Of a stretch of 64,000 nucleotides of DNA, positions 1 to 64,000 are shown piece after piece. A program made the translations under genes and the position numbers. The stretch is from Hymenobacter sp. 15J16-1T3B (GTDB lineage Bacteria > Bacteroidota > Bacteroidia > Cytophagales > Hymenobacteraceae), in contig NZ_JAJFAV010000014.1 of NCBI RefSeq assembly GCF_020711235.1, positions 62,001 to 126,000 on the forward strand. The letters run 5' to 3'. The notes beneath the pieces are model-generated. The model was not told the origin of the DNA, searched no databases, and saw only the letters and a program-made list of their open reading frames with translations. Position 1 is the stretch's first letter; every line of letters starts with the position of its first letter.

Positions 1-410
1 TCCTTCCAATTCAGGTCGGCGGCAAGTCCGGTCGGCACCGGGAAAAACCCCGCGCTGCGGGTCAGGTCGCGTTTGGCTTGGAAGCGGCGCCCTTCTGTGC
101 CCAACGTAGCAATCACGTTGTCGCCTTGCTTGACGAGCACCACCCCGGGATCGGCCTGCAGGTCTTCGAAGACCTGAATCCCCGCGGTTTCCGAGGCCGC
201 CCCGCCGGCGTTCAACTCCAAGCGGTTCAGGCGGGCAATCAGGCCGATGACGCTCGACTGCGGGATCTGGTCGTCCAGCTTGAAAAAGGCGCTGTCCGCG
301 GCGTTGCGCAGCAGGGTCCCGACGTCGCGGAAGTCTATCGGCCACGCCGCAGGGGTTTCCAGCAGTTGGACGATGAGGCTGATGAACTGCGGGCGGGTGA
401 TCTGTGCCAT
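1..410 (-). CDS. Prophage late-region protein, 3' end outside window
   Basis: An ATG at 408-410 opens a minus-strand frame that runs off the left edge after about 136 codons without a stop. It begins MAQITRPQFISLIVQLLETP. I see no signal peptide, membrane segment or known domain in the visible part. It is the last visible gene of the tail block. A terminator-like hairpin and its own copy of the bipartite element (429-460) separate it from the upstream gene, so it probably starts a new transcript. Tail fibre, baseplate or lysis-side roles are all possible; I do not recognise it. Confidence 0.7.
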   Translation of the reverse strand, partial: MAQITRPQFISLIVQLLETPAAWPIDFRDVGTLLRNAADSAFFKLDDQIPQSSVIGLIARLNRLELNAGGAASETAGIQVFEDLQADPGVVLVKQGDNVIATLGTEGRRFQAKRDLTRSAGFFPVPTGLAADLNWK

Positions 411-428
411 AGTGCGTAGGGGCTGACA

Positions 429-460
429 CAAAGAACCCCGCCGCACCAAGGGGCCGAAAG
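429..460 (-). promoter_or_regulatory. Bipartite late element, copy a
   Basis: On the minus strand CTTTCGG begins at 460 and TTTG begins at 432, an offset of 28 nt. The start codon of the downstream gene (410) lies 18 nt beyond the TTTG. The first box sits in the loop of the terminator hairpin. Confidence 0.55.
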
Positions 461-479
461 CGGCACCGGTGCGGCGGGG
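431..479 (-). terminator. Rho-independent terminator after the 193-aa gene
   Basis: Minus-strand arms CCCCGCCGCACC (479-468) and GGTGCGGCGGGG (447-436) pair perfectly around a 20-nt loop. They are followed by TTCTTTG. The hairpin lies 20 nt past the stop at 499. Confidence 0.65.
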
Positions 480-498
480 TTGCTACAGGGCGAAGCGC

Positions 499-1080
499 TT
501 AGTCTTCGTCGGGGCCCAAGGGGAAGACGTTGGCGCCCTGCTTGGGCTCGAACTGGCTGCGGAAGCGGATCTGCCCCGTCAGCGTGCGGGCGTCGTCCCG
601 GCCGGTCGGAATGACCGAGTTGAGCTTCAGGCGGCCGTTGATGCCGTTCTGCCCGCCGCGCATGTACTTGCCGTCGAGCGTGACCGGCCACCAGTGCCCG
701 CTGTAGCCGCCGCCGGCCTGGGTGAGGCGGGCGAATTCGACGTTGGTGGAGTTGGTTTCCAGAATGGTCACGTCGATGGTGCGGTCGGCGGGGCCGGCGC
801 TGATCGTGTCGTTGCCGTACTGCAGCTCCGGGGCGTCGACGGCGGGCATGCCGCCCTCCGAGAGCTTGAAGACGATCATTTTCGTGTCGTCGTTGGCCGC
901 CAAGCGGGTGGTGACCTCCGTCAGGGAAGGCGCCGCCGCGAAGGGCTGTTTGGAGAATACGACCCAGCCGAAGCCGCCGCGGCCGATGTCGGCCGACGAG
1001 GCGCAGTCGGCGAAGAGGACCGTGGGCGCCGGAAACGACGCGCAATCGGCGGGAATTGTCGGGTTGTCTACCGATGCCAT
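499..1080 (-). CDS. Putative tail protein (193 aa)
   Basis: This is a 193-aa protein with ATG start, 12 nt after the stop of the DUF5977-type gene. It has no signal peptide or membrane segment. It is rich in beta-forming stretches and short polar loops with few lysines, and resembles a virion surface or tail-tube-like subunit more than an enzyme. A terminator follows it, so it ends a tail-gene transcript. The family is not recognised; the structural role is inferred from position downstream of the tape measure. Confidence 0.65.
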   Translation of the reverse strand: MASVDNPTIPADCASFPAPTVLFADCASSADIGRGGFGWVVFSKQPFAAAPSLTEVTTRLAANDDTKMIVFKLSEGGMPAVDAPELQYGNDTISAGPADRTIDVTILETNSTNVEFARLTQAGGGYSGHWWPVTLDGKYMRGGQNGINGRLKLNSVIPTGRDDARTLTGQIRFRSQFEPKQGANVFPLGPDED

Positions 1081-1092
1081 GAGAAAAAGGGG

Positions 1093-1614
1093 TTAGGGGT
1101 TGATGACTGCAGAGCAGGAACCGCACGGCACGGTGCCGGTGGTGTTGTAGGCCACGAAGTAGTTGGTGGCTTCGTCCTCCGTGGCGGCGCGCACGTCGCT
1201 GGGGTCGTTGGTGTTGTACATCAGGCAGCGGAAACAGCCTTCGCTGGATCCGCTGGTGTAGTAGAGCGGGGCCCACTGGTCGGCCTGTTGGGTGTCGCAG
1301 ACGCCGTTGGCGTTGGCGTAGGCTTGCTTGGTGGCGTCGAAGTAGGCCTGCGCTTGCTGGTCCGCGTCCGCCTGGCTGATGGCGCTGGTTTTGTAGCCGT
1401 CCGGCAAGGTGTAGGTCACCGCCGAACCAAACTGCCCGCTGGGGCAGTCGTTGCGCGTCACCGACTCGCTGATGCGCGCGGAGCGGAACACCGTGGGCAA
1501 GGGGCAGGCCGTCAGGTCGGTGTACCCGGCATCCACCCACCGCACGGTGCCGTAGGTGGGGCTGTTGGGGTTCATGTCCCGCTGTTGTTTCTCGACGCGG
1601 CCGGTGTTTGCCAT
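1093..1614 (-). CDS. DUF5977-type tail protein
   Basis: The 173-aa protein carries the DUF5977 signature: aromatic-rich SVTRNDCPSGQFGS (about residues 50-63), then a VTYTLPDGY stretch, ISQADADQQAQ, and the terminal YANANGVC (about 96-103). This family is common in Bacteroidota phages and large secreted proteins; its function is unknown. The N-terminus has a YGTVRWVDAGYT motif matching the W-x-D-x-G-x-T repeats at the C-terminus of the upstream 336-aa protein. It lies 9 nt downstream of that gene. Confidence 0.75.
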   Translation of the reverse strand: MANTGRVEKQQRDMNPNSPTYGTVRWVDAGYTDLTACPLPTVFRSARISESVTRNDCPSGQFGSAVTYTLPDGYKTSAISQADADQQAQAYFDATKQAYANANGVCDTQQADQWAPLYYTSGSSEGCFRCLMYNTNDPSDVRAATEDEATNYFVAYNTTGTVPCGSCSAVINP

Positions 1615-1623
1615 GTAAGTAGA

Positions 1624-2634
1624 TTATTCTTCGGAGCCCCCGGAGAAGGAATCCTGCGCGCAGCGGGTGCGGCCGGTGTCCTGCCAAGTGGCCGTGGTGT
1701 CTTGCTCGCAGCGGGTCAGGCCGGTGTCTTGCCAGTCTTCCGCCGTGTCGCTGGTGTCGCCGCAGCGCCACCCCCGCACCGCGTAGCCGTCTTCCGGCAC
1801 CGGCACGGCCACGAGGGGCGCCGGGGCAGCGCAAGTGCCGGCGGCCGTGGTCACGACTTCCAGCGCCTCCACCGTCACCGTCACCGACGAGCGGCACCGG
1901 TCGGCGGCGTCGTAGCTGAGCGCCACTCGTTCGCCCCGCGTTTCGGGGAAATCGGAGAGCGTCACGTGCGCGTGCGACCGGATGCCGCTCAACGCCTCGC
2001 GCAGCCACGCCGGCAGCGGCGGTGTGGTAAAGGTGGCCGTGGACGCCACGGCCCGAAAGTCCAGCACGTCGCGCCCGAAAGCGTCTTTGCTGGTTTCGCT
2101 GTATTCCTTGGGCTCCCCGTGCCACACGGTGGCCCCGGGCATGTACAAGCGCTGGTGCAAGCCCGTGCCGTAGGGAACCGACCCGAGCGGGGTGTCGTGC
2201 CACCACTCCAGCACGGGCGCGGCCGACAAGTCCTCGTAGACCACGAAGACCGGCGAGACCACTTCGTTGTCCAGCCGCAGGCGTAGTCGACGCCCGCAGG
2301 GCAGGGCCAGGCCGTCGATCAGGTCGCCGTAGTAGAGCAGGTAGTCGGTGTTGCTGGCTGCGTCATAGTACAGCTCCACGGGCAGGTAGAGCGGCGCCCC
2401 CGGGGTAGCCGGGTCGACCACCAAGGCTTGCACCACCGCCTCAGTCTCGGCATCGATGACGTCGGCGCAGTCCAGCCGCCGGGTGGCGCTGTGGGGGCGG
2501 GCCCAGTGAAACGGCAACAGCCCGCCGGCCGGCGCCGCCACGGCGTACGGGCCGCCCCACGGCGCGGCGCAGCCGGGTGCTTCGGCGTCGGGCGGGTAGG
2601 CCACAGGCCCCAGGGGGAAGACGGAGAGGTTCAC
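1624..2634 (-). CDS. Tail protein with C-terminal WQDTG-x-TRC repeats
   Basis: A 336-aa protein. The frame opens with GTG at 2634, directly after the TAA of the upstream gene (2635-2637), which suggests translational coupling. The C-terminus has two near-identical copies of WQDTGLTRC/WQDTGRTRC about 16 residues apart plus a weaker one, each ending in cysteine. The body is beta-rich with no enzyme motif. Repeats of this type recur in tail and appendage proteins of Bacteroidota prophages. A baseplate or receptor-binding accessory role is inferred only from position. Confidence 0.65.
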   Translation of the reverse strand: MNLSVFPLGPVAYPPDAEAPGCAAPWGGPYAVAAPAGGLLPFHWARPHSATRRLDCADVIDAETEAVVQALVVDPATPGAPLYLPVELYYDAASNTDYLLYYGDLIDGLALPCGRRLRLRLDNEVVSPVFVVYEDLSAAPVLEWWHDTPLGSVPYGTGLHQRLYMPGATVWHGEPKEYSETSKDAFGRDVLDFRAVASTATFTTPPLPAWLREALSGIRSHAHVTLSDFPETRGERVALSYDAADRCRSSVTVTVEALEVVTTAAGTCAAPAPLVAVPVPEDGYAVRGWRCGDTSDTAEDWQDTGLTRCEQDTTATWQDTGRTRCAQDSFSGGSEE

Positions 2635-4680
2635 TTAGGCGAATTGATCTTGGTTGAACTGGCCGGTGTGGAATTGCTTGGGCGTGCCGGGCAGGCCGGT
2701 CGCAGGACCCAGTCCGGTTAAGGGGGGCAGCAGCGGGGTGACCTCCACTTGCCCGCTGGCCATGTTCCAGCGCGCTTGTTGCAGGGTGGCCACGCGGCTC
2801 AGGCTTGTGTGCACGGTCACGCCGTAGGGCAAGGCCGACAGGTCGCAGAGCGGCGCCACGAACGCGGCCTGCTTGCGTTGCGGGCGCAGGCCGGCGAAAA
2901 CCACCGGTTCGCCGTTTACCGTGGCGGTGAGCTTCACCCGCCCGAAGCGGTGGTAACGCCGCACCAGCTGCGCCGCGGAGACCGGCCGGTTGCCTTGGCG
3001 CAGCAAGCCGCCGGGCCCCGGGGCCAAGACGACCAGCGCGTCATCGGGCAAGGCGTCGCCGCTGAGCACCATCCCGGCCACGTCCCCCGTCAGCTTGGTG
3101 ACGGTGCGGGTGCTGGTGTTTTCGTCTTCGCGGGTGTTGGTTTCGGCGGGCTCGTACTCAATGGCGGCTTCGCGGAAGTTCACCGAGGCGCTTTCCTCGC
3201 TGATGGCGTTGGTGATGCTCAGCACTTCCTTGCGCGGCAACAGGGCCTGCAGGTACTCGTACTCGTTCGGGCCGCCCGCGGCGGGGCCGCCGGTCAGATC
3301 AACGGTGGTGTCCGGATCGGGCGCGAACAAGCTGCGGTGCTCAATGCGAAACTTGCCGTTGCCGTCGATGAACCACCCGCAATCGTACATGGTGCACAAA
3401 TCCTCGACAAACTGCTTCAGGGTCAACTTGAGCTTGCGGGCTGGGTCGGAAACGTTGTAGCGCTTCACGTCCGAGGCAGCAGCTACCAGCAGGCCGGGCA
3501 GCTCGTTGGCCGCTGGGTTGGCACCGGTGGCGTAGCTCGTGGCGGCGCTGAAGTGCTGCGAGAGGTCCGCCGCAAGCGTAGGCGCCAAACGGGGCAGCGT
3601 GCCGCGCAGTACGTGGTTCAAGGCCTCCAGGAGCGGAATACCCCGGGTAAAGCGGAACCGACCAAACCGCCACCACAAGCTTTTGCAGTTGGTGCGGTTC
3701 ACTTGTTCCCGCACGTTGAGGCACGTCGGACACTCGGGCTCGTTGTTGGCACCCTCCTCTCCCCCCAGGTTTACACCGTCTGGCCCGGTAACCTGAACAT
3801 AGTCCGTGCCTGGGCTCGCGGCGCCACAGGGCAGCAGCAGTATTTCGGCGCCGTACTTACGGCTCCAGTCGTTGTAGTGAGTGATTTCGTAGGGTTTGAA
3901 GCCGGCAATCTGCGGAGGCTTCACGTAATGCGCCACCGGGGGCGTAACGGTGCGGTCGTCGCTGTATACCTCCCAGCCTGTAGCTGTCAGGTCGACGGGC
4001 AGATACGTTACCCCGTCGTCATCGAGCACCATTGGGACGTTGCGCTTCACCAAGCGAAACAGCAGCAGCATCCGTTCGCGGACCCCGCCGTGGGTCAGCG
4101 TGCCGGAAATCCACGAACTGCTGCGTAAGAATACCGCCCACCCGTCCGTGCCGGCCACGTCGCCCTCTTGCCCTTTGTCGATACGCCGGAACTCCAACGC
4201 GGTGCCGTCCGTGATGCCACCCGATTCGGCGTTGGTGTAAATACCCAGCTCGCGCAGGTTGGTGCTGCTGCTTACCCGGGCTCCGGTGTAGGCCAGAACG
4301 TTTACCGGCTTCTCCCACGCCTCCAACAGGGCTTGGTAGTCGTCGGCAGGCTTTAGACTCACCTTGCACACGCAATCCGCCACGTTCCACTTCACCTCGT
4401 TGAGAGTGAACTGCCCCACGCGCCGGCTAATCCAAGCTTTGCCATCCCAAGCTTCCGCTTCCAAATACACCGCCCCGCCCCGGTCGCTGCTGCGCTCAAC
4501 GGCGTAGAGATAGGTGAAATCCTGCCCGCGAAACGTAGCCTCGCCTTCCAGTTTGTCGCGGGCGAAGAAGCGCGTCAGGTCCTCTTCCGCGGCCCGCACA
4601 AGGGTATCAACGCCTTCCGGCGTACACGGAAAGCGGGTGCCCAGCAGTACCAGAAACCAGCGGAGAGATGAAACGGCCAC
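2635..4680 (-). CDS. Large tail or baseplate protein (681 aa)
   Basis: A 681-aa protein directly after the tape measure, where siphoviruses encode distal tail or tail-hub proteins. The start is GTG at 4680; an in-frame TGA lies four codons upstream and no nearby ATG follows. The middle part has a Cys cluster (ECPTCLN and NRTNCKS). There are no membrane segments. The GTG lies inside a stem-loop (aacggcc and its complement flanking ggct/agcc, about 4673-4705) and 4 nt after the TTTG of bipartite element copy b, so the mRNA may be leaderless and structured. Tail-hub function is inference. Confidence 0.7.
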   Translation of the reverse strand: MAVSSLRWFLVLLGTRFPCTPEGVDTLVRAAEEDLTRFFARDKLEGEATFRGQDFTYLYAVERSSDRGGAVYLEAEAWDGKAWISRRVGQFTLNEVKWNVADCVCKVSLKPADDYQALLEAWEKPVNVLAYTGARVSSSTNLRELGIYTNAESGGITDGTALEFRRIDKGQEGDVAGTDGWAVFLRSSSWISGTLTHGGVRERMLLLFRLVKRNVPMVLDDDGVTYLPVDLTATGWEVYSDDRTVTPPVAHYVKPPQIAGFKPYEITHYNDWSRKYGAEILLLPCGAASPGTDYVQVTGPDGVNLGGEEGANNEPECPTCLNVREQVNRTNCKSLWWRFGRFRFTRGIPLLEALNHVLRGTLPRLAPTLAADLSQHFSAATSYATGANPAANELPGLLVAAASDVKRYNVSDPARKLKLTLKQFVEDLCTMYDCGWFIDGNGKFRIEHRSLFAPDPDTTVDLTGGPAAGGPNEYEYLQALLPRKEVLSITNAISEESASVNFREAAIEYEPAETNTREDENTSTRTVTKLTGDVAGMVLSGDALPDDALVVLAPGPGGLLRQGNRPVSAAQLVRRYHRFGRVKLTATVNGEPVVFAGLRPQRKQAAFVAPLCDLSALPYGVTVHTSLSRVATLQQARWNMASGQVEVTPLLPPLTGLGPATGLPGTPKQFHTGQFNQDQFA

Positions 4681-4684
4681 GGCT

Positions 4685-4716
4685 CAAAGCAAGCCGCGGC
4701 CGTTGGGGGCCGAAAG
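4685..4716 (-). promoter_or_regulatory. Bipartite late element, copy b
   Basis: CTTTCGG begins at 4716 and TTTG at 4688 on the minus strand, offset 28. Only 4 nt separate the TTTG from the GTG start at 4680. The first box touches the tape-measure stop codon (4717-4719). Confidence 0.55.
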
Positions 4717-7700
4717 CTAGGCCGGACGGAAGGTAAGCGGGTAGTTCACCAACTGCTCGCTGCCGTTAGGGAAGCGGTATAACAGCTGGCCCGGGCGCAG
4801 GGCCATGACGTCCGGACGGCCGGCGGTGGTGGCAACGTGCTGTTTGATGGCCGCCAGCTCGGTTTGCATCCCGGCCATTTTCGCTTCCAACGGCCCCCAG
4901 GACTGTTGCTGCTGAAGTACAACGAGTTTCGCAGCTTCTGCTTGCATCTTGCCCGGCACGGAGTAATCGGGCAACAAGGCCCGTAAATGCGGGTGCGTCC
5001 AGTCAATGTCCTCGGGCCGGCCTTTCCACAGCGGCATCAGCAGCGGGTCGCCGTATTTGGCCGTGGGCTCGTGCGGCATGACGAACTCCTTGCCGTGCAC
5101 CACGCCCCGTTCCTCGTGAATGCTGGCGCCACCGGTCGGGCCACCGGTGAAGAACCCGGCCCCGCTGGTGTTCGTCCCGCCGTTGTTGATGGCCTGCAGC
5201 GCTTTCAGCTTGCTGGCCACGAAGGCGCCGATCATGGTGCCGATCAGGCCAATGGCGATGCCGGTACCTAGTCCAGGAATAACGTTCAGGGGCGCTGTTA
5301 CCTCAAAGATGGTCGCGGAGGCACTGGCCAGGCTCGACACCTGCAGCACCGTTTCCAGCAGCAAGCGGGCTTTGGCCGCTTTCTTTTGGTCTTCGATGGC
5401 TTCGGCCCGGGCGGCCTTCTCGACGTTGAGTTTGTCGCGGGTGGCCTGAATGTCGTTGGCAACCCCGGCTTTGGACAAGGCAATTTGCGTCTGCAGTTCG
5501 TTTTGCAGCTCGCTGATGTTGCGCGTGCGCAGCTCTACCCGGGCCTGGGCGTTGGCCAGCTCGGCTTGGTAGAGGTTGTCTAACTGGCCCTTGAACTGCG
5601 AAAAGGCTTGGTCGAGCAGTTGCCGGTTTTCGTCGCTGTCGTTTTCGCCAAGCACCAGCTTGTAGAAGAAGTCCTCGACCTTGTGCCGCTTCTTCTCCGC
5701 GTCGACGGCGTTCAGCCCGTTTTTCACCTGGGCCAGCCGGGCGGCAATGGACGCGCGCTGCAGCTCGGCTTCCTTGCCGGTTAAGAGCAAGGTGTTGTTC
5801 AAGCTCTTTTGCAAGAACTCCTGTTCAATCTTGAGCAGCGCTTCCCGTTCCGCGCGCTTGGCCTCGATGACGCTCACGCCCGTGCCGGCCCCGTAATTCT
5901 CGCCTACGGTGGTGGTCACGATGCTCGTTGCCAAATCCCTCCCCTGGGTGGCATCTTCCGAGGCTTCTTTGAAGCGCTGGGCCAATAAGTCACGTTGTTT
6001 GGCGGCTTCGATGGCCACGAGTAAATCCGCCTGCCCTTGGGCATCCCGGGCCTGCTTCTCGTAGTTGCGCTCGATGGCCTCGCGCTCTTTCTCCCGGCTG
6101 TCGGCTTGCAAGGCAAAGAGTTTGTCGGCGTGCTCCTGGGCCAGCTGCCGCAGCGTGCTGTAATACCGATCCGTTGCTGCCGCTTGGAGTTGAAACAGTT
6201 GCTCTTGCTGCACCCCGTCCACCACGCCATCGGCATTTGCACCCCGGCCGCCGGCTTTGCGCACGGCTTGCTCGCGCTCGATTAGCTTCTGCTTGATGAC
6301 CTCGATTTGTCGGAGGTCGGCTTGAAATTGCTGCTCGGCTCGTACGCGCTGCTCGTCGGTGGCTTTGATCTGGGCTTGCTCCGCCAGGTTCGTAAGCGTG
6401 GCGCGCTCTTGGGCCAGAGCCCGCAGCGCCGCGCCGAGTTTGTCGGCGGTTTGCTTGGTGCGTTTTTCGACTTTGCCGAGCAGCCGGTCCAACTCCTTTT
6501 CGTCGGCGGCAATCTGTGCAACCAACGCTTTGCGCGAAGCTTCGAAGTCGGGACCAGCTTTGAGGTTGTTCAAGTCCTCCTGCTCGTTTTTGATCTTCTC
6601 GCGCAGGGCGGCAATAACGCCGAGGGTAGTTGCCTCTGCCTGTAAGGCGGCTTGGTTCTTTTTAAAGGCGGCTTCGTTGGCCCGATCCTGTTGTTTGAGT
6701 AGTTCTATCTGAGTTTTAATGCCAATGGCTTGCTGTTTGGCTGCCTCAGCACTGCCCCGCCCCACCGTCGCCCCTTCGCGCGCATTGGCGACATAATCGA
6801 ATGCACTGCGGCTTTGGCGCCCCTGGTTGAGCTGTTCAAGCCTGATAGTAGCTTCAGATAGTTGCTTCTGAATATTTACGGATGCCTGACCATAGGCAAA
6901 TGACAGCGCTTGGCTCGCGTCTTTCCCCGATGCTTTTGCTCGCTCTGCCACAAGGGCAAACCGCTTTTCAGCTTCTGTGGCAAACCGGTCCGATTCCTTA
7001 GCCGCTAGGTCTACTGCTTGCTGGTCGGAGCTTTTCAAAGAAGCGGTCAACTGCTCAGTTGCCGAGCGCAGCCCTTTGGTAAATACACTAAACGCAGGGC
7101 CAGCCTTCTCCGACAGTACCCTAAACAGTTCAGTGAATGAGTTGGCCAGCTTCGCGTTTTCGCCGGCCGCTTCTGCTGCCAGTGCTGCTGCCGTCCCCTG
7201 AACGCCCTCCAAGTCCCCAAGGCTGAATAAGTAGCCCGTAATGGCTTCTTTGGTCTTCGCTACTTCGGTAGTAACCCCGCGGTAGGTGAAGGCCACTTTG
7301 TCTCCGCTCTGCTTGGCCGTGATACCAAATTCTGCCAGGCGCTCATTTTGGCCGGCCACGGAATCAACCACGGCTTCGGCAAATTGGTCAATCGTTTTCC
7401 CCGAGGTAGCAGCAATGTCGCTGAGCTGCCTTAGTTGCTCCTTGGTTGGTCGAATACCCCGGTTGACCAGGTTGGCATAGCTTTCCTCCAGCTTGACGGC
7501 GTCGACCCCGGCTTCATTGGCGAAGCTATCCAGTAAACTGATCTGGCTGTTGGCCGCCCCACGGTCCCCGCCAAAGGCTGTGGTCAAGCGGGCCCGAATC
7601 CGGCCGAGGTCTTCGCCGGCTTCCACGATCTTTTCGCGGAACGCATTGATGCGGTCCAGGGCGAAGAAGGCGGCCCCAGCGGCCAAGCCCCGCTGAAAAA

Positions 7701-8277
7701 TACCCACCAAGCCGCTGGCGGACTTGCCCGCGCCCTCCGTGGCCGAGGCCTGGGTTTTCGCGGATTGCGCTTGTGCTTTCGCCGCCGCCGCCGCGTCCTT
7801 GGAAGCAGCAGTGGCGAGCTTCGTCGCGTTGACCTCCTGCCGGCGGGCCTCACGCACCCGTTCAACGGCGGCTCTTTCCTCATCGATGGCCTTGCGAGTC
7901 AGCGCAATTTCGACGCGCACTTGCTCCTGGGCCCGGCGGTTCTTGTCCAGTTCGTTGCGCAGGCGCTGTTGCTCGACAACGTTGGTTGACTCCTTGCGGG
8001 CCTTCTTCAGTTCACGCTCCTGTGCCGTCAGTTCGCCAATGACACCCGACAACTCCCGTAACACGGTTTGCGCCTGGCGCTGCTCGGCTACTTGCTTGGC
8101 CAACGAGTCGGAATAGCGGGTAGCTGCAGCGGCAATGTCGGCATACGACTGCTTGGTCTTGGCCTGGGATTCATCGACGGCCTTTTCAAACAAGCCGAGC
8201 TTGTCTATGCCCGCCTGTAGTCCGTTTAGTAGCTCAGAGGCATCGAATTTGTATTTCTGGGTCAGGTCTTCGGCCAT
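4717..8277 (-). CDS. Phage tail tape measure protein
   Basis: A 1186-aa protein with ATG at 8275-8277. It is almost wholly alpha-helical and coiled-coil, with long runs rich in Ala, Gln, Glu, Lys and Arg. One hydrophobic block (about residues 970-1020, encoded near 5210-5370) is rich in Gly and Ile and of tape-measure type. It is followed by a Gly-rich segment and a conserved-looking HEERGVVHGKEFVMPHEPT stretch. This is the typical layout of siphovirus tape measures, which set tail length; at roughly 1.5 angstrom per residue the tail would be near 180 nm (inference). It follows the tail-assembly chaperone, from which it is separated by two inverted cargo genes. Confidence 0.92.
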   Translation of the reverse strand: MAEDLTQKYKFDASELLNGLQAGIDKLGLFEKAVDESQAKTKQSYADIAAAATRYSDSLAKQVAEQRQAQTVLRELSGVIGELTAQERELKKARKESTNVVEQQRLRNELDKNRRAQEQVRVEIALTRKAIDEERAAVERVREARRQEVNATKLATAASKDAAAAAKAQAQSAKTQASATEGAGKSASGLVGIFQRGLAAGAAFFALDRINAFREKIVEAGEDLGRIRARLTTAFGGDRGAANSQISLLDSFANEAGVDAVKLEESYANLVNRGIRPTKEQLRQLSDIAATSGKTIDQFAEAVVDSVAGQNERLAEFGITAKQSGDKVAFTYRGVTTEVAKTKEAITGYLFSLGDLEGVQGTAAALAAEAAGENAKLANSFTELFRVLSEKAGPAFSVFTKGLRSATEQLTASLKSSDQQAVDLAAKESDRFATEAEKRFALVAERAKASGKDASQALSFAYGQASVNIQKQLSEATIRLEQLNQGRQSRSAFDYVANAREGATVGRGSAEAAKQQAIGIKTQIELLKQQDRANEAAFKKNQAALQAEATTLGVIAALREKIKNEQEDLNNLKAGPDFEASRKALVAQIAADEKELDRLLGKVEKRTKQTADKLGAALRALAQERATLTNLAEQAQIKATDEQRVRAEQQFQADLRQIEVIKQKLIEREQAVRKAGGRGANADGVVDGVQQEQLFQLQAAATDRYYSTLRQLAQEHADKLFALQADSREKEREAIERNYEKQARDAQGQADLLVAIEAAKQRDLLAQRFKEASEDATQGRDLATSIVTTTVGENYGAGTGVSVIEAKRAEREALLKIEQEFLQKSLNNTLLLTGKEAELQRASIAARLAQVKNGLNAVDAEKKRHKVEDFFYKLVLGENDSDENRQLLDQAFSQFKGQLDNLYQAELANAQARVELRTRNISELQNELQTQIALSKAGVANDIQATRDKLNVEKAARAEAIEDQKKAAKARLLLETVLQVSSLASASATIFEVTAPLNVIPGLGTGIAIGLIGTMIGAFVASKLKALQAINNGGTNTSGAGFFTGGPTGGASIHEERGVVHGKEFVMPHEPTAKYGDPLLMPLWKGRPEDIDWTHPHLRALLPDYSVPGKMQAEAAKLVVLQQQQSWGPLEAKMAGMQTELAAIKQHVATTAGRPDVMALRPGQLLYRFPNGSEQLVNYPLTFRPA

Positions 8278-8281
8278 GCCC

Positions 8282-8313
8282 CGAAGGTCTATTGGGGAGC
8301 TTGGGGCCGAAAG
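8282..8313 (-). promoter_or_regulatory. Bipartite late element, copy c
   Basis: CTTTCGG begins at 8313; at offset 28 (8285) the second box reads TTCG rather than TTTG. As in copy b, exactly 4 nt separate it from the downstream start codon (tape measure, 8277). Confidence 0.5.
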
Positions 8314-8340
8314 CGGCTGGGAATATGTATTATGGCGGCC

Positions 8341-8661
8341 ATGAAGATGATATATGGCCCATTATTGCTACTTGTTGCAGCCTGTAGCCCAAATGCTAAA
8401 TATGAGACAGCCATTAAAGAACATATGGCTATGACACTGACTGATCCAGGTGCTTATGAGCCACTAGAGTTTGGGCCGCCTGCTATTGCCAGGAAGAAAG
8501 ACCTATATAGCACAGATGACACCTCAAAAATTGGCGTCAAAATGTGGCATAGGTTCAGGGCCAAAAATGTATACGGAGGCGCAGTAATCAATACTCAATA
8601 CTTCATCATTGAAGAATCGGGGATTGTCACAAGCATAGACGACTCAACGAAGGCGTACTAG
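8341..8661 (+). CDS. Small lipoprotein, prophage cargo gene
   Basis: A plus-strand gene of 106 aa inside the minus-strand tail block. The chosen ATG at 8341 gives a compact signal: MKMIYGPLLLLVAAC, with the lipobox VAAC, so it is probably a lipoprotein; an in-frame ATG at 8332 is possible. The mature part is short, mixed alpha/beta, with FGPPAIARKKD near the middle. Base composition is clearly lower in GC than the flanking phage genes. An intrinsic terminator follows at 8710-8730. The orientation, own terminator and composition mark it as a moron that may be expressed from the lysogen. Function unknown; an envelope or superinfection-related role is possible. Confidence 0.7.
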   Translation: MKMIYGPLLLLVAACSPNAKYETAIKEHMAMTLTDPGAYEPLEFGPPAIARKKDLYSTDDTSKIGVKMWHRFRAKNVYGGAVINTQYFIIEESGIVTSIDDSTKAY

Positions 8662-8709
8662 GCAGACTAGCCTATTTGCTGGCCATCGCTTCCCTTTAAT
8701 TCCCCATAC

Positions 8710-8730
8710 GCCCCTGGAATGGGGCTTTTT
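8710..8730 (+). terminator. Terminator after the lipoprotein gene
   Basis: GCCCC (8710-8714), loop TGGAAT, GGGGC (8721-8725), then five T. It lies 50 nt beyond the lipoprotein stop and separates it from the second cargo gene. Confidence 0.7.
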
Positions 8731-8783
8731 GTTCTTGGCCTGGTCCCGTTATTGGGCCGCACTTTCTCTCCCTTGCCCTTGTT

Positions 8784-9581
8784 ATGACCTTTATAGCGCG
8801 CACTCCTCCAGAAGCAATGCTTACGGTTACGATAAATAATACTACCCCGATAGAGCTACTGGATCTGAGTGACTCATTGCAAAGCCTTGGGCGGCAGTAT
8901 GTGCGTTATCTAACAAAGCACAATATAAGGGTCCCCGATGAGGCCCGCCTGTATGTCCAGGAAATTCGCAAGGGCAGCGTTGTTGTTGAGCTTAGTGACT
9001 TGATGCTGCCAGCGGCAGTCTTATTTTCCAACCCCGAGCACTTTAACAATCTTGTAGATTTTTCGAAGAACCTGAGGGATATTTATCGGTATTTCACTGG
9101 CTTAGGCCCAAAGCCAAAGGAAGATCTGAAAGAGGCTGATTTGCGCAATTACAGCAATGTATTGCAGCCAGTCGCCAAGGATGCAGGGGCCAATATTGAT
9201 TTCAGCGGGACTTTCCAGAATTCGCCCATCGTTGTCTTTAACCTCAATTCAATGGAGGCCAACGCTGCCCAAAACGGTATTGAGAGGGAAATTCAGCGGC
9301 TTCGAACGGTTGAGGTTGGCGGCTACCATCAAAAGGTGGTGTTCTATTGGCACACACTCAAGAATGAACAAAACAATGCTGCAGGGGACCGCGGCATTAT
9401 TGAGTCATTGAGCCCAAGCCCTGTAAAAGTTGTATTTGCTCAAGAAGGGTTAAAGCAGACTATCGCTTTTATGGCCAATAAAAACCCAATGCTTGCTGGC
9501 TTTGTAGTTGACGTACACGTAGAGACGGTGCAGGGCAAGCCTGTTCTTTACAATATCGTCGCTTTCCACGACGTCGTATAG
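8784..9581 (+). CDS. Unknown 265-aa cytoplasmic protein, prophage cargo gene
   Basis: Plus-strand gene between the tail-assembly chaperone and the tape measure, convergent with the chaperone (stop codons 1 nt apart). The first ATG gives 265 aa; an in-frame ATG at 8817 (MLTVTINNTTPIELLDLSD) is an equally good start and gives 254 aa. There is no signal peptide or membrane segment. The protein is mixed alpha/beta with a beta-rich N-terminus (YVQEIRKGSVVVELSDL) and a second beta region near FQNSPIVVFNLNS. GC is lower than in the neighbours. I do not recognise the family with certainty. As a lone inverted gene in a late block it may be expressed in the lysogen; exclusion or defence is possible but unproven. 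Confidence 0.7.
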   Translation: MTFIARTPPEAMLTVTINNTTPIELLDLSDSLQSLGRQYVRYLTKHNIRVPDEARLYVQEIRKGSVVVELSDLMLPAAVLFSNPEHFNNLVDFSKNLRDIYRYFTGLGPKPKEDLKEADLRNYSNVLQPVAKDAGANIDFSGTFQNSPIVVFNLNSMEANAAQNGIEREIQRLRTVEVGGYHQKVVFYWHTLKNEQNNAAGDRGIIESLSPSPVKVVFAQEGLKQTIAFMANKNPMLAGFVVDVHVETVQGKPVLYNIVAFHDVV

Positions 9582-9582
9582 T

Positions 9583-10238
9583 CTACTTTGCGCTCATGGC
9601 CTTCACATGCCGCCGGCGTGCCTCTACCAAGTCGTAAAAGTCGCATACCTCCATGCGCAGCAGTTCTTGGTAGGCCACGGGATTACCTTCCGAGCAGGCG
9701 TAGAGCATGTCTTTCCAATACGCATCCAACCGGGCCAGTTCGGTGCGGGCGTGGGCTACCCCGCCGCTGTGTTGGTGGCTGGGGTGCCGGGCGTGCAGGC
9801 GGCGAGATACGACAAGACCAAGTCGTAGGCCCGCCGCGCAAAAAAAGGGGCCGGGATGCCCGCGGCCTCCCAGTCCGCCACCTTCGCGTGCATCAGCTCT
9901 TCGTTGTACTGGCTCGCGTCTTCCCCGTCGCGGTTGAAGAAGAGGGCGCACAACTCCGCGTGCAAGTTGCGGCCGGCGCCGTCGAGCTGCTGCGGGATGG
10001 CCGTCAGCAAGTTGTCCAAGATGATACCCGCGTCGACAATCTTGCTCTCGCGCTGGTTCAGGCACATATAGGCCTTCCCAATCTGCGCGTGCCACAAGCG
10101 GTAGTCGGTGCCGGCCATCAAGTAGACCTGCAGCTTCTGAAATTCCTGGTGCCGGCGCAGCGTCAGCAGTTCGTTCAGCCGGTAGGTGTTTCCGTTCGCG
10201 GTAAACTCCCGGGCGTCGGGGGCTAGTTGTTCAGCCAT
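9583..10238 (-). CDS. Tail-assembly chaperone, frameshifted long form (gpGT-like)
   Basis: Reading starts at ATG 10238 and shifts -1 at the T7 run 9846-9840, giving 133 + 85 = 218 aa. The -1 frame continues from FF into CAAGLRLG and ends with a coherent helical segment, ARTELARLDAYWKDMLYACS followed by NPVAYQELLRMEVCDFYDL, which resembles the T part of siphovirus gpGT chaperones. No sensible start codon serves that segment alone. The heptamer T TTT TTT is in the right phase (zero frame CCT TTT TTT GCG) and a stem-loop follows. In lambda-like phages the G and GT forms, made in a fixed ratio, load the tape measure and recruit tail-tube subunits. Location one gene-group before the tape measure fits. 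Confidence 0.75.
9756..10238 (-). CDS. Tail-assembly chaperone, unshifted short form (gpG-like)
   Basis: Zero-frame product of 160 aa from ATG 10238 to the stop at 9756. The first 133 residues are shared with the long form. The text from NGNTYRLNELLTLRRHQEF through QQLDGAGRNLHAELCALFFN is helical and charged, as expected of a gpG-type chaperone. The start overlaps the end of the upstream membrane-protein gene by 16 nt. Confidence 0.8.
   Translation of the reverse strand: MAEQLAPDAREFTANGNTYRLNELLTLRRHQEFQKLQVYLMAGTDYRLWHAQIGKAYMCLNQRESKIVDAGIILDNLLTAIPQQLDGAGRNLHAELCALFFNRDGEDASQYNEELMHAKVADWEAAGIPAPFFARRAYDLVLSYLAACTPGTPATNTAAG
9800..9846 (-). other. -1 ribosomal frameshift site with downstream stem-loop
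   Basis: Slippery heptamer T TTT TTT (9846-9840) followed by GCG. The stem-loop then has CGGCG (9836-9832) pairing with CGCCG (9804-9800) and TACGAC (9827-9822) pairing with GTCGTA (9813-9808), with an 8-nt loop and a small internal loop. The 3-nt spacer to the outer stem is shorter than usual; the spacer to the inner stem is 12 nt. Confidence 0.7.
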
Positions 10239-10558
10239 TTGTCAAGAAACGAGATCAACAGCAACGCCACGCAGGCGAAGCCGACATACACAAACCCGCT
10301 CAGCACCCACGCGGGCGCGAGCCGGCCGGCGGCGAAGTAGGCGCCGGCCATCCACACCACGTTGCAGCGAAAGCACCCCCACAGGGGCTTCCACCACCAC
10401 GGCCAGTTCTCTTCACCGATGCCGTAGCGGCGCTCCATCCACCCCAGCAGGCGGCTGCGCAGCGGGCGCAGCAGCATCCCGTCCTCGACCAGCACCACCG
10501 ACCAGCAGTAGGAGGCGGCCACGGCCAGCAGGGTCAGCACCCACAGCGAGGGCATCAT
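10223..10558 (-). CDS. Small membrane protein in the tail block
   Basis: The chosen ATG at 10558 overlaps the upstream stop (ATGA at 10558-10555), giving 111 aa. Hydrophobic segments lie at about residues 5-23, 48-66 (interrupted by FRCNVVW) and 78-98. The loop WWWKPLWGCFRCN carries a C-x2-C pair. A membrane protein between connector and chaperone genes is unusual for a virion part. It vaguely recalls DUF1360-type proteins, which have a Cys pair next to a helix, but I cannot confirm this. Confidence 0.65.
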   Translation of the reverse strand: MMPSLWVLTLLAVAASYCWSVVLVEDGMLLRPLRSRLLGWMERRYGIGEENWPWWWKPLWGCFRCNVVWMAGAYFAAGRLAPAWVLSGFVYVGFACVALLLISFLDKWLNN

Positions 10559-11187
10559 GCGGCCGACAATAGTAGCCCGCCCACGAGCTGGTTCAGCACC
10601 ACCACCGACAGGCTCTCGGTCGGTTGCTGGCAGCGCACGGGGTAGTACGTGCACGTCAGCACCAAGCCCAGGAGTTGATAGGGGGGATAGAGCAGCGGGC
10701 CGTCGTAGCCGCTGTAAGGCGTCCACAAGCGCGCGTCGGCCGGCAATTCCTGCAGCTTCACCCGCAGCGCGCCGAAGCTGCCCGCGGTTTGGCCGTTATT
10801 GGCCAGCAGGGCTTGTCGCACGGCCTGCATCAGTTCGCCGTCCGTCAACGGCTCCGCGGCCTTGGCTTGGTTCACCCAGGCCCGCAGGGTGAGCGTCGCC
10901 ACCCGCGGGGCGGGGTAGTTGGCGCCGGGGCGGGGGCCGTCGACCACGCCGCCGTCTTCGAAGATGACCAGCCCCTTGCGGTTCTCGCGCGGGCGCAGGA
11001 ACTCCACGGACTTGTCGCAGATGGCCTCGGGCAGTTTAGCCGGCACCGGGGCGCGGTGGCGCTCCACGCCTTGGTCGATCTTGGCGTCCCATTCGTAGGG
11101 CCGCACCAAGCCCGGCACCCGCAGCGCGTCGAGGAACGGCAGCGGGCGCAGGCGGGCGGCGAATACTTCGGCTAGCGCGTCTTGCAT
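10555..11187 (-). CDS. Putative tail-completion or neck protein (210 aa)
   Basis: 210 aa, ATG at 11187, 3 nt downstream of the 94-aa gene. It begins MQDALAEVFAARLRPLPFLD and has a central GLVIFEDGGVVDGPRPGAN turn-rich segment. No signal peptide. Gene order (after capsid and connector genes, before the chaperone) is that of tail-terminator or tail-completion proteins. Sequence family not recognised. Confidence 0.6.
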   Translation of the reverse strand: MQDALAEVFAARLRPLPFLDALRVPGLVRPYEWDAKIDQGVERHRAPVPAKLPEAICDKSVEFLRPRENRKGLVIFEDGGVVDGPRPGANYPAPRVATLTLRAWVNQAKAAEPLTDGELMQAVRQALLANNGQTAGSFGALRVKLQELPADARLWTPYSGYDGPLLYPPYQLLGLVLTCTYYPVRCQQPTESLSVVVLNQLVGGLLLSAA

Positions 11188-11190
11188 GGG

Positions 11191-11475
11191 TCAGTTCAGA
11201 AAGGGAATGAGAGCCGCCGTATCGCTGGCCTTAAAAAACCGGTCCCACCGATCCGACCAGCGCTTGAAGCTGCCGAGCACGAAGAAGCCGCCGCCCACGC
11301 TGCCCAAGGTGACGTAGACCTTCGGCTTGTTGGACTTCCAGGCAAGGCCCGACCCGTGCTCCGACTCGATTTTCACGACGTCTTCCCACAGAAAGGAACA
11401 CTCGCACTGCAGCTCTTCGCCGGTGGTTTCATCTTGCCAGATGCGGACCGCGTTGGCCTTCCGGTAGTCACTCAT
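11191..11475 (-). CDS. Small head-tail region protein (94 aa)
   Basis: 94 aa with ATG at 11475, overlapping the preceding stop by 4 nt (11472-11475), so probably coupled. It is a compact beta-rich protein with many Trp and Lys residues (WKSNKPKVYVTLGSVGGGFF) and no signal. Possibly a head-tail joining component by position; not recognised by sequence. Confidence 0.6.
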   Translation of the reverse strand: MSDYRKANAVRIWQDETTGEELQCECSFLWEDVVKIESEHGSGLAWKSNKPKVYVTLGSVGGGFFVLGSFKRWSDRWDRFFKASDTAALIPFLN

Positions 11476-11993
11476 TGCAGGTACTGGTTAAGGATTCGGT
11501 TCACTTCGTCGGCGGCCGATTGGGCGGCCAGCCTCTCTTCGCTGGGCAGGGGGCGCAGGAAATTCCCGAACCGGGCGGTGTTCCACTTGACTTTGTTGGC
11601 CGACTCCTGATCGGCTGCCAACAAGGAGGCCTCAAACACCCCGGCCTGTGCCGTGCCGTCCGCCCGCACCAACAGGGCCCGAAACATGCCCCCGGTGTAG
11701 GTGAGGTACACCGCATCGGCCGGAAGCCCTTGGGCGGCCCGAAACGCGGCCCAGGTGCCCTTGCCGCCCTTCTTGGCGTAGCTGCGGCCGGCCGCGTTCA
11801 GGGCTTTGTTGTAGAAGAAGAACCGGGGCACTTCCCGGCTGGAGTACACCCGCCCGATCAGGCCGTCCCGCTGAATCCGCAGGCGCACCAAGGCCAGCAC
11901 GCCGGCGCCGTAGATTTCGGCGATGCGCGGGCCGTTGGCCAGCAGCGCGGCTTGGGCTTGCTGCAGCCGCGTGCGGAGTCCGGCGGCGTCCAT
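11472..11993 (-). CDS. Putative virion morphogenesis / head-tail connector (173 aa)
   Basis: 173 aa, ATG at 11993, 4 nt after the preceding stop. The N-terminal helix (MDAAGLRTRLQQAQAALLAN) is followed by a basic region with a YNKALNAAGRSYAKK segment and a YTGGMFRALLVR strand pair. This resembles phage virion-morphogenesis or HK97 gp10-like connectors of Bacteroidota phages; the assignment rests on pattern and position. Confidence 0.55.
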   Translation of the reverse strand: MDAAGLRTRLQQAQAALLANGPRIAEIYGAGVLALVRLRIQRDGLIGRVYSSREVPRFFFYNKALNAAGRSYAKKGGKGTWAAFRAAQGLPADAVYLTYTGGMFRALLVRADGTAQAGVFEASLLAADQESANKVKWNTARFGNFLRPLPSEERLAAQSAADEVNRILNQYLQ

Positions 11994-11997
11994 CGGG

Positions 11998-12987
11998 CTA
12001 GTAGCTTTTGGCGGTGAACGGGCCGGTGTTCACGCAGACCGTGCACGGGTACGCCACCCGCCGCACCCCTTGGGCCGTGGTGAGGTAGTCCAGGTACTCG
12101 CGCAGCTTGCCGTCGTAGCGGTCGGCCAACACCTGCAGGGCGTCGGGCTCCAGTCCGGTTAGCCGGCCCGCGGCGCCGTCCGCCACTTCCCGGCCGATCA
12201 GGTCCGCCGCCGTGGCGTAGAGCACCGCGTAGCCAATCTGCAGTTGCAGGTCGGCATCAACGGGCGTGGTGGAGCCCGGCTTGTTCCCCGCTACGTAGCA
12301 CAGCTGCTCGGGCGCGGTGCACACCGCCTCGCCGGTCAGGGCAATGCCCCCGGCCGCTTCTTTCATGTTGCGCAGGTAGCCCGAGAGCCGGCGGCCGGCC
12401 TCGCTACAGCCCCCGCAGAGGATCTTGTTTAGCCGCGGCCGGAAGCCGCTGGGCAACATGGCTTCGATGACGTGGTCCAACCCGTCGCAGGGCACCACCA
12501 CATTAGCCAACGACACCGCCCCGCCCCCGGGAACGGCCAGCGCCACCGCCTGCCCGTCTACCGTGACCGATACGGGCTCCGTGGCGACTTCTGCGGTGAG
12601 CAGCTGCAGTGTGTTCAGCTTCAACCCCGCAAAGGGAATGTGGTGCGTTTTCAGCACCATTCGCAGGCTGCCAGCTTCGGGGCCGGTGCCGCTGAAGTCC
12701 GCCCCGCTGATGGGGCCGAACCAGGTGTGCCGCGGGGCCGTGCCCTCGCTCAGGCCCATTGCGAGCTTGGACCGCACTTGCCGCACGCCTTCCTCCCGGG
12801 CTTGTTGAAACCGCTCGTGCCACACCGCCCCATCGGAGCGGCACACGCTCAGGCCCGGCACTTGGGAGAGATACAAGCCCGTGGCGGAGTCGGTGATGAA
12901 GGCCGTACTGCCCACGGCCGGAAACGGGAGGCAGTCGGAAGCGGCGGGCGCAAGGCCAATGAGGGACGTGAGGCAGTCGGTCGGCAT
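11998..12987 (-). CDS. Cysteine-rich late protein (329 aa)
   Basis: An ATG at 12987 was chosen because a bipartite element lies 17 nt upstream of it and the frame above is inside that element; this gives 329 aa. The protein has about eleven cysteines, including pairs CGGC and CTVC near the C-terminus and single ones near residues 5 and 19. There is no signal peptide. Cytoplasmically assembled virion proteins rarely have so many cysteines, so metal binding or late disulfides are possible. It sits immediately downstream of the capsid gene, where head-decoration or connector proteins are encoded. Confidence 0.65.
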   Translation of the reverse strand: MPTDCLTSLIGLAPAASDCLPFPAVGSTAFITDSATGLYLSQVPGLSVCRSDGAVWHERFQQAREEGVRQVRSKLAMGLSEGTAPRHTWFGPISGADFSGTGPEAGSLRMVLKTHHIPFAGLKLNTLQLLTAEVATEPVSVTVDGQAVALAVPGGGAVSLANVVVPCDGLDHVIEAMLPSGFRPRLNKILCGGCSEAGRRLSGYLRNMKEAAGGIALTGEAVCTAPEQLCYVAGNKPGSTTPVDADLQLQIGYAVLYATAADLIGREVADGAAGRLTGLEPDALQVLADRYDGKLREYLDYLTTAQGVRRVAYPCTVCVNTGPFTAKSY

Positions 12988-13004
12988 GGTTGCAGGGGTT
13001 GGCC

Positions 13005-13036
13005 CAAAGGACGCTCCCGCGCATAGCGGCCGAAAG
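13005..13036 (-). promoter_or_regulatory. Bipartite late element, copy d
   Basis: CTTTCGG begins at 13036, TTTG at 13008, offset 28. It immediately follows the terminator of the capsid transcript and precedes the ATG at 12987 by 17 nt. Confidence 0.55.
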
Positions 13037-13066
13037 AGAAAGGCCCGAAGCATTGCCCCGGGCCTT
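13037..13066 (-). terminator. Terminator after major capsid gene
   Basis: Minus strand: AAGGCCCG (13066-13059), loop GGGCAATGCTT, CGGGCCTT (13047-13040), then TCTCTTT. It lies 24 nt past the capsid stop, with bipartite element copy d directly behind it. Confidence 0.65.
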
Positions 13067-13090
13067 GTCCCACAACCAAAACGTAGCGTA

Positions 13091-14128
13091 CTAGGCGGCC
13101 TTGTTCAGCAGCAGGATGCCCGGGCGGGTGGCGTCCACGCCGGCGGCCTTGTGGATACCGATGTGGGCCTTCAGCTTGCCGGTGTGCACCGTTACGGGGT
13201 GGTTGTTCACCATCACGCAGGTTTCCTCGAACACCACGTCGTAGATCATGTCCGTGATGTTGTTCGAGCGGAAGTTGGTCCAGATCTGGCCCTTGGCCGT
13301 TTCGCGCGGGGCGTTCGGCAGGAAGGACTTGTAGAACAGGCCCACGGCGCCGGTCTTGATCAGGAAGGTGTCCTCGGTGATGCCCGAGTCCAGGAAGCCT
13401 TCCAGGTCGAAGTACTCGCGGAAGAAGCGGGCGCGGGCGGCGTCGCCGGCCCCTTCGCCGTTGGCGCCGTCGAGTTGGGCGTTGAAGAAGTCCACGAACA
13501 GGCTGCCGCCGTCGACCATGTAGGGCGAGCCCATCTGGTTCAGGCGAGCCATCTTCATCAGCTCGCCCACAATCTTGCGGTTGTAGGAAGCGGAAGGCAC
13601 GTCGATGACGCCGGCCGTTACCGTGCCCACGCCAGCGGCGGAACCGGTGCGCGGCGCGTCGTGCAGGGCCTTCAGGCGGATAATCGTCTGCGCGTTTACC
13701 CAGGTGTCCAGCTTGGCGGCTTTCACGGCCAGCAAGCGGGCCAGCTCTACTTGCGCGGCGCGTTGGATGGCTTCGGGGCTCCCGCCACCGGCGCCCAAAC
13801 GGCGCAGGGTTTCTTCGCTCACCTGCAGGGTGATTTCCTTGCAGAGCGGGGCGTCGATGTCGACGGTGTCGCCGTCGCCCTCCGAGCCGGACAGCGCGCA
13901 GTCGTCCGAGCAGTCCTGCACGTCGCCGGTGTCGATACCCCACTGCACGGTGAGTTTGTCGATGGGCGACGCCTGCAACCGGGCTTGAATGTCGCCGGTG
14001 CGCTGGTTGGCCTGTACCGCGTTGGCGGTGATGACGTGGGCCGGGTCCGTCAGCAGCGCCTCCGGGTCGGTGTAGAGGGTGCGGGCGTTGGCCTTCACCT
14101 CGGTGATGTAGAGTTCAGAGAGAGCCAT
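13091..14128 (-). CDS. Major capsid protein
   Basis: 345 aa, ATG at 14128. It directly follows the scaffold gene and is followed by a terminator, as expected for a highly expressed capsid gene. The N-terminus (SELYITEVKANARTLYTDPE) is of the type seen in capsid proteins of Bacteroidota phages. The sequence holds a helical spine region (RRAAQ-type helix, SPEAIQRAAQVELARLLAVK) and a FDLEGFLDSGITEDTFLIK segment like capsid P-domains. There is no separate protease gene between scaffold and capsid. Assignment is from order, size and composition. Confidence 0.8.
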   Translation of the reverse strand: MALSELYITEVKANARTLYTDPEALLTDPAHVITANAVQANQRTGDIQARLQASPIDKLTVQWGIDTGDVQDCSDDCALSGSEGDGDTVDIDAPLCKEITLQVSEETLRRLGAGGGSPEAIQRAAQVELARLLAVKAAKLDTWVNAQTIIRLKALHDAPRTGSAAGVGTVTAGVIDVPSASYNRKIVGELMKMARLNQMGSPYMVDGGSLFVDFFNAQLDGANGEGAGDAARARFFREYFDLEGFLDSGITEDTFLIKTGAVGLFYKSFLPNAPRETAKGQIWTNFRSNNITDMIYDVVFEETCVMVNNHPVTVHTGKLKAHIGIHKAAGVDATRPGILLLNKAA

Positions 14129-14165
14129 GAGGCAGGAAAGGGGTTACAGTGGGAGGAGGGCCCGC

Positions 14166-15053
14166 CTACTGACCCTTTTTGGACTCCCAATAAACCTGCA
14201 CCTCTTTGAGGGCAGCGGGAGCAATGTTCGGGTCGTTGGCCAGGGCCATGTATTCTTTTTCGTCACTGGGGAGCTTGCCTTTGAAGTGCTCCAACTGCGG
14301 CTGAATGCCGCCGCTGAAGCTGCTCTGGTCGTGGCCCGCGCTCTGCCGGTCTTTCGATACCGGCAGGTCGTAGTAGCTCGTCACCGTCCCACGCACCACG
14401 TCTTCGAACTTCACGGCGTGGCCGTGCTCGTCGGTTTGGTAGGTGCCGTCCTCTTTCAGCGGAATCAGCTGCCCGTCTTTCACCTCGTACTGACCGGCCT
14501 TGAGCTGGTCGAGCAGGATGCGCCGCTGGTTGGCGGCTACGGTCGGGTTCTGGCTGAACACCGGGTTGAGTTCGGCAATGAGGCGGGCGGCTTCGGCCTC
14601 GACTTTGCTGTTGGTTTGCTCGCGGCGGAAGGTCTTCACCTGCTCTTCCAAGGCCTTTTCGGCTTCGGTTTTGGCGACCGTCTTGATCTGCTCTTTCTCC
14701 ACCGTGTGCTGGTTGATGAGCTTCTTGACGGCCGGCAGGCTCAGTACGTCTTCGTCCGTGAGCACCTTGCCAGCCTTCTCGCGGGCTTGCTGCTCCAGGT
14801 AATCAAACCCCGCAGTCAGGTTGTCGAACGAAGCGTCGGGCACGCCCTTGGCGGCTAGCAGCTTCTCCACATCCTTTTTCAGCTTCAACTCTGCGCGCTT
14901 GTACCCGCTCGTGTCGATGTTGGTGATGTGGGCCTTGATGGCTTCGGCCAGCTCGGCTGCGGTTTCATCGGACTTCGCGGCGTCCGCTACCTCCTCTTTG
15001 CTCTTCTTCAGAACCGGGGCGAGAACCCCTGCAAGGCGAATCAGTTCTTCCAT
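14166..15053 (-). CDS. Capsid scaffolding protein
   Basis: 295 aa, strongly charged and helical. Coiled-coil from about residue 10 to 150 (KKSKEEVADAAKSDETAAEL onward). The C-terminal part is basic and ends KEVQVYWESKKGQ, a typical capsid-binding tail. It lies immediately upstream of the capsid gene. Scaffolds fill the procapsid and leave during packaging. No protease catalytic motif is visible, so it is probably not a fused protease-scaffold. Confidence 0.75.
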   Translation of the reverse strand: MEELIRLAGVLAPVLKKSKEEVADAAKSDETAAELAEAIKAHITNIDTSGYKRAELKLKKDVEKLLAAKGVPDASFDNLTAGFDYLEQQAREKAGKVLTDEDVLSLPAVKKLINQHTVEKEQIKTVAKTEAEKALEEQVKTFRREQTNSKVEAEAARLIAELNPVFSQNPTVAANQRRILLDQLKAGQYEVKDGQLIPLKEDGTYQTDEHGHAVKFEDVVRGTVTSYYDLPVSKDRQSAGHDQSSFSGGIQPQLEHFKGKLPSDEKEYMALANDPNIAPAALKEVQVYWESKKGQ

Positions 15054-15112
15054 GATGGTGGCCTAAGCCATTGGAATGCACCCCGGCAACCCCGGCCGGG
15101 TTCGGGGCAAGG

Positions 15113-15346
15113 CTATTCGCTGGCCTGTGCGTCAGCTTTAGGCGTCTTAGAGCCGCGTCCCGCGGGAGCACCGGCGGTAGGTTCTTCCGTCAGAGGCTGC
15201 GGTTTTTCGACGGCCTTCACCTCCTTCACGGAGTAGAGGTCTTCGAAGCGTTGGCGGCCGGTGAAAGTGCTTTTCAGGGCCTCCAGCTGCTTAGCGTCGA
15301 GCGTATCGACGTGCTTGCTAGCCGTGTGCGTTACTTTGTACTGCAT
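15113..15346 (-). CDS. Small head-region protein (77 aa)
   Basis: 77 aa, ATG at 15346, 4 nt after the preceding stop. The N-terminal half is a short alpha/beta domain (MQYKVTHTASKHVDTLDAKQ) and the C-terminal half a Pro/Thr/Ala/Lys-rich disordered tail. No family recognised. Co-transcribed with the scaffold and capsid genes. Confidence 0.6.
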   Translation of the reverse strand: MQYKVTHTASKHVDTLDAKQLEALKSTFTGRQRFEDLYSVKEVKAVEKPQPLTEEPTAGAPAGRGSKTPKADAQASE

Positions 15347-15350
15347 GGCT

Positions 15351-15719
15351 TTAGTCCTTCAGCGGTTGGGGTTTGTCGGTGGCTTTATTCCAGCCCTTCA
15401 TGCCCTGGGTGCCGGCCACCTTCACGGTCTCGTCGGTGAAGTAGCGTTCCACGCCCTCGCCGTTCACGTAGAGCGTGCCGGGGGCTTTGGCCGGCCCTTC
15501 CGTCGATAGCACCACGCCTTGCGAACGGCTGGCCAGTTCGGCTTTGGTGGCTTCGTGGGCCTGTTGCTCGGCGGCCAACGCTTCCTGCGCCCGGCTCAGG
15601 TCCTCTTGGGACTTGCCATAGGCTTCGACGTGTTGGTCGGACCGCTCGCGTTCGGCGGCCAGCTCCTTTTCCAGCTCTGCCACCTTGGCTTCGAGCTTTT
15701 CTTCTTTGGTTTGTGCCAT
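15351..15719 (-). CDS. Coiled-coil head-region protein (122 aa)
   Basis: 122 aa, ATG at 15717-15719. Residues 5-70 are an uninterrupted Glu/Ala/Lys coiled coil (LEAKVAELEKELAAERERSD); the rest is a small globular segment. First gene after bipartite element copy i, so it heads the scaffold-capsid transcript. Possibly an accessory scaffold. Confidence 0.6.
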   Translation of the reverse strand: MAQTKEEKLEAKVAELEKELAAERERSDQHVEAYGKSQEDLSRAQEALAAEQQAHEATKAELASRSQGVVLSTEGPAKAPGTLYVNGEGVERYFTDETVKVAGTQGMKGWNKATDKPQPLKD

Positions 15720-15751
15720 TGCTTCGGGTGCTTAGTGGCTGCTAGTGGACT

Positions 15752-15783
15752 CAAAGGACCACGCGCCACCGACCACCCGAAAG
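15752..15783 (-). promoter_or_regulatory. Bipartite late element, copy i
   Basis: CTTTCGG begins at 15783, TTTG (in TCCTTTG) at 15755, offset 28. This copy lacks the CCC that follows the first box elsewhere, which isolates CTTTCGG and TTTG as the shared parts. It is 32 nt upstream of the ATG at 15719. Confidence 0.55.
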
Positions 15784-15800
15784 GCGTATCTTCACCTTCT

Positions 15801-15971
15801 ATGCGTCACACACCCATGCGCCGCCGCGCCCTCCGCTACCGCTACCCCAAACCCGCCGTGCACGTCGACTATACCCCGTCCGGCAAGCTCGTGCTTGACC
15901 TGAATGGGGTACTGGCCCAATTGGAACTGCGCGAAATGCTGCAAGAACTTAAGTTGAAGGGGAATATTTAG
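15801..15971 (+). CDS. Small plus-strand cargo protein (56 aa)
   Basis: 56 aa, ATG at 15801, inverted relative to the head genes. Basic N-terminus (MRHTPMRRRALRYRYPKPAV), then a beta hairpin and an amphipathic helix LAQLELREMLQELKLKGNI. It is 37 nt upstream of the YodC-like gene and probably co-transcribed with it. No family recognised. Confidence 0.55.
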   Translation: MRHTPMRRRALRYRYPKPAVHVDYTPSGKLVLDLNGVLAQLELREMLQELKLKGNI

Positions 15972-16008
15972 ATAGTTATATTGGCCTCCTCACATCTAAA
16001 AACTTGTT

Positions 16009-16200
16009 ATGCCATTTCAGACAGGAGACGTTGTACAGCTAAAATCAGGAGGCCCAATCATGACGGTAACACTGCCAGCTGCTGAATCACGAGACGGGCG
16101 CGTCTGGTGCACTTGGTTTGTCGAGGGGAAAAAGGAGACTAGCGGCTTCCCTGATGCAGCTTTAAAGTCCGCGGAAGAAAGCCGTGACCCCGTTTTGTAA
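16009..16200 (+). CDS. YodC-like (DUF2158) small protein
   Basis: 63 aa. FQTGDVVQLKSGGPIMTV at the N-terminus, a VWCTWF core and FPDAALK near the end match the YodC/DUF2158 family of small SH3-like barrel proteins of unknown role. It is a plus-strand gene inside the minus-strand head block, lower in GC, and closed by the bidirectional terminator at 16202-16227. These are the marks of a moron gene. Confidence 0.8.
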   Translation: MPFQTGDVVQLKSGGPIMTVTLPAAESRDGRVWCTWFVEGKKETSGFPDAALKSAEESRDPVL

Positions 16201-16201
16201 C

Positions 16202-16227
16202 AAAGGGCCGTCAGATGACGGCCCTTT
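16202..16227. terminator. Bidirectional terminator
   Basis: AAAGGGCCGTC (16202-16212), loop AGAT, GACGGCCCTTT (16217-16227), followed by TCTCTT on the plus strand and by TGTTACAAAA-type sequence on the other side. It serves the convergent YodC-like and MuF-like genes. Confidence 0.8.
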
Positions 16228-16230
16228 CTC

Positions 16231-17103
16231 TTATTCCACATACAAGCGCCCTTGTCCATCCTCTTTCAACTCCGGCCGCAGCGTGATGGCTATCCGATTG
16301 GGCACGGCATTGAGCGAGTGCCGGCAGTTGTAGCCGCCTAACTGGGTCCACGGGTCGTAGGGGTCGGGCTTGCCGTCGAACTTCAGGTCGGCCCACCCGT
16401 CAATCTCCGCCGCTAGCCACACCTTGCCGTTGCGGGTTTTGCAGAACGGGCGGCTGCTGGCAATCAATCCCCCTTGGTAGAGGTAGGCGCTGAACCCGAG
16501 CCGTTCCGCGGCCTGAGCCTGCAGCAGCCGGTCCGCCTGGCTGAAGGTATCGGCCGAACGGGCATACAAGCGCTGGTACACGCTCTGCACCGCCGGGGTG
16601 GTGGCGGTGGCCGGTTGCCCGGTGATGAGCAGCTTCAGCCCGGCCCGGTAGTCGGTGATGCCCATGCCCGAGAAGTGCGCCTGGTACGCAAACGTCGTTA
16701 GCTCCCGTTCGGCGGCCGTATCGGCTACGAGGCTGGCCAGAAATCCGCGTTCGACCAAGCCTCCTTGCGCGTCGATGCCGAACCACTGCCGAAGCGTGCT
16801 CGTCATCGGGGCCCGCAGGGCGGCGTAGTTGGCGGCAACGCCCAGCGCCTCGAAATACGTCTGCTGCAGCGCGGGAAGCTCCAGCAGCTGCTCGGCATAC
16901 CGGAGCACGAACGGCAGGTGCACGTTGCGGGCGAAGTCCAGCAGGATAGCCCGCAGCGCGTCCGGGTTGTCCAGCAGTTCGGCAATGCGCTCCAGCAGGG
17001 CTTCGTACAACTCCTGCCCCATTTCCGCAATCAGCCGCTCGCGTTCCTGCTGGAAGGCGTCGAGGGCGTTGAGGCGGGCGCGGGCGACTTGTTCGGGCGT
17101 CAC
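16231..17103 (-). CDS. MuF-like minor head protein
   Basis: 290 aa with GTG start at 17103, overlapping the stop of the 25-aa gene (GTGA). The first 200 residues are helical. The C-terminus has the family mark of Mu gpF / SPP1 gp7 proteins: SRPFCKTRNGKVW, DPYDPWTQLGGYNCRHSLN with the conserved Asn-Cys-Arg-His. These proteins bind the portal and are placed inside the procapsid. Immediately downstream of portal, as usual. Confidence 0.85.
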   Translation of the reverse strand: MTPEQVARARLNALDAFQQERERLIAEMGQELYEALLERIAELLDNPDALRAILLDFARNVHLPFVLRYAEQLLELPALQQTYFEALGVAANYAALRAPMTSTLRQWFGIDAQGGLVERGFLASLVADTAAERELTTFAYQAHFSGMGITDYRAGLKLLITGQPATATTPAVQSVYQRLYARSADTFSQADRLLQAQAAERLGFSAYLYQGGLIASSRPFCKTRNGKVWLAAEIDGWADLKFDGKPDPYDPWTQLGGYNCRHSLNAVPNRIAITLRPELKEDGQGRLYVE

Positions 17104-17177
17104 TTACTTTTCTTCGTCGGCTTCTTCTTCCCGCCCGGCTTCTTGGGCATGGGCATTCCTTTGGGCATCTTCTTCAT
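17100..17177 (-). CDS. Tiny lysine/methionine-rich protein (25 aa)
   Basis: ATG at 17177, just after the portal TAA, to TGA at 17100-17102: MKKMPKGMPMPKKPGGKKKP then TKKSK. The stop overlaps the GTG of the minor head gene. Ten of 25 residues are Lys. The tight packing between two coupled genes supports translation. Function unknown; nucleic-acid binding or simple coupling is possible. Confidence 0.5.
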   Translation of the reverse strand: MKKMPKGMPMPKKPGGKKKPTKKSK

Positions 17178-17178
17178 G

Positions 17179-19224
17179 TTACATGGCCATTGCTGGCGTT
17201 TTAGCTGATTTGGTGGCCGGGCTCATGCCCATCAACTCGTCGGCAGTGTACCACTTGTGAATACGGCCATCGGGTAACTTGACCGCGTAGGTATTGCCCT
17301 GAACCTGGGCGACGGTCATCGTCAGCCCTTCGTGTTCGGGCATGTGGGCCATGCCTGGTTTGACCATGACGGATTCCCCCACAGAAAACGCACTCGCCGT
17401 GCCCCGCGTCAGGCTACGGGTGGCGAAGATGGAGCCGGTAGCCCCGGCGTTCAGCTCGTTTACCTTCTCGTCGGCCTTGGCCAGCACCAGCGGGCTTTGC
17501 TGGCTTACCGGCAGGTCGTAGAAGGCGCTGCCGTGCTCGACTTCCAGTTCCGAGAAAATGGAGTCGGCGTGCGTGTGCAGCACCCGGTCGCGTACGGTCA
17601 TGTAGCCGGCGCCCGCGTAGGCGGCAAACTGCGTTTCGCTCAGGCCGATGAAGGTGATGTACTTGCTCTTGACCTTGTAGCGCTTCAGGGCTTCGGGGTC
17701 ATCCGCATACAGCAGCTCGGCCAGCTGGTGTTGAATCTGCTCGATGACGAACGGGGCCGCCTGGGCTTTCACGGCGGCGGCCATTTCTTCGTACAGGTCG
17801 GCTTTGGTCTTAATCACCAAATCCGCCGGGTAGCGAAACTCCACGTCGAGCCCCTGGGCGACGTCAGCGTACGCAGCTGCTACGGAGACGATGTGCCGAT
17901 ACAGCCGGGCGTTGTTCTCGGCAAAGGGCGCCAGGGCCGTGTTCATCTGCTCCCGCTCGGCCATGCGCTCGGTAGCGGTCTGGGTGACGCCCGTACGGCG
18001 CAGCACATCGGAAGTAAAGATGGCGTGCAGGCTCTGGGCCTTGAGGTCGGCGATGTACTCCGTCTGCAGCTTGGGGATGTCCACCGGCGGCGTGTTGAAG
18101 GCCACCAGCTTGGACAAATCCATCATGTCGGCCCGCTCCGGCCGGGGCGGGAGGGGCAGCGAGAGCACGTCGGCGGCGCTGGTCTGAATGTCGAGGTACT
18201 TGCCCTGGCAGACGCCGCACACGTCCCCCTCGGCGTTGCGGCCGTGGTTACACCCGCCCCGTTGCGGGTCGCCTTGGCAGACGTTCACGTACTGCGCCTT
18301 GTGCGGGTGCGCTACTTGGGCGAAGGTAATGTCGGCCTCGGAGCCGATCTTCAGCGACTTGCGCAGCAGCGGCACGGCGGGCTCAAACGGGCTGACGCAG
18401 GTACGGCCGTCCGTGACTTCGTCGGGCTTGTAGCCGATGCGGATGGCGGGCACCCGGCCGGCGTTGTGCTGCAGGATGCGCAGCTGCCACGTGTTACGGC
18501 CGCCGTCATCCGTCAGCGTGCCGACTACCTGGCTGCCCTCGGGCATGGTAAGAATGTTGACGTTATCCGCCCCGCGCAGCACCGGCCAGTAATCGAGGGC
18601 TACGTTGTCGAGGTACACCGTGTAGCGAAAGCCCTGCAGGTTCCCGCGCGAAACGGGCACGCGCACCGTGAGCATGACGCACCCGCCCGCTTCGAACTGG
18701 AAGTCTACCGCGTGCTCGCACGGCACAACGACCGGGTACGGCCGGGGCCGCTCGCGGCGGAAGTCAAACGGCTTGAACTCGGTAAGCAGCCACGCGTTCG
18801 GGTCGGTGAAGGCCTTGGTCTGGCACAGCGTCTCGCTCAGGTAGTCTTCCACTTCCCCCAGGGCGTAGAAGCCTTTGAGGGTCTGGGTGAGCACCTGCAG
18901 CCGCCGTTGCGCCTCAGCATCCGACACGCCCTCGTACGCCAGCCGCTTCACCACGCCCGAACCGCGCAGGCGGGCCACTTGGTAGAACGGGGTGCGCATG
19001 GTCGACCACCACGAAGGGGTGACGAACTCGGTGAAGCGCAGGCGCTGCTTAAACTCAGGCTCGGTCTCCCGGCTTTCGTATTGCCGCAACTCATTTTCCA
19101 GCCCTACGCCGGTCGCCAGGCGCCCGTACAGCGTCGCCAGGTCAACGGTACGCTGGTAGTCAGGGTGCGTGAGCCCGCCGATGATCAGCGGTTCGACGCG
19201 GGCGCGGGCTTCGTCAGGAGTCAT
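17179..19224 (-). CDS. Portal protein with a zinc-finger-like insert
   Basis: The start is ATG at 19224 (a TTG at 19251 lies inside the second box of the promoter-like element). 681 aa. Size, helical C-terminal half and position between large terminase and MuF-like gene identify the portal, the dodecameric DNA channel of the head. Around residues 300-330 it carries C-x8-C-x10-C-x2-C with a His (CNHGRN), encoded near 18205-18300, a zinc-knuckle-like insert not normal for portals. The C-terminus has a small beta domain (SVGESVMVKPG, YAVKLPDGRIHKWYTADEL) resembling a KOW/SH3 or DUF2158-like barrel. Confidence 0.8.
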   Translation of the reverse strand: MTPDEARARVEPLIIGGLTHPDYQRTVDLATLYGRLATGVGLENELRQYESRETEPEFKQRLRFTEFVTPSWWSTMRTPFYQVARLRGSGVVKRLAYEGVSDAEAQRRLQVLTQTLKGFYALGEVEDYLSETLCQTKAFTDPNAWLLTEFKPFDFRRERPRPYPVVVPCEHAVDFQFEAGGCVMLTVRVPVSRGNLQGFRYTVYLDNVALDYWPVLRGADNVNILTMPEGSQVVGTLTDDGGRNTWQLRILQHNAGRVPAIRIGYKPDEVTDGRTCVSPFEPAVPLLRKSLKIGSEADITFAQVAHPHKAQYVNVCQGDPQRGGCNHGRNAEGDVCGVCQGKYLDIQTSAADVLSLPLPPRPERADMMDLSKLVAFNTPPVDIPKLQTEYIADLKAQSLHAIFTSDVLRRTGVTQTATERMAEREQMNTALAPFAENNARLYRHIVSVAAAYADVAQGLDVEFRYPADLVIKTKADLYEEMAAAVKAQAAPFVIEQIQHQLAELLYADDPEALKRYKVKSKYITFIGLSETQFAAYAGAGYMTVRDRVLHTHADSIFSELEVEHGSAFYDLPVSQQSPLVLAKADEKVNELNAGATGSIFATRSLTRGTASAFSVGESVMVKPGMAHMPEHEGLTMTVAQVQGNTYAVKLPDGRIHKWYTADELMGMSPATKSAKTPAMAM

Positions 19225-19248
19225 TGGGCAGCGGGGTAATGGCTGCCT

Positions 19249-19280
19249 CAAAGGTGCCCGAGGGGCAAGGGGGCCGAAAG
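19249..19280 (-). promoter_or_regulatory. Bipartite late element, copy f
   Basis: CTTTCGG begins at 19280, TTTG (ACCTTTG) at 19252, offset 28. 24 nt upstream of the portal ATG. Confidence 0.55.
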
Positions 19281-19281
19281 G

Positions 19282-19377
19282 CTACGGCCGACGCCAAGCC
19301 CGGTATGCCAAGTAGGAAGATGCTACTGACATGAATCCGAGAACGAGCGTGCCGATAACACCTAATACTGTCTCCAT
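19282..19377 (-). CDS. Single-helix membrane peptide (31 aa)
   Basis: ATG at 19375-19377: METVLGVIGTLVLGFMSVAS then SYLAYRAWRRP. It is one membrane helix with a basic C-terminal end, between large terminase and portal. The coding stop abuts element copy f. Too short for certainty, but a clean hydrophobic helix with a positive tail is rarely an accident. Upstream to 19454 I see only a short inverted repeat (TAGGA/TCCTA, 19384-19398). Confidence 0.4.
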   Translation of the reverse strand: METVLGVIGTLVLGFMSVASSYLAYRAWRRP

Positions 19378-19454
19378 CCTTCAATATAGGAAATGTCCTA
19401 CGTTTTTGGGCATCAGCCCGGTAATATTCGGTACTTGTCGGGATATCAGTGCAA

Positions 19455-20876
19455 TTACCGCCCAGCCTTGAACGCCTCGTACTGCGCCTGCAGAATGGCC
19501 GTCAGCAGATAGTCTACGTCATCCGAACAGTGCCCCAGGTGCTCGTACGCTACTCCTAATTCCTTGTCCATCGTACGGGCCTTGTGCTTGCCGTCGACGC
19601 CGGTCTGCACTTGCTCCAGATCGACAATGGTCTTGCCCATGCTGGGGTCGAATACCACTTCCACATTGGGCAGTCCGCCGGCAAACACCCAGTTGATGAA
19701 GTCCCGGCGCCGCATCACTTCGGGGTTGCGCCGGTGCCAGCGGTCGGAGGCGTTGTTAAGCGCCGGCAGCAACTCGGCTTCGATGTCGTTGAACAGCGTG
19801 TCGCGTTCGGCCCGGCCGGGTTGGCGGCTGCGCATGGAGGCGTCCCCGGTGATAAACAGGTCGGAGGACTGCCAGCCGTTCACCTTGCGGTCGATCAGGA
19901 ATTGCTTGGCTGTGGGCCGCACGCCGTTGTTGGGCGGGCCCAGGGTGTATTCTTTGAAAAACTGAATGCGCAGCTTCTCGCCTTCGCGGATGGGCTGGCA
20001 ACAGAGCATGGCCGAATAGGGCAACGCGTTGGCGTCCCAGCCGGTGAAGATGGGCCGGCCGAGTACGTACGGGCAGGGCTGGACGTGCTTGCTGCGGCTG
20101 AAGGCATGGTAAAACTCGTTCCCGGTCTGCTTGGTAGCCCAGAGGCCCAGGGCCCACACCCGATGCCGGTAGGGGTCTGTAGCGGCGTAGGATTCGTAGG
20201 TTGCTGCCCGGTCAGGTGGGCACCACGGATTATCCCGGTAAGTGGTATGAATGACACGGTAGGGCTGCTCGATCAGCTGCCCATTCACGTCCACGGCTAG
20301 CTGACCGCTGAAGGAAGTCCCGTTGGGGTTGCCTGTTCGGTCAAAGAACTTCTGCCACAACCAGAACTCGCGGTAGTCGCCCTCGTGGTCTGGGTTGAAG
20401 GTGTACACCTCTTGAATAACGGCGCCCGGGTGTGAGCTGCGCAACGAAGTGCTGACGTAGTTGGCTTCTTCCTCACTGATTTGGTTGGCTTCTTCATACC
20501 AAGCGTGCGTAGGATCGGATACCGATTTGAGGCGTGCTGGGTCATCGAGGCCGCGGCAAATGAAGCTATTGCCGTTAAGCGTGCACTTGATCATCAAGGG
20601 CGCCGCGCGAAACTCGAAGTACGGTAGCAGCCCTTCCCGCTCCGCCACCTTGCGAAGGGTGGCCACTTGGCTTTCTCCGATGGTGTTGAACACCTTGCGG
20701 ATCAGAATGCACTTGAAGTAGGGCAGCGACAGACACGCCAGCAGCAGGTGCAGCGCGGTAAAGTCGGATTTAGTCCCGTCACGCCCTCCCCACAGCAGGA
20801 AGAACCGCACCCGCGTCAGCAGGTGCGGGTAGAACGCCGGGCTGCAGGCCCCCTCCTGTACATCAATGCTCAGCAT
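19455..20876 (-). CDS. terL: Terminase large subunit
   Basis: ATG at 20876 gives 473 aa and overlaps the end of terS by 14 nt. ATPase: GGRDGTKS (Walker A-like, about residues 29-36) and HAWYEEANQIS (Walker B, EE). C-terminal nuclease: FTGWDAN, LFITGDAS and the acidic HCSDDVDYLL near the end supply the metal-binding Asp residues. It belongs to the Terminase_3-like PBSX-type group. It translocates and cuts phage DNA with TerS. Confidence 0.9.
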   Translation of the reverse strand: MLSIDVQEGACSPAFYPHLLTRVRFFLLWGGRDGTKSDFTALHLLLACLSLPYFKCILIRKVFNTIGESQVATLRKVAEREGLLPYFEFRAAPLMIKCTLNGNSFICRGLDDPARLKSVSDPTHAWYEEANQISEEEANYVSTSLRSSHPGAVIQEVYTFNPDHEGDYREFWLWQKFFDRTGNPNGTSFSGQLAVDVNGQLIEQPYRVIHTTYRDNPWCPPDRAATYESYAATDPYRHRVWALGLWATKQTGNEFYHAFSRSKHVQPCPYVLGRPIFTGWDANALPYSAMLCCQPIREGEKLRIQFFKEYTLGPPNNGVRPTAKQFLIDRKVNGWQSSDLFITGDASMRSRQPGRAERDTLFNDIEAELLPALNNASDRWHRRNPEVMRRRDFINWVFAGGLPNVEVVFDPSMGKTIVDLEQVQTGVDGKHKARTMDKELGVAYEHLGHCSDDVDYLLTAILQAQYEAFKAGR

Positions 20877-21336
20877 CTTCCGCCTGCTGGCCCGCCGCCT
20901 TGCCGCCGATGGTGATGTGCACCTCGCCGTTTTTCTGCTTGTTGTGCTTCTCGAACAATCCAACGTGCTTGCCGATCAGCTCCAGGGCCTTATTCGCCCC
21001 GATGGCGTCGAACTCAAAAATACCCTCCCCAGTCACCGGGTCTTTAGCTTGCTGTAGGCCGGCCATTGTCATTACAAGCTTAGGCCCGGGCGTTGCGCAG
21101 CGTTCCGCTACCATCACCAACCGGGTCAGCACCCAGTCAGCGTCTACCTGTACGCGTTCTGCCCGGGCTTGCATCTGCTCGTGCACACGCGCGGCAACCA
21201 TAGCATTTGATAACAGCCGGGAAGCTTGCTCTTGGGCCGATTCCTTGGCATAACCCGCACGGATAGCCGCCTGCGTACCATTGAGGTCCTTCAGGTATTC
21301 CAGGCAGAATAGTTCTTGTTTGGGCGTGAGTGCCAT
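20863..21336 (-). CDS. terS: Terminase small subunit
   Basis: 157 aa, ATG at 21336. N-terminal LTPKQELFCLEYLKDLNGTQ, then IRAGY and ASRLLSNAMVAARV: the helix-turn-helix and Ala-rich helices of the Terminase_2 family. Binds the packaging site and recruits TerL. The C-terminal tail is charged (EKHNKQKNGEVHITIGGKAA). A bipartite element lies 7 nt upstream of its start. Confidence 0.9.
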   Translation of the reverse strand: MALTPKQELFCLEYLKDLNGTQAAIRAGYAKESAQEQASRLLSNAMVAARVHEQMQARAERVQVDADWVLTRLVMVAERCATPGPKLVMTMAGLQQAKDPVTGEGIFEFDAIGANKALELIGKHVGLFEKHNKQKNGEVHITIGGKAAGQQAEDAEH

Positions 21337-21343
21337 ACAATCC

Positions 21344-21375
21344 GAAAGGTCTTAGCGTAGCCGGCGGGCCGAAAG
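21344..21375 (-). promoter_or_regulatory. Bipartite late element, copy g
   Basis: CTTTCGG begins at 21375; at offset 28 (21347) the sequence is ACCTTTC, one base off TTTG. Lies 7 nt before the terS ATG. Confidence 0.5.
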
Positions 21376-21377
21376 GC

Positions 21378-21944
21378 TCAGGGCCACAAGGTCATCTGCC
21401 GGCCGTCGTTGAGTGGGTTGTGCGCGCGGCGCCGGCGGGCGCTGCGCAGCTTGGGTTGGGTGGGCTTCGGCTTCACCGGGGGCAGGCGGAAGAGGTAGCC
21501 CGGGTGGAGCTTGCCGTAGTTCTCGGAGCTGATCTTGCCCAGGCCGGCGGCTTTGGCGTGGCCGTCGTCCTTCGGGGCGGTGTTGGGCTGCTCGCGCTGC
21601 AGCAGGGTGCGTTCCAGCTTCAGCACGGCGAAGACGCAGCCGACGAAATCCCCGGCCAGCAGCAGGGCTTCGATGGCCGGCTGTTCCTCCCACGTCAGCT
21701 TCTCGATCAGTTCGGGCACTTCGTACTGCAGGCGGTCTTCGGCGGCGGCCAGCTGCTTGGCGGTGCGCTTGTCCGGAAAGCACTGCAGCAGCAGGGCGTC
21801 GAGGTCGGCGGCGAACAGCTGGCGTTTGTAGGCCTTCAAGATGCGCTGCTCGCGGGCGTAAGCGCTGGCCGGGGTCGGGGCTTGCTGGGCGTCGGCCAGG
21901 GAGCCGGCGCGGGCGGTGGTGGTTGGGGAAGAGAGGGCTAGCAC
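21378..21944 (-). CDS. Unknown protein upstream of terminase (188 aa)
   Basis: 188 aa, ATG at 21944. Helical centre (YAREQRILKAYKRQLFAADL) and an Arg/Pro-rich basic tail ending NDGRQMTLWP. Not recognised. It lies between the early block and terS and has copy h of the bipartite first box plus a stem-loop upstream, so it may be the first late gene. A late regulator is possible, but I see no helix-turn-helix. Confidence 0.6.
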   Translation of the reverse strand: MLALSSPTTTARAGSLADAQQAPTPASAYAREQRILKAYKRQLFAADLDALLLQCFPDKRTAKQLAAAEDRLQYEVPELIEKLTWEEQPAIEALLLAGDFVGCVFAVLKLERTLLQREQPNTAPKDDGHAKAAGLGKISSENYGKLHPGYLFRLPPVKPKPTQPKLRSARRRRAHNPLNDGRQMTLWP

Positions 21945-21955
21945 GGCTTTGCGGT

Positions 21956-21986
21956 GGCGTTTCGTGGGGCTACACGAAGAAACGCC
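21956..21986 (-). promoter_or_regulatory. Stem-loop in the leader of the 188-aa gene
   Basis: GGCGTTT (minus 21986-21980... paired with 21962-21956) plus CGTG/CACG form an interrupted stem around a 6-nt loop. It occupies the space where other copies carry the second box, 12 nt before the ATG. No T-run follows, so it is not a plain terminator. Confidence 0.45.
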
Positions 21987-21989
21987 GGG

Positions 21990-21996
21990 CCGAAAG
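21990..21996 (-). promoter_or_regulatory. First box of bipartite element, copy h (second box absent)
   Basis: CTTTCGG followed by CCC begins at 21996, 52 nt upstream of the ATG at 21944. At offset 28 the sequence is CCCA, so the second half does not match. Confidence 0.35.
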
Positions 21997-22024
21997 CGGT
22001 TGGAGAATTCCGGGTCTGCTAAAC

Positions 22025-22447
22025 TTACCCGGCCGGGGCCAGGGCGTACCGGCCGGGCTCCCCGACGACCGGGGTGAAGAGGTAGCGGCCGGCGGGCGGG
22101 CAGTCGCCGGCGGCGCGCAGGCGAATGTGCCCGTTGCTTTCGACGGTTCGGTAGAGGTGGCAGTCGCCGGCGGCCACCTGCCAGAGCTTCGGGGTGTAGC
22201 CCGGCCGGGCCGGCGGCGGGGCGTAGAAGCAGAGCCCGTCCGCGTCCGGGCCGAATAGCTCCAGTGCGGCGCTGTTTGGGATAACCCGCCCGTCCTCGTA
22301 CACCGTCAGCATGGGCACCGACCGCGGCAACTTCGCCGGCGCTCTGCTTACTCCGTCGTGTACCCGAGCCGGAACAGCTGTAGGGTGGTAGGAAGGAGCG
22401 GCTTGAAAGCGGTTTTGGGGAGTGGGCTTATTGTTGGGGTTCAGCAT
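22025..22447 (-). CDS. Unknown protein (140 aa)
   Basis: 140 aa, ATG at 22447, overlapping the upstream stop by 20 nt. The first 45 residues are disordered and Pro-rich. The rest is a small beta domain (PMLTVYEDGRVIPNSAALEL) with repeated GRY/PGRY turns. Last gene of the early operon. Not recognised. Confidence 0.6.
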   Translation of the reverse strand: MLNPNNKPTPQNRFQAAPSYHPTAVPARVHDGVSRAPAKLPRSVPMLTVYEDGRVIPNSAALELFGPDADGLCFYAPPPARPGYTPKLWQVAAGDCHLYRTVESNGHIRLRAAGDCPPAGRYLFTPVVGEPGRYALAPAG

Positions 22448-22706
22448 GCTCGATCAGGATGGAGGTGTCGAAAGGCGGCAGGCTACCCATGCGGAGAACC
22501 GGGCCGAACAACCGCATGAATTCCCATGCTTGAAAACGCGTGTATCCGTCGCTATCGGCTTTGGAAGCATAATCCTCTAAGGGTTTGCTGTATTGTCCCA
22601 GCGGGCCGCAAAAGATTTTATCGTCTTCGGCTTTCCAATGGGCAAGGCCCTCTTGCTTAAGCTTGACGCGGATGTGGTCGTTGATATTGAACGGGATAAG
22701 AGTCAT
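22428..22706 (-). CDS. Unknown protein (92 aa)
   Basis: 92 aa. Begins MTLIPFNINDHIRVKLKQEG and contains FQAWEFMRLFGPVLRMG. The pattern (IND-IRVKL...GL, then FQ-W-FM-LFG) is of a small phage protein of early operons. No catalytic motif. GC is lower than in the flanking genes. Confidence 0.6.
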   Translation of the reverse strand: MTLIPFNINDHIRVKLKQEGLAHWKAEDDKIFCGPLGQYSKPLEDYASKADSDGYTRFQAWEFMRLFGPVLRMGSLPPFDTSILIEHAEPQQ

Positions 22707-22747
22707 GGTCTATCTGTTCACTGCTGAGGGAGAGAAAAAGGGGCTGC

Positions 22748-22969
22748 TTAGTAGCCGTTTCGCGGGTCAAGCAGGTTGGCCGGCGGGCTCGGGCGCTTGA
22801 CGGGCTGAACACTTACGCGGATGCGGACGTCCGCCGAACCATAAGCCCGGTCAGGCTGGGTGACCGTTACCGACACGGGGGCAGTTGGTTCTAACCCTTC
22901 CTTGAGCAGGTGCAGGCGGATGATTTCGTTCAGGTCTTTTTCGTCGTAGGTGAGGGTCTGGGTAGGCAT
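22748..22969 (-). CDS. Unknown protein (73 aa)
   Basis: The start at ATG 22969 was chosen because the frame above overlaps the RusA gene. 73 aa: TLTYDEKDLNEIIRLHLLKE, then a beta pair (PVSVTVTQPD, ADVRIRVSVQP). Downstream of the RusA gene by 13 nt. Not recognised. Confidence 0.6.
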   Translation of the reverse strand: MPTQTLTYDEKDLNEIIRLHLLKEGLEPTAPVSVTVTQPDRAYGSADVRIRVSVQPVKRPSPPANLLDPRNGY

Positions 22970-22982
22970 ATCGGAAGCGGGT

Positions 22983-23504
22983 TTACTGCTGAGAGAGAAT
23001 ACCGGCGGCGAGGGCCGGAGAAATGGAAATGATGGTCTTTTGGTGGGCCGGCCCCGGGGTGCGCAGTTGGCGGTAGTGGCGTTCCACAATGACGGCCGGC
23101 GAGTCGTCGGGCAGCACCCCGCAGTTCACCAAGGCGTCGATTAGCAGCTTGCCGGTACTGACCAAGTTGTCGTAGTCCATCTCGGGTCCGGTGCTGTAGC
23201 GGGTGAGGACCAACCGAACCGGGCCCGAGAGCTTGGGCAGGCGGGCGGCACTGACGACCCATTCGTACTCGCTCAGCAACTTTTGGCGGCGGCTCCAGTG
23301 CATGCGGAGCAAGCCGCCGGGCCCGTTGTTGCCGGGCACCTTCCCGGTGAACGTGACGAATACAGGCCCTTGGTTCAACGCTACCGGCGCGGGGGTGTCA
23401 GTGGTAGGCTTGGGGGCTGTTCGTGGAACCTGCGCGTTGTTAGGGGCACGCGGCGGGCTTTTGCCTTTGCCGCCGTGCAAGGCTTGGTATTCAGCGGCGG
23501 TCAT
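22983..23504 (-). CDS. RusA-family Holliday junction resolvase
   Basis: 173 aa, ATG overlapping the upstream stop (23501-23504). After a disordered N-terminus of about 45 residues comes the RusA core: RLVLTRYSTGPEMDYDNLVS with the conserved Asp-x-Asn, then TGKLLIDAL and GVLPDDSPAVI with the paired Asp residues that bind metal. RusA enzymes cut four-way junctions made during phage recombination and replication. Located in the replication block with helicase and initiator genes. Confidence 0.85.
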   Translation of the reverse strand: MTAAEYQALHGGKGKSPPRAPNNAQVPRTAPKPTTDTPAPVALNQGPVFVTFTGKVPGNNGPGGLLRMHWSRRQKLLSEYEWVVSAARLPKLSGPVRLVLTRYSTGPEMDYDNLVSTGKLLIDALVNCGVLPDDSPAVIVERHYRQLRTPGPAHQKTIISISPALAAGILSQQ

Positions 23505-23761
23505 AAGTCCTGGAACTGGTGTTCTTCAACAGGTGCCGCACTCAGGTCGAGCGCATACTCATCGGGCCATTGTTCATAGCGCGGCTTGCCTTCGTCGGTC
23601 CAAATGGTGTCCCGGTAGGCATGGTCTCGCCACATCAGGCCGATGATGCCCGGCGCGGGGTTGGTGGTGGTGGCTGCGATGTAGTACAGCTCTTTGACCT
23701 TGTGGCCTCCTTTGGTCTTGGTAATGCCGTCAAGCTTGCGGTAAGGGCGGGTCTGGCTCAT
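23501..23761 (-). CDS. Unknown protein (86 aa)
   Basis: 86 aa with ATG at 23761, coupled to the RusA gene by a 4-nt overlap. Basic N-terminus (SQTRPYRKLDGITKTKGGHK), acidic C-terminus. Not recognised. Confidence 0.6.
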   Translation of the reverse strand: MSQTRPYRKLDGITKTKGGHKVKELYYIAATTTNPAPGIIGLMWRDHAYRDTIWTDEGKPRYEQWPDEYALDLSAAPVEEHQFQDL

Positions 23762-23763
23762 GG

Positions 23764-24339
23764 TTATTCTTCCGTAGGGGTTGGAGGGGTGGCAGGATCG
23801 TAGTCTGGGATGGGTAATCCCTCTTTGCGCGCCCAGCGCCGAATGATTCGTGGCGCCTCGCCATCATCCACGGTAGCGTAGATTTGGCTGATTAGGGTCC
23901 ACAATTGAGCTAGCTGTTTATCCTGAGCAACTATTTTCATAGTCAATTGCTGTCCTTGGTGGGCAGACTCTCTCAGTACCAAGTCTCGCTCAACGCGTAA
24001 GTCGCGGACTTCACTGTCAAGCCTGCGGGCCGCTGCAGCACTAGCTTGAAACTTCTCTTCGGCTTCGTCCCGTTCCTGTAGGGCGGTAGCCAGCTCGGAG
24101 CGGAGGCGGGAGATTTGTGCCTGCAACGCGTCGCCATCACCGATGAGGGCCAGAAGATTGTAGTGGGCGGCGGCGTTTATTCGGCGTGCAGCTGCGGTAT
24201 TGTACTCGGGCTCAGATGCATCTGCGCGAAGTTTGCGCCGCAGGGTATCCCGTCTGTCTTTGATGGATTCTAATTGCCCATCAGTCAGGGCTTCGGCCTC
24301 CTGGTGGCCGGTGGGCTGGGGGTGTGGGGTGTCGGGCAT
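23764..24339 (-). CDS. Coiled-coil protein (191 aa)
   Basis: 191 aa. Residues about 75-140 form a coiled coil (QISRLRSELATALQERDEAE). N- and C-termini are polar and Pro-rich. No catalytic residues visible. Early operon, 3 nt upstream of the 86-aa gene. Confidence 0.6.
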   Translation of the reverse strand: MPDTPHPQPTGHQEAEALTDGQLESIKDRRDTLRRKLRADASEPEYNTAAARRINAAAHYNLLALIGDGDALQAQISRLRSELATALQERDEAEEKFQASAAAARRLDSEVRDLRVERDLVLRESAHQGQQLTMKIVAQDKQLAQLWTLISQIYATVDDGEAPRIIRRWARKEGLPIPDYDPATPPTPTEE

Positions 24340-24342
24340 GGC

Positions 24343-24570
24343 TCAATCGTGGGTTTCTTGGGCGTTTTTAATATGCCAGTCGTGATAGGCACCCGTCAGG
24401 CCGGTTTGCGCGGCCCGCATGCCCGCCACGTACATGCGGCTCAGGGCTTGGCTGACTTGCAGCTGCTGCCAGCTAAAAGACTTGTCGCGTTGCAAGGGGG
24501 CTTGCTGGGCTTGCTGCATGGCAGATTCGGCCTCTTGCACAATGGCTCGGTGTTCAGCAGATGCGGGCAT
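24343..24570 (-). CDS. Unknown helical protein (75 aa)
   Basis: ATG at 24570 was chosen because the longer frame begins in non-coding-like sequence. 75 aa, Gln/Ala-rich helices (EAESAMQQAQQAPLQRDKSF). Not recognised. Confidence 0.55.
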   Translation of the reverse strand: MPASAEHRAIVQEAESAMQQAQQAPLQRDKSFSWQQLQVSQALSRMYVAGMRAAQTGLTGAYHDWHIKNAQETHD

Positions 24571-24611
24571 GGCGGCGGGCTCTGTTCTGTCTAGGGGGTG
24601 TGGGGAGGGGG

Positions 24612-24827
24612 CTATTGGATGTTTCGCGGATCTGCTGGGTCCGCCTGCCAATTGCGGCGCAGTTGTTCTTCGCTGATGTATTCCACTTCCTCATCAGGGA
24701 AGTCCACCGCCTGAACCGCGTAGGGGTAAAGGGCGCCTGTCCACACGTTTACCCAATACTGGTGCCCGTGCTGGCACCAGTTGGGGCGTGATTCTCCGAG
24801 GTAGGTTGCGAAAACAGGATTGGGCAT
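24612..24827 (-). CDS. Unknown protein (71 aa)
   Basis: 71 aa, ATG at 24827. Trp/Tyr-rich (NWCQHGHQYWVNVWTGALYP) with an acidic second half containing EEVEYISEEQLRRNW. Not recognised. Confidence 0.55.
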   Translation of the reverse strand: MPNPVFATYLGESRPNWCQHGHQYWVNVWTGALYPYAVQAVDFPDEEVEYISEEQLRRNWQADPADPRNIQ

Positions 24828-24869
24828 GGCTGTATCTCTGTGGTTCTTGGTAGTGGGGAGAGGGGGAGG

Positions 24870-25031
24870 CTAGGAGGCCAGCCAGACGTGCCATTTGCGG
24901 CAGTGCGGGCAGGCCAGCACGGTGTATTCCGTGGGCTGGTAGAAGCTGTAGGCCGAGCGGGCGTCGGCTTCGGTGCGGTATTGGGCCTTGTTGTGGCACG
25001 GCAGGGCGCAGGAACGGGTGAGGGAAGTCAT
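24870..25031 (-). CDS. Small zinc-ribbon protein (53 aa)
   Basis: ATG at 25031 overlaps the helicase stop (ATGA). 53 aa with C-x3-C-H near residues 8-13 and LACPHCRKWHVWLAS at the end: two Cys pairs that could bind one zinc. Not a shadow: the frame is coupled and intact. Likely a DNA- or RNA-binding accessory of the replication block (inference). Confidence 0.6.
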   Translation of the reverse strand: MTSLTRSCALPCHNKAQYRTEADARSAYSFYQPTEYTVLACPHCRKWHVWLAS

Positions 25032-26134
25032 CAGTATGGGGGCTCAGTGGTGGCAAAACGGGCATCTGTGGCCGGCGCCTCGTTCGGAAACTCTTGTGAG
25101 GCGGCGGTAATTGGTTTCAGCATCATGCCCGCGTAATCGGCTTCATTGCAGCGCGGCGGGTTCACCTTGTCGAGCGGGTTACGGGCTCCGGTTGGAGCGA
25201 AGTAGCGGAAGCTCTCGGGGTTGTAGTCGAGCATCACGACGCCGGGCTTGCCGACCAGCCCCCATTGCTTGATTTTGTGCACATGCAGCTCCGTAGCTGA
25301 GTCGGGAAAGTTGGGCCGGTGCACGGCCAGCACGTTGTCGGACTTGTTGTTGAACATCTTGCCGCCCGAAATCATGTGCGCTTTGGGCACCTTCAGCTCC
25401 CCGGTTTGCCGGTCGGTTACTTCGCCGGCGGGGTGGGCGGTTTCGATAAAGCAGACTTTGCGTTTCAGGGCCCACTTCTTGATGCGGGTCAGCACCTTGC
25501 TGATGTAGAGGTCTTCCCGGCCGCCGGTTTCGATCTGGTGCTCCAGCTGGTTCCAGGGGTCGAGCATCACCCCGTCCAACCCAACCGACTCATACAGGAA
25601 GTCGAAGTAGGCCAGCAACAGGTCGGGCGTCATCAGCTCGTCTTCCTGGGGGTTGACGACGAAGAAGTATTCGTTGACCCACACCAACCCGCGTTCCAGG
25701 TCTTGCACCGACATGCGGCGGTCCTGGTCTTTGGCGTTGGCCGAGGCGCCGATGTAGGCTTGGATGATCTTGACGAAAAACAGTTCGGCCGGCATATTCT
25801 CGGGCACGAACAGGCAAAAGCGCCACCCGTCGAAATAGGCCTTGAACACCATCAGCTGAATCATCAGCTCAGATTTGCCGTGGTTGGGGTAGCCGGTGAC
25901 GGTGGTCAGTTCCCCGCGTTTCCACGTCCAATGCTTGTCGATATCCGGGAAGTGGGTGGTTTCGCCGTTGCCGGTGCCGAAGTTGTAGTGGTCGTAAATG
26001 GCCTTCCGGCTTTGTTCGGCCGTCAGGATGCTGAGCGGGTTGAGCACGAGCGGGCCGCCGGTGGCCGGGTGGGTGCGCAGCGGGCGGGGTTCTTGCGCCG
26101 GCGCCCCTTGCTTGTTGACTTTGAAGGGGTTCAC
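25031..26134 (-). CDS. DnaB-like replicative helicase (RecA-fold ATPase)
   Basis: 367 aa, ATG at 26134 overlapping the upstream stop. RecA-type core: TVTGYPNHGKSEL (Walker A, residues 78-90), LDGVMLDPWNQLE (Walker B, about 186-198), CFIETAHPAGE (motif with the conserved His, DnaB H3-like) and KMFNNKSDNVLAVHR. The N-terminal DnaB domain and any primase domain are missing, as in many Bacteroidota phage helicases. Works with the initiator encoded just upstream. Confidence 0.8.
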   Translation of the reverse strand: MNPFKVNKQGAPAQEPRPLRTHPATGGPLVLNPLSILTAEQSRKAIYDHYNFGTGNGETTHFPDIDKHWTWKRGELTTVTGYPNHGKSELMIQLMVFKAYFDGWRFCLFVPENMPAELFFVKIIQAYIGASANAKDQDRRMSVQDLERGLVWVNEYFFVVNPQEDELMTPDLLLAYFDFLYESVGLDGVMLDPWNQLEHQIETGGREDLYISKVLTRIKKWALKRKVCFIETAHPAGEVTDRQTGELKVPKAHMISGGKMFNNKSDNVLAVHRPNFPDSATELHVHKIKQWGLVGKPGVVMLDYNPESFRYFAPTGARNPLDKVNPPRCNEADYAGMMLKPITAASQEFPNEAPATDARFATTEPPY

Positions 26135-26535
26135 GGCTTAACGGTGGTTTTGAGGCTGGGGAATTGCTCGTAGATGCGCAGCAGCACGTTGCTGAGCAGC
26201 TCGAACATGGCTTGTAAGCGGGTAGACTCGCCTTTCCACCAGTCCCGGTCAAGCTTCAGCTGGTAGATGCGCTCGTACTCCTTGTGCACGAACTCCTCGG
26301 CGCGTTGCTGGCTGGCCTTCAGTTCCAGCACGTATTCGTCCGCGTGTTGGAAGTAGTGCTTCAGGCCGTTCAGCAACTGGGCATCTTCGGCGTAGCGGGC
26401 GCGCTCGGCGGGCGACATGCTCAGGTGGTCGACCAACTCCGGCGCGTCTACGCGGGCTTGCAGTTTCGCCAGCAAAGGCGAGAGCAGCTCGGCGGAACGC
26501 TCGGCCTGTACTTCCAGGGTCTGCAGGTCTTTCAT
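26131..26535 (-). CDS. Unknown helical protein in replication block (134 aa)
   Basis: 134 aa, coupled by 4-nt overlaps to both neighbours (initiator upstream, helicase downstream). Wholly helical, with YERIYQLKLDRDWWKGESTR near the middle. Position suggests a helicase loader or partner, but there is no AAA+ motif; this is inference. Confidence 0.65.
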   Translation of the reverse strand: MKDLQTLEVQAERSAELLSPLLAKLQARVDAPELVDHLSMSPAERARYAEDAQLLNGLKHYFQHADEYVLELKASQQRAEEFVHKEYERIYQLKLDRDWWKGESTRLQAMFELLSNVLLRIYEQFPSLKTTVKP

Positions 26536-27518
26536 GACTTGGCGGTGCTGTGGGGTTGAAGGGTCGTCAGGGCTGCGGCAACACTCATGCCCCCGTTGGC
26601 GGGGCGGTTGGGCTGGCTGCTGTGGCGGAAGGTGGCCGCCGGGGCGTAGCGCAGGTCCTCGGTGAAGCGCTTCAGGCGGGCGGTTTCGGGGTCCGGGGTG
26701 GCCGGGCGAATCGGCACGATTGCGGCTTCTGGGTCGGGCTTCTTGGCGTAGTCCTCGGCTTCGTAATGCGCCTCGTTCAGAAACGTGGTGGCGTAGGGCA
26801 GGTACTGCTTGCCGTTCGCCGTGGCCTTCAGGCGGTAGGCCTCGAGCCCGTCAAGAATGAGTTGGCGAGTCTGGGCCGATAGCTTGAGCCAGTAGCCCGC
26901 GGCTTTCTTCTTGCTGCCCCGCTTCTCGCATGGTCCGTGGTAGGCCAGCCAGAAGGCTTGAAAGGCCAGCGCCGGAAACTCGTCTGCGATGTTGTCGCCT
27001 TTGGCTTTGCTTTTAGCGGGCAATGCCACCCCCTTCCCTTCGTCCGCCGGAGCCGGCGCAGCCGATCCGGCAAAGGATTGTTCTTCTGTAATTGAAGATG
27101 TAATTGAAGGGGTTGGAATTTGCTTAACCCCGGTGGTTGGCGTTTGCTTGGGATTTTGGTTAAGCAAATTCGGATTGCCGCCTTTTTTGCCCGCTTCGGT
27201 ACGTACTTGCCGCAGCTTTTCGTCCTTCACCATGCGCCGGCAGTAGATGGCCCCGTCGCCTTCACGTCGGGAGGCTACCCCGAAGGTTAGCAGGGTGGTT
27301 AGGATTTGGTTGAAGGTTTGGTTATCCAAACCGAGGCGGCGCGCAATGACGCCTTCCGGCATCGGCTGCCCGTTGACCAGCAGCACCCCGCGCTCGTCGG
27401 AGTCGTGCATCATGAGCAGCATTTCAAACCAGGCGCCGCGCTGCATCAGGTCGAGCGCCTGCACTCCCTGGTCTTTGTGCCAGTCGCCAGGGTAGAATTG
27501 TAAGGCGGGGAGCTTCAT
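26532..27518 (-). CDS. Replication initiator-like protein (DUF1376-type N-terminus)
   Basis: 328 aa. N-terminus KLPALQFYPGDWHKDQGVQA and GAWFEMLLMMHDSDERGVLL match phage replisome-organiser/DUF1376 winged-helix proteins. A low-complexity linker (about 130-175) leads to a C-terminal helical domain with FQAFWLAYHGPCEKRGSKKK and a WLKL-type motif, as in DnaT/DnaD-like C-terminal domains. It binds the phage origin and recruits helicase in related systems. The linker contains runs of short A/T-rich repeats (27080-27200) where the GC drops; an origin inside this gene is possible. Confidence 0.75.
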   Translation of the reverse strand: MKLPALQFYPGDWHKDQGVQALDLMQRGAWFEMLLMMHDSDERGVLLVNGQPMPEGVIARRLGLDNQTFNQILTTLLTFGVASRREGDGAIYCRRMVKDEKLRQVRTEAGKKGGNPNLLNQNPKQTPTTGVKQIPTPSITSSITEEQSFAGSAAPAPADEGKGVALPAKSKAKGDNIADEFPALAFQAFWLAYHGPCEKRGSKKKAAGYWLKLSAQTRQLILDGLEAYRLKATANGKQYLPYATTFLNEAHYEAEDYAKKPDPEAAIVPIRPATPDPETARLKRFTEDLRYAPAATFRHSSQPNRPANGGMSVAAALTTLQPHSTAKS

Positions 27519-27904
27519 GCTTCGGGTACTAGGTCAGGGTACTTGATGTGCAGCAGCTGGTACTGCTCGGGGCTGAGGGCCTTGATGGCGGCCAGCTTGC
27601 GGGCCCACACGTCCGGGCTGAGGGCCGCGAACCGGCGCTTGTCGTGCTCGAAGCAGTAGTGGCAAGGCCAGCACAACAGGAATATGTTGGCCGGGGTGTT
27701 GGCGAACTGGGGCCACTTCTTCTGCGTCAGGGCGTGCGAGTGGCTGAGCCGTTCGCGCCGGCCGCAGGACTCGCACCATTGGACTTGCTCGGCAACCTGC
27801 TGGTAAGCTTTCCCCTGGGCTCTCTTTGCCTTCGCGTGCTTCGGGCTGACCCGGCGCAGGCCCTGGGTTCGTTTCTTCAGGGGGTGGGTTCTAGTGAGAG
27901 GCAT
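27515..27904 (-). CDS. HNH-like zinc nuclease
   Basis: ATG at 27904 was chosen (the longer frame runs into the DUF4326 gene). 129 aa: basic N-terminus, then CESCGRRERLSHSHALTQKK, N-IFLLCWPCH and a terminal helix. The two C-x2-C pairs and the His residues fit an HNH fold. Phage HNH proteins act in recombination or packaging; here it lies upstream of the initiator gene with a 4-nt overlap. Confidence 0.65.
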   Translation of the reverse strand: MPLTRTHPLKKRTQGLRRVSPKHAKAKRAQGKAYQQVAEQVQWCESCGRRERLSHSHALTQKKWPQFANTPANIFLLCWPCHYCFEHDKRRFAALSPDVWARKLAAIKALSPEQYQLLHIKYPDLVPEA

Positions 27905-28343
27905 CCGCGCCTCCTTCCTCTGGCTTGCTGAACACACCGAACATCGGCGGCTGACCTGTAGGAGCATGAAGTGGGCCGCCCTCGTAAGGTGGCAGGTTCG
28001 GGGCAGGCCAAGGATCGGGCTGGTTGGCCAGTTCCAGCAGCACATCGGCGTGGCAGGGGCTATCCAGCGGGCAGAAACAGGCCAGATGCTTGCCCCGCAG
28101 CTCGGCAGCTATTTGTTCCAGGGAGGGTCGGAAAACCCATGCCAGCTCATCGGGCCGGTATTCCCCTTTGAGCCATGCGCGGTATGCCGAAACGGCCCCG
28201 GCAACACCTCCTTCTTTGGGGCGAATGGGATTGCCCCACTTACCAGGGCGGCACACGCTGACCACCGGGCGGCCGTCAGGGGATTGAGCTTGCAGGTTAA
28301 AGCCCGTGGTACGCTTGCGCTGAATGCGAATCGGCTTGTTCAT
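27891..28343 (-). CDS. DUF4326 protein
   Basis: ATG at 28343 gives 150 aa. VVSVCRPGKWGNPIRP, then AYRAWLKGE and LRGKHLACFCPLDSPCHADV: the conserved cysteine and GNP motifs of DUF4326, a small family common in phages, function unknown. The C-terminal 40 residues are Pro-rich and poorly ordered. It overlaps the next gene by 14 nt. Confidence 0.8.
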   Translation of the reverse strand: MNKPIRIQRKRTTGFNLQAQSPDGRPVVSVCRPGKWGNPIRPKEGGVAGAVSAYRAWLKGEYRPDELAWVFRPSLEQIAAELRGKHLACFCPLDSPCHADVLLELANQPDPWPAPNLPPYEGGPLHAPTGQPPMFGVFSKPEEGGADASH

Positions 28344-28409
28344 GTCTGCCAAGAGAGAAGCCACCCACCGCCGCACGTCACTGCGGGAAGGCGGGAGACG
28401 GGGTGAGGG

Positions 28410-29162
28410 TTAGGCCGCAGCGAACAGAGGTGCCTTGCGGGCTAGGTTCGCTGCCGACCAATGATATTGTTCGGGGTTGATCTCGCAGCCGACGTAGAGC
28501 CGGCCGGTGTTCTCGCAGGCGTGGGCTGCAGGGGCGTCGCCCGCGAAGGGCTCTAAAACCACCTCGCCCGGGTTGGAATAGGTGAGTACCAGCTCCGTAA
28601 TCAACCCCAGGGGCTTCGCAGTCGGGTTGAAGTGCAAAGCCGTCGTTCCGACGCTTGGGTAATACATGACCGTGGTCGGATGGCGCAGGCCGTTGTCGGT
28701 GTAGACGTTGCCCTTGTCTGCCGAGTAGTGCGCTGCAGCATTGGGCTTGCGGCGGGTGCTCTTATTCGGTCCCTGGTGCGCTACCAACTGCGGATTGTAG
28801 CTGGCGGCTTTGATGTTGGGCGAGAAAATTACCAGGTCTTCGTGTGCGCACAGCGGGCGCCAGTTGGCATCCATCTGGCGCGTGGCCCGGCTTTTCACCC
28901 ACACACGGCGGTAACGGTACCACTCGCGGTTGCTCAGGATCAGGTCGAGGGTGAACGATTCGGCCGCAAAGCAGACCACAACGCCGGTCGGCACTAGTAC
29001 CCGCCGAACCTCTGCCCACCAAGCCGCCCAGTTTACTGGCTGCTTATCAAAAGCTAGGTTGGTGTTCTCATAGGGACTATCACACACGATCAGGTGCACC
29101 GAAGCGGCCGGCATCGTGCGCATGTGGGCAATGCAGTCGGTGAGGTGGAGGCCGAAGTTCAT
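28410..29162 (-). CDS. DNA methyltransferase-like protein with altered motifs
   Basis: ATG at 29162, 250 aa. The beta-class layout is clear: SVHLIVCDSPYENTNLAFDK (motif IV, near residue 25) and VLEPFAGDAPAAHACENTGR (motif I, near residue 215), with a central target-recognition region. Motif IV is DSPY instead of DPPY and motif I is FAGDAP instead of FxGxG. It may be a solo phage N4-cytosine or N6-adenine methyltransferase with weak activity, or an inactive relative. Divergent from the ribbon-helix-helix gene across a palindromic operator region. Confidence 0.8.
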   Translation of the reverse strand: MNFGLHLTDCIAHMRTMPAASVHLIVCDSPYENTNLAFDKQPVNWAAWWAEVRRVLVPTGVVVCFAAESFTLDLILSNREWYRYRRVWVKSRATRQMDANWRPLCAHEDLVIFSPNIKAASYNPQLVAHQGPNKSTRRKPNAAAHYSADKGNVYTDNGLRHPTTVMYYPSVGTTALHFNPTAKPLGLITELVLTYSNPGEVVLEPFAGDAPAAHACENTGRLYVGCEINPEQYHWSAANLARKAPLFAAA

Positions 29163-29182
29163 GCTGTGAAGATAAAGCAATT

Positions 29183-29239
29183 ACTTTGTATACACAAAGT
29201 ATCCACGAAATGTTTTTGTGCGTACATTTGGTATACATT
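29183..29239. promoter_or_regulatory. Operator-promoter region between methyltransferase and RHH genes
   Basis: ACTTTGT-ATAC-ACAAAGT at 29183-29200 is an 18-bp palindrome. A second GTATAC lies at 29231-29236 just after TACATTTG (29223-29230), a perfect match to the Bacteroidota -7 box TANNTTTG for the plus-strand gene. Likely autoregulation by the RHH protein (inference). Confidence 0.6.
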
Positions 29240-29253
29240 CGCGCCCTCACCAC

Positions 29254-29460
29254 ATGGTCTTAGTATTGCCACGTCCGAAAAAGGAGCTGACCTTCAACCT
29301 CCGCATGACTGCCGAGCTAAAGGCAAAGGCGGCGCATGTGGCAGACTCGCGTTACATGAGTCTGGCCGGCTTCATTGATAGCCTGCTGAGGGAAGCCGTG
29401 GCCGATTACGAGGCCAAACACGGCCCGATAAGCCTACCGGCGGCTCCCCCCAAAGAGTAG
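29254..29460 (+). CDS. Ribbon-helix-helix DNA-binding protein
   Basis: ATG at 29254 (68 aa) is preferred to 29218 because the latter lies inside the promoter. KKELTFNLRMTAELKAKAA (beta strand then helix A) and YMSLAGFIDSLLREAV (helix B) give an Arc/CopG-type fold. It is a lone plus-strand gene in the minus-strand early operon, with no toxin next to it. Candidate repressor of itself and of the divergent methyltransferase. Confidence 0.65.
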   Translation: MVLVLPRPKKELTFNLRMTAELKAKAAHVADSRYMSLAGFIDSLLREAVADYEAKHGPISLPAAPPKE

Positions 29461-29480
29461 CCAGGCTAGGGAGTGGGAGC

Positions 29481-30074
29481 CTAGTAGGCTTTGCCGTGGC
29501 GAACCGGACGGGTGGCGTTGTAAGCCAGCTTCAGGTCGATGTGCGTGGCCAGGTCAATGCCGCGGGCTGCACAGAGCAGTTCCAGCTTCAGCAGGGCGCC
29601 GGACAGGGCCATTGCCGACCGCGTTTTGCTGCCGCAGTTGACCTTGATAATGTCCTCCACAATCGGCAGCATGGCTTCACCTAGGTTGGTCGGCACGCTT
29701 TCAGGGTCGCAGAACTTTAACAAGCTGCTCCGCTCGTTCTCCCAGTACGCTACCTCAATACCGAAGCCCCCAGCGTAGTCACAGAGGCGGATGTAGGTGT
29801 CGGCTAGCTCGTCCTCTACCGTGTCTTTTACCGTGGTTTCGAACAGCGCTCGGGCGCCGTCCGTTGGGTGGGGCATGCCGGCCAACATCGGCGCGAAGTG
29901 CACCGCGTTGCAGGTAACGCGGCGCCCCTTCCGGTCTGCCTCTTGGGCCTCGCCTAGTTCGCCGATGGCCAGCATCAGCATTTGGCCCGGATTGGGCAGT
30001 ACGTCCCAAAAGCCTTTTGCTTTGGCTGCTTCGTGGCAGCGGGGAATCAGGGTAGTCAGGTCAATGGCTGTCAT
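29481..30074 (-). CDS. MazG-like nucleotide pyrophosphohydrolase
   Basis: ATG at 30074 (the longer frame reads through the preceding gene in another phase). 197 aa. AIGELGEAQEADRKGRR carries the E-x2-E metal site, and TVKDTVEDELADTYIRLCDY the second E-x2-D pair, the all-alpha NTP pyrophosphatase signature. These enzymes hydrolyse NTPs or (p)ppGpp-like nucleotides; phage versions can alter the host nucleotide pool. Convergent with the RHH gene. Confidence 0.75.
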   Translation of the reverse strand: MTAIDLTTLIPRCHEAAKAKGFWDVLPNPGQMLMLAIGELGEAQEADRKGRRVTCNAVHFAPMLAGMPHPTDGARALFETTVKDTVEDELADTYIRLCDYAGGFGIEVAYWENERSSLLKFCDPESVPTNLGEAMLPIVEDIIKVNCGSKTRSAMALSGALLKLELLCAARGIDLATHIDLKLAYNATRPVRHGKAY

Positions 30075-30078
30075 CGGG

Positions 30079-30324
30079 CTAGCGGCGGTTGAGTTCGGCG
30101 GTGGCGTTGGCCAGGAGGATGCGGGTGCGGGCGTCGCCGCCGGCTTCGTTGCTGGTGAGTCGCTGTTGCAGCTGCTGCAGTTCCTTGGTAGGCACCATTT
30201 GCAGGTTGCGGTTGTGGTAGTCGACCAGGGTATTGCGCAGCACGGCGGGCGTGGCCGTGCGGCCCTCATAGCGCACATCCCGAATGGTCTTCACGCGGGC
30301 GGGTTGTTGGCGGTAGTTGTTCAT
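30079..30324 (-). CDS. Unknown protein (81 aa)
   Basis: 81 aa, 4 nt upstream of the MazG-like gene. Basic, with VRYEGRTATPAVLRNTLVDY and a Gln-rich helix. Not recognised. Confidence 0.6.
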   Translation of the reverse strand: MNNYRQQPARVKTIRDVRYEGRTATPAVLRNTLVDYHNRNLQMVPTKELQQLQQRLTSNEAGGDARTRILLANATAELNRR

Positions 30325-30327
30325 GAC

Positions 30328-30849
30328 TCAGGCGGCTACAGAGGTGGATTCGGTTTCTTCTTCGATGCGGGCTACCCCGCTTTGGATCAGCTGCATCATG
30401 CTCACGAAGCGCACCGGGTCGGATGAACTCAGCAGCGCGTCGAGCAGCTCCCAGATCAGCGCCCGGAAGGATTCCAGGTAATGCTTGGTGGCTTCCTTGT
30501 CGGATAGCTGCCCCTGGCTGTCTTTGATCTTGAGCAGCGGGGTCAGCAGGTCCACGAAGTAGTTGAAGTTGTTTAGGGTGGCCTGCTTCAGCTGGCTGAC
30601 CCGCATCTTGTCGGCGCGGGTCAGCTCGTCGACGTACCATTCCGCGTGCAGGTACTGCGTGTTCAGCAGCAGGGCGTGCAGCATGATGTTGCGGTGCAGC
30701 GGGGGCAGGCTGCCCGGGCTCATCAAGGCGGGCTTGGGCTTGCTCAGCAGCTTCAGGCCGGCTTCGTTCTCTCCCAGGGCAAAGGCTTTGTCGAGCAAGT
30801 GGCGTTTGGCCGGGGTGAGCAGGGCTTTCAATTCATCAAGGCTATTCAT
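30328..30849 (-). CDS. Unknown helical protein (173 aa)
   Basis: ATG at 30849, chosen because upstream residues are Arg/Pro-rich read-through. 173 aa, helical (NSLDELKALLTPAKRHLLDK; LHALLLNTQYLHAEWYVDEL). No known motif. Gene ends 3 nt before the 81-aa gene. Confidence 0.6.
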   Translation of the reverse strand: MNSLDELKALLTPAKRHLLDKAFALGENEAGLKLLSKPKPALMSPGSLPPLHRNIMLHALLLNTQYLHAEWYVDELTRADKMRVSQLKQATLNNFNYFVDLLTPLLKIKDSQGQLSDKEATKHYLESFRALIWELLDALLSSSDPVRFVSMMQLIQSGVARIEEETESTSVAA

Positions 30850-30859
30850 GGCGTCTCTC

Positions 30860-31084
30860 TCAGGTAGTAGGGGTGGGTGACTGGCAGGCGGTGCAATGCC
30901 CGGTGCACGGAGCCTTTCGGGCGGCTTGGCTGACTTGGCCGAACATGACCACCAGCGGAATGAAGGCATCCGAATGGCGGCCGACTTCCTTGATGTCGGC
31001 CTTCACGTCGGCACGGGTGGCCAGGAGTTCAGCTTTGGGGCACGGCCTTGGCGTTGCGGCCTCGCTCGACAATGATGGTTGCAT
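30860..31084 (-). CDS. Putative small protein (74 aa)
   Basis: 74 aa frame that overlaps the next upstream gene by 55 nt, more than is usual here. The part after residue 20 (ATRADVKADIKEVGRHSDAF) looks coding, and the end has CTGHCTAC. The real start may be a non-ATG codon nearer the 65-aa gene's stop. Confidence 0.4.
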   Translation of the reverse strand: MQPSLSSEAATPRPCPKAELLATRADVKADIKEVGRHSDAFIPLVVMFGQVSQAARKAPCTGHCTACQSPTPTT

Positions 31085-31226
31085 AGTTTTCCAGGGCTTC
31101 TTCGGCTTGTTCTTCGGTGCGCTTGGGCCAGAGGTAGACGGCCCGGCTTTTCTCGTAAGTCTCCCAATAGGGGCTGCTGAGCAGGTTCACCAGACGGGCG
31201 CTCTGCTCTTCGGTCGGCTGATTCAT
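31029..31226 (-). CDS. Unknown protein (65 aa)
   Basis: 65 aa, ATG at 31226. EEQSARLVNLLSSPYWETYE then EEQAEEALENYATII: a small two-helix acidic protein. Not recognised. Confidence 0.6.
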   Translation of the reverse strand: MNQPTEEQSARLVNLLSSPYWETYEKSRAVYLWPKRTEEQAEEALENYATIIVERGRNAKAVPQS

Positions 31227-31271
31227 CGGATAAGGCTTGGGGCGGCCCGCCCGTAGACGGGCCGCTTAGGA

Positions 31272-31553
31272 TTAGCGAGAGGCTTCGTTTTGCGCCTCGT
31301 GGGCGTGCCACCCCAGCCCGGCCGGTTTGGCGTTGCGGTGCTGGGTGTGCAAGCGCTTGGAGCAGGAGGCGGCCCCGAGTGCGATGAGCAGGCCCAGGAA
31401 AGGCAGGGAGCGGCGCAGCAGATGGGCGGCTTTGTAGAGCAAGGGCAGCAAGTCCACTTGTTCGCCGACCACCATGAAGGGAATCAGCAGGATCAGGCCC
31501 ACGGCCATACGGGCAACCTTCAGGCGGAAGGCCGGCCAAGTAGCGGCTAGCAT
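31272..31553 (-). CDS. Small membrane protein (93 aa)
   Basis: ATG at 31553 overlaps the DUF551 stop. 93 aa with two hydrophobic helices (VARMAVGLILLIPFMVVG and FLGLLIALGAASC) and a basic, polar C-terminus. It looks like a holin in shape, but its place in the early operon argues against lysis. Unknown function. Confidence 0.6.
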   Translation of the reverse strand: MLAATWPAFRLKVARMAVGLILLIPFMVVGEQVDLLPLLYKAAHLLRRSLPFLGLLIALGAASCSKRLHTQHRNAKPAGLGWHAHEAQNEASR

Positions 31554-32497
31554 GCTACTTCCTCCTTTCCGTCTTGCTGGTTGGCTGGGGTGGTAGAGGG
31601 GGCGGCGGGAAGGGGCTGCCAGTGCGTAGGCTGCCATGCCTTCATGAACTGCAACCCTTTCGGCGCATCGGGCAGGAACAGGGCCATATCAACCCGGTAT
31701 CCTGAGCCAGTGCAGTTACCCCACACGATGTAGTCGCCTTCGGTTTCGGGCAGGCGTTCGGCAACAGCTATCCACCCCTCTCCACCACTTACTACCTGTG
31801 GGGGTGTGGCCGGGGCAGCGGATGAAAGCAGCTTGCTACGAAGCGCACGCAACTCATCCTTCACCCTCTTTTGGTCGCGCTCTGTGATGTAATCGGTTTC
31901 TTCCCCATCGTTACCCCACCAGTCTAGGATGTTACTCACATCATTGGCAAGGCCAGCGGCCCCTCCACCACCAGAAGCCTGTTCCAGCACCCGGGTGAGG
32001 GCTTGGTACACGTCCCCGCTCGGGGCGGACGCCGGCAGGCCGAGCATCTGCCGGATGTCGGCGGGTTCGGGGGAAGCCGCAGCCAGGTCTTTTTTTAGGT
32101 CGACAATAATTTCATCTAGCAAATCCATGTAGCGAACCAGCGCTGGCAGGTGGGCTAATACAGCGACGCGTTGCTTTTCGGATGGACTTGATATGGCTAC
32201 AAATTCTCTAACGGCTTCCTCTGCCAATACTTGATCCACCAGGTCTTTGCCTAACTCGTCAGGCGTTTGACTCCCCCCTCCTACAGTAGAGACAGCAGAG
32301 GCGGCGCCAACCTTTCGCATGGCTGTTAAGTAGCCGCAGCGGAAGCCAAACTTGGTATCGCCTTCCTGTTTGCGGTCTACCCATTCAGACTTTTCAAATT
32401 GCGTGTCGGCCAATTCGTCGGCCTCAGCTATCAGCCGTCGACGCTCATCGGTTGAGAACGGCTCGTTAATAGTGTACTCGTGATGGATGGTTGACAT
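31547..32497 (-). CDS. DUF551-domain protein
   Basis: ATG at 32497 (316 aa) is preferred to 32527. The last 90 residues carry the DUF551 core: WIAVAERLPETEGDYIVWGN and THWQPLPAAP. This domain is common in phages, function unknown. The remainder is helical and rich in Asp and Glu, with a Gly/Ser-rich linker. GC is lower than in neighbours. Confidence 0.75.
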   Translation of the reverse strand: MSTIHHEYTINEPFSTDERRRLIAEADELADTQFEKSEWVDRKQEGDTKFGFRCGYLTAMRKVGAASAVSTVGGGSQTPDELGKDLVDQVLAEEAVREFVAISSPSEKQRVAVLAHLPALVRYMDLLDEIIVDLKKDLAAASPEPADIRQMLGLPASAPSGDVYQALTRVLEQASGGGGAAGLANDVSNILDWWGNDGEETDYITERDQKRVKDELRALRSKLLSSAAPATPPQVVSGGEGWIAVAERLPETEGDYIVWGNCTGSGYRVDMALFLPDAPKGLQFMKAWQPTHWQPLPAAPSTTPANQQDGKEEVAC

Positions 32498-32563
32498 GGG
32501 TAAGAGAGGTAGGGCAAGGCCGATCACGGGGCAGTCCCAGCGGCTTCTTGCGGGGTTTCAGGT

Positions 32564-32665
32564 TCACTTGTAGAGCTTCTTGAGGGTGGCGACCAAGGCA
32601 CTGAGCCGGGCGCGGATGAACAGCTGGTCGGGCACGAGCTGTTTGGTGGCGGCGGTGGCGCTCAT
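32564..32665 (-). CDS. Very small protein (33 aa)
   Basis: ATG at 32663-32665 overlaps the stop of the 73-aa gene (ATGA). MSATAATKQLVPDQLFIRAR then LSALVATLKKLYK: one amphipathic helix with a basic end. The coupling supports it. Function unknown. The 66 nt between it and the DUF551 gene hold no clear signal. Confidence 0.45.
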   Translation of the reverse strand: MSATAATKQLVPDQLFIRARLSALVATLKKLYK

Positions 32666-32883
32666 ACCCGTAGCTGGCTGATGGCGTGGCGGTCGGCCGC
32701 GTCCGCCCGTTGCTTTTCGCGCAAGGCCGTATTGCGGGCGTGCTGCAAGGAGTCCAGCAGGGCGCCGGCGGCTTTCCAGCCCTCGGTCGTGAGGTGGCCG
32801 GCGTTCAGGAGTTCGGCCCGCAGGTCCCGGGCGGCCAAGTAGGCGGCCTCGGCTGTGGCGAAGGTTTCGGCAGGGGTCGGCAT
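32662..32883 (-). CDS. Unknown helical protein (73 aa)
   Basis: 73 aa, Ala/Arg/Glu-rich helices (AEAAYLAARDLRAELLNAGH). Not recognised. 4 nt downstream of the 152-aa gene. Confidence 0.6.
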   Translation of the reverse strand: MPTPAETFATAEAAYLAARDLRAELLNAGHLTTEGWKAAGALLDSLQHARNTALREKQRADAADRHAISQLRV

Positions 32884-32887
32884 GGCG

Positions 32888-33346
32888 TCAGGCGGCTTGC
32901 TCGGGTAGTTCGTGGTGCAGTTCGTTCGGGTCGACCGGGAAGCCGCCGCGCATGACCTTGGCCCGGGTTTCGTCCCGGCTGGCCTTGTCGCGTGCGGCCC
33001 ATGCGGCGGCGCAGGCGGCCAGCAGCTTGACGGGGCAGCCCAGCAGCCGGGCCTCCATCATCTTTTGTTCGGCCTCTTCTTTGGTCAGGTAGCCCCAGAA
33101 GTGGGCGCTGCGGTACTCGCTTTCCAGTTGGGCCAGCCCGGCGGCTTCCCAGCCTTCCGCCGCAAAGCGGTCCAGGTGTACCAGGTCCGGGTGCGTGCGC
33201 AGGGCGGCCGTGGTCAGGCTGTTGAGCCGCTGCACGTCGGCCACCGAGGGCCGCAGGCAGCCGAGGTAGGCGACCATGCGCGGCGTCAAGTAGTCCTTGA
33301 ACTTGGTGCGCAGGTCGTTGAGCAGGGTGTAGGCGGGGTGGCTCAT
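32888..33346 (-). CDS. Unknown protein (152 aa)
   Basis: 152 aa. LNDLRTKFKDYLTPRMVAYL, later GYLTKEEAEQKMMEARLLGC. Helical, no known motif. It may share ancestry with the 73-aa gene: both have EGW(E/K)AAG segments. Confidence 0.6.
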   Translation of the reverse strand: MSHPAYTLLNDLRTKFKDYLTPRMVAYLGCLRPSVADVQRLNSLTTAALRTHPDLVHLDRFAAEGWEAAGLAQLESEYRSAHFWGYLTKEEAEQKMMEARLLGCPVKLLAACAAAWAARDKASRDETRAKVMRGGFPVDPNELHHELPEQAA

Positions 33347-33359
33347 GGCAGCGGAGGGG

Positions 33360-34073
33360 CTAGGGATTGATGCGGCGGAACTCGATTACCCAGACCCAGG
33401 GGTTGGCCTGCCAAGCCTGCGTCTCACTCTCCCCATAGATGCTGTCCCACCCTTGCGAAAAGGCCGTTACAGCCATCGAATGGCAAAGACCAGCCTTATC
33501 ATAGTGGCAGTCGGGAAATACATATCCCGTACTGCCAGGGCGCCCGTTCATATTGGGGCAAATCTTGAGGCCCTCGGCAACCGCGTCGGCTTCGCTCATA
33601 TCCTGCAGCCGCTCCACCCGCACCGACACTATTTCTAATAGGATGCGGGAGGCCCGGCGCGGCATGTGGATAGAGGGCTTCCACTTCATGCCGCAATCGG
33701 CCATGCCTTGTTCGTCGCCGGTGTTGGCCTTGTAAACCCACGTTGGGCCCCAGGTGTCGCCGTCTTCGCGGCCGGTGGGCTGGCCCTCGACTTCGGCAGT
33801 CAGGTTGGCCCACGTCTCGCGCACATACAGGCGGTCACCGGGTTGGCCGTAGGGGCAAAGGTTTGATGCCTCGATAAAGCCCTGCTGTGTCCAAACCGGA
33901 TTTGCATTGAAGAACGATTCAACGGTGCTAGCCTCGTCCTGCATCCGCTTGGGGATAAGGTGGTCAAGTTTGACAGCGCGCCGCGTCTGCGTCTTCTGCC
34001 CGCTCAGGATAGCGCGCACCATTGCCCCGGCAAACAGGATGGGGCGTTCCTTTACTTGAATGCTCGTTTCCAT
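33360..34073 (-). CDS. ASCH-like domain protein
   Basis: 237 aa. RPILFAGAMVRAILSGQKTQ-TRR at the start, PGDRLYVRETWA, KPSIHMPRRASRILLEIVSV and RVERLQDMSEADAVAEG: the layout of phage ASCH/PUA-like proteins. The fold binds RNA or modified nucleotides; the role in phages is not established. GC is lower than in its neighbours. Confidence 0.8.
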   Translation of the reverse strand: METSIQVKERPILFAGAMVRAILSGQKTQTRRAVKLDHLIPKRMQDEASTVESFFNANPVWTQQGFIEASNLCPYGQPGDRLYVRETWANLTAEVEGQPTGREDGDTWGPTWVYKANTGDEQGMADCGMKWKPSIHMPRRASRILLEIVSVRVERLQDMSEADAVAEGLKICPNMNGRPGSTGYVFPDCHYDKAGLCHSMAVTAFSQGWDSIYGESETQAWQANPWVWVIEFRRINP

Positions 34074-34106
34074 CGTCGTATCTTCAGAGTACAGGGTGTA
34101 GCCCGG

Positions 34107-34391
34107 CTAGGCGTTCAGTTCAAAGTGGGTGTCCAGCGTCTGGCCCGAGTGGTTGACCTGCGGGTACATCTGCACCACGGCGCAGGTGCGCTGCGTTTCC
34201 ACGGCCGGCCCGAAGAGCAGGGCCCAGAACTCTTCCTGCAGCGTCAGGTAGTTGCTCACCAAGCGGCGGTAGAGCACCGGGCGGTGGGTGGCCGGAATCA
34301 AGTCGACTTGCGAGGTGTTCAGCACGGCTTCGGCCAACGGCAGCTCGGCAAGGTTGACGGGGGTGACGGGTTGGGCAGGGATGTTGTACAT
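34107..34391 (-). CDS. Unknown protein (94 aa)
   Basis: 94 aa. MYNIPAQPVTPVNLAELPLA, then PVLYRRLVSNYLTLQEEFWA. Not recognised. Preceded by an 82-nt spacer with no clear signal. Confidence 0.55.
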   Translation of the reverse strand: MYNIPAQPVTPVNLAELPLAEAVLNTSQVDLIPATHRPVLYRRLVSNYLTLQEEFWALLFGPAVETQRTCAVVQMYPQVNHSGQTLDTHFELNA

Positions 34392-34473
34392 TGCGGTCAG
34401 GTTGAGTTGGTTTGAAAGGTCTTCTCGGTCAGTGTGGGCGGCCCCGGCGTAGCAGCGTCGGGGCCGCTCCGTG

Positions 34474-34803
34474 TTATTCGTCGTAGAGGGCGCTGTTTTT
34501 CACCCGGCTTATGGTGTTTTCGATCTTACTCAGTCGCTCCTCAAGCGCATGCAGATAGTCGCAGGCTGCATCCGGCAGGCTTTCGCCCCAGCGCTGCCGT
34601 TGGTTGGCGCGGCGTTTTCGTAGTTCTTGGTCCCACTTGGCGTCCCAATAGGCCCGCTTTTGCTCGTGAAAAGCCTTAAGCTCCTCGTAATGAGCCTCGA
34701 AGCCTTCGGTGTCCTCGATGTCCCAGCACGGGTCGCTGGCCCAGCTGTCTTTTAGGTTTTCAATTTCTTCGGGGGTGCGCTGCTGCGCGGCTTCGGTGCT
34801 CAT
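34474..34803 (-). CDS. Unknown charged helical protein (109 aa)
   Basis: 109 aa, rich in Glu, Lys, Arg and Trp; helical (EAHYEELKAFHEQKRAYWDA; YLHALEERLSKIENTISRVK). Not recognised. Confidence 0.6.
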   Translation of the reverse strand: MSTEAAQQRTPEEIENLKDSWASDPCWDIEDTEGFEAHYEELKAFHEQKRAYWDAKWDQELRKRRANQRQRWGESLPDAACDYLHALEERLSKIENTISRVKNSALYDE

Positions 34804-34834
34804 GATCTCAGTAGTAGGGAAGAGGTGAAAGGGG

Positions 34835-35191
34835 CTAGTCCATCAGGTAGAAGTGGCAAGCGTCGTAGCCCGCGGCCTTGAGGTGTTTGGCAATGGCCTC
34901 GCAGGCGGCGTAGCGCTTATCGGCTTGGCCGGCGCTGCTAGGGTTCAGCATGTAGCCAGAGCCGAGCCACCCGTAGTTGCCCTTTTCGCTGTGCACCCCG
35001 GCTTCGGCCAAGGCGGCTACTACTTTGGCTTCGCGTTGACGCGGAATGCTCAGGTGCACCCCGTCGAGATTGCAGCTGCCACCATCGGAAACCGAATCGG
35101 CGGCTTGCTGACCAGCCAGCATGGCGGCGGTAACGTCAGCAGTCAGTTTGGCGAAATCGAATTGGGCGGCGACGGCTGGGGCGGTAGACAT
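34835..35191 (-). CDS. Unknown protein (118 aa), first gene after an operator pair
   Basis: ATG at 35191 (MSTAPAVAAQF) preferred; an ATG at 35224 would abut the operator. KVVAALAEAGVHSEKGNYGW and SGYMLNPSSAGQADKRYAAC suggest a small alpha/beta fold. The operator-like sites at 35231-35276 lie just upstream, so this gene probably starts a repressor-controlled transcript. Confidence 0.6.
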   Translation of the reverse strand: MSTAPAVAAQFDFAKLTADVTAAMLAGQQAADSVSDGGSCNLDGVHLSIPRQREAKVVAALAEAGVHSEKGNYGWLGSGYMLNPSSAGQADKRYAACEAIAKHLKAAGYDACHFYLMD

Positions 35192-35230
35192 GGGGGTGTG
35201 GGGTGAGGTGGTTGAGTGATTCAAATTTAT

Positions 35231-35276
35231 ACCGAAGTTTCGGTAATGTCAATACGTCGTTAACAAAACTTCGTAT
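35231..35276. promoter_or_regulatory. Operator pair, same motif as at the repressor gene
   Basis: ACCGAAGTTTCGGT (35231-35244) is a 14-bp dyad with arms ACCGAA/TTCGGT. ACAAAACTTCGTAT (35263-35276) is a weaker copy 32 bp away. Local A/T content is high. Candidate binding sites for the CI-like repressor. Confidence 0.6.
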
Positions 35277-35294
35277 AAACTGGGCAAAAAAATT

Positions 35295-35552
35295 TTAGAA
35301 GGGTGTGTCGCCAGTAGGCGGCGTTGGCGGCTGCTCAATGTAGTGGCACCCCAATTCGCCAGCTGTGCGCAACCGAATAATCTGATCTACCAGGTAGGGG
35401 CCCAAGCCCACTTGTATCGTTCGGCCGGTGTGATAGTCTTCAAATACCACGTTTACCCCGCCGCCGTTCTCTATCTGTACTTCGGCGTCGTCCATGCCGA
35501 AAAAGATAATCGGCTCTTTCTCTTCGTAATCAATGACAACGGACAGCATCAC
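35295..35552 (-). CDS. Unknown protein (85 aa)
   Basis: 85 aa starting inside the stop of the Rha gene (35549-35552). Beta-rich: MLSVVIDYEEKEPIIFFGMD, IENGGGVNVVFEDYHTGRTI. Acidic. Lower GC. Not recognised. Confidence 0.6.
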   Translation of the reverse strand: MMLSVVIDYEEKEPIIFFGMDDAEVQIENGGGVNVVFEDYHTGRTIQVGLGPYLVDQIIRLRTAGELGCHYIEQPPTPPTGDTPF

Positions 35553-36259
35553 GCAGCGAGTTGAGAGGGTTTGAAGCCTAGTTTCATCATGCCGGCAAAC
35601 ACCTGTTTCGCCTGGACCGTAACCGCTGCAGCCTGCTCAATGTCGGCGCCGCAGCGTACCATTTGGTCAGCCAGCGACATAGCGCAAGCGGTTTCCGGCT
35701 CTGTGTTGCGCAGCACCTCCTTTGCCGATACCCGCATCTTGGAAGGCAGGCCCGCCGCCTTGGCGGCCTTTACGATTTCGTTCGGCCGCTTGCCGGTGTG
35801 CAGCTGGCAGTTCTTGCGGTTGTATTCAATCACCGACCCAACGCCGCCAATCATGTATTGGTGGTTGTTGACGCTCTTGGAGTTGGCCACCTGTACGCCG
35901 CGCTGGGTGTGCTCTAAGAGGTTAATGACCGGGGCGTCGTTGCTCATAGACCGCAGCTGCATCTCCATGCTATTGAACTGCTCTATGTAGCCCTGTTTGA
36001 ACTGTGCGGCCCGTTTGCCGGTGAACCCCATCACCAAGAAGGCAAACCCATCCTTCGACATGATAACGGAGCGTTGCGTTTTGCCGCGGCCATCGGTATA
36101 AGTTGACGGCGCAAAATTGCGCCGCGAGAATTCAGCGTCGCATTCCAGGTTATCGATAGCGCGCAGTACGCTCTTGTGGCTTTTGCCGAATCCCTTGGCT
36201 ACTAGCAATGAGTCGGTGGCGGGATTACCCTTCTTGGTGGCGAAAACGATCTGATCCAT
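35549..36259 (-). CDS. Rha-family phage regulatory protein
   Basis: 236 aa, ATG at 36259. N-terminal Rha domain: DSLLVAKGFGKSHKSVLRAI, TDGRGKTQRSVIMSKDGF and LVMGFTGKRAAQFKQGYIEQ FN. C-terminal part resembles the KilA-C/ORF6C helical domains. Rha proteins affect lysogeny versus lysis in P22- and phi80-type phages. Second gene of the early operon, 1-nt spacing from the Cro-like gene. Confidence 0.85.
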   Translation of the reverse strand: MDQIVFATKKGNPATDSLLVAKGFGKSHKSVLRAIDNLECDAEFSRRNFAPSTYTDGRGKTQRSVIMSKDGFAFLVMGFTGKRAAQFKQGYIEQFNSMEMQLRSMSNDAPVINLLEHTQRGVQVANSKSVNNHQYMIGGVGSVIEYNRKNCQLHTGKRPNEIVKAAKAAGLPSKMRVSAKEVLRNTEPETACAMSLADQMVRCGADIEQAAAVTVQAKQVFAGMMKLGFKPSQLAA

Positions 36260-36483
36260 TACGCTGCGACTTTAACGTTTGCGATTTCTTCGAGCACTTC
36301 GAGTACCTCATCATCATAGCAGCGGATGGGGTTGCGCAGCACGTTGTACACGCGCTCGGCATCAATATCGGGCCGCTTAGAGGTCACCAGTAGGGCAGCG
36401 TACCGCTTCAAGCGGGGCCTGACCTGCTCAATACGGTACCGAAATACCGCTTTCTCTTCAGGGGTTTTGCTGGATTTTGCCAT
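36259..36483 (-). CDS. Small Cro-like regulator
   Basis: 74 aa, divergent from the repressor, first gene of the early operon. EEKAVFRYRIEQVRPRLKRY, then DIDAERVYNVLRNPIRCYDD: a short helical DNA-binding type common at this position in Bacteroidota phages. Operator 36511-36524 lies 28 nt upstream of its ATG. Cro role inferred from position. Confidence 0.6.
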   Translation of the reverse strand: MAKSSKTPEEKAVFRYRIEQVRPRLKRYAALLVTSKRPDIDAERVYNVLRNPIRCYDDEVLEVLEEIANVKVAA

Positions 36484-36510
36484 GAATTAACGTGGTATTG
36501 TTTGTTGTCT

Positions 36511-36596
36511 GCCAAAACTTCGGTATTGTTGCATCGTATTACCGAACCTTCGGCAGTAAATCTAACGAAGCTTTACGATAATACCAAAACTTCGGA
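36511..36596. promoter_or_regulatory. Repressor operator array in the divergent promoter
   Basis: Three 14-bp sites in the 136-nt gap between the Cro-like and CI-like genes: GCCAAAACTTCGGT (36511-36524), ACCGAACCTTCGGC (36541-36554), ACCAAAACTTCGGA (36583-36596); a weak fourth at 36564-36577. Shared form ACCNAANNTTCGGT, the same as at 35231. The outer sites overlap the probable promoters of the two genes. Confidence 0.65.
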
Positions 36597-36619
36597 CAGC
36601 ACACCAACGACTTTTTGCT

Positions 36620-37324
36620 ATGGAACACATCGGCAGTCGTATCAAAGCGTTTCGGGAGGAATTGGGGCTTACCCAGACGGATTTATTTCGGTCCACTGGC
36701 ATTAAGCAAACCACCCTTTCAAGCATTGAGACCGGCACAGAACCCAAAGCGGGCGTCATCGGCGCCTTGCTCGCTGCTTACCCAAACCTCAATCCTGACT
36801 GGCTGCTAACGGGCTCCGGCTCCATGCTCCGAGACGGCAAGGGATTGACCCCGGTAGCGAAGCCCGAGCCGGCGGCCGTGGTGCATCCCATCGGCAACAC
36901 GGTGCAATACCTGCCGATGGCCAGCCAGCCCGGCGCCGATACCATGCTGGTGCAAGCCCTGCAGTCGGCGTTGGACGCGGCCACCAAGCGGGCGGAGAAA
37001 GCCGAGCAAGAGTCCGACCGCTGGTACTGGCTCTACATGCAGAAGATCATTCCGTTCCTGGAGCCCGAGCCCGAGCAAGAAGACCAGCACAGCGACCCGG
37101 AGCCCGAGAAGAGCTACGACCAATTAAAAAAGGAGTACGTCGATAACTGCATCGCAGCGGGTATCAACCCCGACACCGGCAAGAAGTGGAGCGGCTTCAA
37201 CCGCAGCAACGACGGCAACGTGGCCGTGCTGCGCGACGAAGCGACCGTGCTCGACTTCCCGACCGGCCGCCGGGTGGAGGACCTGGTTATCGGCGTAGAC
37301 TACTCGGACAGCGACGCCGCCTAA
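36620..37324 (+). CDS. CI-like XRE repressor of the prophage
   Basis: 234 aa. N-terminal helix-turn-helix: GSRIKAFREELGLTQTDLFR then IKQTTLSSIETGTEP (residues 4-40), and NPDWLLTGSGSML typical of phage repressors. The middle is a short coiled coil (ALQSALDAATKRAEKAEQES), the rest acidic with a C-terminal motif YVDNCIAAGINPDTGKKWSG. There is no LexA/S24 peptidase, so induction is not by RecA-type self-cleavage. Terminator at 37419-37453. Confidence 0.85.
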   Translation: MEHIGSRIKAFREELGLTQTDLFRSTGIKQTTLSSIETGTEPKAGVIGALLAAYPNLNPDWLLTGSGSMLRDGKGLTPVAKPEPAAVVHPIGNTVQYLPMASQPGADTMLVQALQSALDAATKRAEKAEQESDRWYWLYMQKIIPFLEPEPEQEDQHSDPEPEKSYDQLKKEYVDNCIAAGINPDTGKKWSGFNRSNDGNVAVLRDEATVLDFPTGRRVEDLVIGVDYSDSDAA

Positions 37325-37418
37325 GGCCCCGAAAAAGGCCCGGCACTCCGCTGTTCGTGTGGCAAGCTGCTAAACACGAGCTAGTTAGGAAATGTGATAC
37401 AATCCCATCCTCTCTGCT

Positions 37419-37453
37419 AAAAAGCCCGTTCCTGATGCAGGAACGGGCTTTTT
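37419..37453 (+). terminator. Terminator after the repressor gene
   Basis: AAAAAGCCCGTTCCTG (37419-37434), loop ATG, CAGGAACGGGCTTTTT (37438-37453). Sixteen perfect base pairs ending in a T-run. Confidence 0.85.
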
Positions 37454-38087
37454 GTTTTGCTCGGGGACGCTCTTCAGGACAAAGCGGGCTATTAGCTAGG
37501 AAAGACAGTAGAAGTCTATAGCCAGTAGGGGCAGTCGGTACACTCCCACGAAGCCACTCACGCTGGCGTACCGGCCTGGGAAAAGTGACCTGGTTATCGG
37601 CGAGCAGCTGAGTTCAGCTAGGTTGGGCGTTTTGTATTCACGCACACGCAGCTACCCCTGACGCCTGTATTTGCCTTGGCGGGCATAGGCTCTACTTGCT
37701 GAACGGACGACCGGGGCTTACAATAGTTAGGAGGTGCAAATAGCCTTGCTCATTCACTGCTTGATCAATATCTGCCGATAGGAGGGCGGTGATAAGCTGC
37801 TTCTGAGAAGCAGAGTCGCTACGGGATACAGGCTTTCCGTGGATTTCGAAATGTCATTTCTGCAGTGAAACGAAGGAATGCTCGAACTCAGAGTATTAGT
37901 GGCGATAAGCTCCTGCGAGGGTGTCTACCTAATCCAGAGGTAGAGTTTTAGCATGGTTTGAACTCGGTTTCAATGTCGTTGTGTGTTTGGTGAATGAGGG
38001 TAGGGGCACCGTCGCTCGTAGATGACGGGAAGCAGCACGAAAACTAAGGCATGAGCCAATCCAAATTGGCTGTGCTATTTCAGTGGT
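37454..38087. other. Gene-free stretch, probable prophage-host junction
   Basis: No convincing coding frame in either strand; stop codons are frequent and GC is lower. A small palindrome, CTGCTTCT-G-AGAAGCAG, sits at 37797-37813. No tRNA end or integrase gene is visible. The right attachment site probably lies here, because phage genes end with the repressor and host-type genes start at 38.1 kb; I cannot place it. Confidence 0.4.
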
Positions 38088-38132
38088 ATCAATGATATAT
38101 GTCACTGCTAATAAGTAACATATATCATTGAT
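38088..38132. promoter_or_regulatory. 15-bp inverted repeat containing a Crp/Fnr-type site
   Basis: ATCAATGATATATGT (38088-38102) and its exact complement ACATATATCATTGAT (38118-38132) are separated by 15 nt. Inside the left arm and spacer, TGAT-ATAT-GTCA (38093-38104) fits TGAYN4RTCA. It lies 78 nt upstream of the broken BON gene. Confidence 0.55.
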
Positions 38133-38181
38133 TTTGGGCTGGTGGGAATGGATTTTAGGATAGATCTTCCTGGTTTTTCTC

Positions 38182-38790
38182 ATGAATTACCCAATCGATG
38201 TATGGCAGCCGGCCAACAAGGCCGCACCGGCCGCTGTCGATACCTCGCAACTGGCCGCGGGCGGGACATCGACGGCCGCAACGGGCCGGCCCGCGCAACT
38301 TCGCGTGCCGGATGGGGGATGCCCGCGGGCCATCCTCGATGGCTGGAAACGAGACCCGCGCCTGAGCGCAGAAACGCCCGGCGTGCAAGTGCAAAACGGG
38401 GTGGCCATGCTCACCGGCGCCGTGGATACCCCGCGGGCCCGGCAAGCGGCTGAACCAGATGCCCGCAGCGCCCTGGGGGCTGCCTCGTCAACAACTGCCT
38501 GCGCGTATGGCCCCGGCGGATGCCCGAGGACGAAGAACTGCACCAAGCCTTGGGCTGCGCGCAGACTCGCGCCCCCTCCCTGGCCGGTTCCGCTGTGGAC
38601 TGGGTGGTCGACCACGGCTGGGCCATTCTGCGCGGCCAAGCCCCAGCCACTTCGCCCCGCAGCGGCTGGAAGAGCTGGCGGGCAGCAGGACCGGTGTGTT
38701 GTGCGTCATCAATCGGCAGCGCATGCTGTCGGCAGCGAATTACCTGCCAGCAGCCCTTAGCGCCGGCCCGCATGGCCTGCCGGGCTGGCC
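38182..38790 (+). pseudogene. BON-domain protein, frameshifted
   Basis: The frame opens MNYPIDVWQPANK and reaches a BON domain: ILDGWKRDPRLSAETPGVQV, NGVAMLTGAVDTPRARQAAE. At the G5 run near 38476 the frame shifts; the continuation VNNCLRVWPRR-MPEDEELHQALG and SAVDWVVDHGWAILRGQAPA is a second BON domain in the +1 frame. It shifts again near 38645 to QRLEELAGSRTGVLCVINRQ. At least two indels break what was a protein of about 190 aa with two or more BON domains (OsmY-type, periplasmic or stress-linked). Confidence 0.75.
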
Positions 38791-38837
38791 GTCTGGCCCT
38801 GTATAACCCTTTCCGAGTAGCCTTTTTCGCTTGCACC

Positions 38838-39056
38838 ATGATCCAGAACGTTGGCTCCTACGACCGGGTGATTCGCATTGTCCTGGCCGCCGTCGTTGCT
38901 GCCAGCTTGCTCACGCTCGGCGCCCGCAGCTTCAGCGGGCCCGAAATGCTGGCTTGGCTGCTCCTTCCGCTGGTACTGCTGATTACCGGCGTTACCGGCT
39001 ACTGCCCACTGTACGGCTTGCTGGGCATCAGCACGCACCGTCCGTGGCAGCGTTAG
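38838..39056 (+). CDS. DUF2892 inner-membrane protein
   Basis: 72 aa, ATG at 38838. MIQNVGSYDRVIRIVLAAVV with the family's start, two membrane helices (about 10-30 and 38-56), and the terminal VTGYCPLYGLLGIST motif with its single Cys. DUF2892 proteins are found alone or fused to rhodanese domains. It follows the broken BON gene and may once have shared its transcript. Confidence 0.85.
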   Translation: MIQNVGSYDRVIRIVLAAVVAASLLTLGARSFSGPEMLAWLLLPLVLLITGVTGYCPLYGLLGISTHRPWQR

Positions 39057-39120
39057 GGCCCCCGTAATCCTTTTTGGCTTACCGCTGATTGAGGGCCGTT
39101 TTCCTTATGTCCGCTTCGCC

Positions 39121-39302
39121 ATGAGTTCCGTTTCTCCCACCCGGCCGCGCCGCCCGCCCTCACCGACCGCGACATCACCGCCGCTGTGGAGCGGCTGTTC
39201 ACCCACCAGCGCGGCGTCTCGTCCGCCTTTATCAACGTTGTTACCCACTAGGGCATCGTCTGACCACCAGCTCGGCCACGACCGGGCCGAGAAAGTCGCT
39301 AA
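39121..39302 (+). pseudogene. Second BON-domain remnant
   Basis: One frame reads ALTDRDITAAVERLFTHQRG then VSSAFINVVTH-stop-GIV-stop; a neighbouring frame continues DHQLGHDRAEKVAK. These match in order the start of the readable BON gene at 50778-51248 (ALADDDITAAVERLQT, GIVALSG, ADHLLARERAEEIAQ). Two in-frame stops and a shift make it dead. Confidence 0.7.
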
Positions 39303-39723
39303 AATGCAGCCGGCAACGCGTACGTGACGGGTTCTTCGGCTACGGCGGGCGGGGCATCGTCTGATTACGCCACCCTGCGCTAGACCGGTGCACGAATGAC
39401 TGCCGCCCCGCCGCCGATTTTGCACCAACGGCAGCCCGCGCAGCGGCAACCTACTCCGCAGTGGGCGCCCTGGCTGCGTTTTCCACCCCAGCGGACGACG
39501 TGGCTGAACGGCGCTATACTCTGCCCGCCGCGGCTACCGCCAAACTGCGCATCTACAACCAAACGGGCCAGCTGATCAGCACGCAGGCCCTGACACGCGG
39601 GGTGGGCGCCGGTAGCCAAACGGTCCTGCAGCTACCCACCAAGCAGCTGCACGATGGCGTTTACCCGTGCCAGTTACGCAGCGCCGCTGGCCGGCAATCC
39701 TTGCGCCTACTCGTGCAGCACTA
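39303..39723 (+). pseudogene. Remnant of a T9SS-exported SBBP-repeat protein
   Basis: NAAGNAYVTGSSATAGGASS then DYATLR-stop (39303-39383) is one SBBP beta-propeller repeat. After a frame change, RRYTLPAAATAKLRIYNQTG, QLISTQALTRG and HDGVYPCQLRSAAGRQSLRL with LLVQH-stop at 39723 is a type A C-terminal sorting domain of the type IX secretion system. Only the tail of the gene is left. Its presence shows that the host uses or used T9SS export. Confidence 0.65.
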
Positions 39724-39789
39724 ATCAGTTGCCGTTACGGGCCCTTGTCGTTGCCCATCAGGGGCGTTTCACCGGTTTTGCTACCTCTT

Positions 39790-40659
39790 ATGAACACTCC
39801 GACAACCCAGCCTCAGCCGGCCCCGGCAGCCACCAAGCAGCTCCCGGCCCTGACCTTGCTGGTGCTGACCAGCTTCTTCCCCGAAAGCCGCCGGGCCCTG
39901 CGGCTGGCGGCCGAGTTGGCTCAGCCGCTCGGGGCCCGCCTGGTGCTGGTGCACGTCGACCAGTTGGCCCTGCTCAACGCGGATGTGCGCGGCCCGGAAT
40001 GGCCCGAGCAGACGGCCGAGCTGCGCGAAGCATTGCAGGCCCTGGCCGATGAGCAGCCCGTTGCCGCCGACCTGGCCATCGTCAACGACTTGCTGCCCGA
40101 TGCCGTCGACGAGCTGCTGACCCAGTACCATCCGGCCCTGTTTGTGCTAGGCCGTCCCGCCGCGGCTGGGGCTGACTTCGACATTGGCGCGGCCGTGCTC
40201 GAAATTCTGCGCAACGCCCGGGTGCCGCTGCTGCTGGTGCCCGAGTCGTACGCCGGGCCGGCTGCCCCGCGCCGCGTGGCCGTAGCCGCCGATGACGAGC
40301 CGTTCAGCCTAGACCGCGGGGCTGAACCGGCCCGGCAGTTGCTGCGGCAGCTGCCGCCAGCGCAGGCCACGGTGGTTACCGTGGTGCCCATGCAGGTCGA
40401 CGAGAGCTGCGCCGCCGCCCTACGCCATGTGCGCCTGAGCAATTTGCTGCCCGATGCCGTGCCCGTCACCGCGGAGGGGTTCTACGCCCAGCACCCCGCC
40501 GACGGGCTCCTGCCCGCCCTGGCCGCCACCCAGGCCGACTGGCTGCTGATGCTGGCCCGCCGGCGCAGCCTGCTCGGCGAGCTGTTTCACCGCAGCGTCA
40601 CCGGCCGCCTGCTGGGCCTGAGCCCGGTACCCGTGCTGGTGGTGCCTGCCGACCGCTGA
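39790..40659 (+). CDS. Universal stress protein, tandem Usp domains
   Basis: ATG at 39790 gives 289 aa. Two Usp domains: first LTLLVLTSFFPESRRALRLA to about residue 150, ending VPLLLVPESYAGP; second from RRVAVAADDEPFSL to PVPVLVVPADR. The ATP-binding G-x2-G-x9-G(S/T) signature is weak in both (GRPAAAGADFDIGAAV in the first), so it is probably not an ATP binder. Cytoplasmic. Same architecture as the gene at 49725-50609; the two may be paralogues. Confidence 0.85.
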   Translation: MNTPTTQPQPAPAATKQLPALTLLVLTSFFPESRRALRLAAELAQPLGARLVLVHVDQLALLNADVRGPEWPEQTAELREALQALADEQPVAADLAIVNDLLPDAVDELLTQYHPALFVLGRPAAAGADFDIGAAVLEILRNARVPLLLVPESYAGPAAPRRVAVAADDEPFSLDRGAEPARQLLRQLPPAQATVVTVVPMQVDESCAAALRHVRLSNLLPDAVPVTAEGFYAQHPADGLLPALAATQADWLLMLARRRSLLGELFHRSVTGRLLGLSPVPVLVVPADR

Positions 40660-40721
40660 GCTGGCCAACTTGGTCGGCTCTAGGCTTCATAGGTTCTTGG
40701 CTAACTATTCATTGCCACGTC

Positions 40722-41270
40722 ATGCAAACGTCCTTTGCCTTCGCGGGCTTGCTGGTCATCCTGCCGGCCTGCATCCACGACTCCGCGGCCGACCACGGTG
40801 CCGCGGCGGCCAATCTGAACGTAAACCCGGAAGAAATCAGCCACCCGGCCGCCGCGGTGCAACTCCGGCCGCTGAAGGGGTTTCATACCAACATCGAGCG
40901 GGCTACGCGCGCCAACCGCCATTTTCGACAGGTGCTCTACACCGGCCGGCACTTGCAGCTGGTGCTCATGAGCCTGAAGCCCGGCGAGGAAATCGGCAGC
41001 GAAGTGCACCAAACCCACGACCAGTTTTTCCGCTTCGAAGCCGGTGCGGGGGAGTGCGTGGTCAACGGCCACCGCTACCCCGTGGCCGCCGGCGACGTGG
41101 TCATAGCCCCCGCCGGCTCGACGCACAACGTCATCAACACCGACGCCGCCCGCGCCTTGCAACTCTACACGCTGTACGCTCCGCCCCAGCACCAGGACGG
41201 CATCGTGCGCACTACCAAACTGGAAGCCACTGAGCGCCCGGCGCCCTTTAAAGGTCACGTTACCGAGTGA
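40722..41270 (+). CDS. Cupin-domain lipoprotein
   Basis: 182 aa. Signal MQTSFAFAGLLVILPAC with a lipobox-like LPAC, so probably envelope-anchored. Cupin core: LKPGEEIGSEVHQTHDQFFR with Glu/His metal ligands (motif 1) and YPVAAGDVVIAPAGSTHNVI (motif 2, His). Small-molecule enzyme or binding protein; substrate unknown. Confidence 0.8.
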   Translation: MQTSFAFAGLLVILPACIHDSAADHGAAAANLNVNPEEISHPAAAVQLRPLKGFHTNIERATRANRHFRQVLYTGRHLQLVLMSLKPGEEIGSEVHQTHDQFFRFEAGAGECVVNGHRYPVAAGDVVIAPAGSTHNVINTDAARALQLYTLYAPPQHQDGIVRTTKLEATERPAPFKGHVTE

Positions 41271-41381
41271 CGCCCGCGCCGGTCTGCGGACGCCTAGCCG
41301 GGCGGCGCAGTAATCGGCGCCAACGCACGCCGCGGCCCGGCCAGGCGCCAACATCCTACTCCTTTTTTAGCCTCAATAGTC

Positions 41382-41834
41382 ATGAAACCGTTGATTTCGG
41401 GCACCTTCATTGCCCTGACTCTGAGCGCCCTTGCCTGTCAGCAACGGCACCCCGACCACCTGCTGGAAGCCCGGGCGGTACCCGCCGCCGTCCGGCAAAG
41501 CCTGACGCGTCATTTCGCCAAAGCTTCCGACGTCATCTGGAAAAAACGCATCATCAACTACGAGGCCGGCTTCTGGGACGGCGGCACGCGGACCCTCGCC
41601 TGGTTTTCGCCGAAAGGGGTACTGGTTAAGACCCAATGGGCGGTGGTGCCCGGTGCGCTGCCCGGGCCCGTGCGCCACACGCTGGCCACGGAATACCACG
41701 GCTACCGGGTGCTTGACGCCTCGGAAACAAAGAGCGCCCGAACGGGCGAAGTGACCTACCGCACCGAGCTGGAGCGGGCCGGGAAAACGAAGACAGTCGA
41801 GTTGGAAGAGAACGGCTCGGTCATTCGGCTGTAG
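41382..41834 (+). CDS. PepSY-like lipoprotein
   Basis: 150 aa. Signal MKPLISGTFIALTLSALAC with lipobox SALAC. The mature part has two repeats of the PepSY-like/DUF2874 fold: VPAAVRQSLTRHFAKASDVI-W, then LPGPVRHTLATEYHGYRVLD. Such proteins are periplasmic, function unsettled. Confidence 0.7.
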   Translation: MKPLISGTFIALTLSALACQQRHPDHLLEARAVPAAVRQSLTRHFAKASDVIWKKRIINYEAGFWDGGTRTLAWFSPKGVLVKTQWAVVPGALPGPVRHTLATEYHGYRVLDASETKSARTGEVTYRTELERAGKTKTVELEENGSVIRL

Positions 41835-41949
41835 GGCGCGGCCACGAACGATTGATTGGCCCAGCCGCAATACCCGGCCCCTGCGGACCGCAGCACCACG
41901 TCCTGCCACTGCCGGTTGCTGCTCATCTACAATCAACACCCTGCAAACC

Positions 41950-42303
41950 ATGGCCGTCCAGCTTAACCAAGCCGCCGTCCGCTACGCCCAGCAGCTCATC
42001 AAAGAGGGCAAGTTCAAGAACGACTCGGGCCACTGGCGGGAGCACAACCCCGACACGGCCGCCGAAAACAAGTACCTCGCCAAGCACGAAATCGAGGAGT
42101 ACGCCAAGTGGCACCTGGGCGAGGACACCTCCCTGGGCGAGGACGCCAAAGGCCGCTACAAATTCCCCTTCGGCGACTTCAACACCGTGCACCGCGACGG
42201 GCTGCTGGCGGCCAAGGAGCGCGCCGCCCAGCAAGGCTACCACGACATCGAACGGGCCGCCGACGAACTGGAACAGGCGCTGGAAAAGCAGGTCAGCAAG
42301 TAA
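41950..42303 (+). CDS. Unknown protein (117 aa)
   Basis: 117 aa, ATG at 41950. AVRYAQQLIKEGKFKNDSGH, EIEEYAKWHLGEDTSLGEDA and YKFPFGDFNTVHRDGLLAAK. A charged helical protein of a conserved-hypothetical type seen in soil bacteria; no function known to me. Followed by a 181-nt gap holding a REP-like half-site. Confidence 0.75.
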   Translation: MAVQLNQAAVRYAQQLIKEGKFKNDSGHWREHNPDTAAENKYLAKHEIEEYAKWHLGEDTSLGEDAKGRYKFPFGDFNTVHRDGLLAAKERAAQQGYHDIERAADELEQALEKQVSK

Positions 42304-42376
42304 TGCGAACCAGGCCAGATTAGCCCGGCAAGCAGGCCGGAGCCGTTAGGCCGCACGGACAGCAATAAAAAAGAAC

Positions 42377-42388
42377 GTCATGCTGAGC
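42377..42388 (+). repeat. REP-like half-site
   Basis: GTCATGCTGAGC is identical to the outer 12 nt of each arm of the 32-bp inverted repeat at 58542-58615, but here it is single. Confidence 0.4.
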
Positions 42389-42484
42389 TTCAGGATGTCT
42401 GCTCTGATTACCATTCACAGCCCCCGGGCGCATGCACCTAGCAGCCCCGGCCTGCTCCGCATAAACGGGCTAGAACCGGCACTT

Positions 42485-43186
42485 TCAGGCTCCCAATGGC
42501 GCGGCCGCCGCCCGGATGATGCGGCCGTCTTCCATTTCGATGATGCGGTGGGTGCGGGCGGCAAAGTCCGGGTCGTGGGTGACGATGAGCAGGGCCTGGT
42601 GGTAGGTTTCGGCCAGCTCCCGGAAGATGTCGAACACCACTTCCCCGTTCTTCTTGTCGAGGTTGCCGGTGGGCTCGTCGCCCATGATGAGGAGCGGGTC
42701 GTTGATGAGGGCGCGGGCAATGGCCACGCGCTGCTTTTGCCCGCCCGAGAGCTGGTAGGGCATTTTCCGGGCCTCGTCGGCAATGCCCAGGATGCGCAGC
42801 TTCTCGTAGGCGCGGTGCTCCAGCTCCGCGGCCGACAGCCGGCCGAGCTTCTGGCCGGGCAGCATCACGTTGCGCAGCACCGAAAACTCGTTGAGCAAGT
42901 AGTGAAACTGGAAGACGAAGCCGATTTTCTCGTTGCGCACCCGCGCCAGCTCGGCTTCGGGGCGGCCGCCCATCACCGTCCCGTCGAGCGTGAGCGTGCC
43001 CTCGTAGGCGGTGTCCATGGTGGAAAGGATGTAGAGCAGCGTGGATTTGCCGCAGCCCGACTTGCCGACCACCGAGGCAAACTCGCCGCGGCCCAGGGCA
43101 AAGCTGATGTCGCGCAGCACCTGCACCCGCACCGGATCGGCGAAGTATTTGGTGATGCCGCGGGCTTCCAGAACGGGCGTTTCCAT
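42485..43186 (-). CDS. ABC transporter ATP-binding protein (LolD/MacB type)
   Basis: 233 aa. Walker [15 protein letters not shown]-loop [14 protein letters not shown], signature [15 protein letters not shown], Walker [14 protein letters not shown], and the switch His in [12 protein letters not shown]. The GDEPTGNLD form and downstream position in an adaptor-permease-ATPase operon place it with the MacAB/LolCDE/DevBCA group. Third gene, 1 nt from the permease. Confidence 0.92.
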
Positions 43187-43187
43187 G

Positions 43188-44447
43188 CTACTTGCCGCGA
43201 ATGATGACGACCGGGTCGATGCGGCTGGCCTTGCGGGCCGGGAAGTAGCCGGCCAGGAAGGTGGTCAGCAGCGCAAAACTGCCCGCAATGGCGTAAAACA
43301 GCGGGTTGTAGTCGATGGGGTAGGTGTGCACGGCGGGCAGGGAGGCGGGGTTGAACGGCAGCCGCCCGATCAGCAGCGACAGGCCCAGGCCGCCGAGCAA
43401 GCCCAGCCCCCCGCCGAATACCCCGATGGACAAGGCCAACAGGATGAACACCCGCCGCACGTCGCGGCCCGCAAAGCCGACGGCCTTGAGAATGGCAATG
43501 GTGTCCATCTTCTCGTAAATCATCATGTTCAGGATGTTATAGATGCCGAAGCCGGCCACCGTCAGCAGCGTAATGCCCACCGCGTAGGAAATCAGGGTGC
43601 GGATAAACGTGCCGGTTTCAAACTCCGCGTTGGCCGTCTGGATGTCCATGGCTTGCACCTCGTACAGCTGCCGGTACTGGCGGGCCACGGCCGGGGCCTG
43701 GGTCAGGTCGCGGAGCTTCACCTGCAGGTCGGTGACGTAGGTGCTGGATTCGCCGAGCAGCTTCTGGGCGGTGGCCAGGGAGGTGTAGCTCTGCACCTTG
43801 TCGATGTCGAGCAGGCCCGACTGGAACAGCCCGACCACCTTGAGCTGCACCCGCTCGCCCCGGGTGGTGGTCAGCTGCACCACGTCGCCCACCTCCACCA
43901 GCATCAGGTCGGCGGCGCCCTTGCCGAGCACGATGCTGTTGGGCACCGTTTGCAGATCGAGGTAGCGGCCGGCTACCACGTAGTCGCGGAAGGCGAACAG
44001 GGCCGCCTCCTGCTCCACCGCAATGCCGCTGACGGTGCCGTTCAGGGTGAGCGTGCCCACGTTATAGAACACCTGGGTTTGCACCTTCGGGGCCACGCCC
44101 AGCACCCGTGGGTCGTGGCGGATGGCGGCCATGATGGCGGCGCAGTTGCGGATGCGCGGCAGCTCGTAGCGGGGCTTGATGGAGCGGATAAAATTGTGCT
44201 GCCCGCGCCCCCAGGTGGCGCGGTCGATGGGCTGCCGGGCGGCGGGCTGCAGCTCGTGGTAGAGGCGCACGTGGGGCGTGCGGTTGAGCACCAGCCCGTC
44301 GAGCAGCTTGTTCAGCCCCGACATAAAGCTGAGCAGGGCCACGAACATGGTGATGCTGAACGTGACGCCCAGGGCGGCCACCAGCGTCTGCCGCCTCCGC
44401 GCCCGCAGCAGGGCCCCGGCTACTTCCACCAGCAGCGGCGCGCTCAT
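43188..44447 (-). CDS. FtsX-like ABC permease (MacB/DevC type)
   Basis: ATG at 44447 overlaps the adaptor stop (ATGA). 419 aa: one N-terminal helix (TLVAALGVTFSITMFVALLS), a large periplasmic domain (about 45-270) and three C-terminal helices in an FtsX domain (ISYAVGITLLTVAGFGIYNI; FILLALSIGVFGGGLGLLGG; FYAIAGSFALLTTFLAGYFP). The ending ARKASRIDPVVIIRGK is typical of the family. It works with the ATPase and adaptor to export a substrate across the envelope. Confidence 0.9.
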   Translation of the reverse strand: MSAPLLVEVAGALLRARRRQTLVAALGVTFSITMFVALLSFMSGLNKLLDGLVLNRTPHVRLYHELQPAARQPIDRATWGRGQHNFIRSIKPRYELPRIRNCAAIMAAIRHDPRVLGVAPKVQTQVFYNVGTLTLNGTVSGIAVEQEAALFAFRDYVVAGRYLDLQTVPNSIVLGKGAADLMLVEVGDVVQLTTTRGERVQLKVVGLFQSGLLDIDKVQSYTSLATAQKLLGESSTYVTDLQVKLRDLTQAPAVARQYRQLYEVQAMDIQTANAEFETGTFIRTLISYAVGITLLTVAGFGIYNILNMMIYEKMDTIAILKAVGFAGRDVRRVFILLALSIGVFGGGLGLLGGLGLSLLIGRLPFNPASLPAVHTYPIDYNPLFYAIAGSFALLTTFLAGYFPARKASRIDPVVIIRGK

Positions 44448-45601
44448 GAGGCCGGCACGGTTAGCTCGTCGCCGGGCCCGAGGCCGCCGAGGATTTCCAC
44501 CATCTGGTAGTCGCGCAGGCCGACGCGCACCGGCACCGGCTCGCCCCGGCCGTTCAGCACCGTGGAGTCGTTCACCAGGGCCCGGCGCGGCACCAGCAGC
44601 GCCCGGCGCTTGGTGCGCAGCACAATGCTGGCCTCGAAACTCAGCTGCGGGTACAGCACCGGCGGCCGGCGCACGAACCCGGCTTCGACCAGGAAGGTCT
44701 TGCTGCCGGCGTTCATCAGGGGCACCACCGCCGTCACCCGCGCCGGAAACACCTGGCCCGCGTAGCTGTCCAGCGTCACCAGCACAGGCTGGCCCGGCCG
44801 GATGCGCACGATGTCGGCCTCGTCGACCTGCATTTCCAGCACGTAGCGCCGGGCCTCGCCGAGCAGGGCCAGCGGCGTCTGCGGGCTCACGGCCTCGCCC
44901 GGCCGGGGGTAGAGCTTGTAGACCACGCCCCGCACGCGGCTGCGCAGCACAAAGTCGCGGGTCTGCTGCCGGGCAATCTGCAGGTTGGTACGCGCCTGCC
45001 GGGCCGCGAAGTCGAGCTGCCGCTGCAGGGTGTGGTAGCGAGCCAGCGCCGCCGTGTAGGCCGTGCGGGCGCCGGCGTAGGCCAGCTCGCGCTGCTCCAG
45101 CGCCTGCCGCGTACCGATGCTCTGCGCCCAGAGCCGGCGCTGCCGCTCCAGCTGCCGTTGCTCGTCGGCCAGGGTGCGGCGCTGCAAATCGACCTGGGTC
45201 TGGGCCTCGCGGAGCTGGTCCTGGTTGGCGGCCACATCGGCGTAGCGGGCGGCCAGGGCGGCATTTTGGGCGGCCAGTTGGGGTACGTCGCCAGCAATGG
45301 CCAGCAGGGGCGTGCCCACCTGCACGGAGTCGCCCTCGCGCACGTAAACCGCTTTGATCAGGCCGCCGACGCTGGCAAAGGCCTGGTACTGCCCGGCGCT
45401 TTTGACGGTGCCGGCCGCGTACACGCACTCGGAAATGGGGGCTACCACCGGCCGCACGTGCTCGGCCTTGGGCCCGCAACTGCCCAGAAGTACCAATACG
45501 AGGCCGCCGAGCCACAGCCACCGGGTCGGGTAGAAGCAGGGCCCGCCGCTTCTACCCGACCCGGTGGCATTCCGATGGTGTAGATGGCGGCTGACAGGCA
45601 T
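44444..45601 (-). CDS. HlyD/MacA-type membrane-fusion protein
   Basis: ATG at 45601 gives 385 aa; a longer upstream frame is a remnant of something else. Signal with lipobox: LWLGGLVLVLLGSC. Then lipoyl halves (GTVKSAGQYQAFASVGGLIK; VYVREGDSVQVGTPLLAIAG), a helical hairpin (about 110-200), lipoyl return (GEAVSPQTPLALLGEARR) and beta-barrel with a C-terminal domain. First gene of the export operon. TolC-like partner not seen here. Confidence 0.88.
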   Translation of the reverse strand: MPVSRHLHHRNATGSGRSGGPCFYPTRWLWLGGLVLVLLGSCGPKAEHVRPVVAPISECVYAAGTVKSAGQYQAFASVGGLIKAVYVREGDSVQVGTPLLAIAGDVPQLAAQNAALAARYADVAANQDQLREAQTQVDLQRRTLADEQRQLERQRRLWAQSIGTRQALEQRELAYAGARTAYTAALARYHTLQRQLDFAARQARTNLQIARQQTRDFVLRSRVRGVVYKLYPRPGEAVSPQTPLALLGEARRYVLEMQVDEADIVRIRPGQPVLVTLDSYAGQVFPARVTAVVPLMNAGSKTFLVEAGFVRRPPVLYPQLSFEASIVLRTKRRALLVPRRALVNDSTVLNGRGEPVPVRVGLRDYQMVEILGGLGPGDELTVPAS

Positions 45602-46031
45602 GGCTAAACGATTGGAGTGGTAGCACAACGGGGGAGTCGGGCGCCCGCGTGGGTTGGGGCCGTTCTGGTTGATCAGTTCGGGGAAGAAGCTCAGGCGGTG
45701 CGAGAGGATGCGTCGCACCGCCGCAAGGCCAGGGCGCAGGACGTGTACACCCGAAGTTTCTTTGCCCAACAACACGGCACCGACATCGGGCAGTGTCGGT
45801 AGCCCGCCCCGGAGCTTCTGGCCTGCGTCGATCAGGTGCTGCACCCTGCCGACGGTGTGGCGCAAATACAAAGGAATGCACCTGGTGCGTGAGCCTACCG
45901 AGCAGCATCAGCGCGAGTGTGTCCGCCACCAGGGCGCGGTAGGACTGCGTGTAGACCACCAGCCGGTGGATACTCTGCCACCGCGTCATCGGTGTGGAGC
46001 GGATGGCGAGGTGGAGAACCGGTAAACTGGA
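45602..46031. other. Intergenic stretch with a possible frameshifted remnant
   Basis: On the minus strand one frame reads MTRWQSIHRLVVYTQSYRAL then VADTLALMLLGRLTHQVHSF (start 45989), and the neighbouring frame continues LRHTVGRVQHLIDAGQKLRG then LPTLPDVGAVLLGKETSGVH toward 45640. Together they resemble one broken gene of about 110 codons. I do not recognise the product. No clear promoter or terminator. Confidence 0.35.
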
Positions 46032-46895
46032 CTACAGGCCCGCCATGCCCTGGCGCGGCGGCCGGCTCAGGCGAAACAGGTAGCCCGCCTGCAGCAGCAC
46101 GCCGGTGGCATATACCCGCGACGCGCCTTCCGCTGCGGGGGCGTCGAACATTTTGGTGAAGCTGCGGTAGTAACGTGCGTTGAGCGTCCAGCCCTTGGGC
46201 GCGCGGTAACCCAGGCCAGCTACCCCGCTCAGGCACAGCGGTGTCATCTGCTGCCGGCCGCTGTAGGCCCGGTGCTCCTGCTGCACCGAAGACTGGTTGG
46301 TAAATTCCGTGGTTCGCCGCTCATCGGTGCTGGCCTGGACGAGATAGTCGAGCTGAGGCCCCAGCTCCATGAACACTCGCGCCGTATTCATTTGCGCCAG
46401 CACGGGCAGGCTCAGGTAAGTCAGCATGCGGTTCTGGCGGTATGAGTAAGCGGCTGTGCCGTCGGGCAATCCGGCGGTTTGCGTCACGCGCTGCCGGTAG
46501 CCGGTGCGGGTTACCAGCAGCTCGGGCTGCAGGCTGGTTTCGTTACGGGCCGCCAGCGGAATCTGCAGGGCCACGCCTTCGCTGAAGCCAGGGCAGACGC
46601 GCTGCCGGGTGCGGTAGTTCGGGCCGTGCAGCCAGGTCACGTCGCCGGCCAGCCCAGCCAGGGAAAAGCCGGTTTTAGGCCCCAGGCAGAGGCCACGTGC
46701 TGGTTGGGCGTGGGCGCCGGCGGCGGCCAGCCAAAGCAAGGCCACCAGCCCGGCCGCGCCCAGCACCGGGCGCGGCTGCCGCCGCCCGGTGCTGGGCGCG
46801 GCCAACCAGCCACCCGAAAAGCAAACGCGCGAGGCCGGCCAGGCCGCCGGGCCTGCTTCCGGCGCGCAGAAATGGGAGGTGTACGCATAGTGCAT
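46032..46895 (-). CDS. Outer-membrane beta-barrel protein (PorT-like)
   Basis: ATG at 46895 (287 aa) is the first plausible start, but it puts about 45 residues before the hydrophobic core LGAAGLVALLWLAAAGAHAQ, long for a signal peptide; a GTG inside the following inverted repeat is an alternative. The mature part has alternating beta strands (GFSLAGLAGDVTWLHG; LTYLSLPVLAQMNTARVFME; LGYRAPKGWTLNARYYRSFT) and a terminal aromatic strand, AGYLFRLSR, as in outer-membrane beta-barrel family 2 proteins. Confidence 0.75.
   Translation of the reverse strand: MHYAYTSHFCAPEAGPAAWPASRVCFSGGWLAAPSTGRRQPRPVLGAAGLVALLWLAAAGAHAQPARGLCLGPKTGFSLAGLAGDVTWLHGPNYRTRQRVCPGFSEGVALQIPLAARNETSLQPELLVTRTGYRQRVTQTAGLPDGTAAYSYRQNRMLTYLSLPVLAQMNTARVFMELGPQLDYLVQASTDERRTTEFTNQSSVQQEHRAYSGRQQMTPLCLSGVAGLGYRAPKGWTLNARYYRSFTKMFDAPAAEGASRVYATGVLLQAGYLFRLSRPPRQGMAGL
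46752..46803. repeat. 21-bp perfect inverted repeat inside a signal-peptide coding region
   Basis: Arms 46752-46772 and 46783-46803 are exact complements around a 10-nt spacer. They encode the residues just before the hydrophobic core of the beta-barrel protein. Confidence 0.7.
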
Positions 46896-46972
46896 GAGGA
46901 CTGCGCAGTTGAGTTGAACAGACCTAAATAGCACGCCCGCTGCCCAAAAAACGATGAGCAATGCCACATGGG

Positions 46973-46992
46973 TTAATGACTTATGTCATTAA
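46973..46992. promoter_or_regulatory. Crp/Fnr-type palindrome
   Basis: TTAATGACTTATGTCATTAA is a 20-bp dyad with core TGAC-TTAT-GTCA (46977-46988). It lies 82 nt upstream of the beta-barrel gene start. Confidence 0.6.
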
Positions 46993-47051
46993 TTTCAAGC
47001 GGTTTGTCATTTGCTTTCCTCCGCCTCCCGGTCGAATGAAGTTCCCGACAG

Positions 47052-47180
47052 CTAGGCGCTGAGGGCGGCCCGCGCCTGCTTTTTCGGCTGCCGCTTGAGG
47101 TAGCCGCGCTGCAGCACAACGTGCTGCAGCGCCTCCATGCTCTGGCTGAAGCCGGCCGTGCCCCGCTCCACGTGCTGCAT
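47052..47180 (-). CDS. Putative small protein (42 aa)
   Basis: ATG at 47180. MQHVERGTAGFSQSMEALQH then VVLQRGYLKRQPKKQARAAL-SA. Amphipathic helix and basic tail. It lies between PEP synthase and the beta-barrel gene in the same direction. The rest of 46896-47241 holds only the palindrome at 46973. Confidence 0.4.
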   Translation of the reverse strand: MQHVERGTAGFSQSMEALQHVVLQRGYLKRQPKKQARAALSA

Positions 47181-47241
47181 TGGGCCAGCATAGGGGGACG
47201 GGGCGCGGTGATGCGGGGAGAAAGGATGAAAAACCGCCGAC

Positions 47242-49680
47242 TCAGACGGGCAGTGCCGTCGCTGGCGCCGGCGTCAGCGCCGCTGCCAGCGCCTGTTCGG
47301 CCTCGGCCATGTTGCGCATGCCGGTCAGCAGCGCGTCGGGGGTAAAGGAAATGCTGTCGATGCCCTGCGCTACCAGGAAGCGGGCGAAGTCGGGGTAGTC
47401 GCTGGGGGCCTGCCCGCAGAGGCCGATGGGCCGGCCGCTGGCGTGGGCCGCCCGAATCACCTGGGCCAGCAGCTGCTTGACGGCCGCGTTGCGCTCATCG
47501 AAGAGCGGGCTGACGATGGCCGAGTCGCGGTCCAGGCCCAGGGTGAGCTGGGTCAGGTCGTTGGAGCCGATGCTGAAGCCGTCGAACACCTCGGCAAACT
47601 CGGCGGCCAGGATGACGTTGCTCGGAATTTCGGCCATAACGTAGATTTCCAGCCCGTCGGGGCCGCTGCGGCGCAGGCCGAATTCCTGCATCAGGGCCAC
47701 CACTTTGCGCCCTTCTTCCACGGTGCGGCAGAAGGGAATCATGGCCTTCACGTTGCTGAGGCCCATGCCCTCGCGCACCCGGCGCAGGGCCTCGCACTCC
47801 AGCCGGAACCCCTCGCGGTACTGCGGGCTGTAGTAGCGCGAGGCCCCGCGGAAGCCCAACATGGGGTTTTCCTCCGCCGGCTCGAATTGCCGCCCGCCGA
47901 GCAGGCCCGCGTACTCGTTGGTTTTGAAGTCGCTCAGCCGCACGATAACCGGGCGCGGGTAAAAGCAGGCCGCCACGAAGCCAATAGCCTGGCTGAGCTG
48001 GTCGACGAAGTACTCCGGCTTGCTGGGGTAGCGCGCCGTCAGCTGCTCGATTTCGGCCCGAGCCGCCGCGTCCTGCAGCTTATCGAACTCGACCAGCGCC
48101 ATCGGATGGATGCGGATGGCGTTGTTGATGACGAATTCCATGCGCATCAGCCCCACGCCCTGGCTGGGGTAGCGGGCCAGCTGCAGGGCGCGGGCGGGGT
48201 CGGCCAGGATGAGCAGGGGCTTGGTGCGGGGCCGGGGCACGGTTTCCAGGTCGATTTCCGTTTCCGTCCAGGCCAGGCGGCCGGCGTACACCCGGCCTTC
48301 GTCGCCCTCGGCGCAGGACACGGTAATGAGCTGCCCGTCTTGGATCTGCTCGGTCGCGTCGTGGGTGCCCACCACGGCCGAGAGGCCCAGCTCCCGCGCC
48401 ACGATGGCCGCGTGGCTGGTGCGCCCGCCCTTGTTCGTAACGATGACCGCGGCTTTCTTGAGCACCACGTTCCAGTCGGGGCTGGTGCTGTCGGCCACCA
48501 GGATGTCGCCGGGCTGCAGGCGGTGGCCCTCGGCGGGCGAGGCCAGGATGCGCGCCACCCCGCTGGCAATCTGGCTGCCCACGGCCTTGCCCGCGGCCAG
48601 CACCGGTGCTTTTTCTGTGAGGTGGTACTCGTGCAGGCGCAGCTCACGGCGGCCGTGGTGGATGGTTTCGGGCCGGGCCTGCACAATGAACAGCTCGCCC
48701 GTCAGCCCGTCCTGGGCCCACTCCACGTCCATGGGCAGGCCGTAGTGCTCCTCGATGAGCAGGCACCAGCGGCCCAGTTGCTCCACTTCGGCGTCCCGGA
48801 GCACGTATTGCTGGCGCTTGGCGGCGGGCGTGTCGGTGTTGCGCAGGGCCTGGCCGCCGGCATCGTCTTCGGGGGCGTAACGCATGGTCTGGGCCTTGTC
48901 GCCGAGCTTTTTGCTGACCAGGGCTCGGCCGCCGCGGCGCACGGTGGGCTTGAAGAGGTAGAATTCGTCGGGGTTGACGGCGCCTTGCACCACGTTTTCG
49001 CCCAGGCCCCAGCTACCGGTCAGGTAGATGAGCTGCTCGTGGCCGGTTTCGGGCTCGATGGTGAAGGCCACGCCGGCCGAAGCCAGGTCGGAGCGCACCA
49101 TCAGCTGCACGCCCGCCGACAGGGCCACGCGTAGGTGGTCGAAGCCGTGCTGCAGGCGGTATTTGATGGCCCGGTCGTTGAACAGCGACACGTAGCAGCG
49201 CTGCACGGCCGCCAGCACGGCCGCCTCGCCGCGCACGTTCAGGAAGGAGTCGTGCTGCCCGGCAAAGCTGGCGGTGGGCAAATCCTCGGCGGTAGCGCTG
49301 CTGCGCACGGCCACCTGCACGTCGGCGGCGCGGCCGGCGCACAGCTCTCGGTAGGCTACGCGCACGGCCTGCGCCACGTCGTTGGGCAGCTGGGCGGCCT
49401 GCACCAGGGCCCGGGCTTCGGCGCCGGCCTCCTGTAGCCCCTCAAAGGTTTCGGGGTCGATGCGGGCCAGCAGCTGGGCTAGCGGTTCCGGTAGGTGGTT
49501 AACTTCCAGAAAACGCCCGTAAGCGGCGGCCGTGGTGGCGAAGCCGTCGGGCACGCGCACGCCCTGCGGGGTGAGGCGGTTGTACAGCTCGCCCAGGGAA
49601 GCGTTTTTGCCGCCCACCACGGTTACGTGTTCGTTGGTCAGCGCGCCGAAAGGCAGTGTGAAAAGGTCGGTTGGGTTCAT
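47242..49680 (-). CDS. ppsA: Phosphoenolpyruvate synthase
   Basis: ATG at 49680 gives 812 aa, normal for the family. N-terminal ATP-grasp: VTVVGGKNASLGELYNRLTP, VAVRSSATAEDLPTASFAGQ, PMDVEWAQDGLTGELFIVQA. Central swivelling domain with the phospho-His in NKGGRTSHAAIVARELG (His about 423). C-terminal PEP-binding TIM barrel: VGLMRMEFVINN, DGFSIGSNDLTQLTLGLDRD, RPIGLCGQAPSD (catalytic Cys). Converts pyruvate and ATP to PEP, AMP and phosphate. Clustered with a Usp gene, as in stress or low-oxygen islands of other bacteria. Confidence 0.95.
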   Translation of the reverse strand: MNPTDLFTLPFGALTNEHVTVVGGKNASLGELYNRLTPQGVRVPDGFATTAAAYGRFLEVNHLPEPLAQLLARIDPETFEGLQEAGAEARALVQAAQLPNDVAQAVRVAYRELCAGRAADVQVAVRSSATAEDLPTASFAGQHDSFLNVRGEAAVLAAVQRCYVSLFNDRAIKYRLQHGFDHLRVALSAGVQLMVRSDLASAGVAFTIEPETGHEQLIYLTGSWGLGENVVQGAVNPDEFYLFKPTVRRGGRALVSKKLGDKAQTMRYAPEDDAGGQALRNTDTPAAKRQQYVLRDAEVEQLGRWCLLIEEHYGLPMDVEWAQDGLTGELFIVQARPETIHHGRRELRLHEYHLTEKAPVLAAGKAVGSQIASGVARILASPAEGHRLQPGDILVADSTSPDWNVVLKKAAVIVTNKGGRTSHAAIVARELGLSAVVGTHDATEQIQDGQLITVSCAEGDEGRVYAGRLAWTETEIDLETVPRPRTKPLLILADPARALQLARYPSQGVGLMRMEFVINNAIRIHPMALVEFDKLQDAAARAEIEQLTARYPSKPEYFVDQLSQAIGFVAACFYPRPVIVRLSDFKTNEYAGLLGGRQFEPAEENPMLGFRGASRYYSPQYREGFRLECEALRRVREGMGLSNVKAMIPFCRTVEEGRKVVALMQEFGLRRSGPDGLEIYVMAEIPSNVILAAEFAEVFDGFSIGSNDLTQLTLGLDRDSAIVSPLFDERNAAVKQLLAQVIRAAHASGRPIGLCGQAPSDYPDFARFLVAQGIDSISFTPDALLTGMRNMAEAEQALAAALTPAPATALPV

Positions 49681-49724
49681 GGGGCAGGCGAAAAAGCGAC
49701 GGGTGAGCGGGAGAAAAGCAGCCA

Positions 49725-50609
49725 TCAATACAGTAGGCCGTCAACTGCGGTCGGCAGCAAAGCCGGGGCCGGCTCGGCCTCGGCCGGCAGTAGCAGCACC
49801 GGCACCGGGCAGCGACGCGCCACGGCAGTGGCCAGGTGGCAGGGCCACAGGCTGGCTAGAAGGCTACGCGGCCGGGCCACCAGCACCAGCCAATCGGCTT
49901 GGATATCCACCGCGGCCTGCACCAGCCCCGCGCTGCGCGAGGCGTGCTGCAACTGGTAAGAAGACGGGTCCGCCGCGGCGAGCAGTGCCCCTGCCTGGCG
50001 GGCGGTGGCCACCACGCGACGCATGTCCAGTGCCGGACCGGCGGGCCCGGCCACGTGCACCACCGTGTAGTCGGCCGACAAGCCTTGCAGCAGTGCTAGA
50101 AGCCGCCGGGAGGCCGAACCCAGGCGAAACGCGGCCCCGTCGAGGGCCAGGGCCAGCTGCCGGGGCAAGCCGGGGCCGCCGGCGGCTTCAGCCGGCACGA
50201 GCAGCAGGGGCAGGCGGGTGTCGCGCAGCGCCGGCAGGGCGTAGTTGTAAAGCAGTTGGTCGATTAGGTAGTGCTCGGGCGCGAGGCCCAGCACCAACAG
50301 GTGAGGAGCCTGACGGTGGATGAGAGCTTGCAGCGTATCGTGGAGTCCGTCGGCGGCCGGCTCCACGGAGGCAACGACCGGCAGCGTCCGCGCCAGCTCG
50401 GCCAGGGCCGCGGCCGCGTCGAGCTGCTGCTGGTCCAGGTACTCGACAGGCATGGGCAACAGACCAAACTCTGGCTCCACCACGGCTTCGGCTTTTAGGT
50501 GCACCAGCCGCAATTCAGCCCCGGTAGCCGCCGCCAGCAGCGCCGCGTAGTAAGCCGCCCGGTGCGCTTCGGGCGAAAGGTTTGATAAGACGACGAAAAC
50601 CGGTTTCAT
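49725..50609 (-). CDS. Universal stress protein, tandem Usp domains
   Basis: 294 aa, ATG at 50609. KPVFVVLSNLSPEAHRAAYY opens the first domain, ending TRLPLLLVPAEAAG; the second runs from LPRQLALALDGAAF to VARRCPVPVLLLPAEAE. The ATP-binding glycines are not evident. It lies 44 nt upstream of PEP synthase in the same direction, probably one operon. Confidence 0.85.
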   Translation of the reverse strand: MKPVFVVLSNLSPEAHRAAYYAALLAAATGAELRLVHLKAEAVVEPEFGLLPMPVEYLDQQQLDAAAALAELARTLPVVASVEPAADGLHDTLQALIHRQAPHLLVLGLAPEHYLIDQLLYNYALPALRDTRLPLLLVPAEAAGGPGLPRQLALALDGAAFRLGSASRRLLALLQGLSADYTVVHVAGPAGPALDMRRVVATARQAGALLAAADPSSYQLQHASRSAGLVQAAVDIQADWLVLVARPRSLLASLWPCHLATAVARRCPVPVLLLPAEAEPAPALLPTAVDGLLY

Positions 50610-50667
50610 CTTCAGCCAGGGCTAGAGTTACAAAGGTTTCGGCAAGCACGCCGCGCTTCGGGTTAGC

Positions 50668-50800
50668 TTAGGCAGCCGGCCCCGGCCCCGGCCCCCGCAC
50701 TCGCAACAGGTTGAGGACCGAGCCGGCACCACCCTCGTAGGCACAGAGCGCGGCGGCCTGCCGGTCCAACCAGGTATTCACCGTGCCGGTAAGCGTGGCC
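50668..50800 (-). pseudogene. Out-of-frame end of a third BON domain
   Basis: Past the stop of the BON gene another frame reads ERATLTGTVNTWLDRQAAAL then CAYEGGAGSVLNLLRVRGPG and stops at 50668. This is the second half of a BON domain. A frameshift and apparent deletion separate it from the readable part. Confidence 0.6.
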
Positions 50801-51248
50801 CGCTCACAGCGCGCACGCCCCGCACGCTTTTCACCACGTGCAGCACCAAGTCTCTATCCGACCACGCCGGCACGTTGCCTAGCACCATTACCCGGCCTTC
50901 ACAGGCGGTGCAGCTCACTTCGTAGTGGCAGGTAATAGCGTCCTGCAGCAGAGCCTCCTCTACGTCGCGGCGCAACGTCACGTCGGGCAAATCCACCCAG
51001 TCGCGCCCCTCGATGGTGTTGATGACGCCCCGTACCCCGCGCACAGCCTGAGCAATTTCCTCGGCTCGCTCCCGCGCCAGCAGGTGGTCTGCGTACCCCG
51101 ATAATGCCACAATCCCCTGCGCGCAGTTGATAGCAATCCAGGGGTATTTTACCCCGCTTCTGATGGTCTGCAGGCGTTCCACGGCCGCCGTGATGTCATC
51201 ATCAGCCAGAGCCGTTTCCGGGGCGAAACCGGGTTGTGATGTTTCCAT
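50778..51248 (-). CDS. BON-domain protein, C-terminally truncated
   Basis: 156 aa, ATG at 51248, no signal peptide. First BON domain about residues 15-80 (DDITAAVERLQTIRSGVKYP; AQGIVALSGYADHLLARERA; VRGVRGVINTIEG), second about 90-150 (VTLRRDVEEALLQDAITCHY; GRVMVLGNVPAWSDRDLVLH; VKSVRGVRAV). The third domain is lost by a frameshift (remnant 50668-50800). BON domains bind phospholipids or bridge envelope and cell wall (OsmY, Kbp). A Crp/Fnr-type site lies 101 nt upstream. Confidence 0.8.
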   Translation of the reverse strand: METSQPGFAPETALADDDITAAVERLQTIRSGVKYPWIAINCAQGIVALSGYADHLLARERAEEIAQAVRGVRGVINTIEGRDWVDLPDVTLRRDVEEALLQDAITCHYEVSCTACEGRVMVLGNVPAWSDRDLVLHVVKSVRGVRAVSGPRLPAR

Positions 51249-51347
51249 GGCCGTTTCAGGTTCAAGGCCCCAGCCGATTGGTCGTAGTTGCTACCCGAAA
51301 TTGCTCTTTCCATTCCCGTAGTAGCATGACGAACAGCATCTTACCCG

Positions 51348-51361
51348 GTGATTTATATCAC
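51348..51361. promoter_or_regulatory. Crp/Fnr-type palindrome upstream of the BON gene
   Basis: GTGAT-TTAT-ATCAC, core TGATTTATATCA at 51349-51360. Close to the FNR consensus TTGATN4ATCAA. Confidence 0.6.
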
Positions 51362-51572
51362 TGTCGTGGCAACAGCATTCATCAAGCTAAGTCAACGGGG
51401 CGTCAGCCCGAATAAAATGGCATAGCCTCTGATTAGTTCTTTTATTAGCGCCACTGCCTGGCAGCTGAGCAAAGCCAAACTTGTCTTCCATAGTGTCCTC
51501 CAGCCAAACAAAAAGGCAGGTGGTAAGTCCCGTTATGTACACTAGGCCGCTCGTTATTGCTGCTAAGAAAAA

Positions 51573-51602
51573 CCCCGCTGGTGCACCACCAGCGGGGCTT
51601 TT
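51573..51602. terminator. Orphan terminator hairpin
   Basis: CCCCGCTGGTG (51573-51583), loop CAC, CACCAGCGGGG (51587-51597), then CTTTT on the plus strand and AAAAA before it, so it could work in both directions. No gene is recognisable on either side. Confidence 0.6.
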
Positions 51603-52420
51603 GTGATATCCAAACGAAGATTGCGCTGTGCAAATGACCAAATAGCAATTGATGGGTTATCCAAAAGTTGCTAAAGGATGACTCACGCCGCCAGCTAGTG
51701 AACCATATCGGGCAATTTGTCCAGGGAAATAGGTTTGTGGCCCAGGTTCTGCCGTGCGAACAGGGCTCCTTTTGCCATGGGCTCTATACAGCGCTTACCA
51801 TTGTGCCCTGGCAACTCATCTCACGTTGGTGCATGAGCAAACCGGCGAGTTGGCGCTGAAGATCAGCCGCGGTGCCTCCAGCGAAAATTTCTTTGCCCAC
51901 CTGTGCCGATTGAGCTGCTACCCGCTGCTGTGGGCGACGGCCGGGGGCGGCACGTCACGGGCCGACTTTCACGACGACCAGATTGCGGCCGCCCAGCACG
52001 CCGGCCCTACGCAGTGGCCGCCAGGTAACACCCGAGGCCAGAGCGGCGCTGACCGGCGGCCTCGCGGCGGAAAACCCTGGCAAACGGCCACACCAGTGGC
52101 CGAACAAGGGAACAACGACCATATGGGATACCAAAGCGGACCGGGCTGCCAAGGCAAGTGATGTCCGAAGAAAAGCCGCATCCAACCACGAAGGTCGGGA
52201 ATCCGTATTTTCAAGCAGCCCTGCTTCATTAGGTCTGAAAAACTCTATACACGCGCCCGCTTTTGGCCGGCTTGTGCATTCAATATGGTAACGCTTCGAT
52301 TATCAGCGCCCAGCGAGTTAGCCAGACTTCAGCAGCTGGTATCCTGGCCCTGTGCTGCTCGCACCCGGAACATGTACCGAAACCGTTGTGTTACCTTGCG
52401 TGCTTTCTCACCCGTTCCGA
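51600..52420. other. Gene-poor stretch
   Basis: A 135-codon plus-strand frame (51754-52161) has no recognisable domain; a part of it (THLTLVHEQTGELALKISRG) could be a fragment of a degraded gene. Other frames are broken. No promoter or repeat stands out. I call no gene here. Confidence 0.35.
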
Positions 52421-52828
52421 ATGCCTGCCACCCGCCATTACTTTTCTAACGCTCTGGGGTCTATCGACTTCGTGCCGGGAGCTTACGTGCAGTTGCGCTG
52501 GTCGGGGCAGCCGTTGAGCAGCCCGGAGCTGCGCGCCCTCTACATCCATGTCCGTAACGTGCTGGAACGCAAAGGGCTGCATTGCCTGCTGGTGGACCAC
52601 CGCGCCATGGCCTCAGCCCCGGACGCGGCGGATCAGCAGTGGCTGCTGACGCAATGGCTACCCGAAACCGCGGCTCGCACCCGAGCTACCCACTACGCGG
52701 CGCTGCCCGCACCGGATCCGGCCCGCCGCTTGCACACCGAGCCGGTGGTGCAGGACCTGCGCCGGTACCTGAGCGTGGCCCTGTTTGACGACCCCGAACA
52801 GGCGGCAGCCTGGTTCGACGCGGCTTAG
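52421..52828 (+). CDS. SpoIIAA/STAS-like small protein (135 aa)
   Basis: ATG at 52421 (longer starts lie in the gene-poor stretch). 135 aa: VPGAYVQLRWSGQPLSSPEL, CLLVDHRAMASAPDAADQQW, WLPETAA and FDDPEQAAAWFDAA. The alternating strand-helix pattern with a central LLVDHRAM strand is that of SpoIIAA-like/STAS-fold proteins frequent in Hymenobacter. Function unknown. Confidence 0.6.
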   Translation: MPATRHYFSNALGSIDFVPGAYVQLRWSGQPLSSPELRALYIHVRNVLERKGLHCLLVDHRAMASAPDAADQQWLLTQWLPETAARTRATHYAALPAPDPARRLHTEPVVQDLRRYLSVALFDDPEQAAAWFDAA

Positions 52829-52838
52829 TTCCCGGCAG

Positions 52839-54206
52839 ATGCCCGCCGACCTCCCGTTGCTGCGCTGGCTGCGCCGGCGCTTCGATCTTTCCCGCGACAT
52901 GGCCGACCCGGTCGACATCGTGGCGGACGTGCGAGAGGGCATGGCCTTCCGCGGCACCAACCTGTGGGTACTCATTTTTGCCATTCTGGTGGCCTCGGTG
53001 GGACTGAACGTCAATTCGACGGCGGTCATCATCGGGGCCATGCTCATTTCGCCGTTGATGGGCCCCATCGTGGGCATTGGCTTCGGCGCGGCCACCGTGG
53101 AGCTGGAACTGATTCAGCGCGGCGTCAAGAACCTGCTCGTAGCGGCCGGCATCAGCGTGGCGGCCTCGACCCTGTACTTCCGGCTCACCCCGCTCACCGA
53201 CGCCGGCTCCGAGCTGCTGGCCCGTACCCAGCCCACCACCTGGGACGTGCTCATCGCCCTGTTCGGCGGGGCCGCGGGCGCTATTGCCCTCACCCGGCGC
53301 GAACGGGGCAATGCCGTGCCGGGCGTCGCCATTGCCACGGCGCTTATGCCCCCGCTGTGCACGGCGGGCTACGGGCTAGCCACGGCACACTGGACGTTTG
53401 TGTTCGGGGCGCTGTACCTGTTCAGCATCAACTGCGTGTTTATCAGCCTGGCCACCTTTTTGGTGGCGCGCATCTTGCCGCTGCCCCACCATACCTTCGT
53501 GAGTCGGCGCCGCGCCCGACGCGTGCAACTCAGCATCTGGCTGGTGGCCCTGCTCACCGGCGTGCCCAGCATCTACCTGGCCGCGCGCATTGTGCAGCGC
53601 ACCGTGTTTGCCCACAACGCCCAGCGCTTTGTCGACGAGCAGTTCAATCAGCAGCCGGGCACCTACGTAGTCACCCGTCGCATCGAGGCCGACACGCGCA
53701 GCATCAACGTGCTGCTGGCCGGGCAACTCCTGACCCGGACGCAACTGCTGACCGCCCGTGCCACGTTGGGCCGCTACCGGCTCGACAAAGCGCAGCTGAC
53801 CGTGCGCCAGGGCTTGGCCCAACTCGACTCCGCCGACGCCCAAACCATGCGCAACAGCCTGCTGGAAGACGTGCGCAGCCGCAACGAACAAACCCTGGCC
53901 GGCTACGATGCCCGCCTTGCCCAGCTGCAGCAGGTACTCACCCAGGCCGACAACCCCGCCGTGACGGGCCTGCCCGCGGCCCCAGCGCTGCTGCGCGAGG
54001 TGCAGGCGGAACACCCCGCCGTCCGCCAGCTCGGCCTGAGTCGCTTGGTGCAGCCCGCCGTCGATTCGCTGCGGGCCGACACGACCCTAGTGGTTTCCGT
54101 GCGAACGGAGCGCCCGTTGCCCGCCGCCGAGCAGCAGCGGCTGCGCCAGTGGCTGGCGGTGCGCGCCGGCGGCAAGCGGGCTGTACGGCTGCTGGTCAAC
54201 GAGTAA
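52839..54206 (+). CDS. DUF389 membrane protein
   Basis: ATG at 52839, 455 aa. N-terminal amphipathic stretch, then the DUF389 core with about six helices (LWVLIFAILVASVGLNVNST; IIGAMLISPLMGPIVGIGFG; IATALMPPLCTAGYGLATAH). Pro/Gly motifs SPLMGPI and ALMPPLC are the family marks. After about residue 245 comes a soluble alpha/beta domain. Transport of an unknown solute is suspected for the family. It starts 11 nt after the preceding gene. Confidence 0.88.
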   Translation: MPADLPLLRWLRRRFDLSRDMADPVDIVADVREGMAFRGTNLWVLIFAILVASVGLNVNSTAVIIGAMLISPLMGPIVGIGFGAATVELELIQRGVKNLLVAAGISVAASTLYFRLTPLTDAGSELLARTQPTTWDVLIALFGGAAGAIALTRRERGNAVPGVAIATALMPPLCTAGYGLATAHWTFVFGALYLFSINCVFISLATFLVARILPLPHHTFVSRRRARRVQLSIWLVALLTGVPSIYLAARIVQRTVFAHNAQRFVDEQFNQQPGTYVVTRRIEADTRSINVLLAGQLLTRTQLLTARATLGRYRLDKAQLTVRQGLAQLDSADAQTMRNSLLEDVRSRNEQTLAGYDARLAQLQQVLTQADNPAVTGLPAAPALLREVQAEHPAVRQLGLSRLVQPAVDSLRADTTLVVSVRTERPLPAAEQQRLRQWLAVRAGGKRAVRLLVNE

Positions 54207-54287
54207 GTGCGGAGCTGATTCAGACTTCCGCCGGCTTGGCAGGCGCTGTAAGGTACCTGCTCAAACAAGCGCGCACGCCTTCAGGGT

Positions 54288-54974
54288 TTAGGACAGTCGC
54301 TGTTGGAACGCCTCCAGCAGCTGCAGCACGGCCCGCCAGGCAGCGGCGTGTTCGGTGGCCGTGGCAGCAGCACGGAGCTGGTTGGCGGCGATGAGCAGTT
54401 GGCGCAGCACCGGGGTCAACTCCTGGGCTACCTGCTGCCAAAAGACGGATAATTCTTGGCCTTCGGCGGCCGAAGCCCGCAAGTCGATTAGCAGGGCCGC
54501 GGCTGCGGCCAGTTGCCGCAGCACCAGTAGCTGAGCAGCCTCGGGCGGGCGCGGCGTGGCCGCCGCCAGGCACAGTGCCCCGATGGTGATATGCAACCGC
54601 GTTACCAAAGGCTGCACGACGTGCCGCTGCAGGCCCAGTTGCTCCGCCACGCCGGCATCGATGAGGGCACTAGGGTGCCGGTGCGCTGCTTCCAAGCGTA
54701 TCAGTTCGCGCTGAGCAATGGCGGCGGCGCAGAGGCTCGCCGGCCGGGGCAAGTAGGCCGGCTCGGCCGCCGATACCGCGTCCTGCCAGTCATAGGCCGC
54801 GTCCAGCAGTACCAGGCAGATGGGCACGTCGAACAGCCGTGCCGTGATGAGCGCCAGTTCGTCCAGTAGTTTTTTGCCGACCGCGTGCACTACGCAGTAC
54901 CCGGCAACGCTGGTTACTGTGGCAGCGGGAAAGGGCATATCGTGTAGCAGAACGAGGCCGGTGGCAATGCTCAT
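54288..54974 (-). CDS. GAF-domain protein
   Basis: 228 aa, ATG at 54974. A GAF-type core spans about residues 25-170: LLDELALITARLFDVPICLV, then AHRHPSALIDAGVAEQLGLQ, VVQPLVTRLHITIGALCLAA. The rest is helical without kinase or output motifs. Possibly a degenerate sensor; ligand unknown. Confidence 0.65.
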   Translation of the reverse strand: MSIATGLVLLHDMPFPAATVTSVAGYCVVHAVGKKLLDELALITARLFDVPICLVLLDAAYDWQDAVSAAEPAYLPRPASLCAAAIAQRELIRLEAAHRHPSALIDAGVAEQLGLQRHVVQPLVTRLHITIGALCLAAATPRPPEAAQLLVLRQLAAAAALLIDLRASAAEGQELSVFWQQVAQELTPVLRQLLIAANQLRAAATATEHAAAWRAVLQLLEAFQQRLS

Positions 54975-55050
54975 GAAGGGTAGCTGGGGAACGGGCTGCG
55001 CTGTCTAAATATATTAAAATAACGATGCTCGGCACCCTCTTCACGCTGGA

Positions 55051-55220
55051 GTGCTTAACCTGGAGAAGCCGGTGACCTCGCTGCTGGCCGGCATGGGTAT
55101 CATAGTACTGGTGCTGGGCTTTGTCTTTCCGGACTTTGCGGCCCGCTTCATCAGCGGCATCATTGTCGCCGTGCAACGGCCCTTCACGGTCAGTGACGCG
55201 ATGCAGATTGACGCCTACTT
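55051..55220 (+). pseudogene. MscS-type channel remnant
   Basis: LEKPVTSLLAGMGIIVLVLG, FVFPDFAARFISGIIVAVQR and PFTVSDAMQI match the pore helix and start of the beta domain of small mechanosensitive channels (family form LGFA-QD-AANFISGI...QRPF-VGD). Both ends are missing, so only about 50 codons of the pore region remain. Confidence 0.7.
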
Positions 55221-55360
55221 GCCCGCTCGACGTGTTGCCGCAGCTGCGCCCGGCCCCGGAGTCATCGACCAAATAAGGCCAATCGGCGTAAGCTTAAGCC
55301 AGCCGTTACACTTGCCACGGGCCCGTCTGCGGACCGCAGTGGCACTACCACCCTGCACGT

Positions 55361-55813
55361 ATGCCTCAACACACCTACCGCACCTTTGCCCTAATGCTGG
55401 CCGCCTCGTTCGTCGTCATGTACACGGTGATGTTTCTGAACGTGGACCGCTTGGCGCACATCTACCTCAGCCTGACGCGCACCTACATGACCCTGCTGAT
55501 GGTGGCCCCGATGGCCGTGTTGATGCTGGTGTTCATGCCCCACATGTATCCAGACAAAGCGCGCAACACGCTTATCCTGGTGAGCAGCGCGTTGGTGTTC
55601 GTCCTGGCCCTGCTGGGGCTGCGCACCCAGGCGCTGGTTACCGACGAGCAGTACATGCAGGCCATGATTCCGCACCATTCCTCGGCCATCATGGTCAGCC
55701 AGCAGGCCCGGCTAAAGGACCCGGAGCTGCGGCAACTCGCGCAGGACATCATTCGGGCGCAGGAACGGGAAATTGCCCAGATGGAACGCATTCGCGCCCG
55801 TCTGAAGCACTGA
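55361..55813 (+). CDS. DUF305-type membrane-anchored protein
   Basis: 150 aa, ATG at 55361. Three hydrophobic segments (FALMLAASFVVMYTVMFLNV; TLLMVAPMAVLMLVFMPHMY; LILVSSALVFVLALLGLRTQ), then the DUF305 ferritin-like helices with AMIPHHSSAIMVSQQ and its His pair, and AQEREIAQMERIRARLKH. DUF305 proteins are linked to copper or other metals. In Bacteroidota this fused form is common in metal-resistance regions. Confidence 0.8.
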   Translation: MPQHTYRTFALMLAASFVVMYTVMFLNVDRLAHIYLSLTRTYMTLLMVAPMAVLMLVFMPHMYPDKARNTLILVSSALVFVLALLGLRTQALVTDEQYMQAMIPHHSSAIMVSQQARLKDPELRQLAQDIIRAQEREIAQMERIRARLKH

Positions 55814-55885
55814 ATCCCGGCGGTCTGGCCGCTGACATCCCCTGACGACTTGTGTAGTTTGCGGCCCAGTCGCTCCGTTTTGCCT

Positions 55886-57151
55886 ATGGATTTGTTTGCC
55901 CTCATTACGCTGCTCATCGTGGTAGCGGCGGCGTTTGCCTACCTGAATTCGCGTTTTCTGAAGCTGCCCGACGCCATCGGTATCATGGTCGTGTCGCTGG
56001 GCTTCTCGCTGCTGTTGCTCGGGCTGCACGCCGTGCAGCCCACCTGGTTCGCCCTGGCCCGCCGCACGGTGGCCGGCATCGACTTCGATCAGGTGCTCTT
56101 CGACGTGATGCTGAGCTTGCTGCTCTTTGCCGGCGCCTTCCACACCGACGCGGCCCAGCTGCGGGTGGAGCGGCGCTCGGTGATGCTGTTCGCGCTGGTG
56201 GGCACGCTCTTGAGCACTTTTTTCATCGGCACGGGGCTGTACGGCATCAGCCAGTGGCTGGCGCTGAACCTCTCGTACCCGCTGTGCCTACTGTTCGGCG
56301 CGTTGATTTCGCCCACCGACCCCATTGCCGTGCTCGGCATTCTGGCCCGCTTCAAGCTGCCGGAAAGCGTGAAAACCAACATCGTGGGCGAGTCGCTCTT
56401 CAACGACGGGGTGGGCGTGGTCGTCTTCGCCACCATTTACGAGCTGGTGCTGGGCAAGGAGCTGGGCGTAGGCGGCATCGGCTGGCTGTTTCTGCAGGAA
56501 GCCGGCGGCGGCCTGCTATTTGGCTTGGTGCTGGGCTACGGCCTGTACCGGCTGCTGCGCTCCATCAACCACTACCAGACCGAGGTGCTGCTCACGCTGG
56601 CCGCCGTGATGGGCGGCTACCTGCTGGCCCAGCACCTGCACATTTCGGGGCCGCTGGCCATGGTGGTAGCCGGCCTGTTCGTGGGCGACCGGGCCCGGCA
56701 GGACGCCATGAGCCACGAGACGGAGGAGTACGTGGACAAGTTCTGGGAGCTAATCGACGTGATTCTCAACGCCCTGCTGTTCGTGCTCATCGGCGTGGAA
56801 CTGCTGGTCATTGAGTTCGAGCCCTCGTACTGGCTCATCAGCTTGCTGGCCGTGGTGCTGGTGCTGCTGGCCCGCTACGCGGCCGTGTGGCTGCCCTTCC
56901 GCCTGGCCCGGCGCTGGCTCAACCTCGACCACAAAGCCCCGCTGATGATGACCTGGGGCGGGCTGCGCGGCGGCATCTCGGTGGCGCTGGCCCTGTCCAT
57001 CAGCAACGAGGTGCCGCACAAAGGCTTGATCGTGGCCATTACCTACGCGGTGGTGCTGTTTTCCGTCATCGGGCAGGGCCTCACGCTGGAGCGGCTCATC
57101 CGCCGGCTGTACCCGCCCGGCGCCAGCGAGTCGGCGGAGGGGCCCGGGTAG
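55886..57151 (+). CDS. Na+/H+ antiporter, CPA1 family
   Basis: ATG at 55886 gives 421 aa with about 11-12 helices. Family marks: PLCLLFGALISPTDPIAVLG (ALI-SPTDP), GESLFNDGVGVVVF (Asn-Asp ion site), and HETEEYVDKFWELID before VLIGVELL. The soluble C-terminal domain of longer members is missing. Pumps Na+ or K+ out against protons. 72 nt after the DUF305 gene. Confidence 0.92.
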   Translation: MDLFALITLLIVVAAAFAYLNSRFLKLPDAIGIMVVSLGFSLLLLGLHAVQPTWFALARRTVAGIDFDQVLFDVMLSLLLFAGAFHTDAAQLRVERRSVMLFALVGTLLSTFFIGTGLYGISQWLALNLSYPLCLLFGALISPTDPIAVLGILARFKLPESVKTNIVGESLFNDGVGVVVFATIYELVLGKELGVGGIGWLFLQEAGGGLLFGLVLGYGLYRLLRSINHYQTEVLLTLAAVMGGYLLAQHLHISGPLAMVVAGLFVGDRARQDAMSHETEEYVDKFWELIDVILNALLFVLIGVELLVIEFEPSYWLISLLAVVLVLLARYAAVWLPFRLARRWLNLDHKAPLMMTWGGLRGGISVALALSISNEVPHKGLIVAITYAVVLFSVIGQGLTLERLIRRLYPPGASESAEGPG

Positions 57152-57281
57152 CACCCACCCAAAAAAACCAGTCTGGCGGTGTAAGGAAACGCGGGGCCGC
57201 GCGTCCAGCCGGTTACCTTTCACCAGCTTACCTGCTGCCGATGCCTGCGCGCCCGTTGTCACTTCCCACATCCGCGGCCCG

Positions 57282-57896
57282 ATGAGCCAAGTTGCTACCA
57301 CGGCCGAGCCAGCGCGCTGGCTGGAACGCTACGGCGACGAGCTGTACCGCTTTGCCCTGGGCCGGGTGACCGACGCGGCCACGGCCGAAGAGCTGGTGCA
57401 GGATACCCTGGTCAGCGCCCTGGGCGCGCTGACCTCGTTTCGGGGGCAGGCCTCGGAGCGGACCTGGCTGTTTGCAATTCTCAAGCGCAAGGTCATCGAC
57501 CATTACCGTCGCCAGGCCCGCTCGCCCTTCATCCCGCTCGACCTGAGCCCGGAACAGGCCCCGGAAGCCGAATTTTTCCGTCCCGCCGACGGACACTGGC
57601 GCCCGGAGCACTACCCCACGGACTGGGCCGCCGACGAGGCCAGCAGCCGCAGCGACGCGGCGCTGGAGCAGCGGGAGTTTCAGGCCGTGCTGCAGGGCTG
57701 CCAGCAGCGCCTCGCGCCGCAGCACCTGGCCGTGTTCGTGCTGCGCTTCGTGGAGGAGCAGCCTGCCGTGCTCATTTGCCAGGAGCTGGGCTTGTCGTCG
57801 GCCAACTACTGGGTGATTATTCACCGGGCCAAACTATACCTGCGGCGCTGCCTGGAAAAGAACTGGTTTCGCCCACCCGCCCCGCCCCATTCCTAG
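57282..57896 (+). CDS. ECF-type sigma factor
   Basis: 204 aa. Region 2: YGDELYRFALGRVTDAATAE-ELVQDTLVSAL and SERTWLFAILKRKVIDHYRR (residues 15-80). Region 4: FVLRFVEEQPAVLICQELGL with SSANYWVIIHRAKLYLRRCL. A long linker of about 50 residues rich in acidic and aromatic residues separates them. Directly followed (4 nt) by an anti-sigma-like gene, so it is probably controlled by it. Confidence 0.9.
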   Translation: MSQVATTAEPARWLERYGDELYRFALGRVTDAATAEELVQDTLVSALGALTSFRGQASERTWLFAILKRKVIDHYRRQARSPFIPLDLSPEQAPEAEFFRPADGHWRPEHYPTDWAADEASSRSDAALEQREFQAVLQGCQQRLAPQHLAVFVLRFVEEQPAVLICQELGLSSANYWVIIHRAKLYLRRCLEKNWFRPPAPPHS

Positions 57897-57900
57897 CGTC

Positions 57901-58170
57901 ATGCCCATTTCTTCGCCCCTGTTCAACTGCCAGCAGGCCACGCTGCTCATCGAGCGGCGGGCCGACGAGGCGCTGCCCCTCAAAACGCAGGTCCAGCTCT
58001 GGGCCCACCTGCGCCTGTGTCCGCTTTGCCGCCGCTACGCCGTGCAAAGCGTCTTCATTGCCCGGCAGGCCCAGGCCGCCGTCGACTACCGCGTGCCCGC
58101 CGACGTGGTGCTGCCCGCGGCGGCCCGGCAGCGCATTCAGCAGGCGCTGGACCAGCACTCGGCCGAGTAG
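57901..58170 (+). CDS. Zinc-finger anti-sigma-like protein
   Basis: 89 aa. NCQQATLLIERRADEALPLK, then LWAHLRLCPLCRRYAVQ: the H-x3-C-x2-C pattern of zf-HC2 anti-sigma domains. No membrane helix, so a soluble zinc-type anti-sigma, perhaps redox sensitive. Overlaps functionally with the sigma gene 4 nt upstream. Confidence 0.8.
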   Translation: MPISSPLFNCQQATLLIERRADEALPLKTQVQLWAHLRLCPLCRRYAVQSVFIARQAQAAVDYRVPADVVLPAAARQRIQQALDQHSAE

Positions 58171-58266
58171 CCGGGCGCGGAAAAGCAATGTGCAAGCTGG
58201 TGTAAGGCCCCACCGACCGCCGCGTCTACCGGGGCAAATCAGTTTACCTCACTTTTTCCGTAGCCC

Positions 58267-58443
58267 ATGCGCCAATTCCCCGTTGCCGCCCCCCAAATTC
58301 TGCTGGCCGCCCTGCTGCTGGCCGCGCCCTTCATCCACGCCCAGGACGGCGGCAAAAAGCCCGCCGATAAGATGCAGACGGCCAAAGACAAAATGACCAA
58401 AGACAAGATGGCCAAGAAAAAGATGAGTGAGGGCAAGATGTAA
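58267..58443 (+). CDS. Secreted Met/Lys-rich repeat peptide
   Basis: 58 aa, ATG at 58267. Signal peptide LLAALLLAAPFIHAQ (cut after HAQ). The mature part is made of KDKMTKDKMAKKKM-type repeats (Met-x-Lys-Asp-x). Similar pentapeptide MxKDx proteins are found after sigma and anti-sigma genes in other bacteria. Metal (copper or heavy metal) binding by the Met residues is possible. Third gene of the unit, then a long hairpin. Confidence 0.7.
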   Translation: MRQFPVAAPQILLAALLLAAPFIHAQDGGKKPADKMQTAKDKMTKDKMAKKKMSEGKM

Positions 58444-58451
58444 GCTGCCTC

Positions 58452-58511
58452 AGCCCAACAGCCCACGGCCCCGTTCACTGATGCGTGAGCGGGGCCGTGG
58501 GCTGTTGGGCT
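58452..58511. terminator. 22-bp hairpin terminator
   Basis: Perfect arms 58452-58473 and 58490-58511 around a 16-nt loop. Strong hairpin 8 nt after the stop of the Met/Lys-rich gene. There is no clear T-run after it. Confidence 0.6.
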
Positions 58512-58541
58512 AGTGTATTTGGACAGTAAGCCCAAAGCACC

Positions 58542-58615
58542 TCATGCTGAGCCCCGTCGAAGCAGCTCTACCGACTAACGGAGCGGTAGAGCTGCTTCGA
58601 CGGGGCTCAGCATGA
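58542..58615. repeat. REP-like 32-bp inverted repeat
   Basis: Arms 58542-58573 and 58584-58615 pair over 32 bp around a 10-nt loop. Each arm starts TCATGCTGAGC and contains GTCGAAGC. The outer 12 nt recur at 42377. Such dispersed palindromes are typical of Hymenobacter genomes. Confidence 0.7.
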
Positions 58616-58679
58616 CGGCCTATACGGCCTCAGAGCTCCATTTATTAGTTGTTCTTCCACAAACTAAACCCGACCGGGC

Positions 58680-59357
58680 TTACCGAATGCGCTCCAGGTG
58701 CCAGGTGCCCACGGGCGGCCCGTCGGCGGCGGTGCCGGTGGCGGGCGGGAGGTGCAGCGGCCGGATGGACTCGGCGGGCATGGTGGCCTGGTTGGGAGCG
58801 GTAAACGAGGGGCCGCTGTCGGTGCCGGCGTCGTAGGCGCGAGCGGGTACGGAGCGGCGCGCCACCCACTGGCCATCTACCAGCAGGTTTTCGCTTTCGA
58901 GGGCGGCAAACCAGTCGGGGCTGGGCGCAATCATCGTCACCACCGTCAGCAGCGGGTGGGCGGCGTCGAGGCGGATGGTGTCGGTGAAGGTACCGGGCGA
59001 GTTGAAGCCGCCCGCCCCGTCGAGCAGGGCCAGGGCCGCGCCGCTGCTGCGCAGGGCGTTGATTTCGGTGCGCAAAAAGCCGTTGTGGCCCAGCTCGGCC
59101 ATGTCCTTGATGCCCCGGCTGGCCAGCTGCCCCGAACGGTACACCAGCCCGTCGGCGCGATGCGAAACACCCATCGGCGGCGAAAAATGGGCGCCGTAGG
59201 GAAAGTCGGCGTGGGTGCTTGCGCTCCACGTGGCCTCGAAGGTCACGCGGTACACGGCCGGCAGTACGCTGGGCGCCGCCTCGGCGGGGGCGTCATCGTC
59301 GCGGCCGCAGGCGCCCAGCAGCAGGGCCAGCAGGCAGGCGTAGCGGGTGGTTTTCAT
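58680..59357 (-). CDS. Spondin-N-like lipoprotein
   Basis: ATG at 59357, 225 aa. Lipoprotein signal ACLLALLLGAC. The body matches the bacterial spondin_N fold: VYRVTFEATWSASTHADFPY, GAHFSPPMGVSHRADGLVYR, DMAELGHNGFLRTEINALRS and FTDTIRLDAAHPLLTVVTMI. Extracytoplasmic; bacterial function unknown. Last gene of a three-gene unit after the molybdoenzyme. Confidence 0.75.
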   Translation of the reverse strand: MKTTRYACLLALLLGACGRDDDAPAEAAPSVLPAVYRVTFEATWSASTHADFPYGAHFSPPMGVSHRADGLVYRSGQLASRGIKDMAELGHNGFLRTEINALRSSGAALALLDGAGGFNSPGTFTDTIRLDAAHPLLTVVTMIAPSPDWFAALESENLLVDGQWVARRSVPARAYDAGTDSGPSFTAPNQATMPAESIRPLHLPPATGTAADGPPVGTWHLERIR

Positions 59358-59407
59358 TGGAAGGGCCAAGGATGGAGGAACAGAAATGCAAGGGATAATG
59401 CGGCCGG

Positions 59408-60232
59408 TTAGTGGCCGGCGTGCCAGTCGTAGCCGCGCTCGGCCCAGTAGTCGGCGGGGCGCTGGTCGGCGAAGCGGATGGTGCCGATGCGCTTGAGGTG
59501 CTTGATGCCGTACTTCAGGGGCGTGACCAGCCGCAGGGGCGCGCCGTGCTCCAGAGTGAGCGGCTGCCCGTTCATCTCGTAGCACAGCAGCGTCTGCGGG
59601 TGCAGGGCGCTGGCCAGCTCCAGGCCCACGTAGTAGGCCGCGTTGGGGGTGGCCAGGCCCACGTAGGGGGCCGCATCGGCCGCGGGGTGGTTGGGGTCGG
59701 CCAGGGGCTGGCCCGAGCGGGTGGCCAGCGGGTAGCGGGCCAGAAAATCGGCGAAGCGCACCCCGGCCCAGGTCACCACCACGCTCCAGCCCTCGATGCA
59801 CTTCAGCTCGGTGGTTATTTCGGTGCGCGGCAAGGCTTTAAGCTGCTCGATGCTGAACTCCTGGCGGGCCGAGCGGCCGTATGGCTGCACCACCAGGCGC
59901 CAGGCCGCCGGGTCGAAACCGGCCTCGTCGAGGCCCACGTGGCCGTTGACGCGCGGCGTGCGGGCGCGGGCGGCGGCAAATTCCGGGGCCAGGCGGGTAT
60001 TGCTGTAATAGGCGTTGCTGAGGCGGGCGTTGGCGTCGAGCACCCCGCGCAGGCCGCTGGGAATGCCGTCGGCGTCGGGGGTGTGGAGCAGGTAGCGCCA
60101 ACCGGCCAGCCCAGCTATGCCCGCCAGGCCCAGCGCCAGAAAGGAGCGGCGCGAGCGGGTGGCAGCGGCGCGCAGGGCGGCGGCTTCCTCTTCGGGTGTG
60201 GCGGGCAGCTTCGGGGGCGTTTCGGGGAGCAT
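59408..60232 (-). CDS. msrP: MsrP/YedY-like molybdopterin enzyme
   Basis: ATG at 60232, 274 aa. Twin-arginine signal TRSRRSFLALGLAG (residues 25-38). Oxidoreductase molybdopterin-binding domain with the Mo-ligand Cys in TELKCIEGWSVVVTW (Cys145), and HGAPLRLVTPLKYGIKHLKR near the end. MsrP repairs methionine sulfoxide in periplasmic proteins with electrons from a membrane cytochrome b. Here the cytochrome b gene lies 11 nt upstream, as expected. Confidence 0.85.
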   Translation of the reverse strand: MLPETPPKLPATPEEEAAALRAAATRSRRSFLALGLAGIAGLAGWRYLLHTPDADGIPSGLRGVLDANARLSNAYYSNTRLAPEFAAARARTPRVNGHVGLDEAGFDPAAWRLVVQPYGRSARQEFSIEQLKALPRTEITTELKCIEGWSVVVTWAGVRFADFLARYPLATRSGQPLADPNHPAADAAPYVGLATPNAAYYVGLELASALHPQTLLCYEMNGQPLTLEHGAPLRLVTPLKYGIKHLKRIGTIRFADQRPADYWAERGYDWHAGH

Positions 60233-60243
60233 GGGCGCGGCAG

Positions 60244-60960
60244 TTAAGGGCGGACAGCAGTGGCGGCCGAGGGGGCTGCCGGGGCGGTGGTTTCGGTCGG
60301 CGCAGTCGGCACATCCTGGATTTCGAAGCCGGCCACCATGGCGCGGAAGTTGTTCCAGCCGGCCCGCACTACTTGGGCGATGTGCACCAGGAAAAACAGC
60401 ACGTAACCGATGGTGAGGGCGAAATGCTCGGCGCGGGCCCACTCGTAGCCGCCCAGCGCGGTGGTCAGCCAGCCCAGCTGCGTGGGCTTGTAGATGGCCA
60501 GGCCGGTGAGCAAGGAACCCGCGCCCATGAGGATGACGGTGGTGTAAGCCAGCTGCTGGGCGCCGTTGAACTTGCGCGGCGGCAGCGGCTCCTTGCGCAG
60601 GCCCACGTCGTGCAGCACCACCTGCCAGGCCTCACGAAAGGAGCGGCGGGTGGGCAGCAGGTAGCGCCACTCCCCCGACAACGCGGTGTAGAGCACGTAC
60701 AGCAGGCCGTTCAGGGCAAATACCCACATCAGCACGAAGTGCCAGGACATGCCCTGGGCCAGCTTGTGGTCCATGTGAAAGGCCGCGTAGAACGACTGCG
60801 GGAAGAACTTCAGCAGCGTGGTGCGGCCCCAGCCGAGGCGGTACACGTCGTTGGCCCAGTAAATCCACAGCCCGCTCCAGATCATCAGGGCCAGCACGGG
60901 GAAGTTGAGCCAGTGAAACCAACGGATGGCCAGCGGGTGTTTTTCGACGACGACTTTCAT
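60244..60960 (-). CDS. Membrane cytochrome b subunit
   Basis: ATG at 60960 (a TTG lies two codons upstream). 238 aa, four or five helices with heme-ligand His: HPLAIRWFHWLNFPVLALMI, HMDHKLAQGMSWHFVLMWVF, HFALTIGYVLFFLVHIAQV. Resembles cytochrome b561 / thiosulfate reductase cytochrome b subunits (MsrQ role). Transfers quinol electrons to the molybdoenzyme. Confidence 0.82.
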   Translation of the reverse strand: MKVVVEKHPLAIRWFHWLNFPVLALMIWSGLWIYWANDVYRLGWGRTTLLKFFPQSFYAAFHMDHKLAQGMSWHFVLMWVFALNGLLYVLYTALSGEWRYLLPTRRSFREAWQVVLHDVGLRKEPLPPRKFNGAQQLAYTTVILMGAGSLLTGLAIYKPTQLGWLTTALGGYEWARAEHFALTIGYVLFFLVHIAQVVRAGWNNFRAMVAGFEIQDVPTAPTETTAPAAPSAATAVRP

Positions 60961-61213
60961 GGGCAAGGCGGCTTGGCAACGGACGACGCTAGGTACGAAA
61001 CCGCCGGCGCAACTGGGTTCAAAGCCGGCAGCAGGTCCACTTAAGGCGCTAGACGCACGCTACTACTCGACCTTACACGGGACGCCCTATTTTTTTTCCA
61101 CCGAAAGAAGCCGTGCGCCAGCCGATTAGCTGGCAGCCGCTTGTAAGGTTTTCGCCCGCGCCGCGTCTAGTTCCCCGCCGGCCCTTGGCCCGCTTCCCCT
61201 ACATCTTCTGCCC

Positions 61214-61990
61214 ATGCTCCGCGCTGCCTTATCCCTGTCCGCTGCCGCCTTGCTGGCGCTGACGTTTCGCCCGGCCCCCAAGCCGTCGACCACCCCGCCG
61301 CGGGCCGCGGCTGCCCGTGTGCCGGTTGTGGTGGAGCTATTCACCTCCGAGGGCTGCTCCTCCTGCCCGGCGGCCGACGAGGTGCTGCGCGAGCTGGCGC
61401 GCACCCAGCCCGTGCCCGGGGTGGAAGTGCTGGCCTTGGGGCAGCACGTGGATTACTGGAACCGCCTGGGCTGGAAGGACGCTTTTTCTGCGCCCCAGTT
61501 CACCGAGCGGCAGCGCGACTACGCCCGCCACTTCGGCACGAACAGCTACACCCCGCAGGCCGTGGTGAACGGCCGCTACGAGCTGGTGGGCAGCCAGCGC
61601 AGCCGCCTGCTGGCCACCATCACCCAGGCCGCGCAAGAGGCGCCCGCCACCGTGGCCCTGACGCGCACCGCCGGCCACTTGCAGGTGCGCGTCGACCAGC
61701 TACCCGCCGGCACTGCGGCCGCCACCGTGCTGCTGGCCCTGACCGAAACGGGCCTGTCGAGCCTGGTGGGCCGGGGCGAAAATGCCGGCCGGCTGCTGCG
61801 CCACGCGGCCGTGGTGCGCACGCTGCGCCCCCTCGGCCCGGTAGGCCCGGACGGCCGCTTTACGGCCACCGTCCCGCTAACCCTGGCCGCCGGCTGGCAA
61901 CCCGCCCAGTTGCAGGCCGTGGTGCTGGTGCAGGAAGAGGCATCCCGTCGCATCGTCGGGGCGGGTTGGCTGCCGCTGGCTGCCGATTAA
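61214..61990 (+). CDS. DUF1223 thioredoxin-like protein
   Basis: 258 aa, ATG at 61214. Signal-like N-terminus (RAALSLSAAALLALTF). ELFTSEGCSSCPAADEVLRE with C48-x2-C51, LALGQHVDYWNRLGWKDAFS, and YTPQAVVNGRYELVGSQRS are DUF1223 marks. The pair of Cys suggests thiol redox chemistry, probably in the periplasm. Converges with the ClC gene, sharing 4 nt (TTAA). Confidence 0.88.
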   Translation: MLRAALSLSAAALLALTFRPAPKPSTTPPRAAAARVPVVVELFTSEGCSSCPAADEVLRELARTQPVPGVEVLALGQHVDYWNRLGWKDAFSAPQFTERQRDYARHFGTNSYTPQAVVNGRYELVGSQRSRLLATITQAAQEAPATVALTRTAGHLQVRVDQLPAGTAAATVLLALTETGLSSLVGRGENAGRLLRHAAVVRTLRPLGPVGPDGRFTATVPLTLAAGWQPAQLQAVVLVQEEASRRIVGAGWLPLAAD

Positions 61991-63402
61991 TTGATTGGGA
62001 GTTCGGGGGCCGAGAAACGGGGCGCTCTGGTAGCGGGCTTGGCCTCCTGGCTGAGCGTTTCGCGCAGAAAGCTGGTTTTGAGGTGCTCGTAAAGCGAGTG
62101 GGAGTCGACCAGGGAAGCCACGGCCTGGGCCATCATGCCGCTGAGCAGCAGCTGAAAAATGGCGCCGTGGCGGTCGGTCATTTCCAGTACCAGGATGGCG
62201 GCCGTGAACGGGGAGCGGACCACGCCGGTCAGAAAGCCCACCATGCTCACCAGGATGAGCAGGTTGCGGTCGTCGAGCGGCACCTGGCCCACGCGGCAGA
62301 GCACGTCGCCGAGCACGGCCCCGGCGCTGAGCGAGGTGGCAAACACGCCGCCGGCCCCGCCGCCGCTGTAGCTCAGGGCCATGCCCACGAAGCGCACCGG
62401 GAAGAGATACCAAGGCGTCAGCCCGTCGTTTTGGAACAGCAGGCGGTTGATGATGGGCTTGCCCGTGCCCACGCCCTCCGAGCCCACCCAGTAGGCCAGC
62501 CCGGCCAGCAGCAGGCCGCAGCCCAGCACCCAGCCCGCTTGCTGGGCCGTGGTGGCGAAGCGGCGGCGGAAACCATTAATCCAAAGCAGCGTCTTGGCAA
62601 ACAAGGCCCCGGCCAAGCCGCAGATGATGGCCACCAGCGCCACCGTGGCCAAAAACCAGCCCGCGTGGGCCGTCACTTTGGGGTAGCCCAGGTAGAGGTA
62701 AGGCCCGAGAATGGCCTGCGCCGTGAGCCCGGCCACGATGACGGCCGAAAACACGGCCATGCGAAAGCGCGCCATGTGCATCTGCGTCAGCTCCTCTACC
62801 ACGAACACGATGCCGCCCAGCGGGGTGTTGAAAGCCGCTGCCAGGCCGGCCGCGCCGCCCGTCACCAGGGCAATCTGCCTAGAAAGCTGCGGCCAGCCCG
62901 GGGGCTGCAGGCGGTTGATGGCCCGGAAGATGGCCGCCGAAATCTGGATGGTCGGCCCCTCACGCCCGATGACGCCGCCGCCCAGCAGCAGCATCGCGCT
63001 GCTGAGCACCTTCACCACGGCCACCTTCAAGCTCAGCAGGTAGCCGGTGCGGTGGTAGTGCCCCGGCGTCGACAGCTCGATGCCGGCCATGACCTGCGGA
63101 ATGCCGCTGCCGCGCGCCGCCGGCGCCCAGCGTTGCACCAGCGCCCACGACGCCAGAAAGGCCAACGGCGTGAGAAGAAAGGCCAGCAGCGGCTGGGCCC
63201 GCAGCCAGGCAAAACTGGTTTGCTCGGCCCACACGAACAGCTTTTCGTAGCCGACGGCCACGCCGCCCACGATGATGGAGGCAAACCAGAACGGGAAGCT
63301 CTGCAGGACAAGCCGGCGCACACGGTCGGAATACAGGCGTTTGAGGAAGTGGCGGTCAAGCCAGGCCAGCACCCGGGCGTAGCGAGTCGGAGAATCAGGC
63401 AT
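61987..63402 (-). CDS. ClC chloride/proton antiporter
   Basis: ATG at 63402, 471 aa. Signature regions: GSGIP (98-102), GREGP (146-150) with gating Glu148, and GGIVFVVEEL for the inner proton Glu; GGGAGGVFATSLSAGAV matches the GxFxP region with Ala-Thr instead of Pro. Keeps both glutamates, so probably an exchanger (H+/Cl-). About 10-11 long helices, no CBS domains. Confidence 0.9.
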   Translation of the reverse strand: MPDSPTRYARVLAWLDRHFLKRLYSDRVRRLVLQSFPFWFASIIVGGVAVGYEKLFVWAEQTSFAWLRAQPLLAFLLTPLAFLASWALVQRWAPAARGSGIPQVMAGIELSTPGHYHRTGYLLSLKVAVVKVLSSAMLLLGGGVIGREGPTIQISAAIFRAINRLQPPGWPQLSRQIALVTGGAAGLAAAFNTPLGGIVFVVEELTQMHMARFRMAVFSAVIVAGLTAQAILGPYLYLGYPKVTAHAGWFLATVALVAIICGLAGALFAKTLLWINGFRRRFATTAQQAGWVLGCGLLLAGLAYWVGSEGVGTGKPIINRLLFQNDGLTPWYLFPVRFVGMALSYSGGGAGGVFATSLSAGAVLGDVLCRVGQVPLDDRNLLILVSMVGFLTGVVRSPFTAAILVLEMTDRHGAIFQLLLSGMMAQAVASLVDSHSLYEHLKTSFLRETLSQEAKPATRAPRFSAPELPIN

Positions 63403-63820
63403 GCGAAGCAAAAAAGGGAACAGCGGAAACGCCCCGGCGCTTCCGCTCAGCCGCAGAATGGCGGCACAATATTAAGATACTACGTAGCCAACCGGCCGGA
63501 AGTGCCCCGCCGGCGCAAATAGGTGTCCTAGGCCCGGGCGCCACCCAGGGCTGCTGGCCGCCGTAGGAATAGAGCAGGCTCCACCCACTGTGGGGCCAGA
63601 ACTTTAGCGCCGCGCTTTATGGAGTTCCTGACAATCAAGACTATGCCTGGCACCCGCGAAGCTAGGGCAGCTGTCCGACCCGTAGAAAATAAGTTAGAGC
63701 TGGCAGGGCCGCAGCCGCCGTGGACGGCTCTCGGTACCGACGACCACGCTGGCCGACAGGGGACGCTGGACCAGGTCGACTTTCGGGACATGCAACTCAA
63801 ACAAGCTTAGCCGCGCCCGT
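63403..63820. other. Intergenic stretch with a doubtful small frame
   Basis: A 63-codon plus-strand frame (63619-63810) has no recognisable domain and unusual composition; I give it no call. There is no clear terminator or repeat. Confidence 0.35.
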
Positions 63821-64000
63821 ATGCTCATGCGCTTCCGTCCCCTCTGGCAACGCCTGCGCGAATCCCTGTGGTTTGTGCCGGGGCTGCTGGTGCTAGGCGC
63901 TTTCGGTTTGGCTTACGCGCTGATTGCCTTCGACACCCGCACCTCTTTCGACGGGGCCAAGCGGTTTCCGCTGCTGTTTGGGGCTGGGGCCGAAGGTTCG
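63821..64000 (+). CDS. DUF2254-like membrane protein, 3' end outside window
   Basis: ATG at 63821 (or 63827). The visible 60 codons read MLMRFRPLWQRLRESLWFVP, GLLVLGAFGLAYALIAFD and FDGAKRFPLLFG: the N-terminal R-x4-SLW-P helix of DUF2254 proteins. Runs off the right edge. Confidence 0.7.
   Translation, partial: MLMRFRPLWQRLRESLWFVPGLLVLGAFGLAYALIAFDTRTSFDGAKRFPLLFGAGAEGS

Follow-up and report, generated by a model that had tools for sequence, protein, structure and literature searches.

A bipartite element upstream of late genes in Hymenobacter prophages: probable phage-specific promoters with exchanged upstream boxes

The late genes of a Hymenobacter sp. prophage are preceded by a repeated element of two short boxes at a fixed distance, which recurs with identical spacing in two related prophages, while two others carry a different upstream box in front of the same downstream half. 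Together, the sequences strongly suggest that these are genuine late promoters, conserved as a family across prophages, in which the upstream box is specific to the lineage. The reading that we prefer, to which we give a rough probability of 0.6, is that of a late promoter whose -7 half would be read by the host sigma-A and whose upstream half would be read by a phage factor.

Results

A two-part element with fixed spacing precedes the late genes

The window (the whole 64-kb stretch of DNA that was analysed) belongs to contig 5 (C5) of a 6.33-Mb genome that falls into one genus group with H. busanensis, and the prophage forms its left part, reading on the minus strand. The likely prophage ends, C5:52269-99417 or about -9731 to 37417 of the window, were set by a 17-bp direct repeat that adjoins the integrase gene at one end and the repressor gene at the other; the late genes extend past the left window edge. 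The run of late genes begins with the terminase small subunit (terS, 20863-21336), the terminase large subunit and the portal, and continues to the tape measure (4717-8277). The closest terminase of any isolated phage, that of Pseudanabaena phage Pan5, is 37% identical.

CTTTCGG-N21-TTTG is found in exact form five times on the minus strand, at 460, 4716, 13036, 15783 and 19280, and with one mismatch at 8313 (TTCG) and 21375 (TTTC); all seven copies lie on the late-gene strand. At 21996 box 1 stands alone, TTTG being absent at offset 28. The distance from box 1 to the start codon is 36-64 nt. The original prediction had given these eight CTTTCGG coordinates, the 28-nt offset and the same second box for each copy, and on re-reading all were identical. 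It had also placed the element before eight late genes: seven do carry both boxes, but the copy at 21996 does not qualify as a canonical promoter, even though its box 1 is conserved. The sites, all on the minus strand, are:

429-460: late promoter of the tail-end gene (ATG 410); box 1 at 452-460, -7 box GTTCTTTG at 429-436, predicted transcription start 424
4685-4716: late promoter of the 2635-4680 gene; box 1 at 4708-4716, -7 box TTGCTTTG at 4685-4692, predicted start 4680, the first base of GTG (leaderless)
8282-8313: late promoter of the tape-measure gene (4717-8277); -7 box GACCTTCG, predicted start 8277, the A of ATG (leaderless)
13005-13036: late promoter of the gene starting at ATG 12987; -7 box GTCCTTTG
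15752-15783: late promoter of the 15351-15719 gene; -7 box GTCCTTTG
19249-19280: late promoter of the portal gene (ATG 19224); -7 box CACCTTTG
21344-21375: late promoter of the terminase small and large subunit genes (ATG 21336); -7 box GACCTTTC
21988-21996: box 1 alone, 52 nt upstream of the GTG of gene B; TTTG absent at the offset

CTTTCGG further occurs on the minus strand at 2081, in coding sequence, and at 21348, within the 21375 promoter. The coding copy at 2053-2059 has TTTA at the offset, in line with the earlier remark that it lacks TTTG there. Two one-mismatch matches within the late genes were excluded, as they lie inside reading frames.

Related prophages keep the downstream half and exchange the upstream box

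Relatives were found via similarity of the portal protein, and further prophages surfaced beyond the four named here, whose portals are 46% (H. busanensis), 44% (H. lapidiphilus), 41% (H. lapidarius) and 37% (H. properus) identical. In the prophages of H. busanensis and H. lapidiphilus we find the same element with the same 21-nt gap, the variant CTTTCCG being accepted; the three element-sharing prophages have 7, 7 and 6 sites. It precedes orthologous late genes: terS, the portal, the gene before the scaffold, the gene after the probable capsid gene, the tape measure (not in H. lapidiphilus), the 2635-4680 gene and the tail-end gene, whose promoter gap (that of 460) carries the element in both relatives.

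The 20 sites of these three prophages give the profile CTTTC(G/c)GCC-N15-G(T/A)NNTTTG, with no conservation of the spacer. CTTTCGG and TTTG had been named as the constant parts; both are kept, yet each is longer than proposed, box 1 extending to CTTTC(G/C)GCC and the second box being (G/C)(A/T)NNTTTG, more than TTTG alone.

The H. lapidarius prophage carries GTAGGG-N13-TTTG at 5 sites (the best word in 100 shuffles reaches at most 4), and that of H. properus carries GTTTCCGGCCGGGC-N16-TTTG, at offset 30, with three exact boxes, one of them followed by TTCG, plus two variants. Since the TTTG half is retained and the upstream box differs, the downstream half is constant and the upstream half lineage-specific among related prophages. 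The altered upstream box of the original prediction is thereby refined: box 1 varies between related phages, and the TTTG half does not. That a half apparently read by the host is kept and the other half replaced suggests that every one of these phages encodes a late-gene switch of its own.

In more distant prophages whose portals are related (G154, G041, G051, G199) no repeated element is seen, and pattern searches across viral contigs gave only single, chance-level matches, except in the H. busanensis phage. Single matches in other Hymenobacter genomes (G030, G118) were dropped, as they lie upstream of host genes.

The downstream half resembles the host -7 box

TTTG is present in 27 of 30 sites, and the remaining sites are one base off. 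Position -11 holds A or T in all 30 (19 T, 11 A), whereas the rate ahead of every TTTG in these phages is 39% (P about 5e-13); the sites had been selected on box and TTTG, independently of this base. At -12, 26 sites have G or C and three have T. With A or T at -11 throughout, followed by TTTG, the host box TAnnTTTG seems partly kept, with T-12 lost. The -7 box had been described as lacking its TA: this holds for the T but not for the position after it. The loss of T-12, in 27 of 30 sites, counts against assured recognition by sigma-A.

The register of the element can be compared with that of a promoter of host type in the early region:

35222-35252, minus strand: early promoter, TTGACA-N17-TAAATTTG; overlaps a probable repressor operator

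Counted from TTTG, the early TTGACA and the late TTTCGG both begin at offset 27. In Flavobacterium psychrophilum, TAnnTTTG occupies -12 to -5 (PMC9723704), and by this register we infer a transcription start five bases past the TTTG. TTTG and start codon are separated by exactly 4 nt at 12 of 28 sites, which in the F. psychrophilum register would place the transcription start on the start codon; judging from this geometry and the predicted start codons, the late mRNAs at these sites should be leaderless. The 2635-4680 gene has TTTG-N4-start in five of six phages and N3 in the sixth, and the H. busanensis tape-measure orthologue has TTTG-N4-ATG. Leaderless or nearly leaderless mRNAs have been measured at only 3.7-5.5% in Bacteroidota.

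A proposed mechanism

What the sequences show directly is the element itself, the fixed distance between its boxes, its confinement to late genes, the exchange of boxes between phages and the A or T at -11. That the element is a late promoter we regard as very probable and, given a promoter, it is fairly likely that the host sigma-A reads the -7 half together with an activator bound at box 1. In our proposal, host sigma-A RNA polymerase would recognise positions -12 to -5, S W n n T T T G, as the downstream half, and a phage-encoded factor would read CTTTC(G/C)GCC at -36 to -28, in place of the host -33 box; a constant host-like half joined to an exchanged upstream half fits an activator that replaces the -33 contact. 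The factor would recruit polymerase to seven or eight late transcription units together, several of which would start on the start codon and yield leaderless mRNA, and related prophages would have retained the sigma half with a different box for their own factor. A late promoter with an altered -33 box needing a phage factor, as originally proposed, thus stands as the best reading, with the element kept in related prophages and none in the sampled host upstream regions.

Alternative explanations

An origin by chance or from shared coding sequence could draw on the mild enrichment of CTTTCGG by itself (19 copies vs 10.6 expected), but the gapped element is another matter: the prophage region holds 5 exact copies, where shuffles average 0.01, the three prophages give 18 matches at gap 21 and at most one at every other gap from 5 to 45, and their reverse strands give zero. 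Host statistics, taken from a 1.2-Mb sample and a genome-wide exact search (6.33 Mb), show the element in 0 of 782 sampled upstream regions and four copies outside the prophage. In a scan of all 6-mers at all offsets before TTTG, made with no prior, CTTTCG at offset 28 was the top word, ranking first in the Hymenobacter sp. prophage and in the two related prophages; moreover, the element is kept between diverged prophages while the spacer sequence changes. Chance and shared coding sequence are already refuted by these numbers. The gapped-motif test on related prophages, with the host as background, had the outcome foreseen for it, and the equal frequency in host or shuffled sequence that would have spoken against the motif is not what we find. 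A role at the RNA level, in which the element would act within the 5' UTR as a hairpin or as a signal for processing or translation, might be considered from the stable hairpins at 460 and its counterparts and from the start codons that often follow TTTG closely. Two structured features lie at the promoters:

13040-13066, minus strand: strong intrinsic terminator that follows the 13091-14128 gene, which probably encodes the capsid, and immediately precedes the 13036 promoter
432-484, minus strand: strong terminator-like hairpin enclosing box 1 of the 460 promoter (MFE -40.1, z -5.7)

The two gaps orthologous to that of 460 likewise form very stable hairpins (z -4.3 and -6.7), with unrelated stem sequences. 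However, for 16 of the 20 sites the predicted folding is no stronger than that of shuffled sequences (z -0.8 to +1.1), and the folding signal at 13036 is due only to the separate adjacent terminator, which is also present in the post-capsid gap of the H. busanensis, H. lapidiphilus and H. lapidarius prophages. An Rfam search gave no match, and the start codon distance varies from 4 to 40 nt with invariant box spacing, which points to DNA. RNA structure as a general explanation was rejected on the folding z-scores, and we hold it to be highly improbable. The terminators before or across some promoters make it likely that the late region is a series of separate transcription units, and such a division would explain why many late promoters are needed.

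A more serious competitor is a diverged sigma factor encoded by the phage (ECF-like or gp55-like) that would read both boxes, with no role for the host sigma-A. Two boxes at fixed spacing and the lost T-12 would suit such a factor, as would the 16 nt from CTTTCGG to CGT, a distance that corresponds to an ECF-like spacer. About half of the sites are CGT-S-C-TTTG-like, near the CGT -10 box of Bacteroidota ECF promoters (PMC9723704). Against this, a six-frame search with the Sigma70_r2 and Sigma70_r4 models found none inside C5:52269-99417, the nearest being outside, at 28 kb and 119 kb of C5, and the constancy of the TTTG half with its A or T at -11, while the upstream box changes, fits a half read by the host better. 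We therefore consider a phage sigma possible but rather doubtful. Far less probable still is that the sites keep the late genes of the lysogen silent as repressor operators or stoperators, in the style of mycobacteriophage L5. They are oriented, lie in gene-free gaps and differ between phages as immunity specificities do, and box 1 stands before gene B without TTTG; but the probable cI operators are another palindrome, near TACCGAANCTTCGGTA, with three copies upstream of the repressor gene and a fourth in the early promoter, and CTTTCGG is absent from the immunity region. Because the probable operators have another sequence, the repressor is unlikely to be the reader of the late boxes, and stoperators would leave unexplained the fixed TTTG, the A or T at -11 and the 4-nt start codon distance.

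Candidate genes for the late factor

For the phage factor of the preferred reading, a host sigma-A promoter with an activator at box 1, two genes come into consideration:

21378-21944, minus strand: gene B (188 aa), directly before terS and conserved in close relatives; candidate late regulator
22025-22447, minus strand: gene A (140 aa), conserved before gene B; second candidate regulator

They are the only genes between the replication genes and terS that are conserved in the close relatives checked, and our best guess is that one of these two candidates is the late factor. In four prophages, including those of H. busanensis, H. lapidiphilus and H. properus, the phage's own box precedes gene B without TTTG at the offset, and gene B may for this reason be controlled by the same factor as the late promoters. 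Speaking against a regulator role, phages that differ in their boxes share both genes, and the divergence of the genes does not follow that of the boxes.

Gene B is predicted to have a helical domain and a loose basic tail. In five of six close relatives its C-terminus reads QxxL(F/W), which resembles bacterial sliding-clamp peptides; more distant relatives of B have a basic tail, and no repeated TTTG element was found around them. A clamp-peptide role for gene B would be a weak lead. Searches of gene B in Pfam, PHROG, Foldseek and VIA-align gave no usable match (the best VIA-align Z, 5.3, is in the helical-bundle range), nor did Pfam and Foldseek for gene A, and among the early proteins scanned with Pfam there was no MotA-, AsiA- or sigma-like match, which leaves room for distant analogues.

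Discussion

If our reading is correct, the element defines about 30 promoters, spread over five prophages and of three box types, and offers a direct route to the switch protein as well as a phage-inducible promoter for use in Hymenobacter and related bacteria. A layout like that of sigma appropriation would be extended beyond T4 relatives, and leaderless messages would make up a large share of late mRNAs in a phylum where they are measured to be rare. In the papers searched in full text, no promoter motif for the late genes of Bacteroidetes phages came up, nor did a promoter of this type in Bacteroidota temperate phages. A wider picture would be that a group of Bacteroidota temperate phages uses a constant host-read half and a half exchanged between lineages as a private code, with gene B as a switch linked to replication via the clamp peptide, like in T4, and with leaderless tail mRNAs; we judge this whole picture to be improbable.

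T4 late promoters have only a -10 box. They depend on gp55, gp33 and gp45 (PMC2988020), and the likeness to our system lies in the late structural genes served by a phage factor (proposed here) and possibly in the QxxL(F/W)-like end that gene B has in five of six close relatives, where more distant relatives have a basic tail; unlike in T4, gene B has no detectable similarity to gp33 or gp55. L5-type stoperators and cI operators are set apart by the late box, which differs from the probable operators. The Bacteroidota ECF promoters (motif SM6, CGT -10 box; PMC9723704) share CGT at about -13 to -11 with part of the sites, but here there is an extra TTTG, and the sigma-domain search found no ECF factor in the prophage.

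Bacteroidota sigma-A promoters have TTTG near -33 and TAnnTTTG at -7 (PMC7366714, PMC9723704). The late element is like them in TTTG at -8 to -5, in A or T at -11 and in the register of its upstream box, and unlike them in the G or C at -12, in a -33 box that reads CTTTCSGCC (TTTC, not TTG or TTTG) and in its absence from the sampled host upstream regions.

A phage-specific promoter that uses a host half is already known from T4: in its middle promoters the -35 box gives way to the MotA box, at -35 to -26 (PMC2988021), in MotA/AsiA sigma appropriation (PMC2988021, PMC6755090). The sequences differ from those of T4, the phage is a temperate one of Bacteroidota, the genes concerned are late structural ones and not middle genes, the early proteins scanned with Pfam gave no match to MotA or AsiA, and the -7 half is without T-12. 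The likeness is thus one of layout only: a phage box at -36 to -28, a host-like -7 half that is mostly kept, and many dispersed promoters.

The prophage carries at each end one copy of a 17-bp direct repeat, which is probably the att core, and a recurring palindrome, found ahead of a repressor-like gene (36620-37324) and inside the host-type early promoter, probably represents the repressor operators.

Features discussed here (window coordinates, except where C5, the contig containing the window, is named)
C5:52269 and window 37401: 17-bp direct repeat AATCCCATCCTCTCTGC
36511-36526, 36540-36555, 36582-36597 and about 35230-35247: palindrome near TACCGAANCTTCGGTA, four copies
8784-9581, plus: reading frame, 265 aa
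57282-57896, plus: ECF-type sigma factor gene (Sigma70_r2 and r4 matches, C5:119324-119836)
432-484, minus: terminator-like hairpin around box 1, the upstream half of the late promoter, at the last late promoter

The families of the two candidate late regulators, genes A (22025-22447) and B (21378-21944), are conserved ahead of terS among Hymenobacter prophages and have no Pfam match; relatives of B in other Hymenobacter genomes end in a strongly basic C-terminus (QERKRLKRKRR). The sigma factor gene is host-borne, lying beyond the prophage. Within the minus-strand late region, before the tape-measure gene, sits the 265-aa frame, a possible cargo gene with no match in Pfam.

In the orthologous gaps of the H. 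busanensis and H. lapidiphilus prophages the hairpin keeps its position, with an unrelated stem sequence; since it encloses box 1, termination and initiation would use a single common stretch of DNA.
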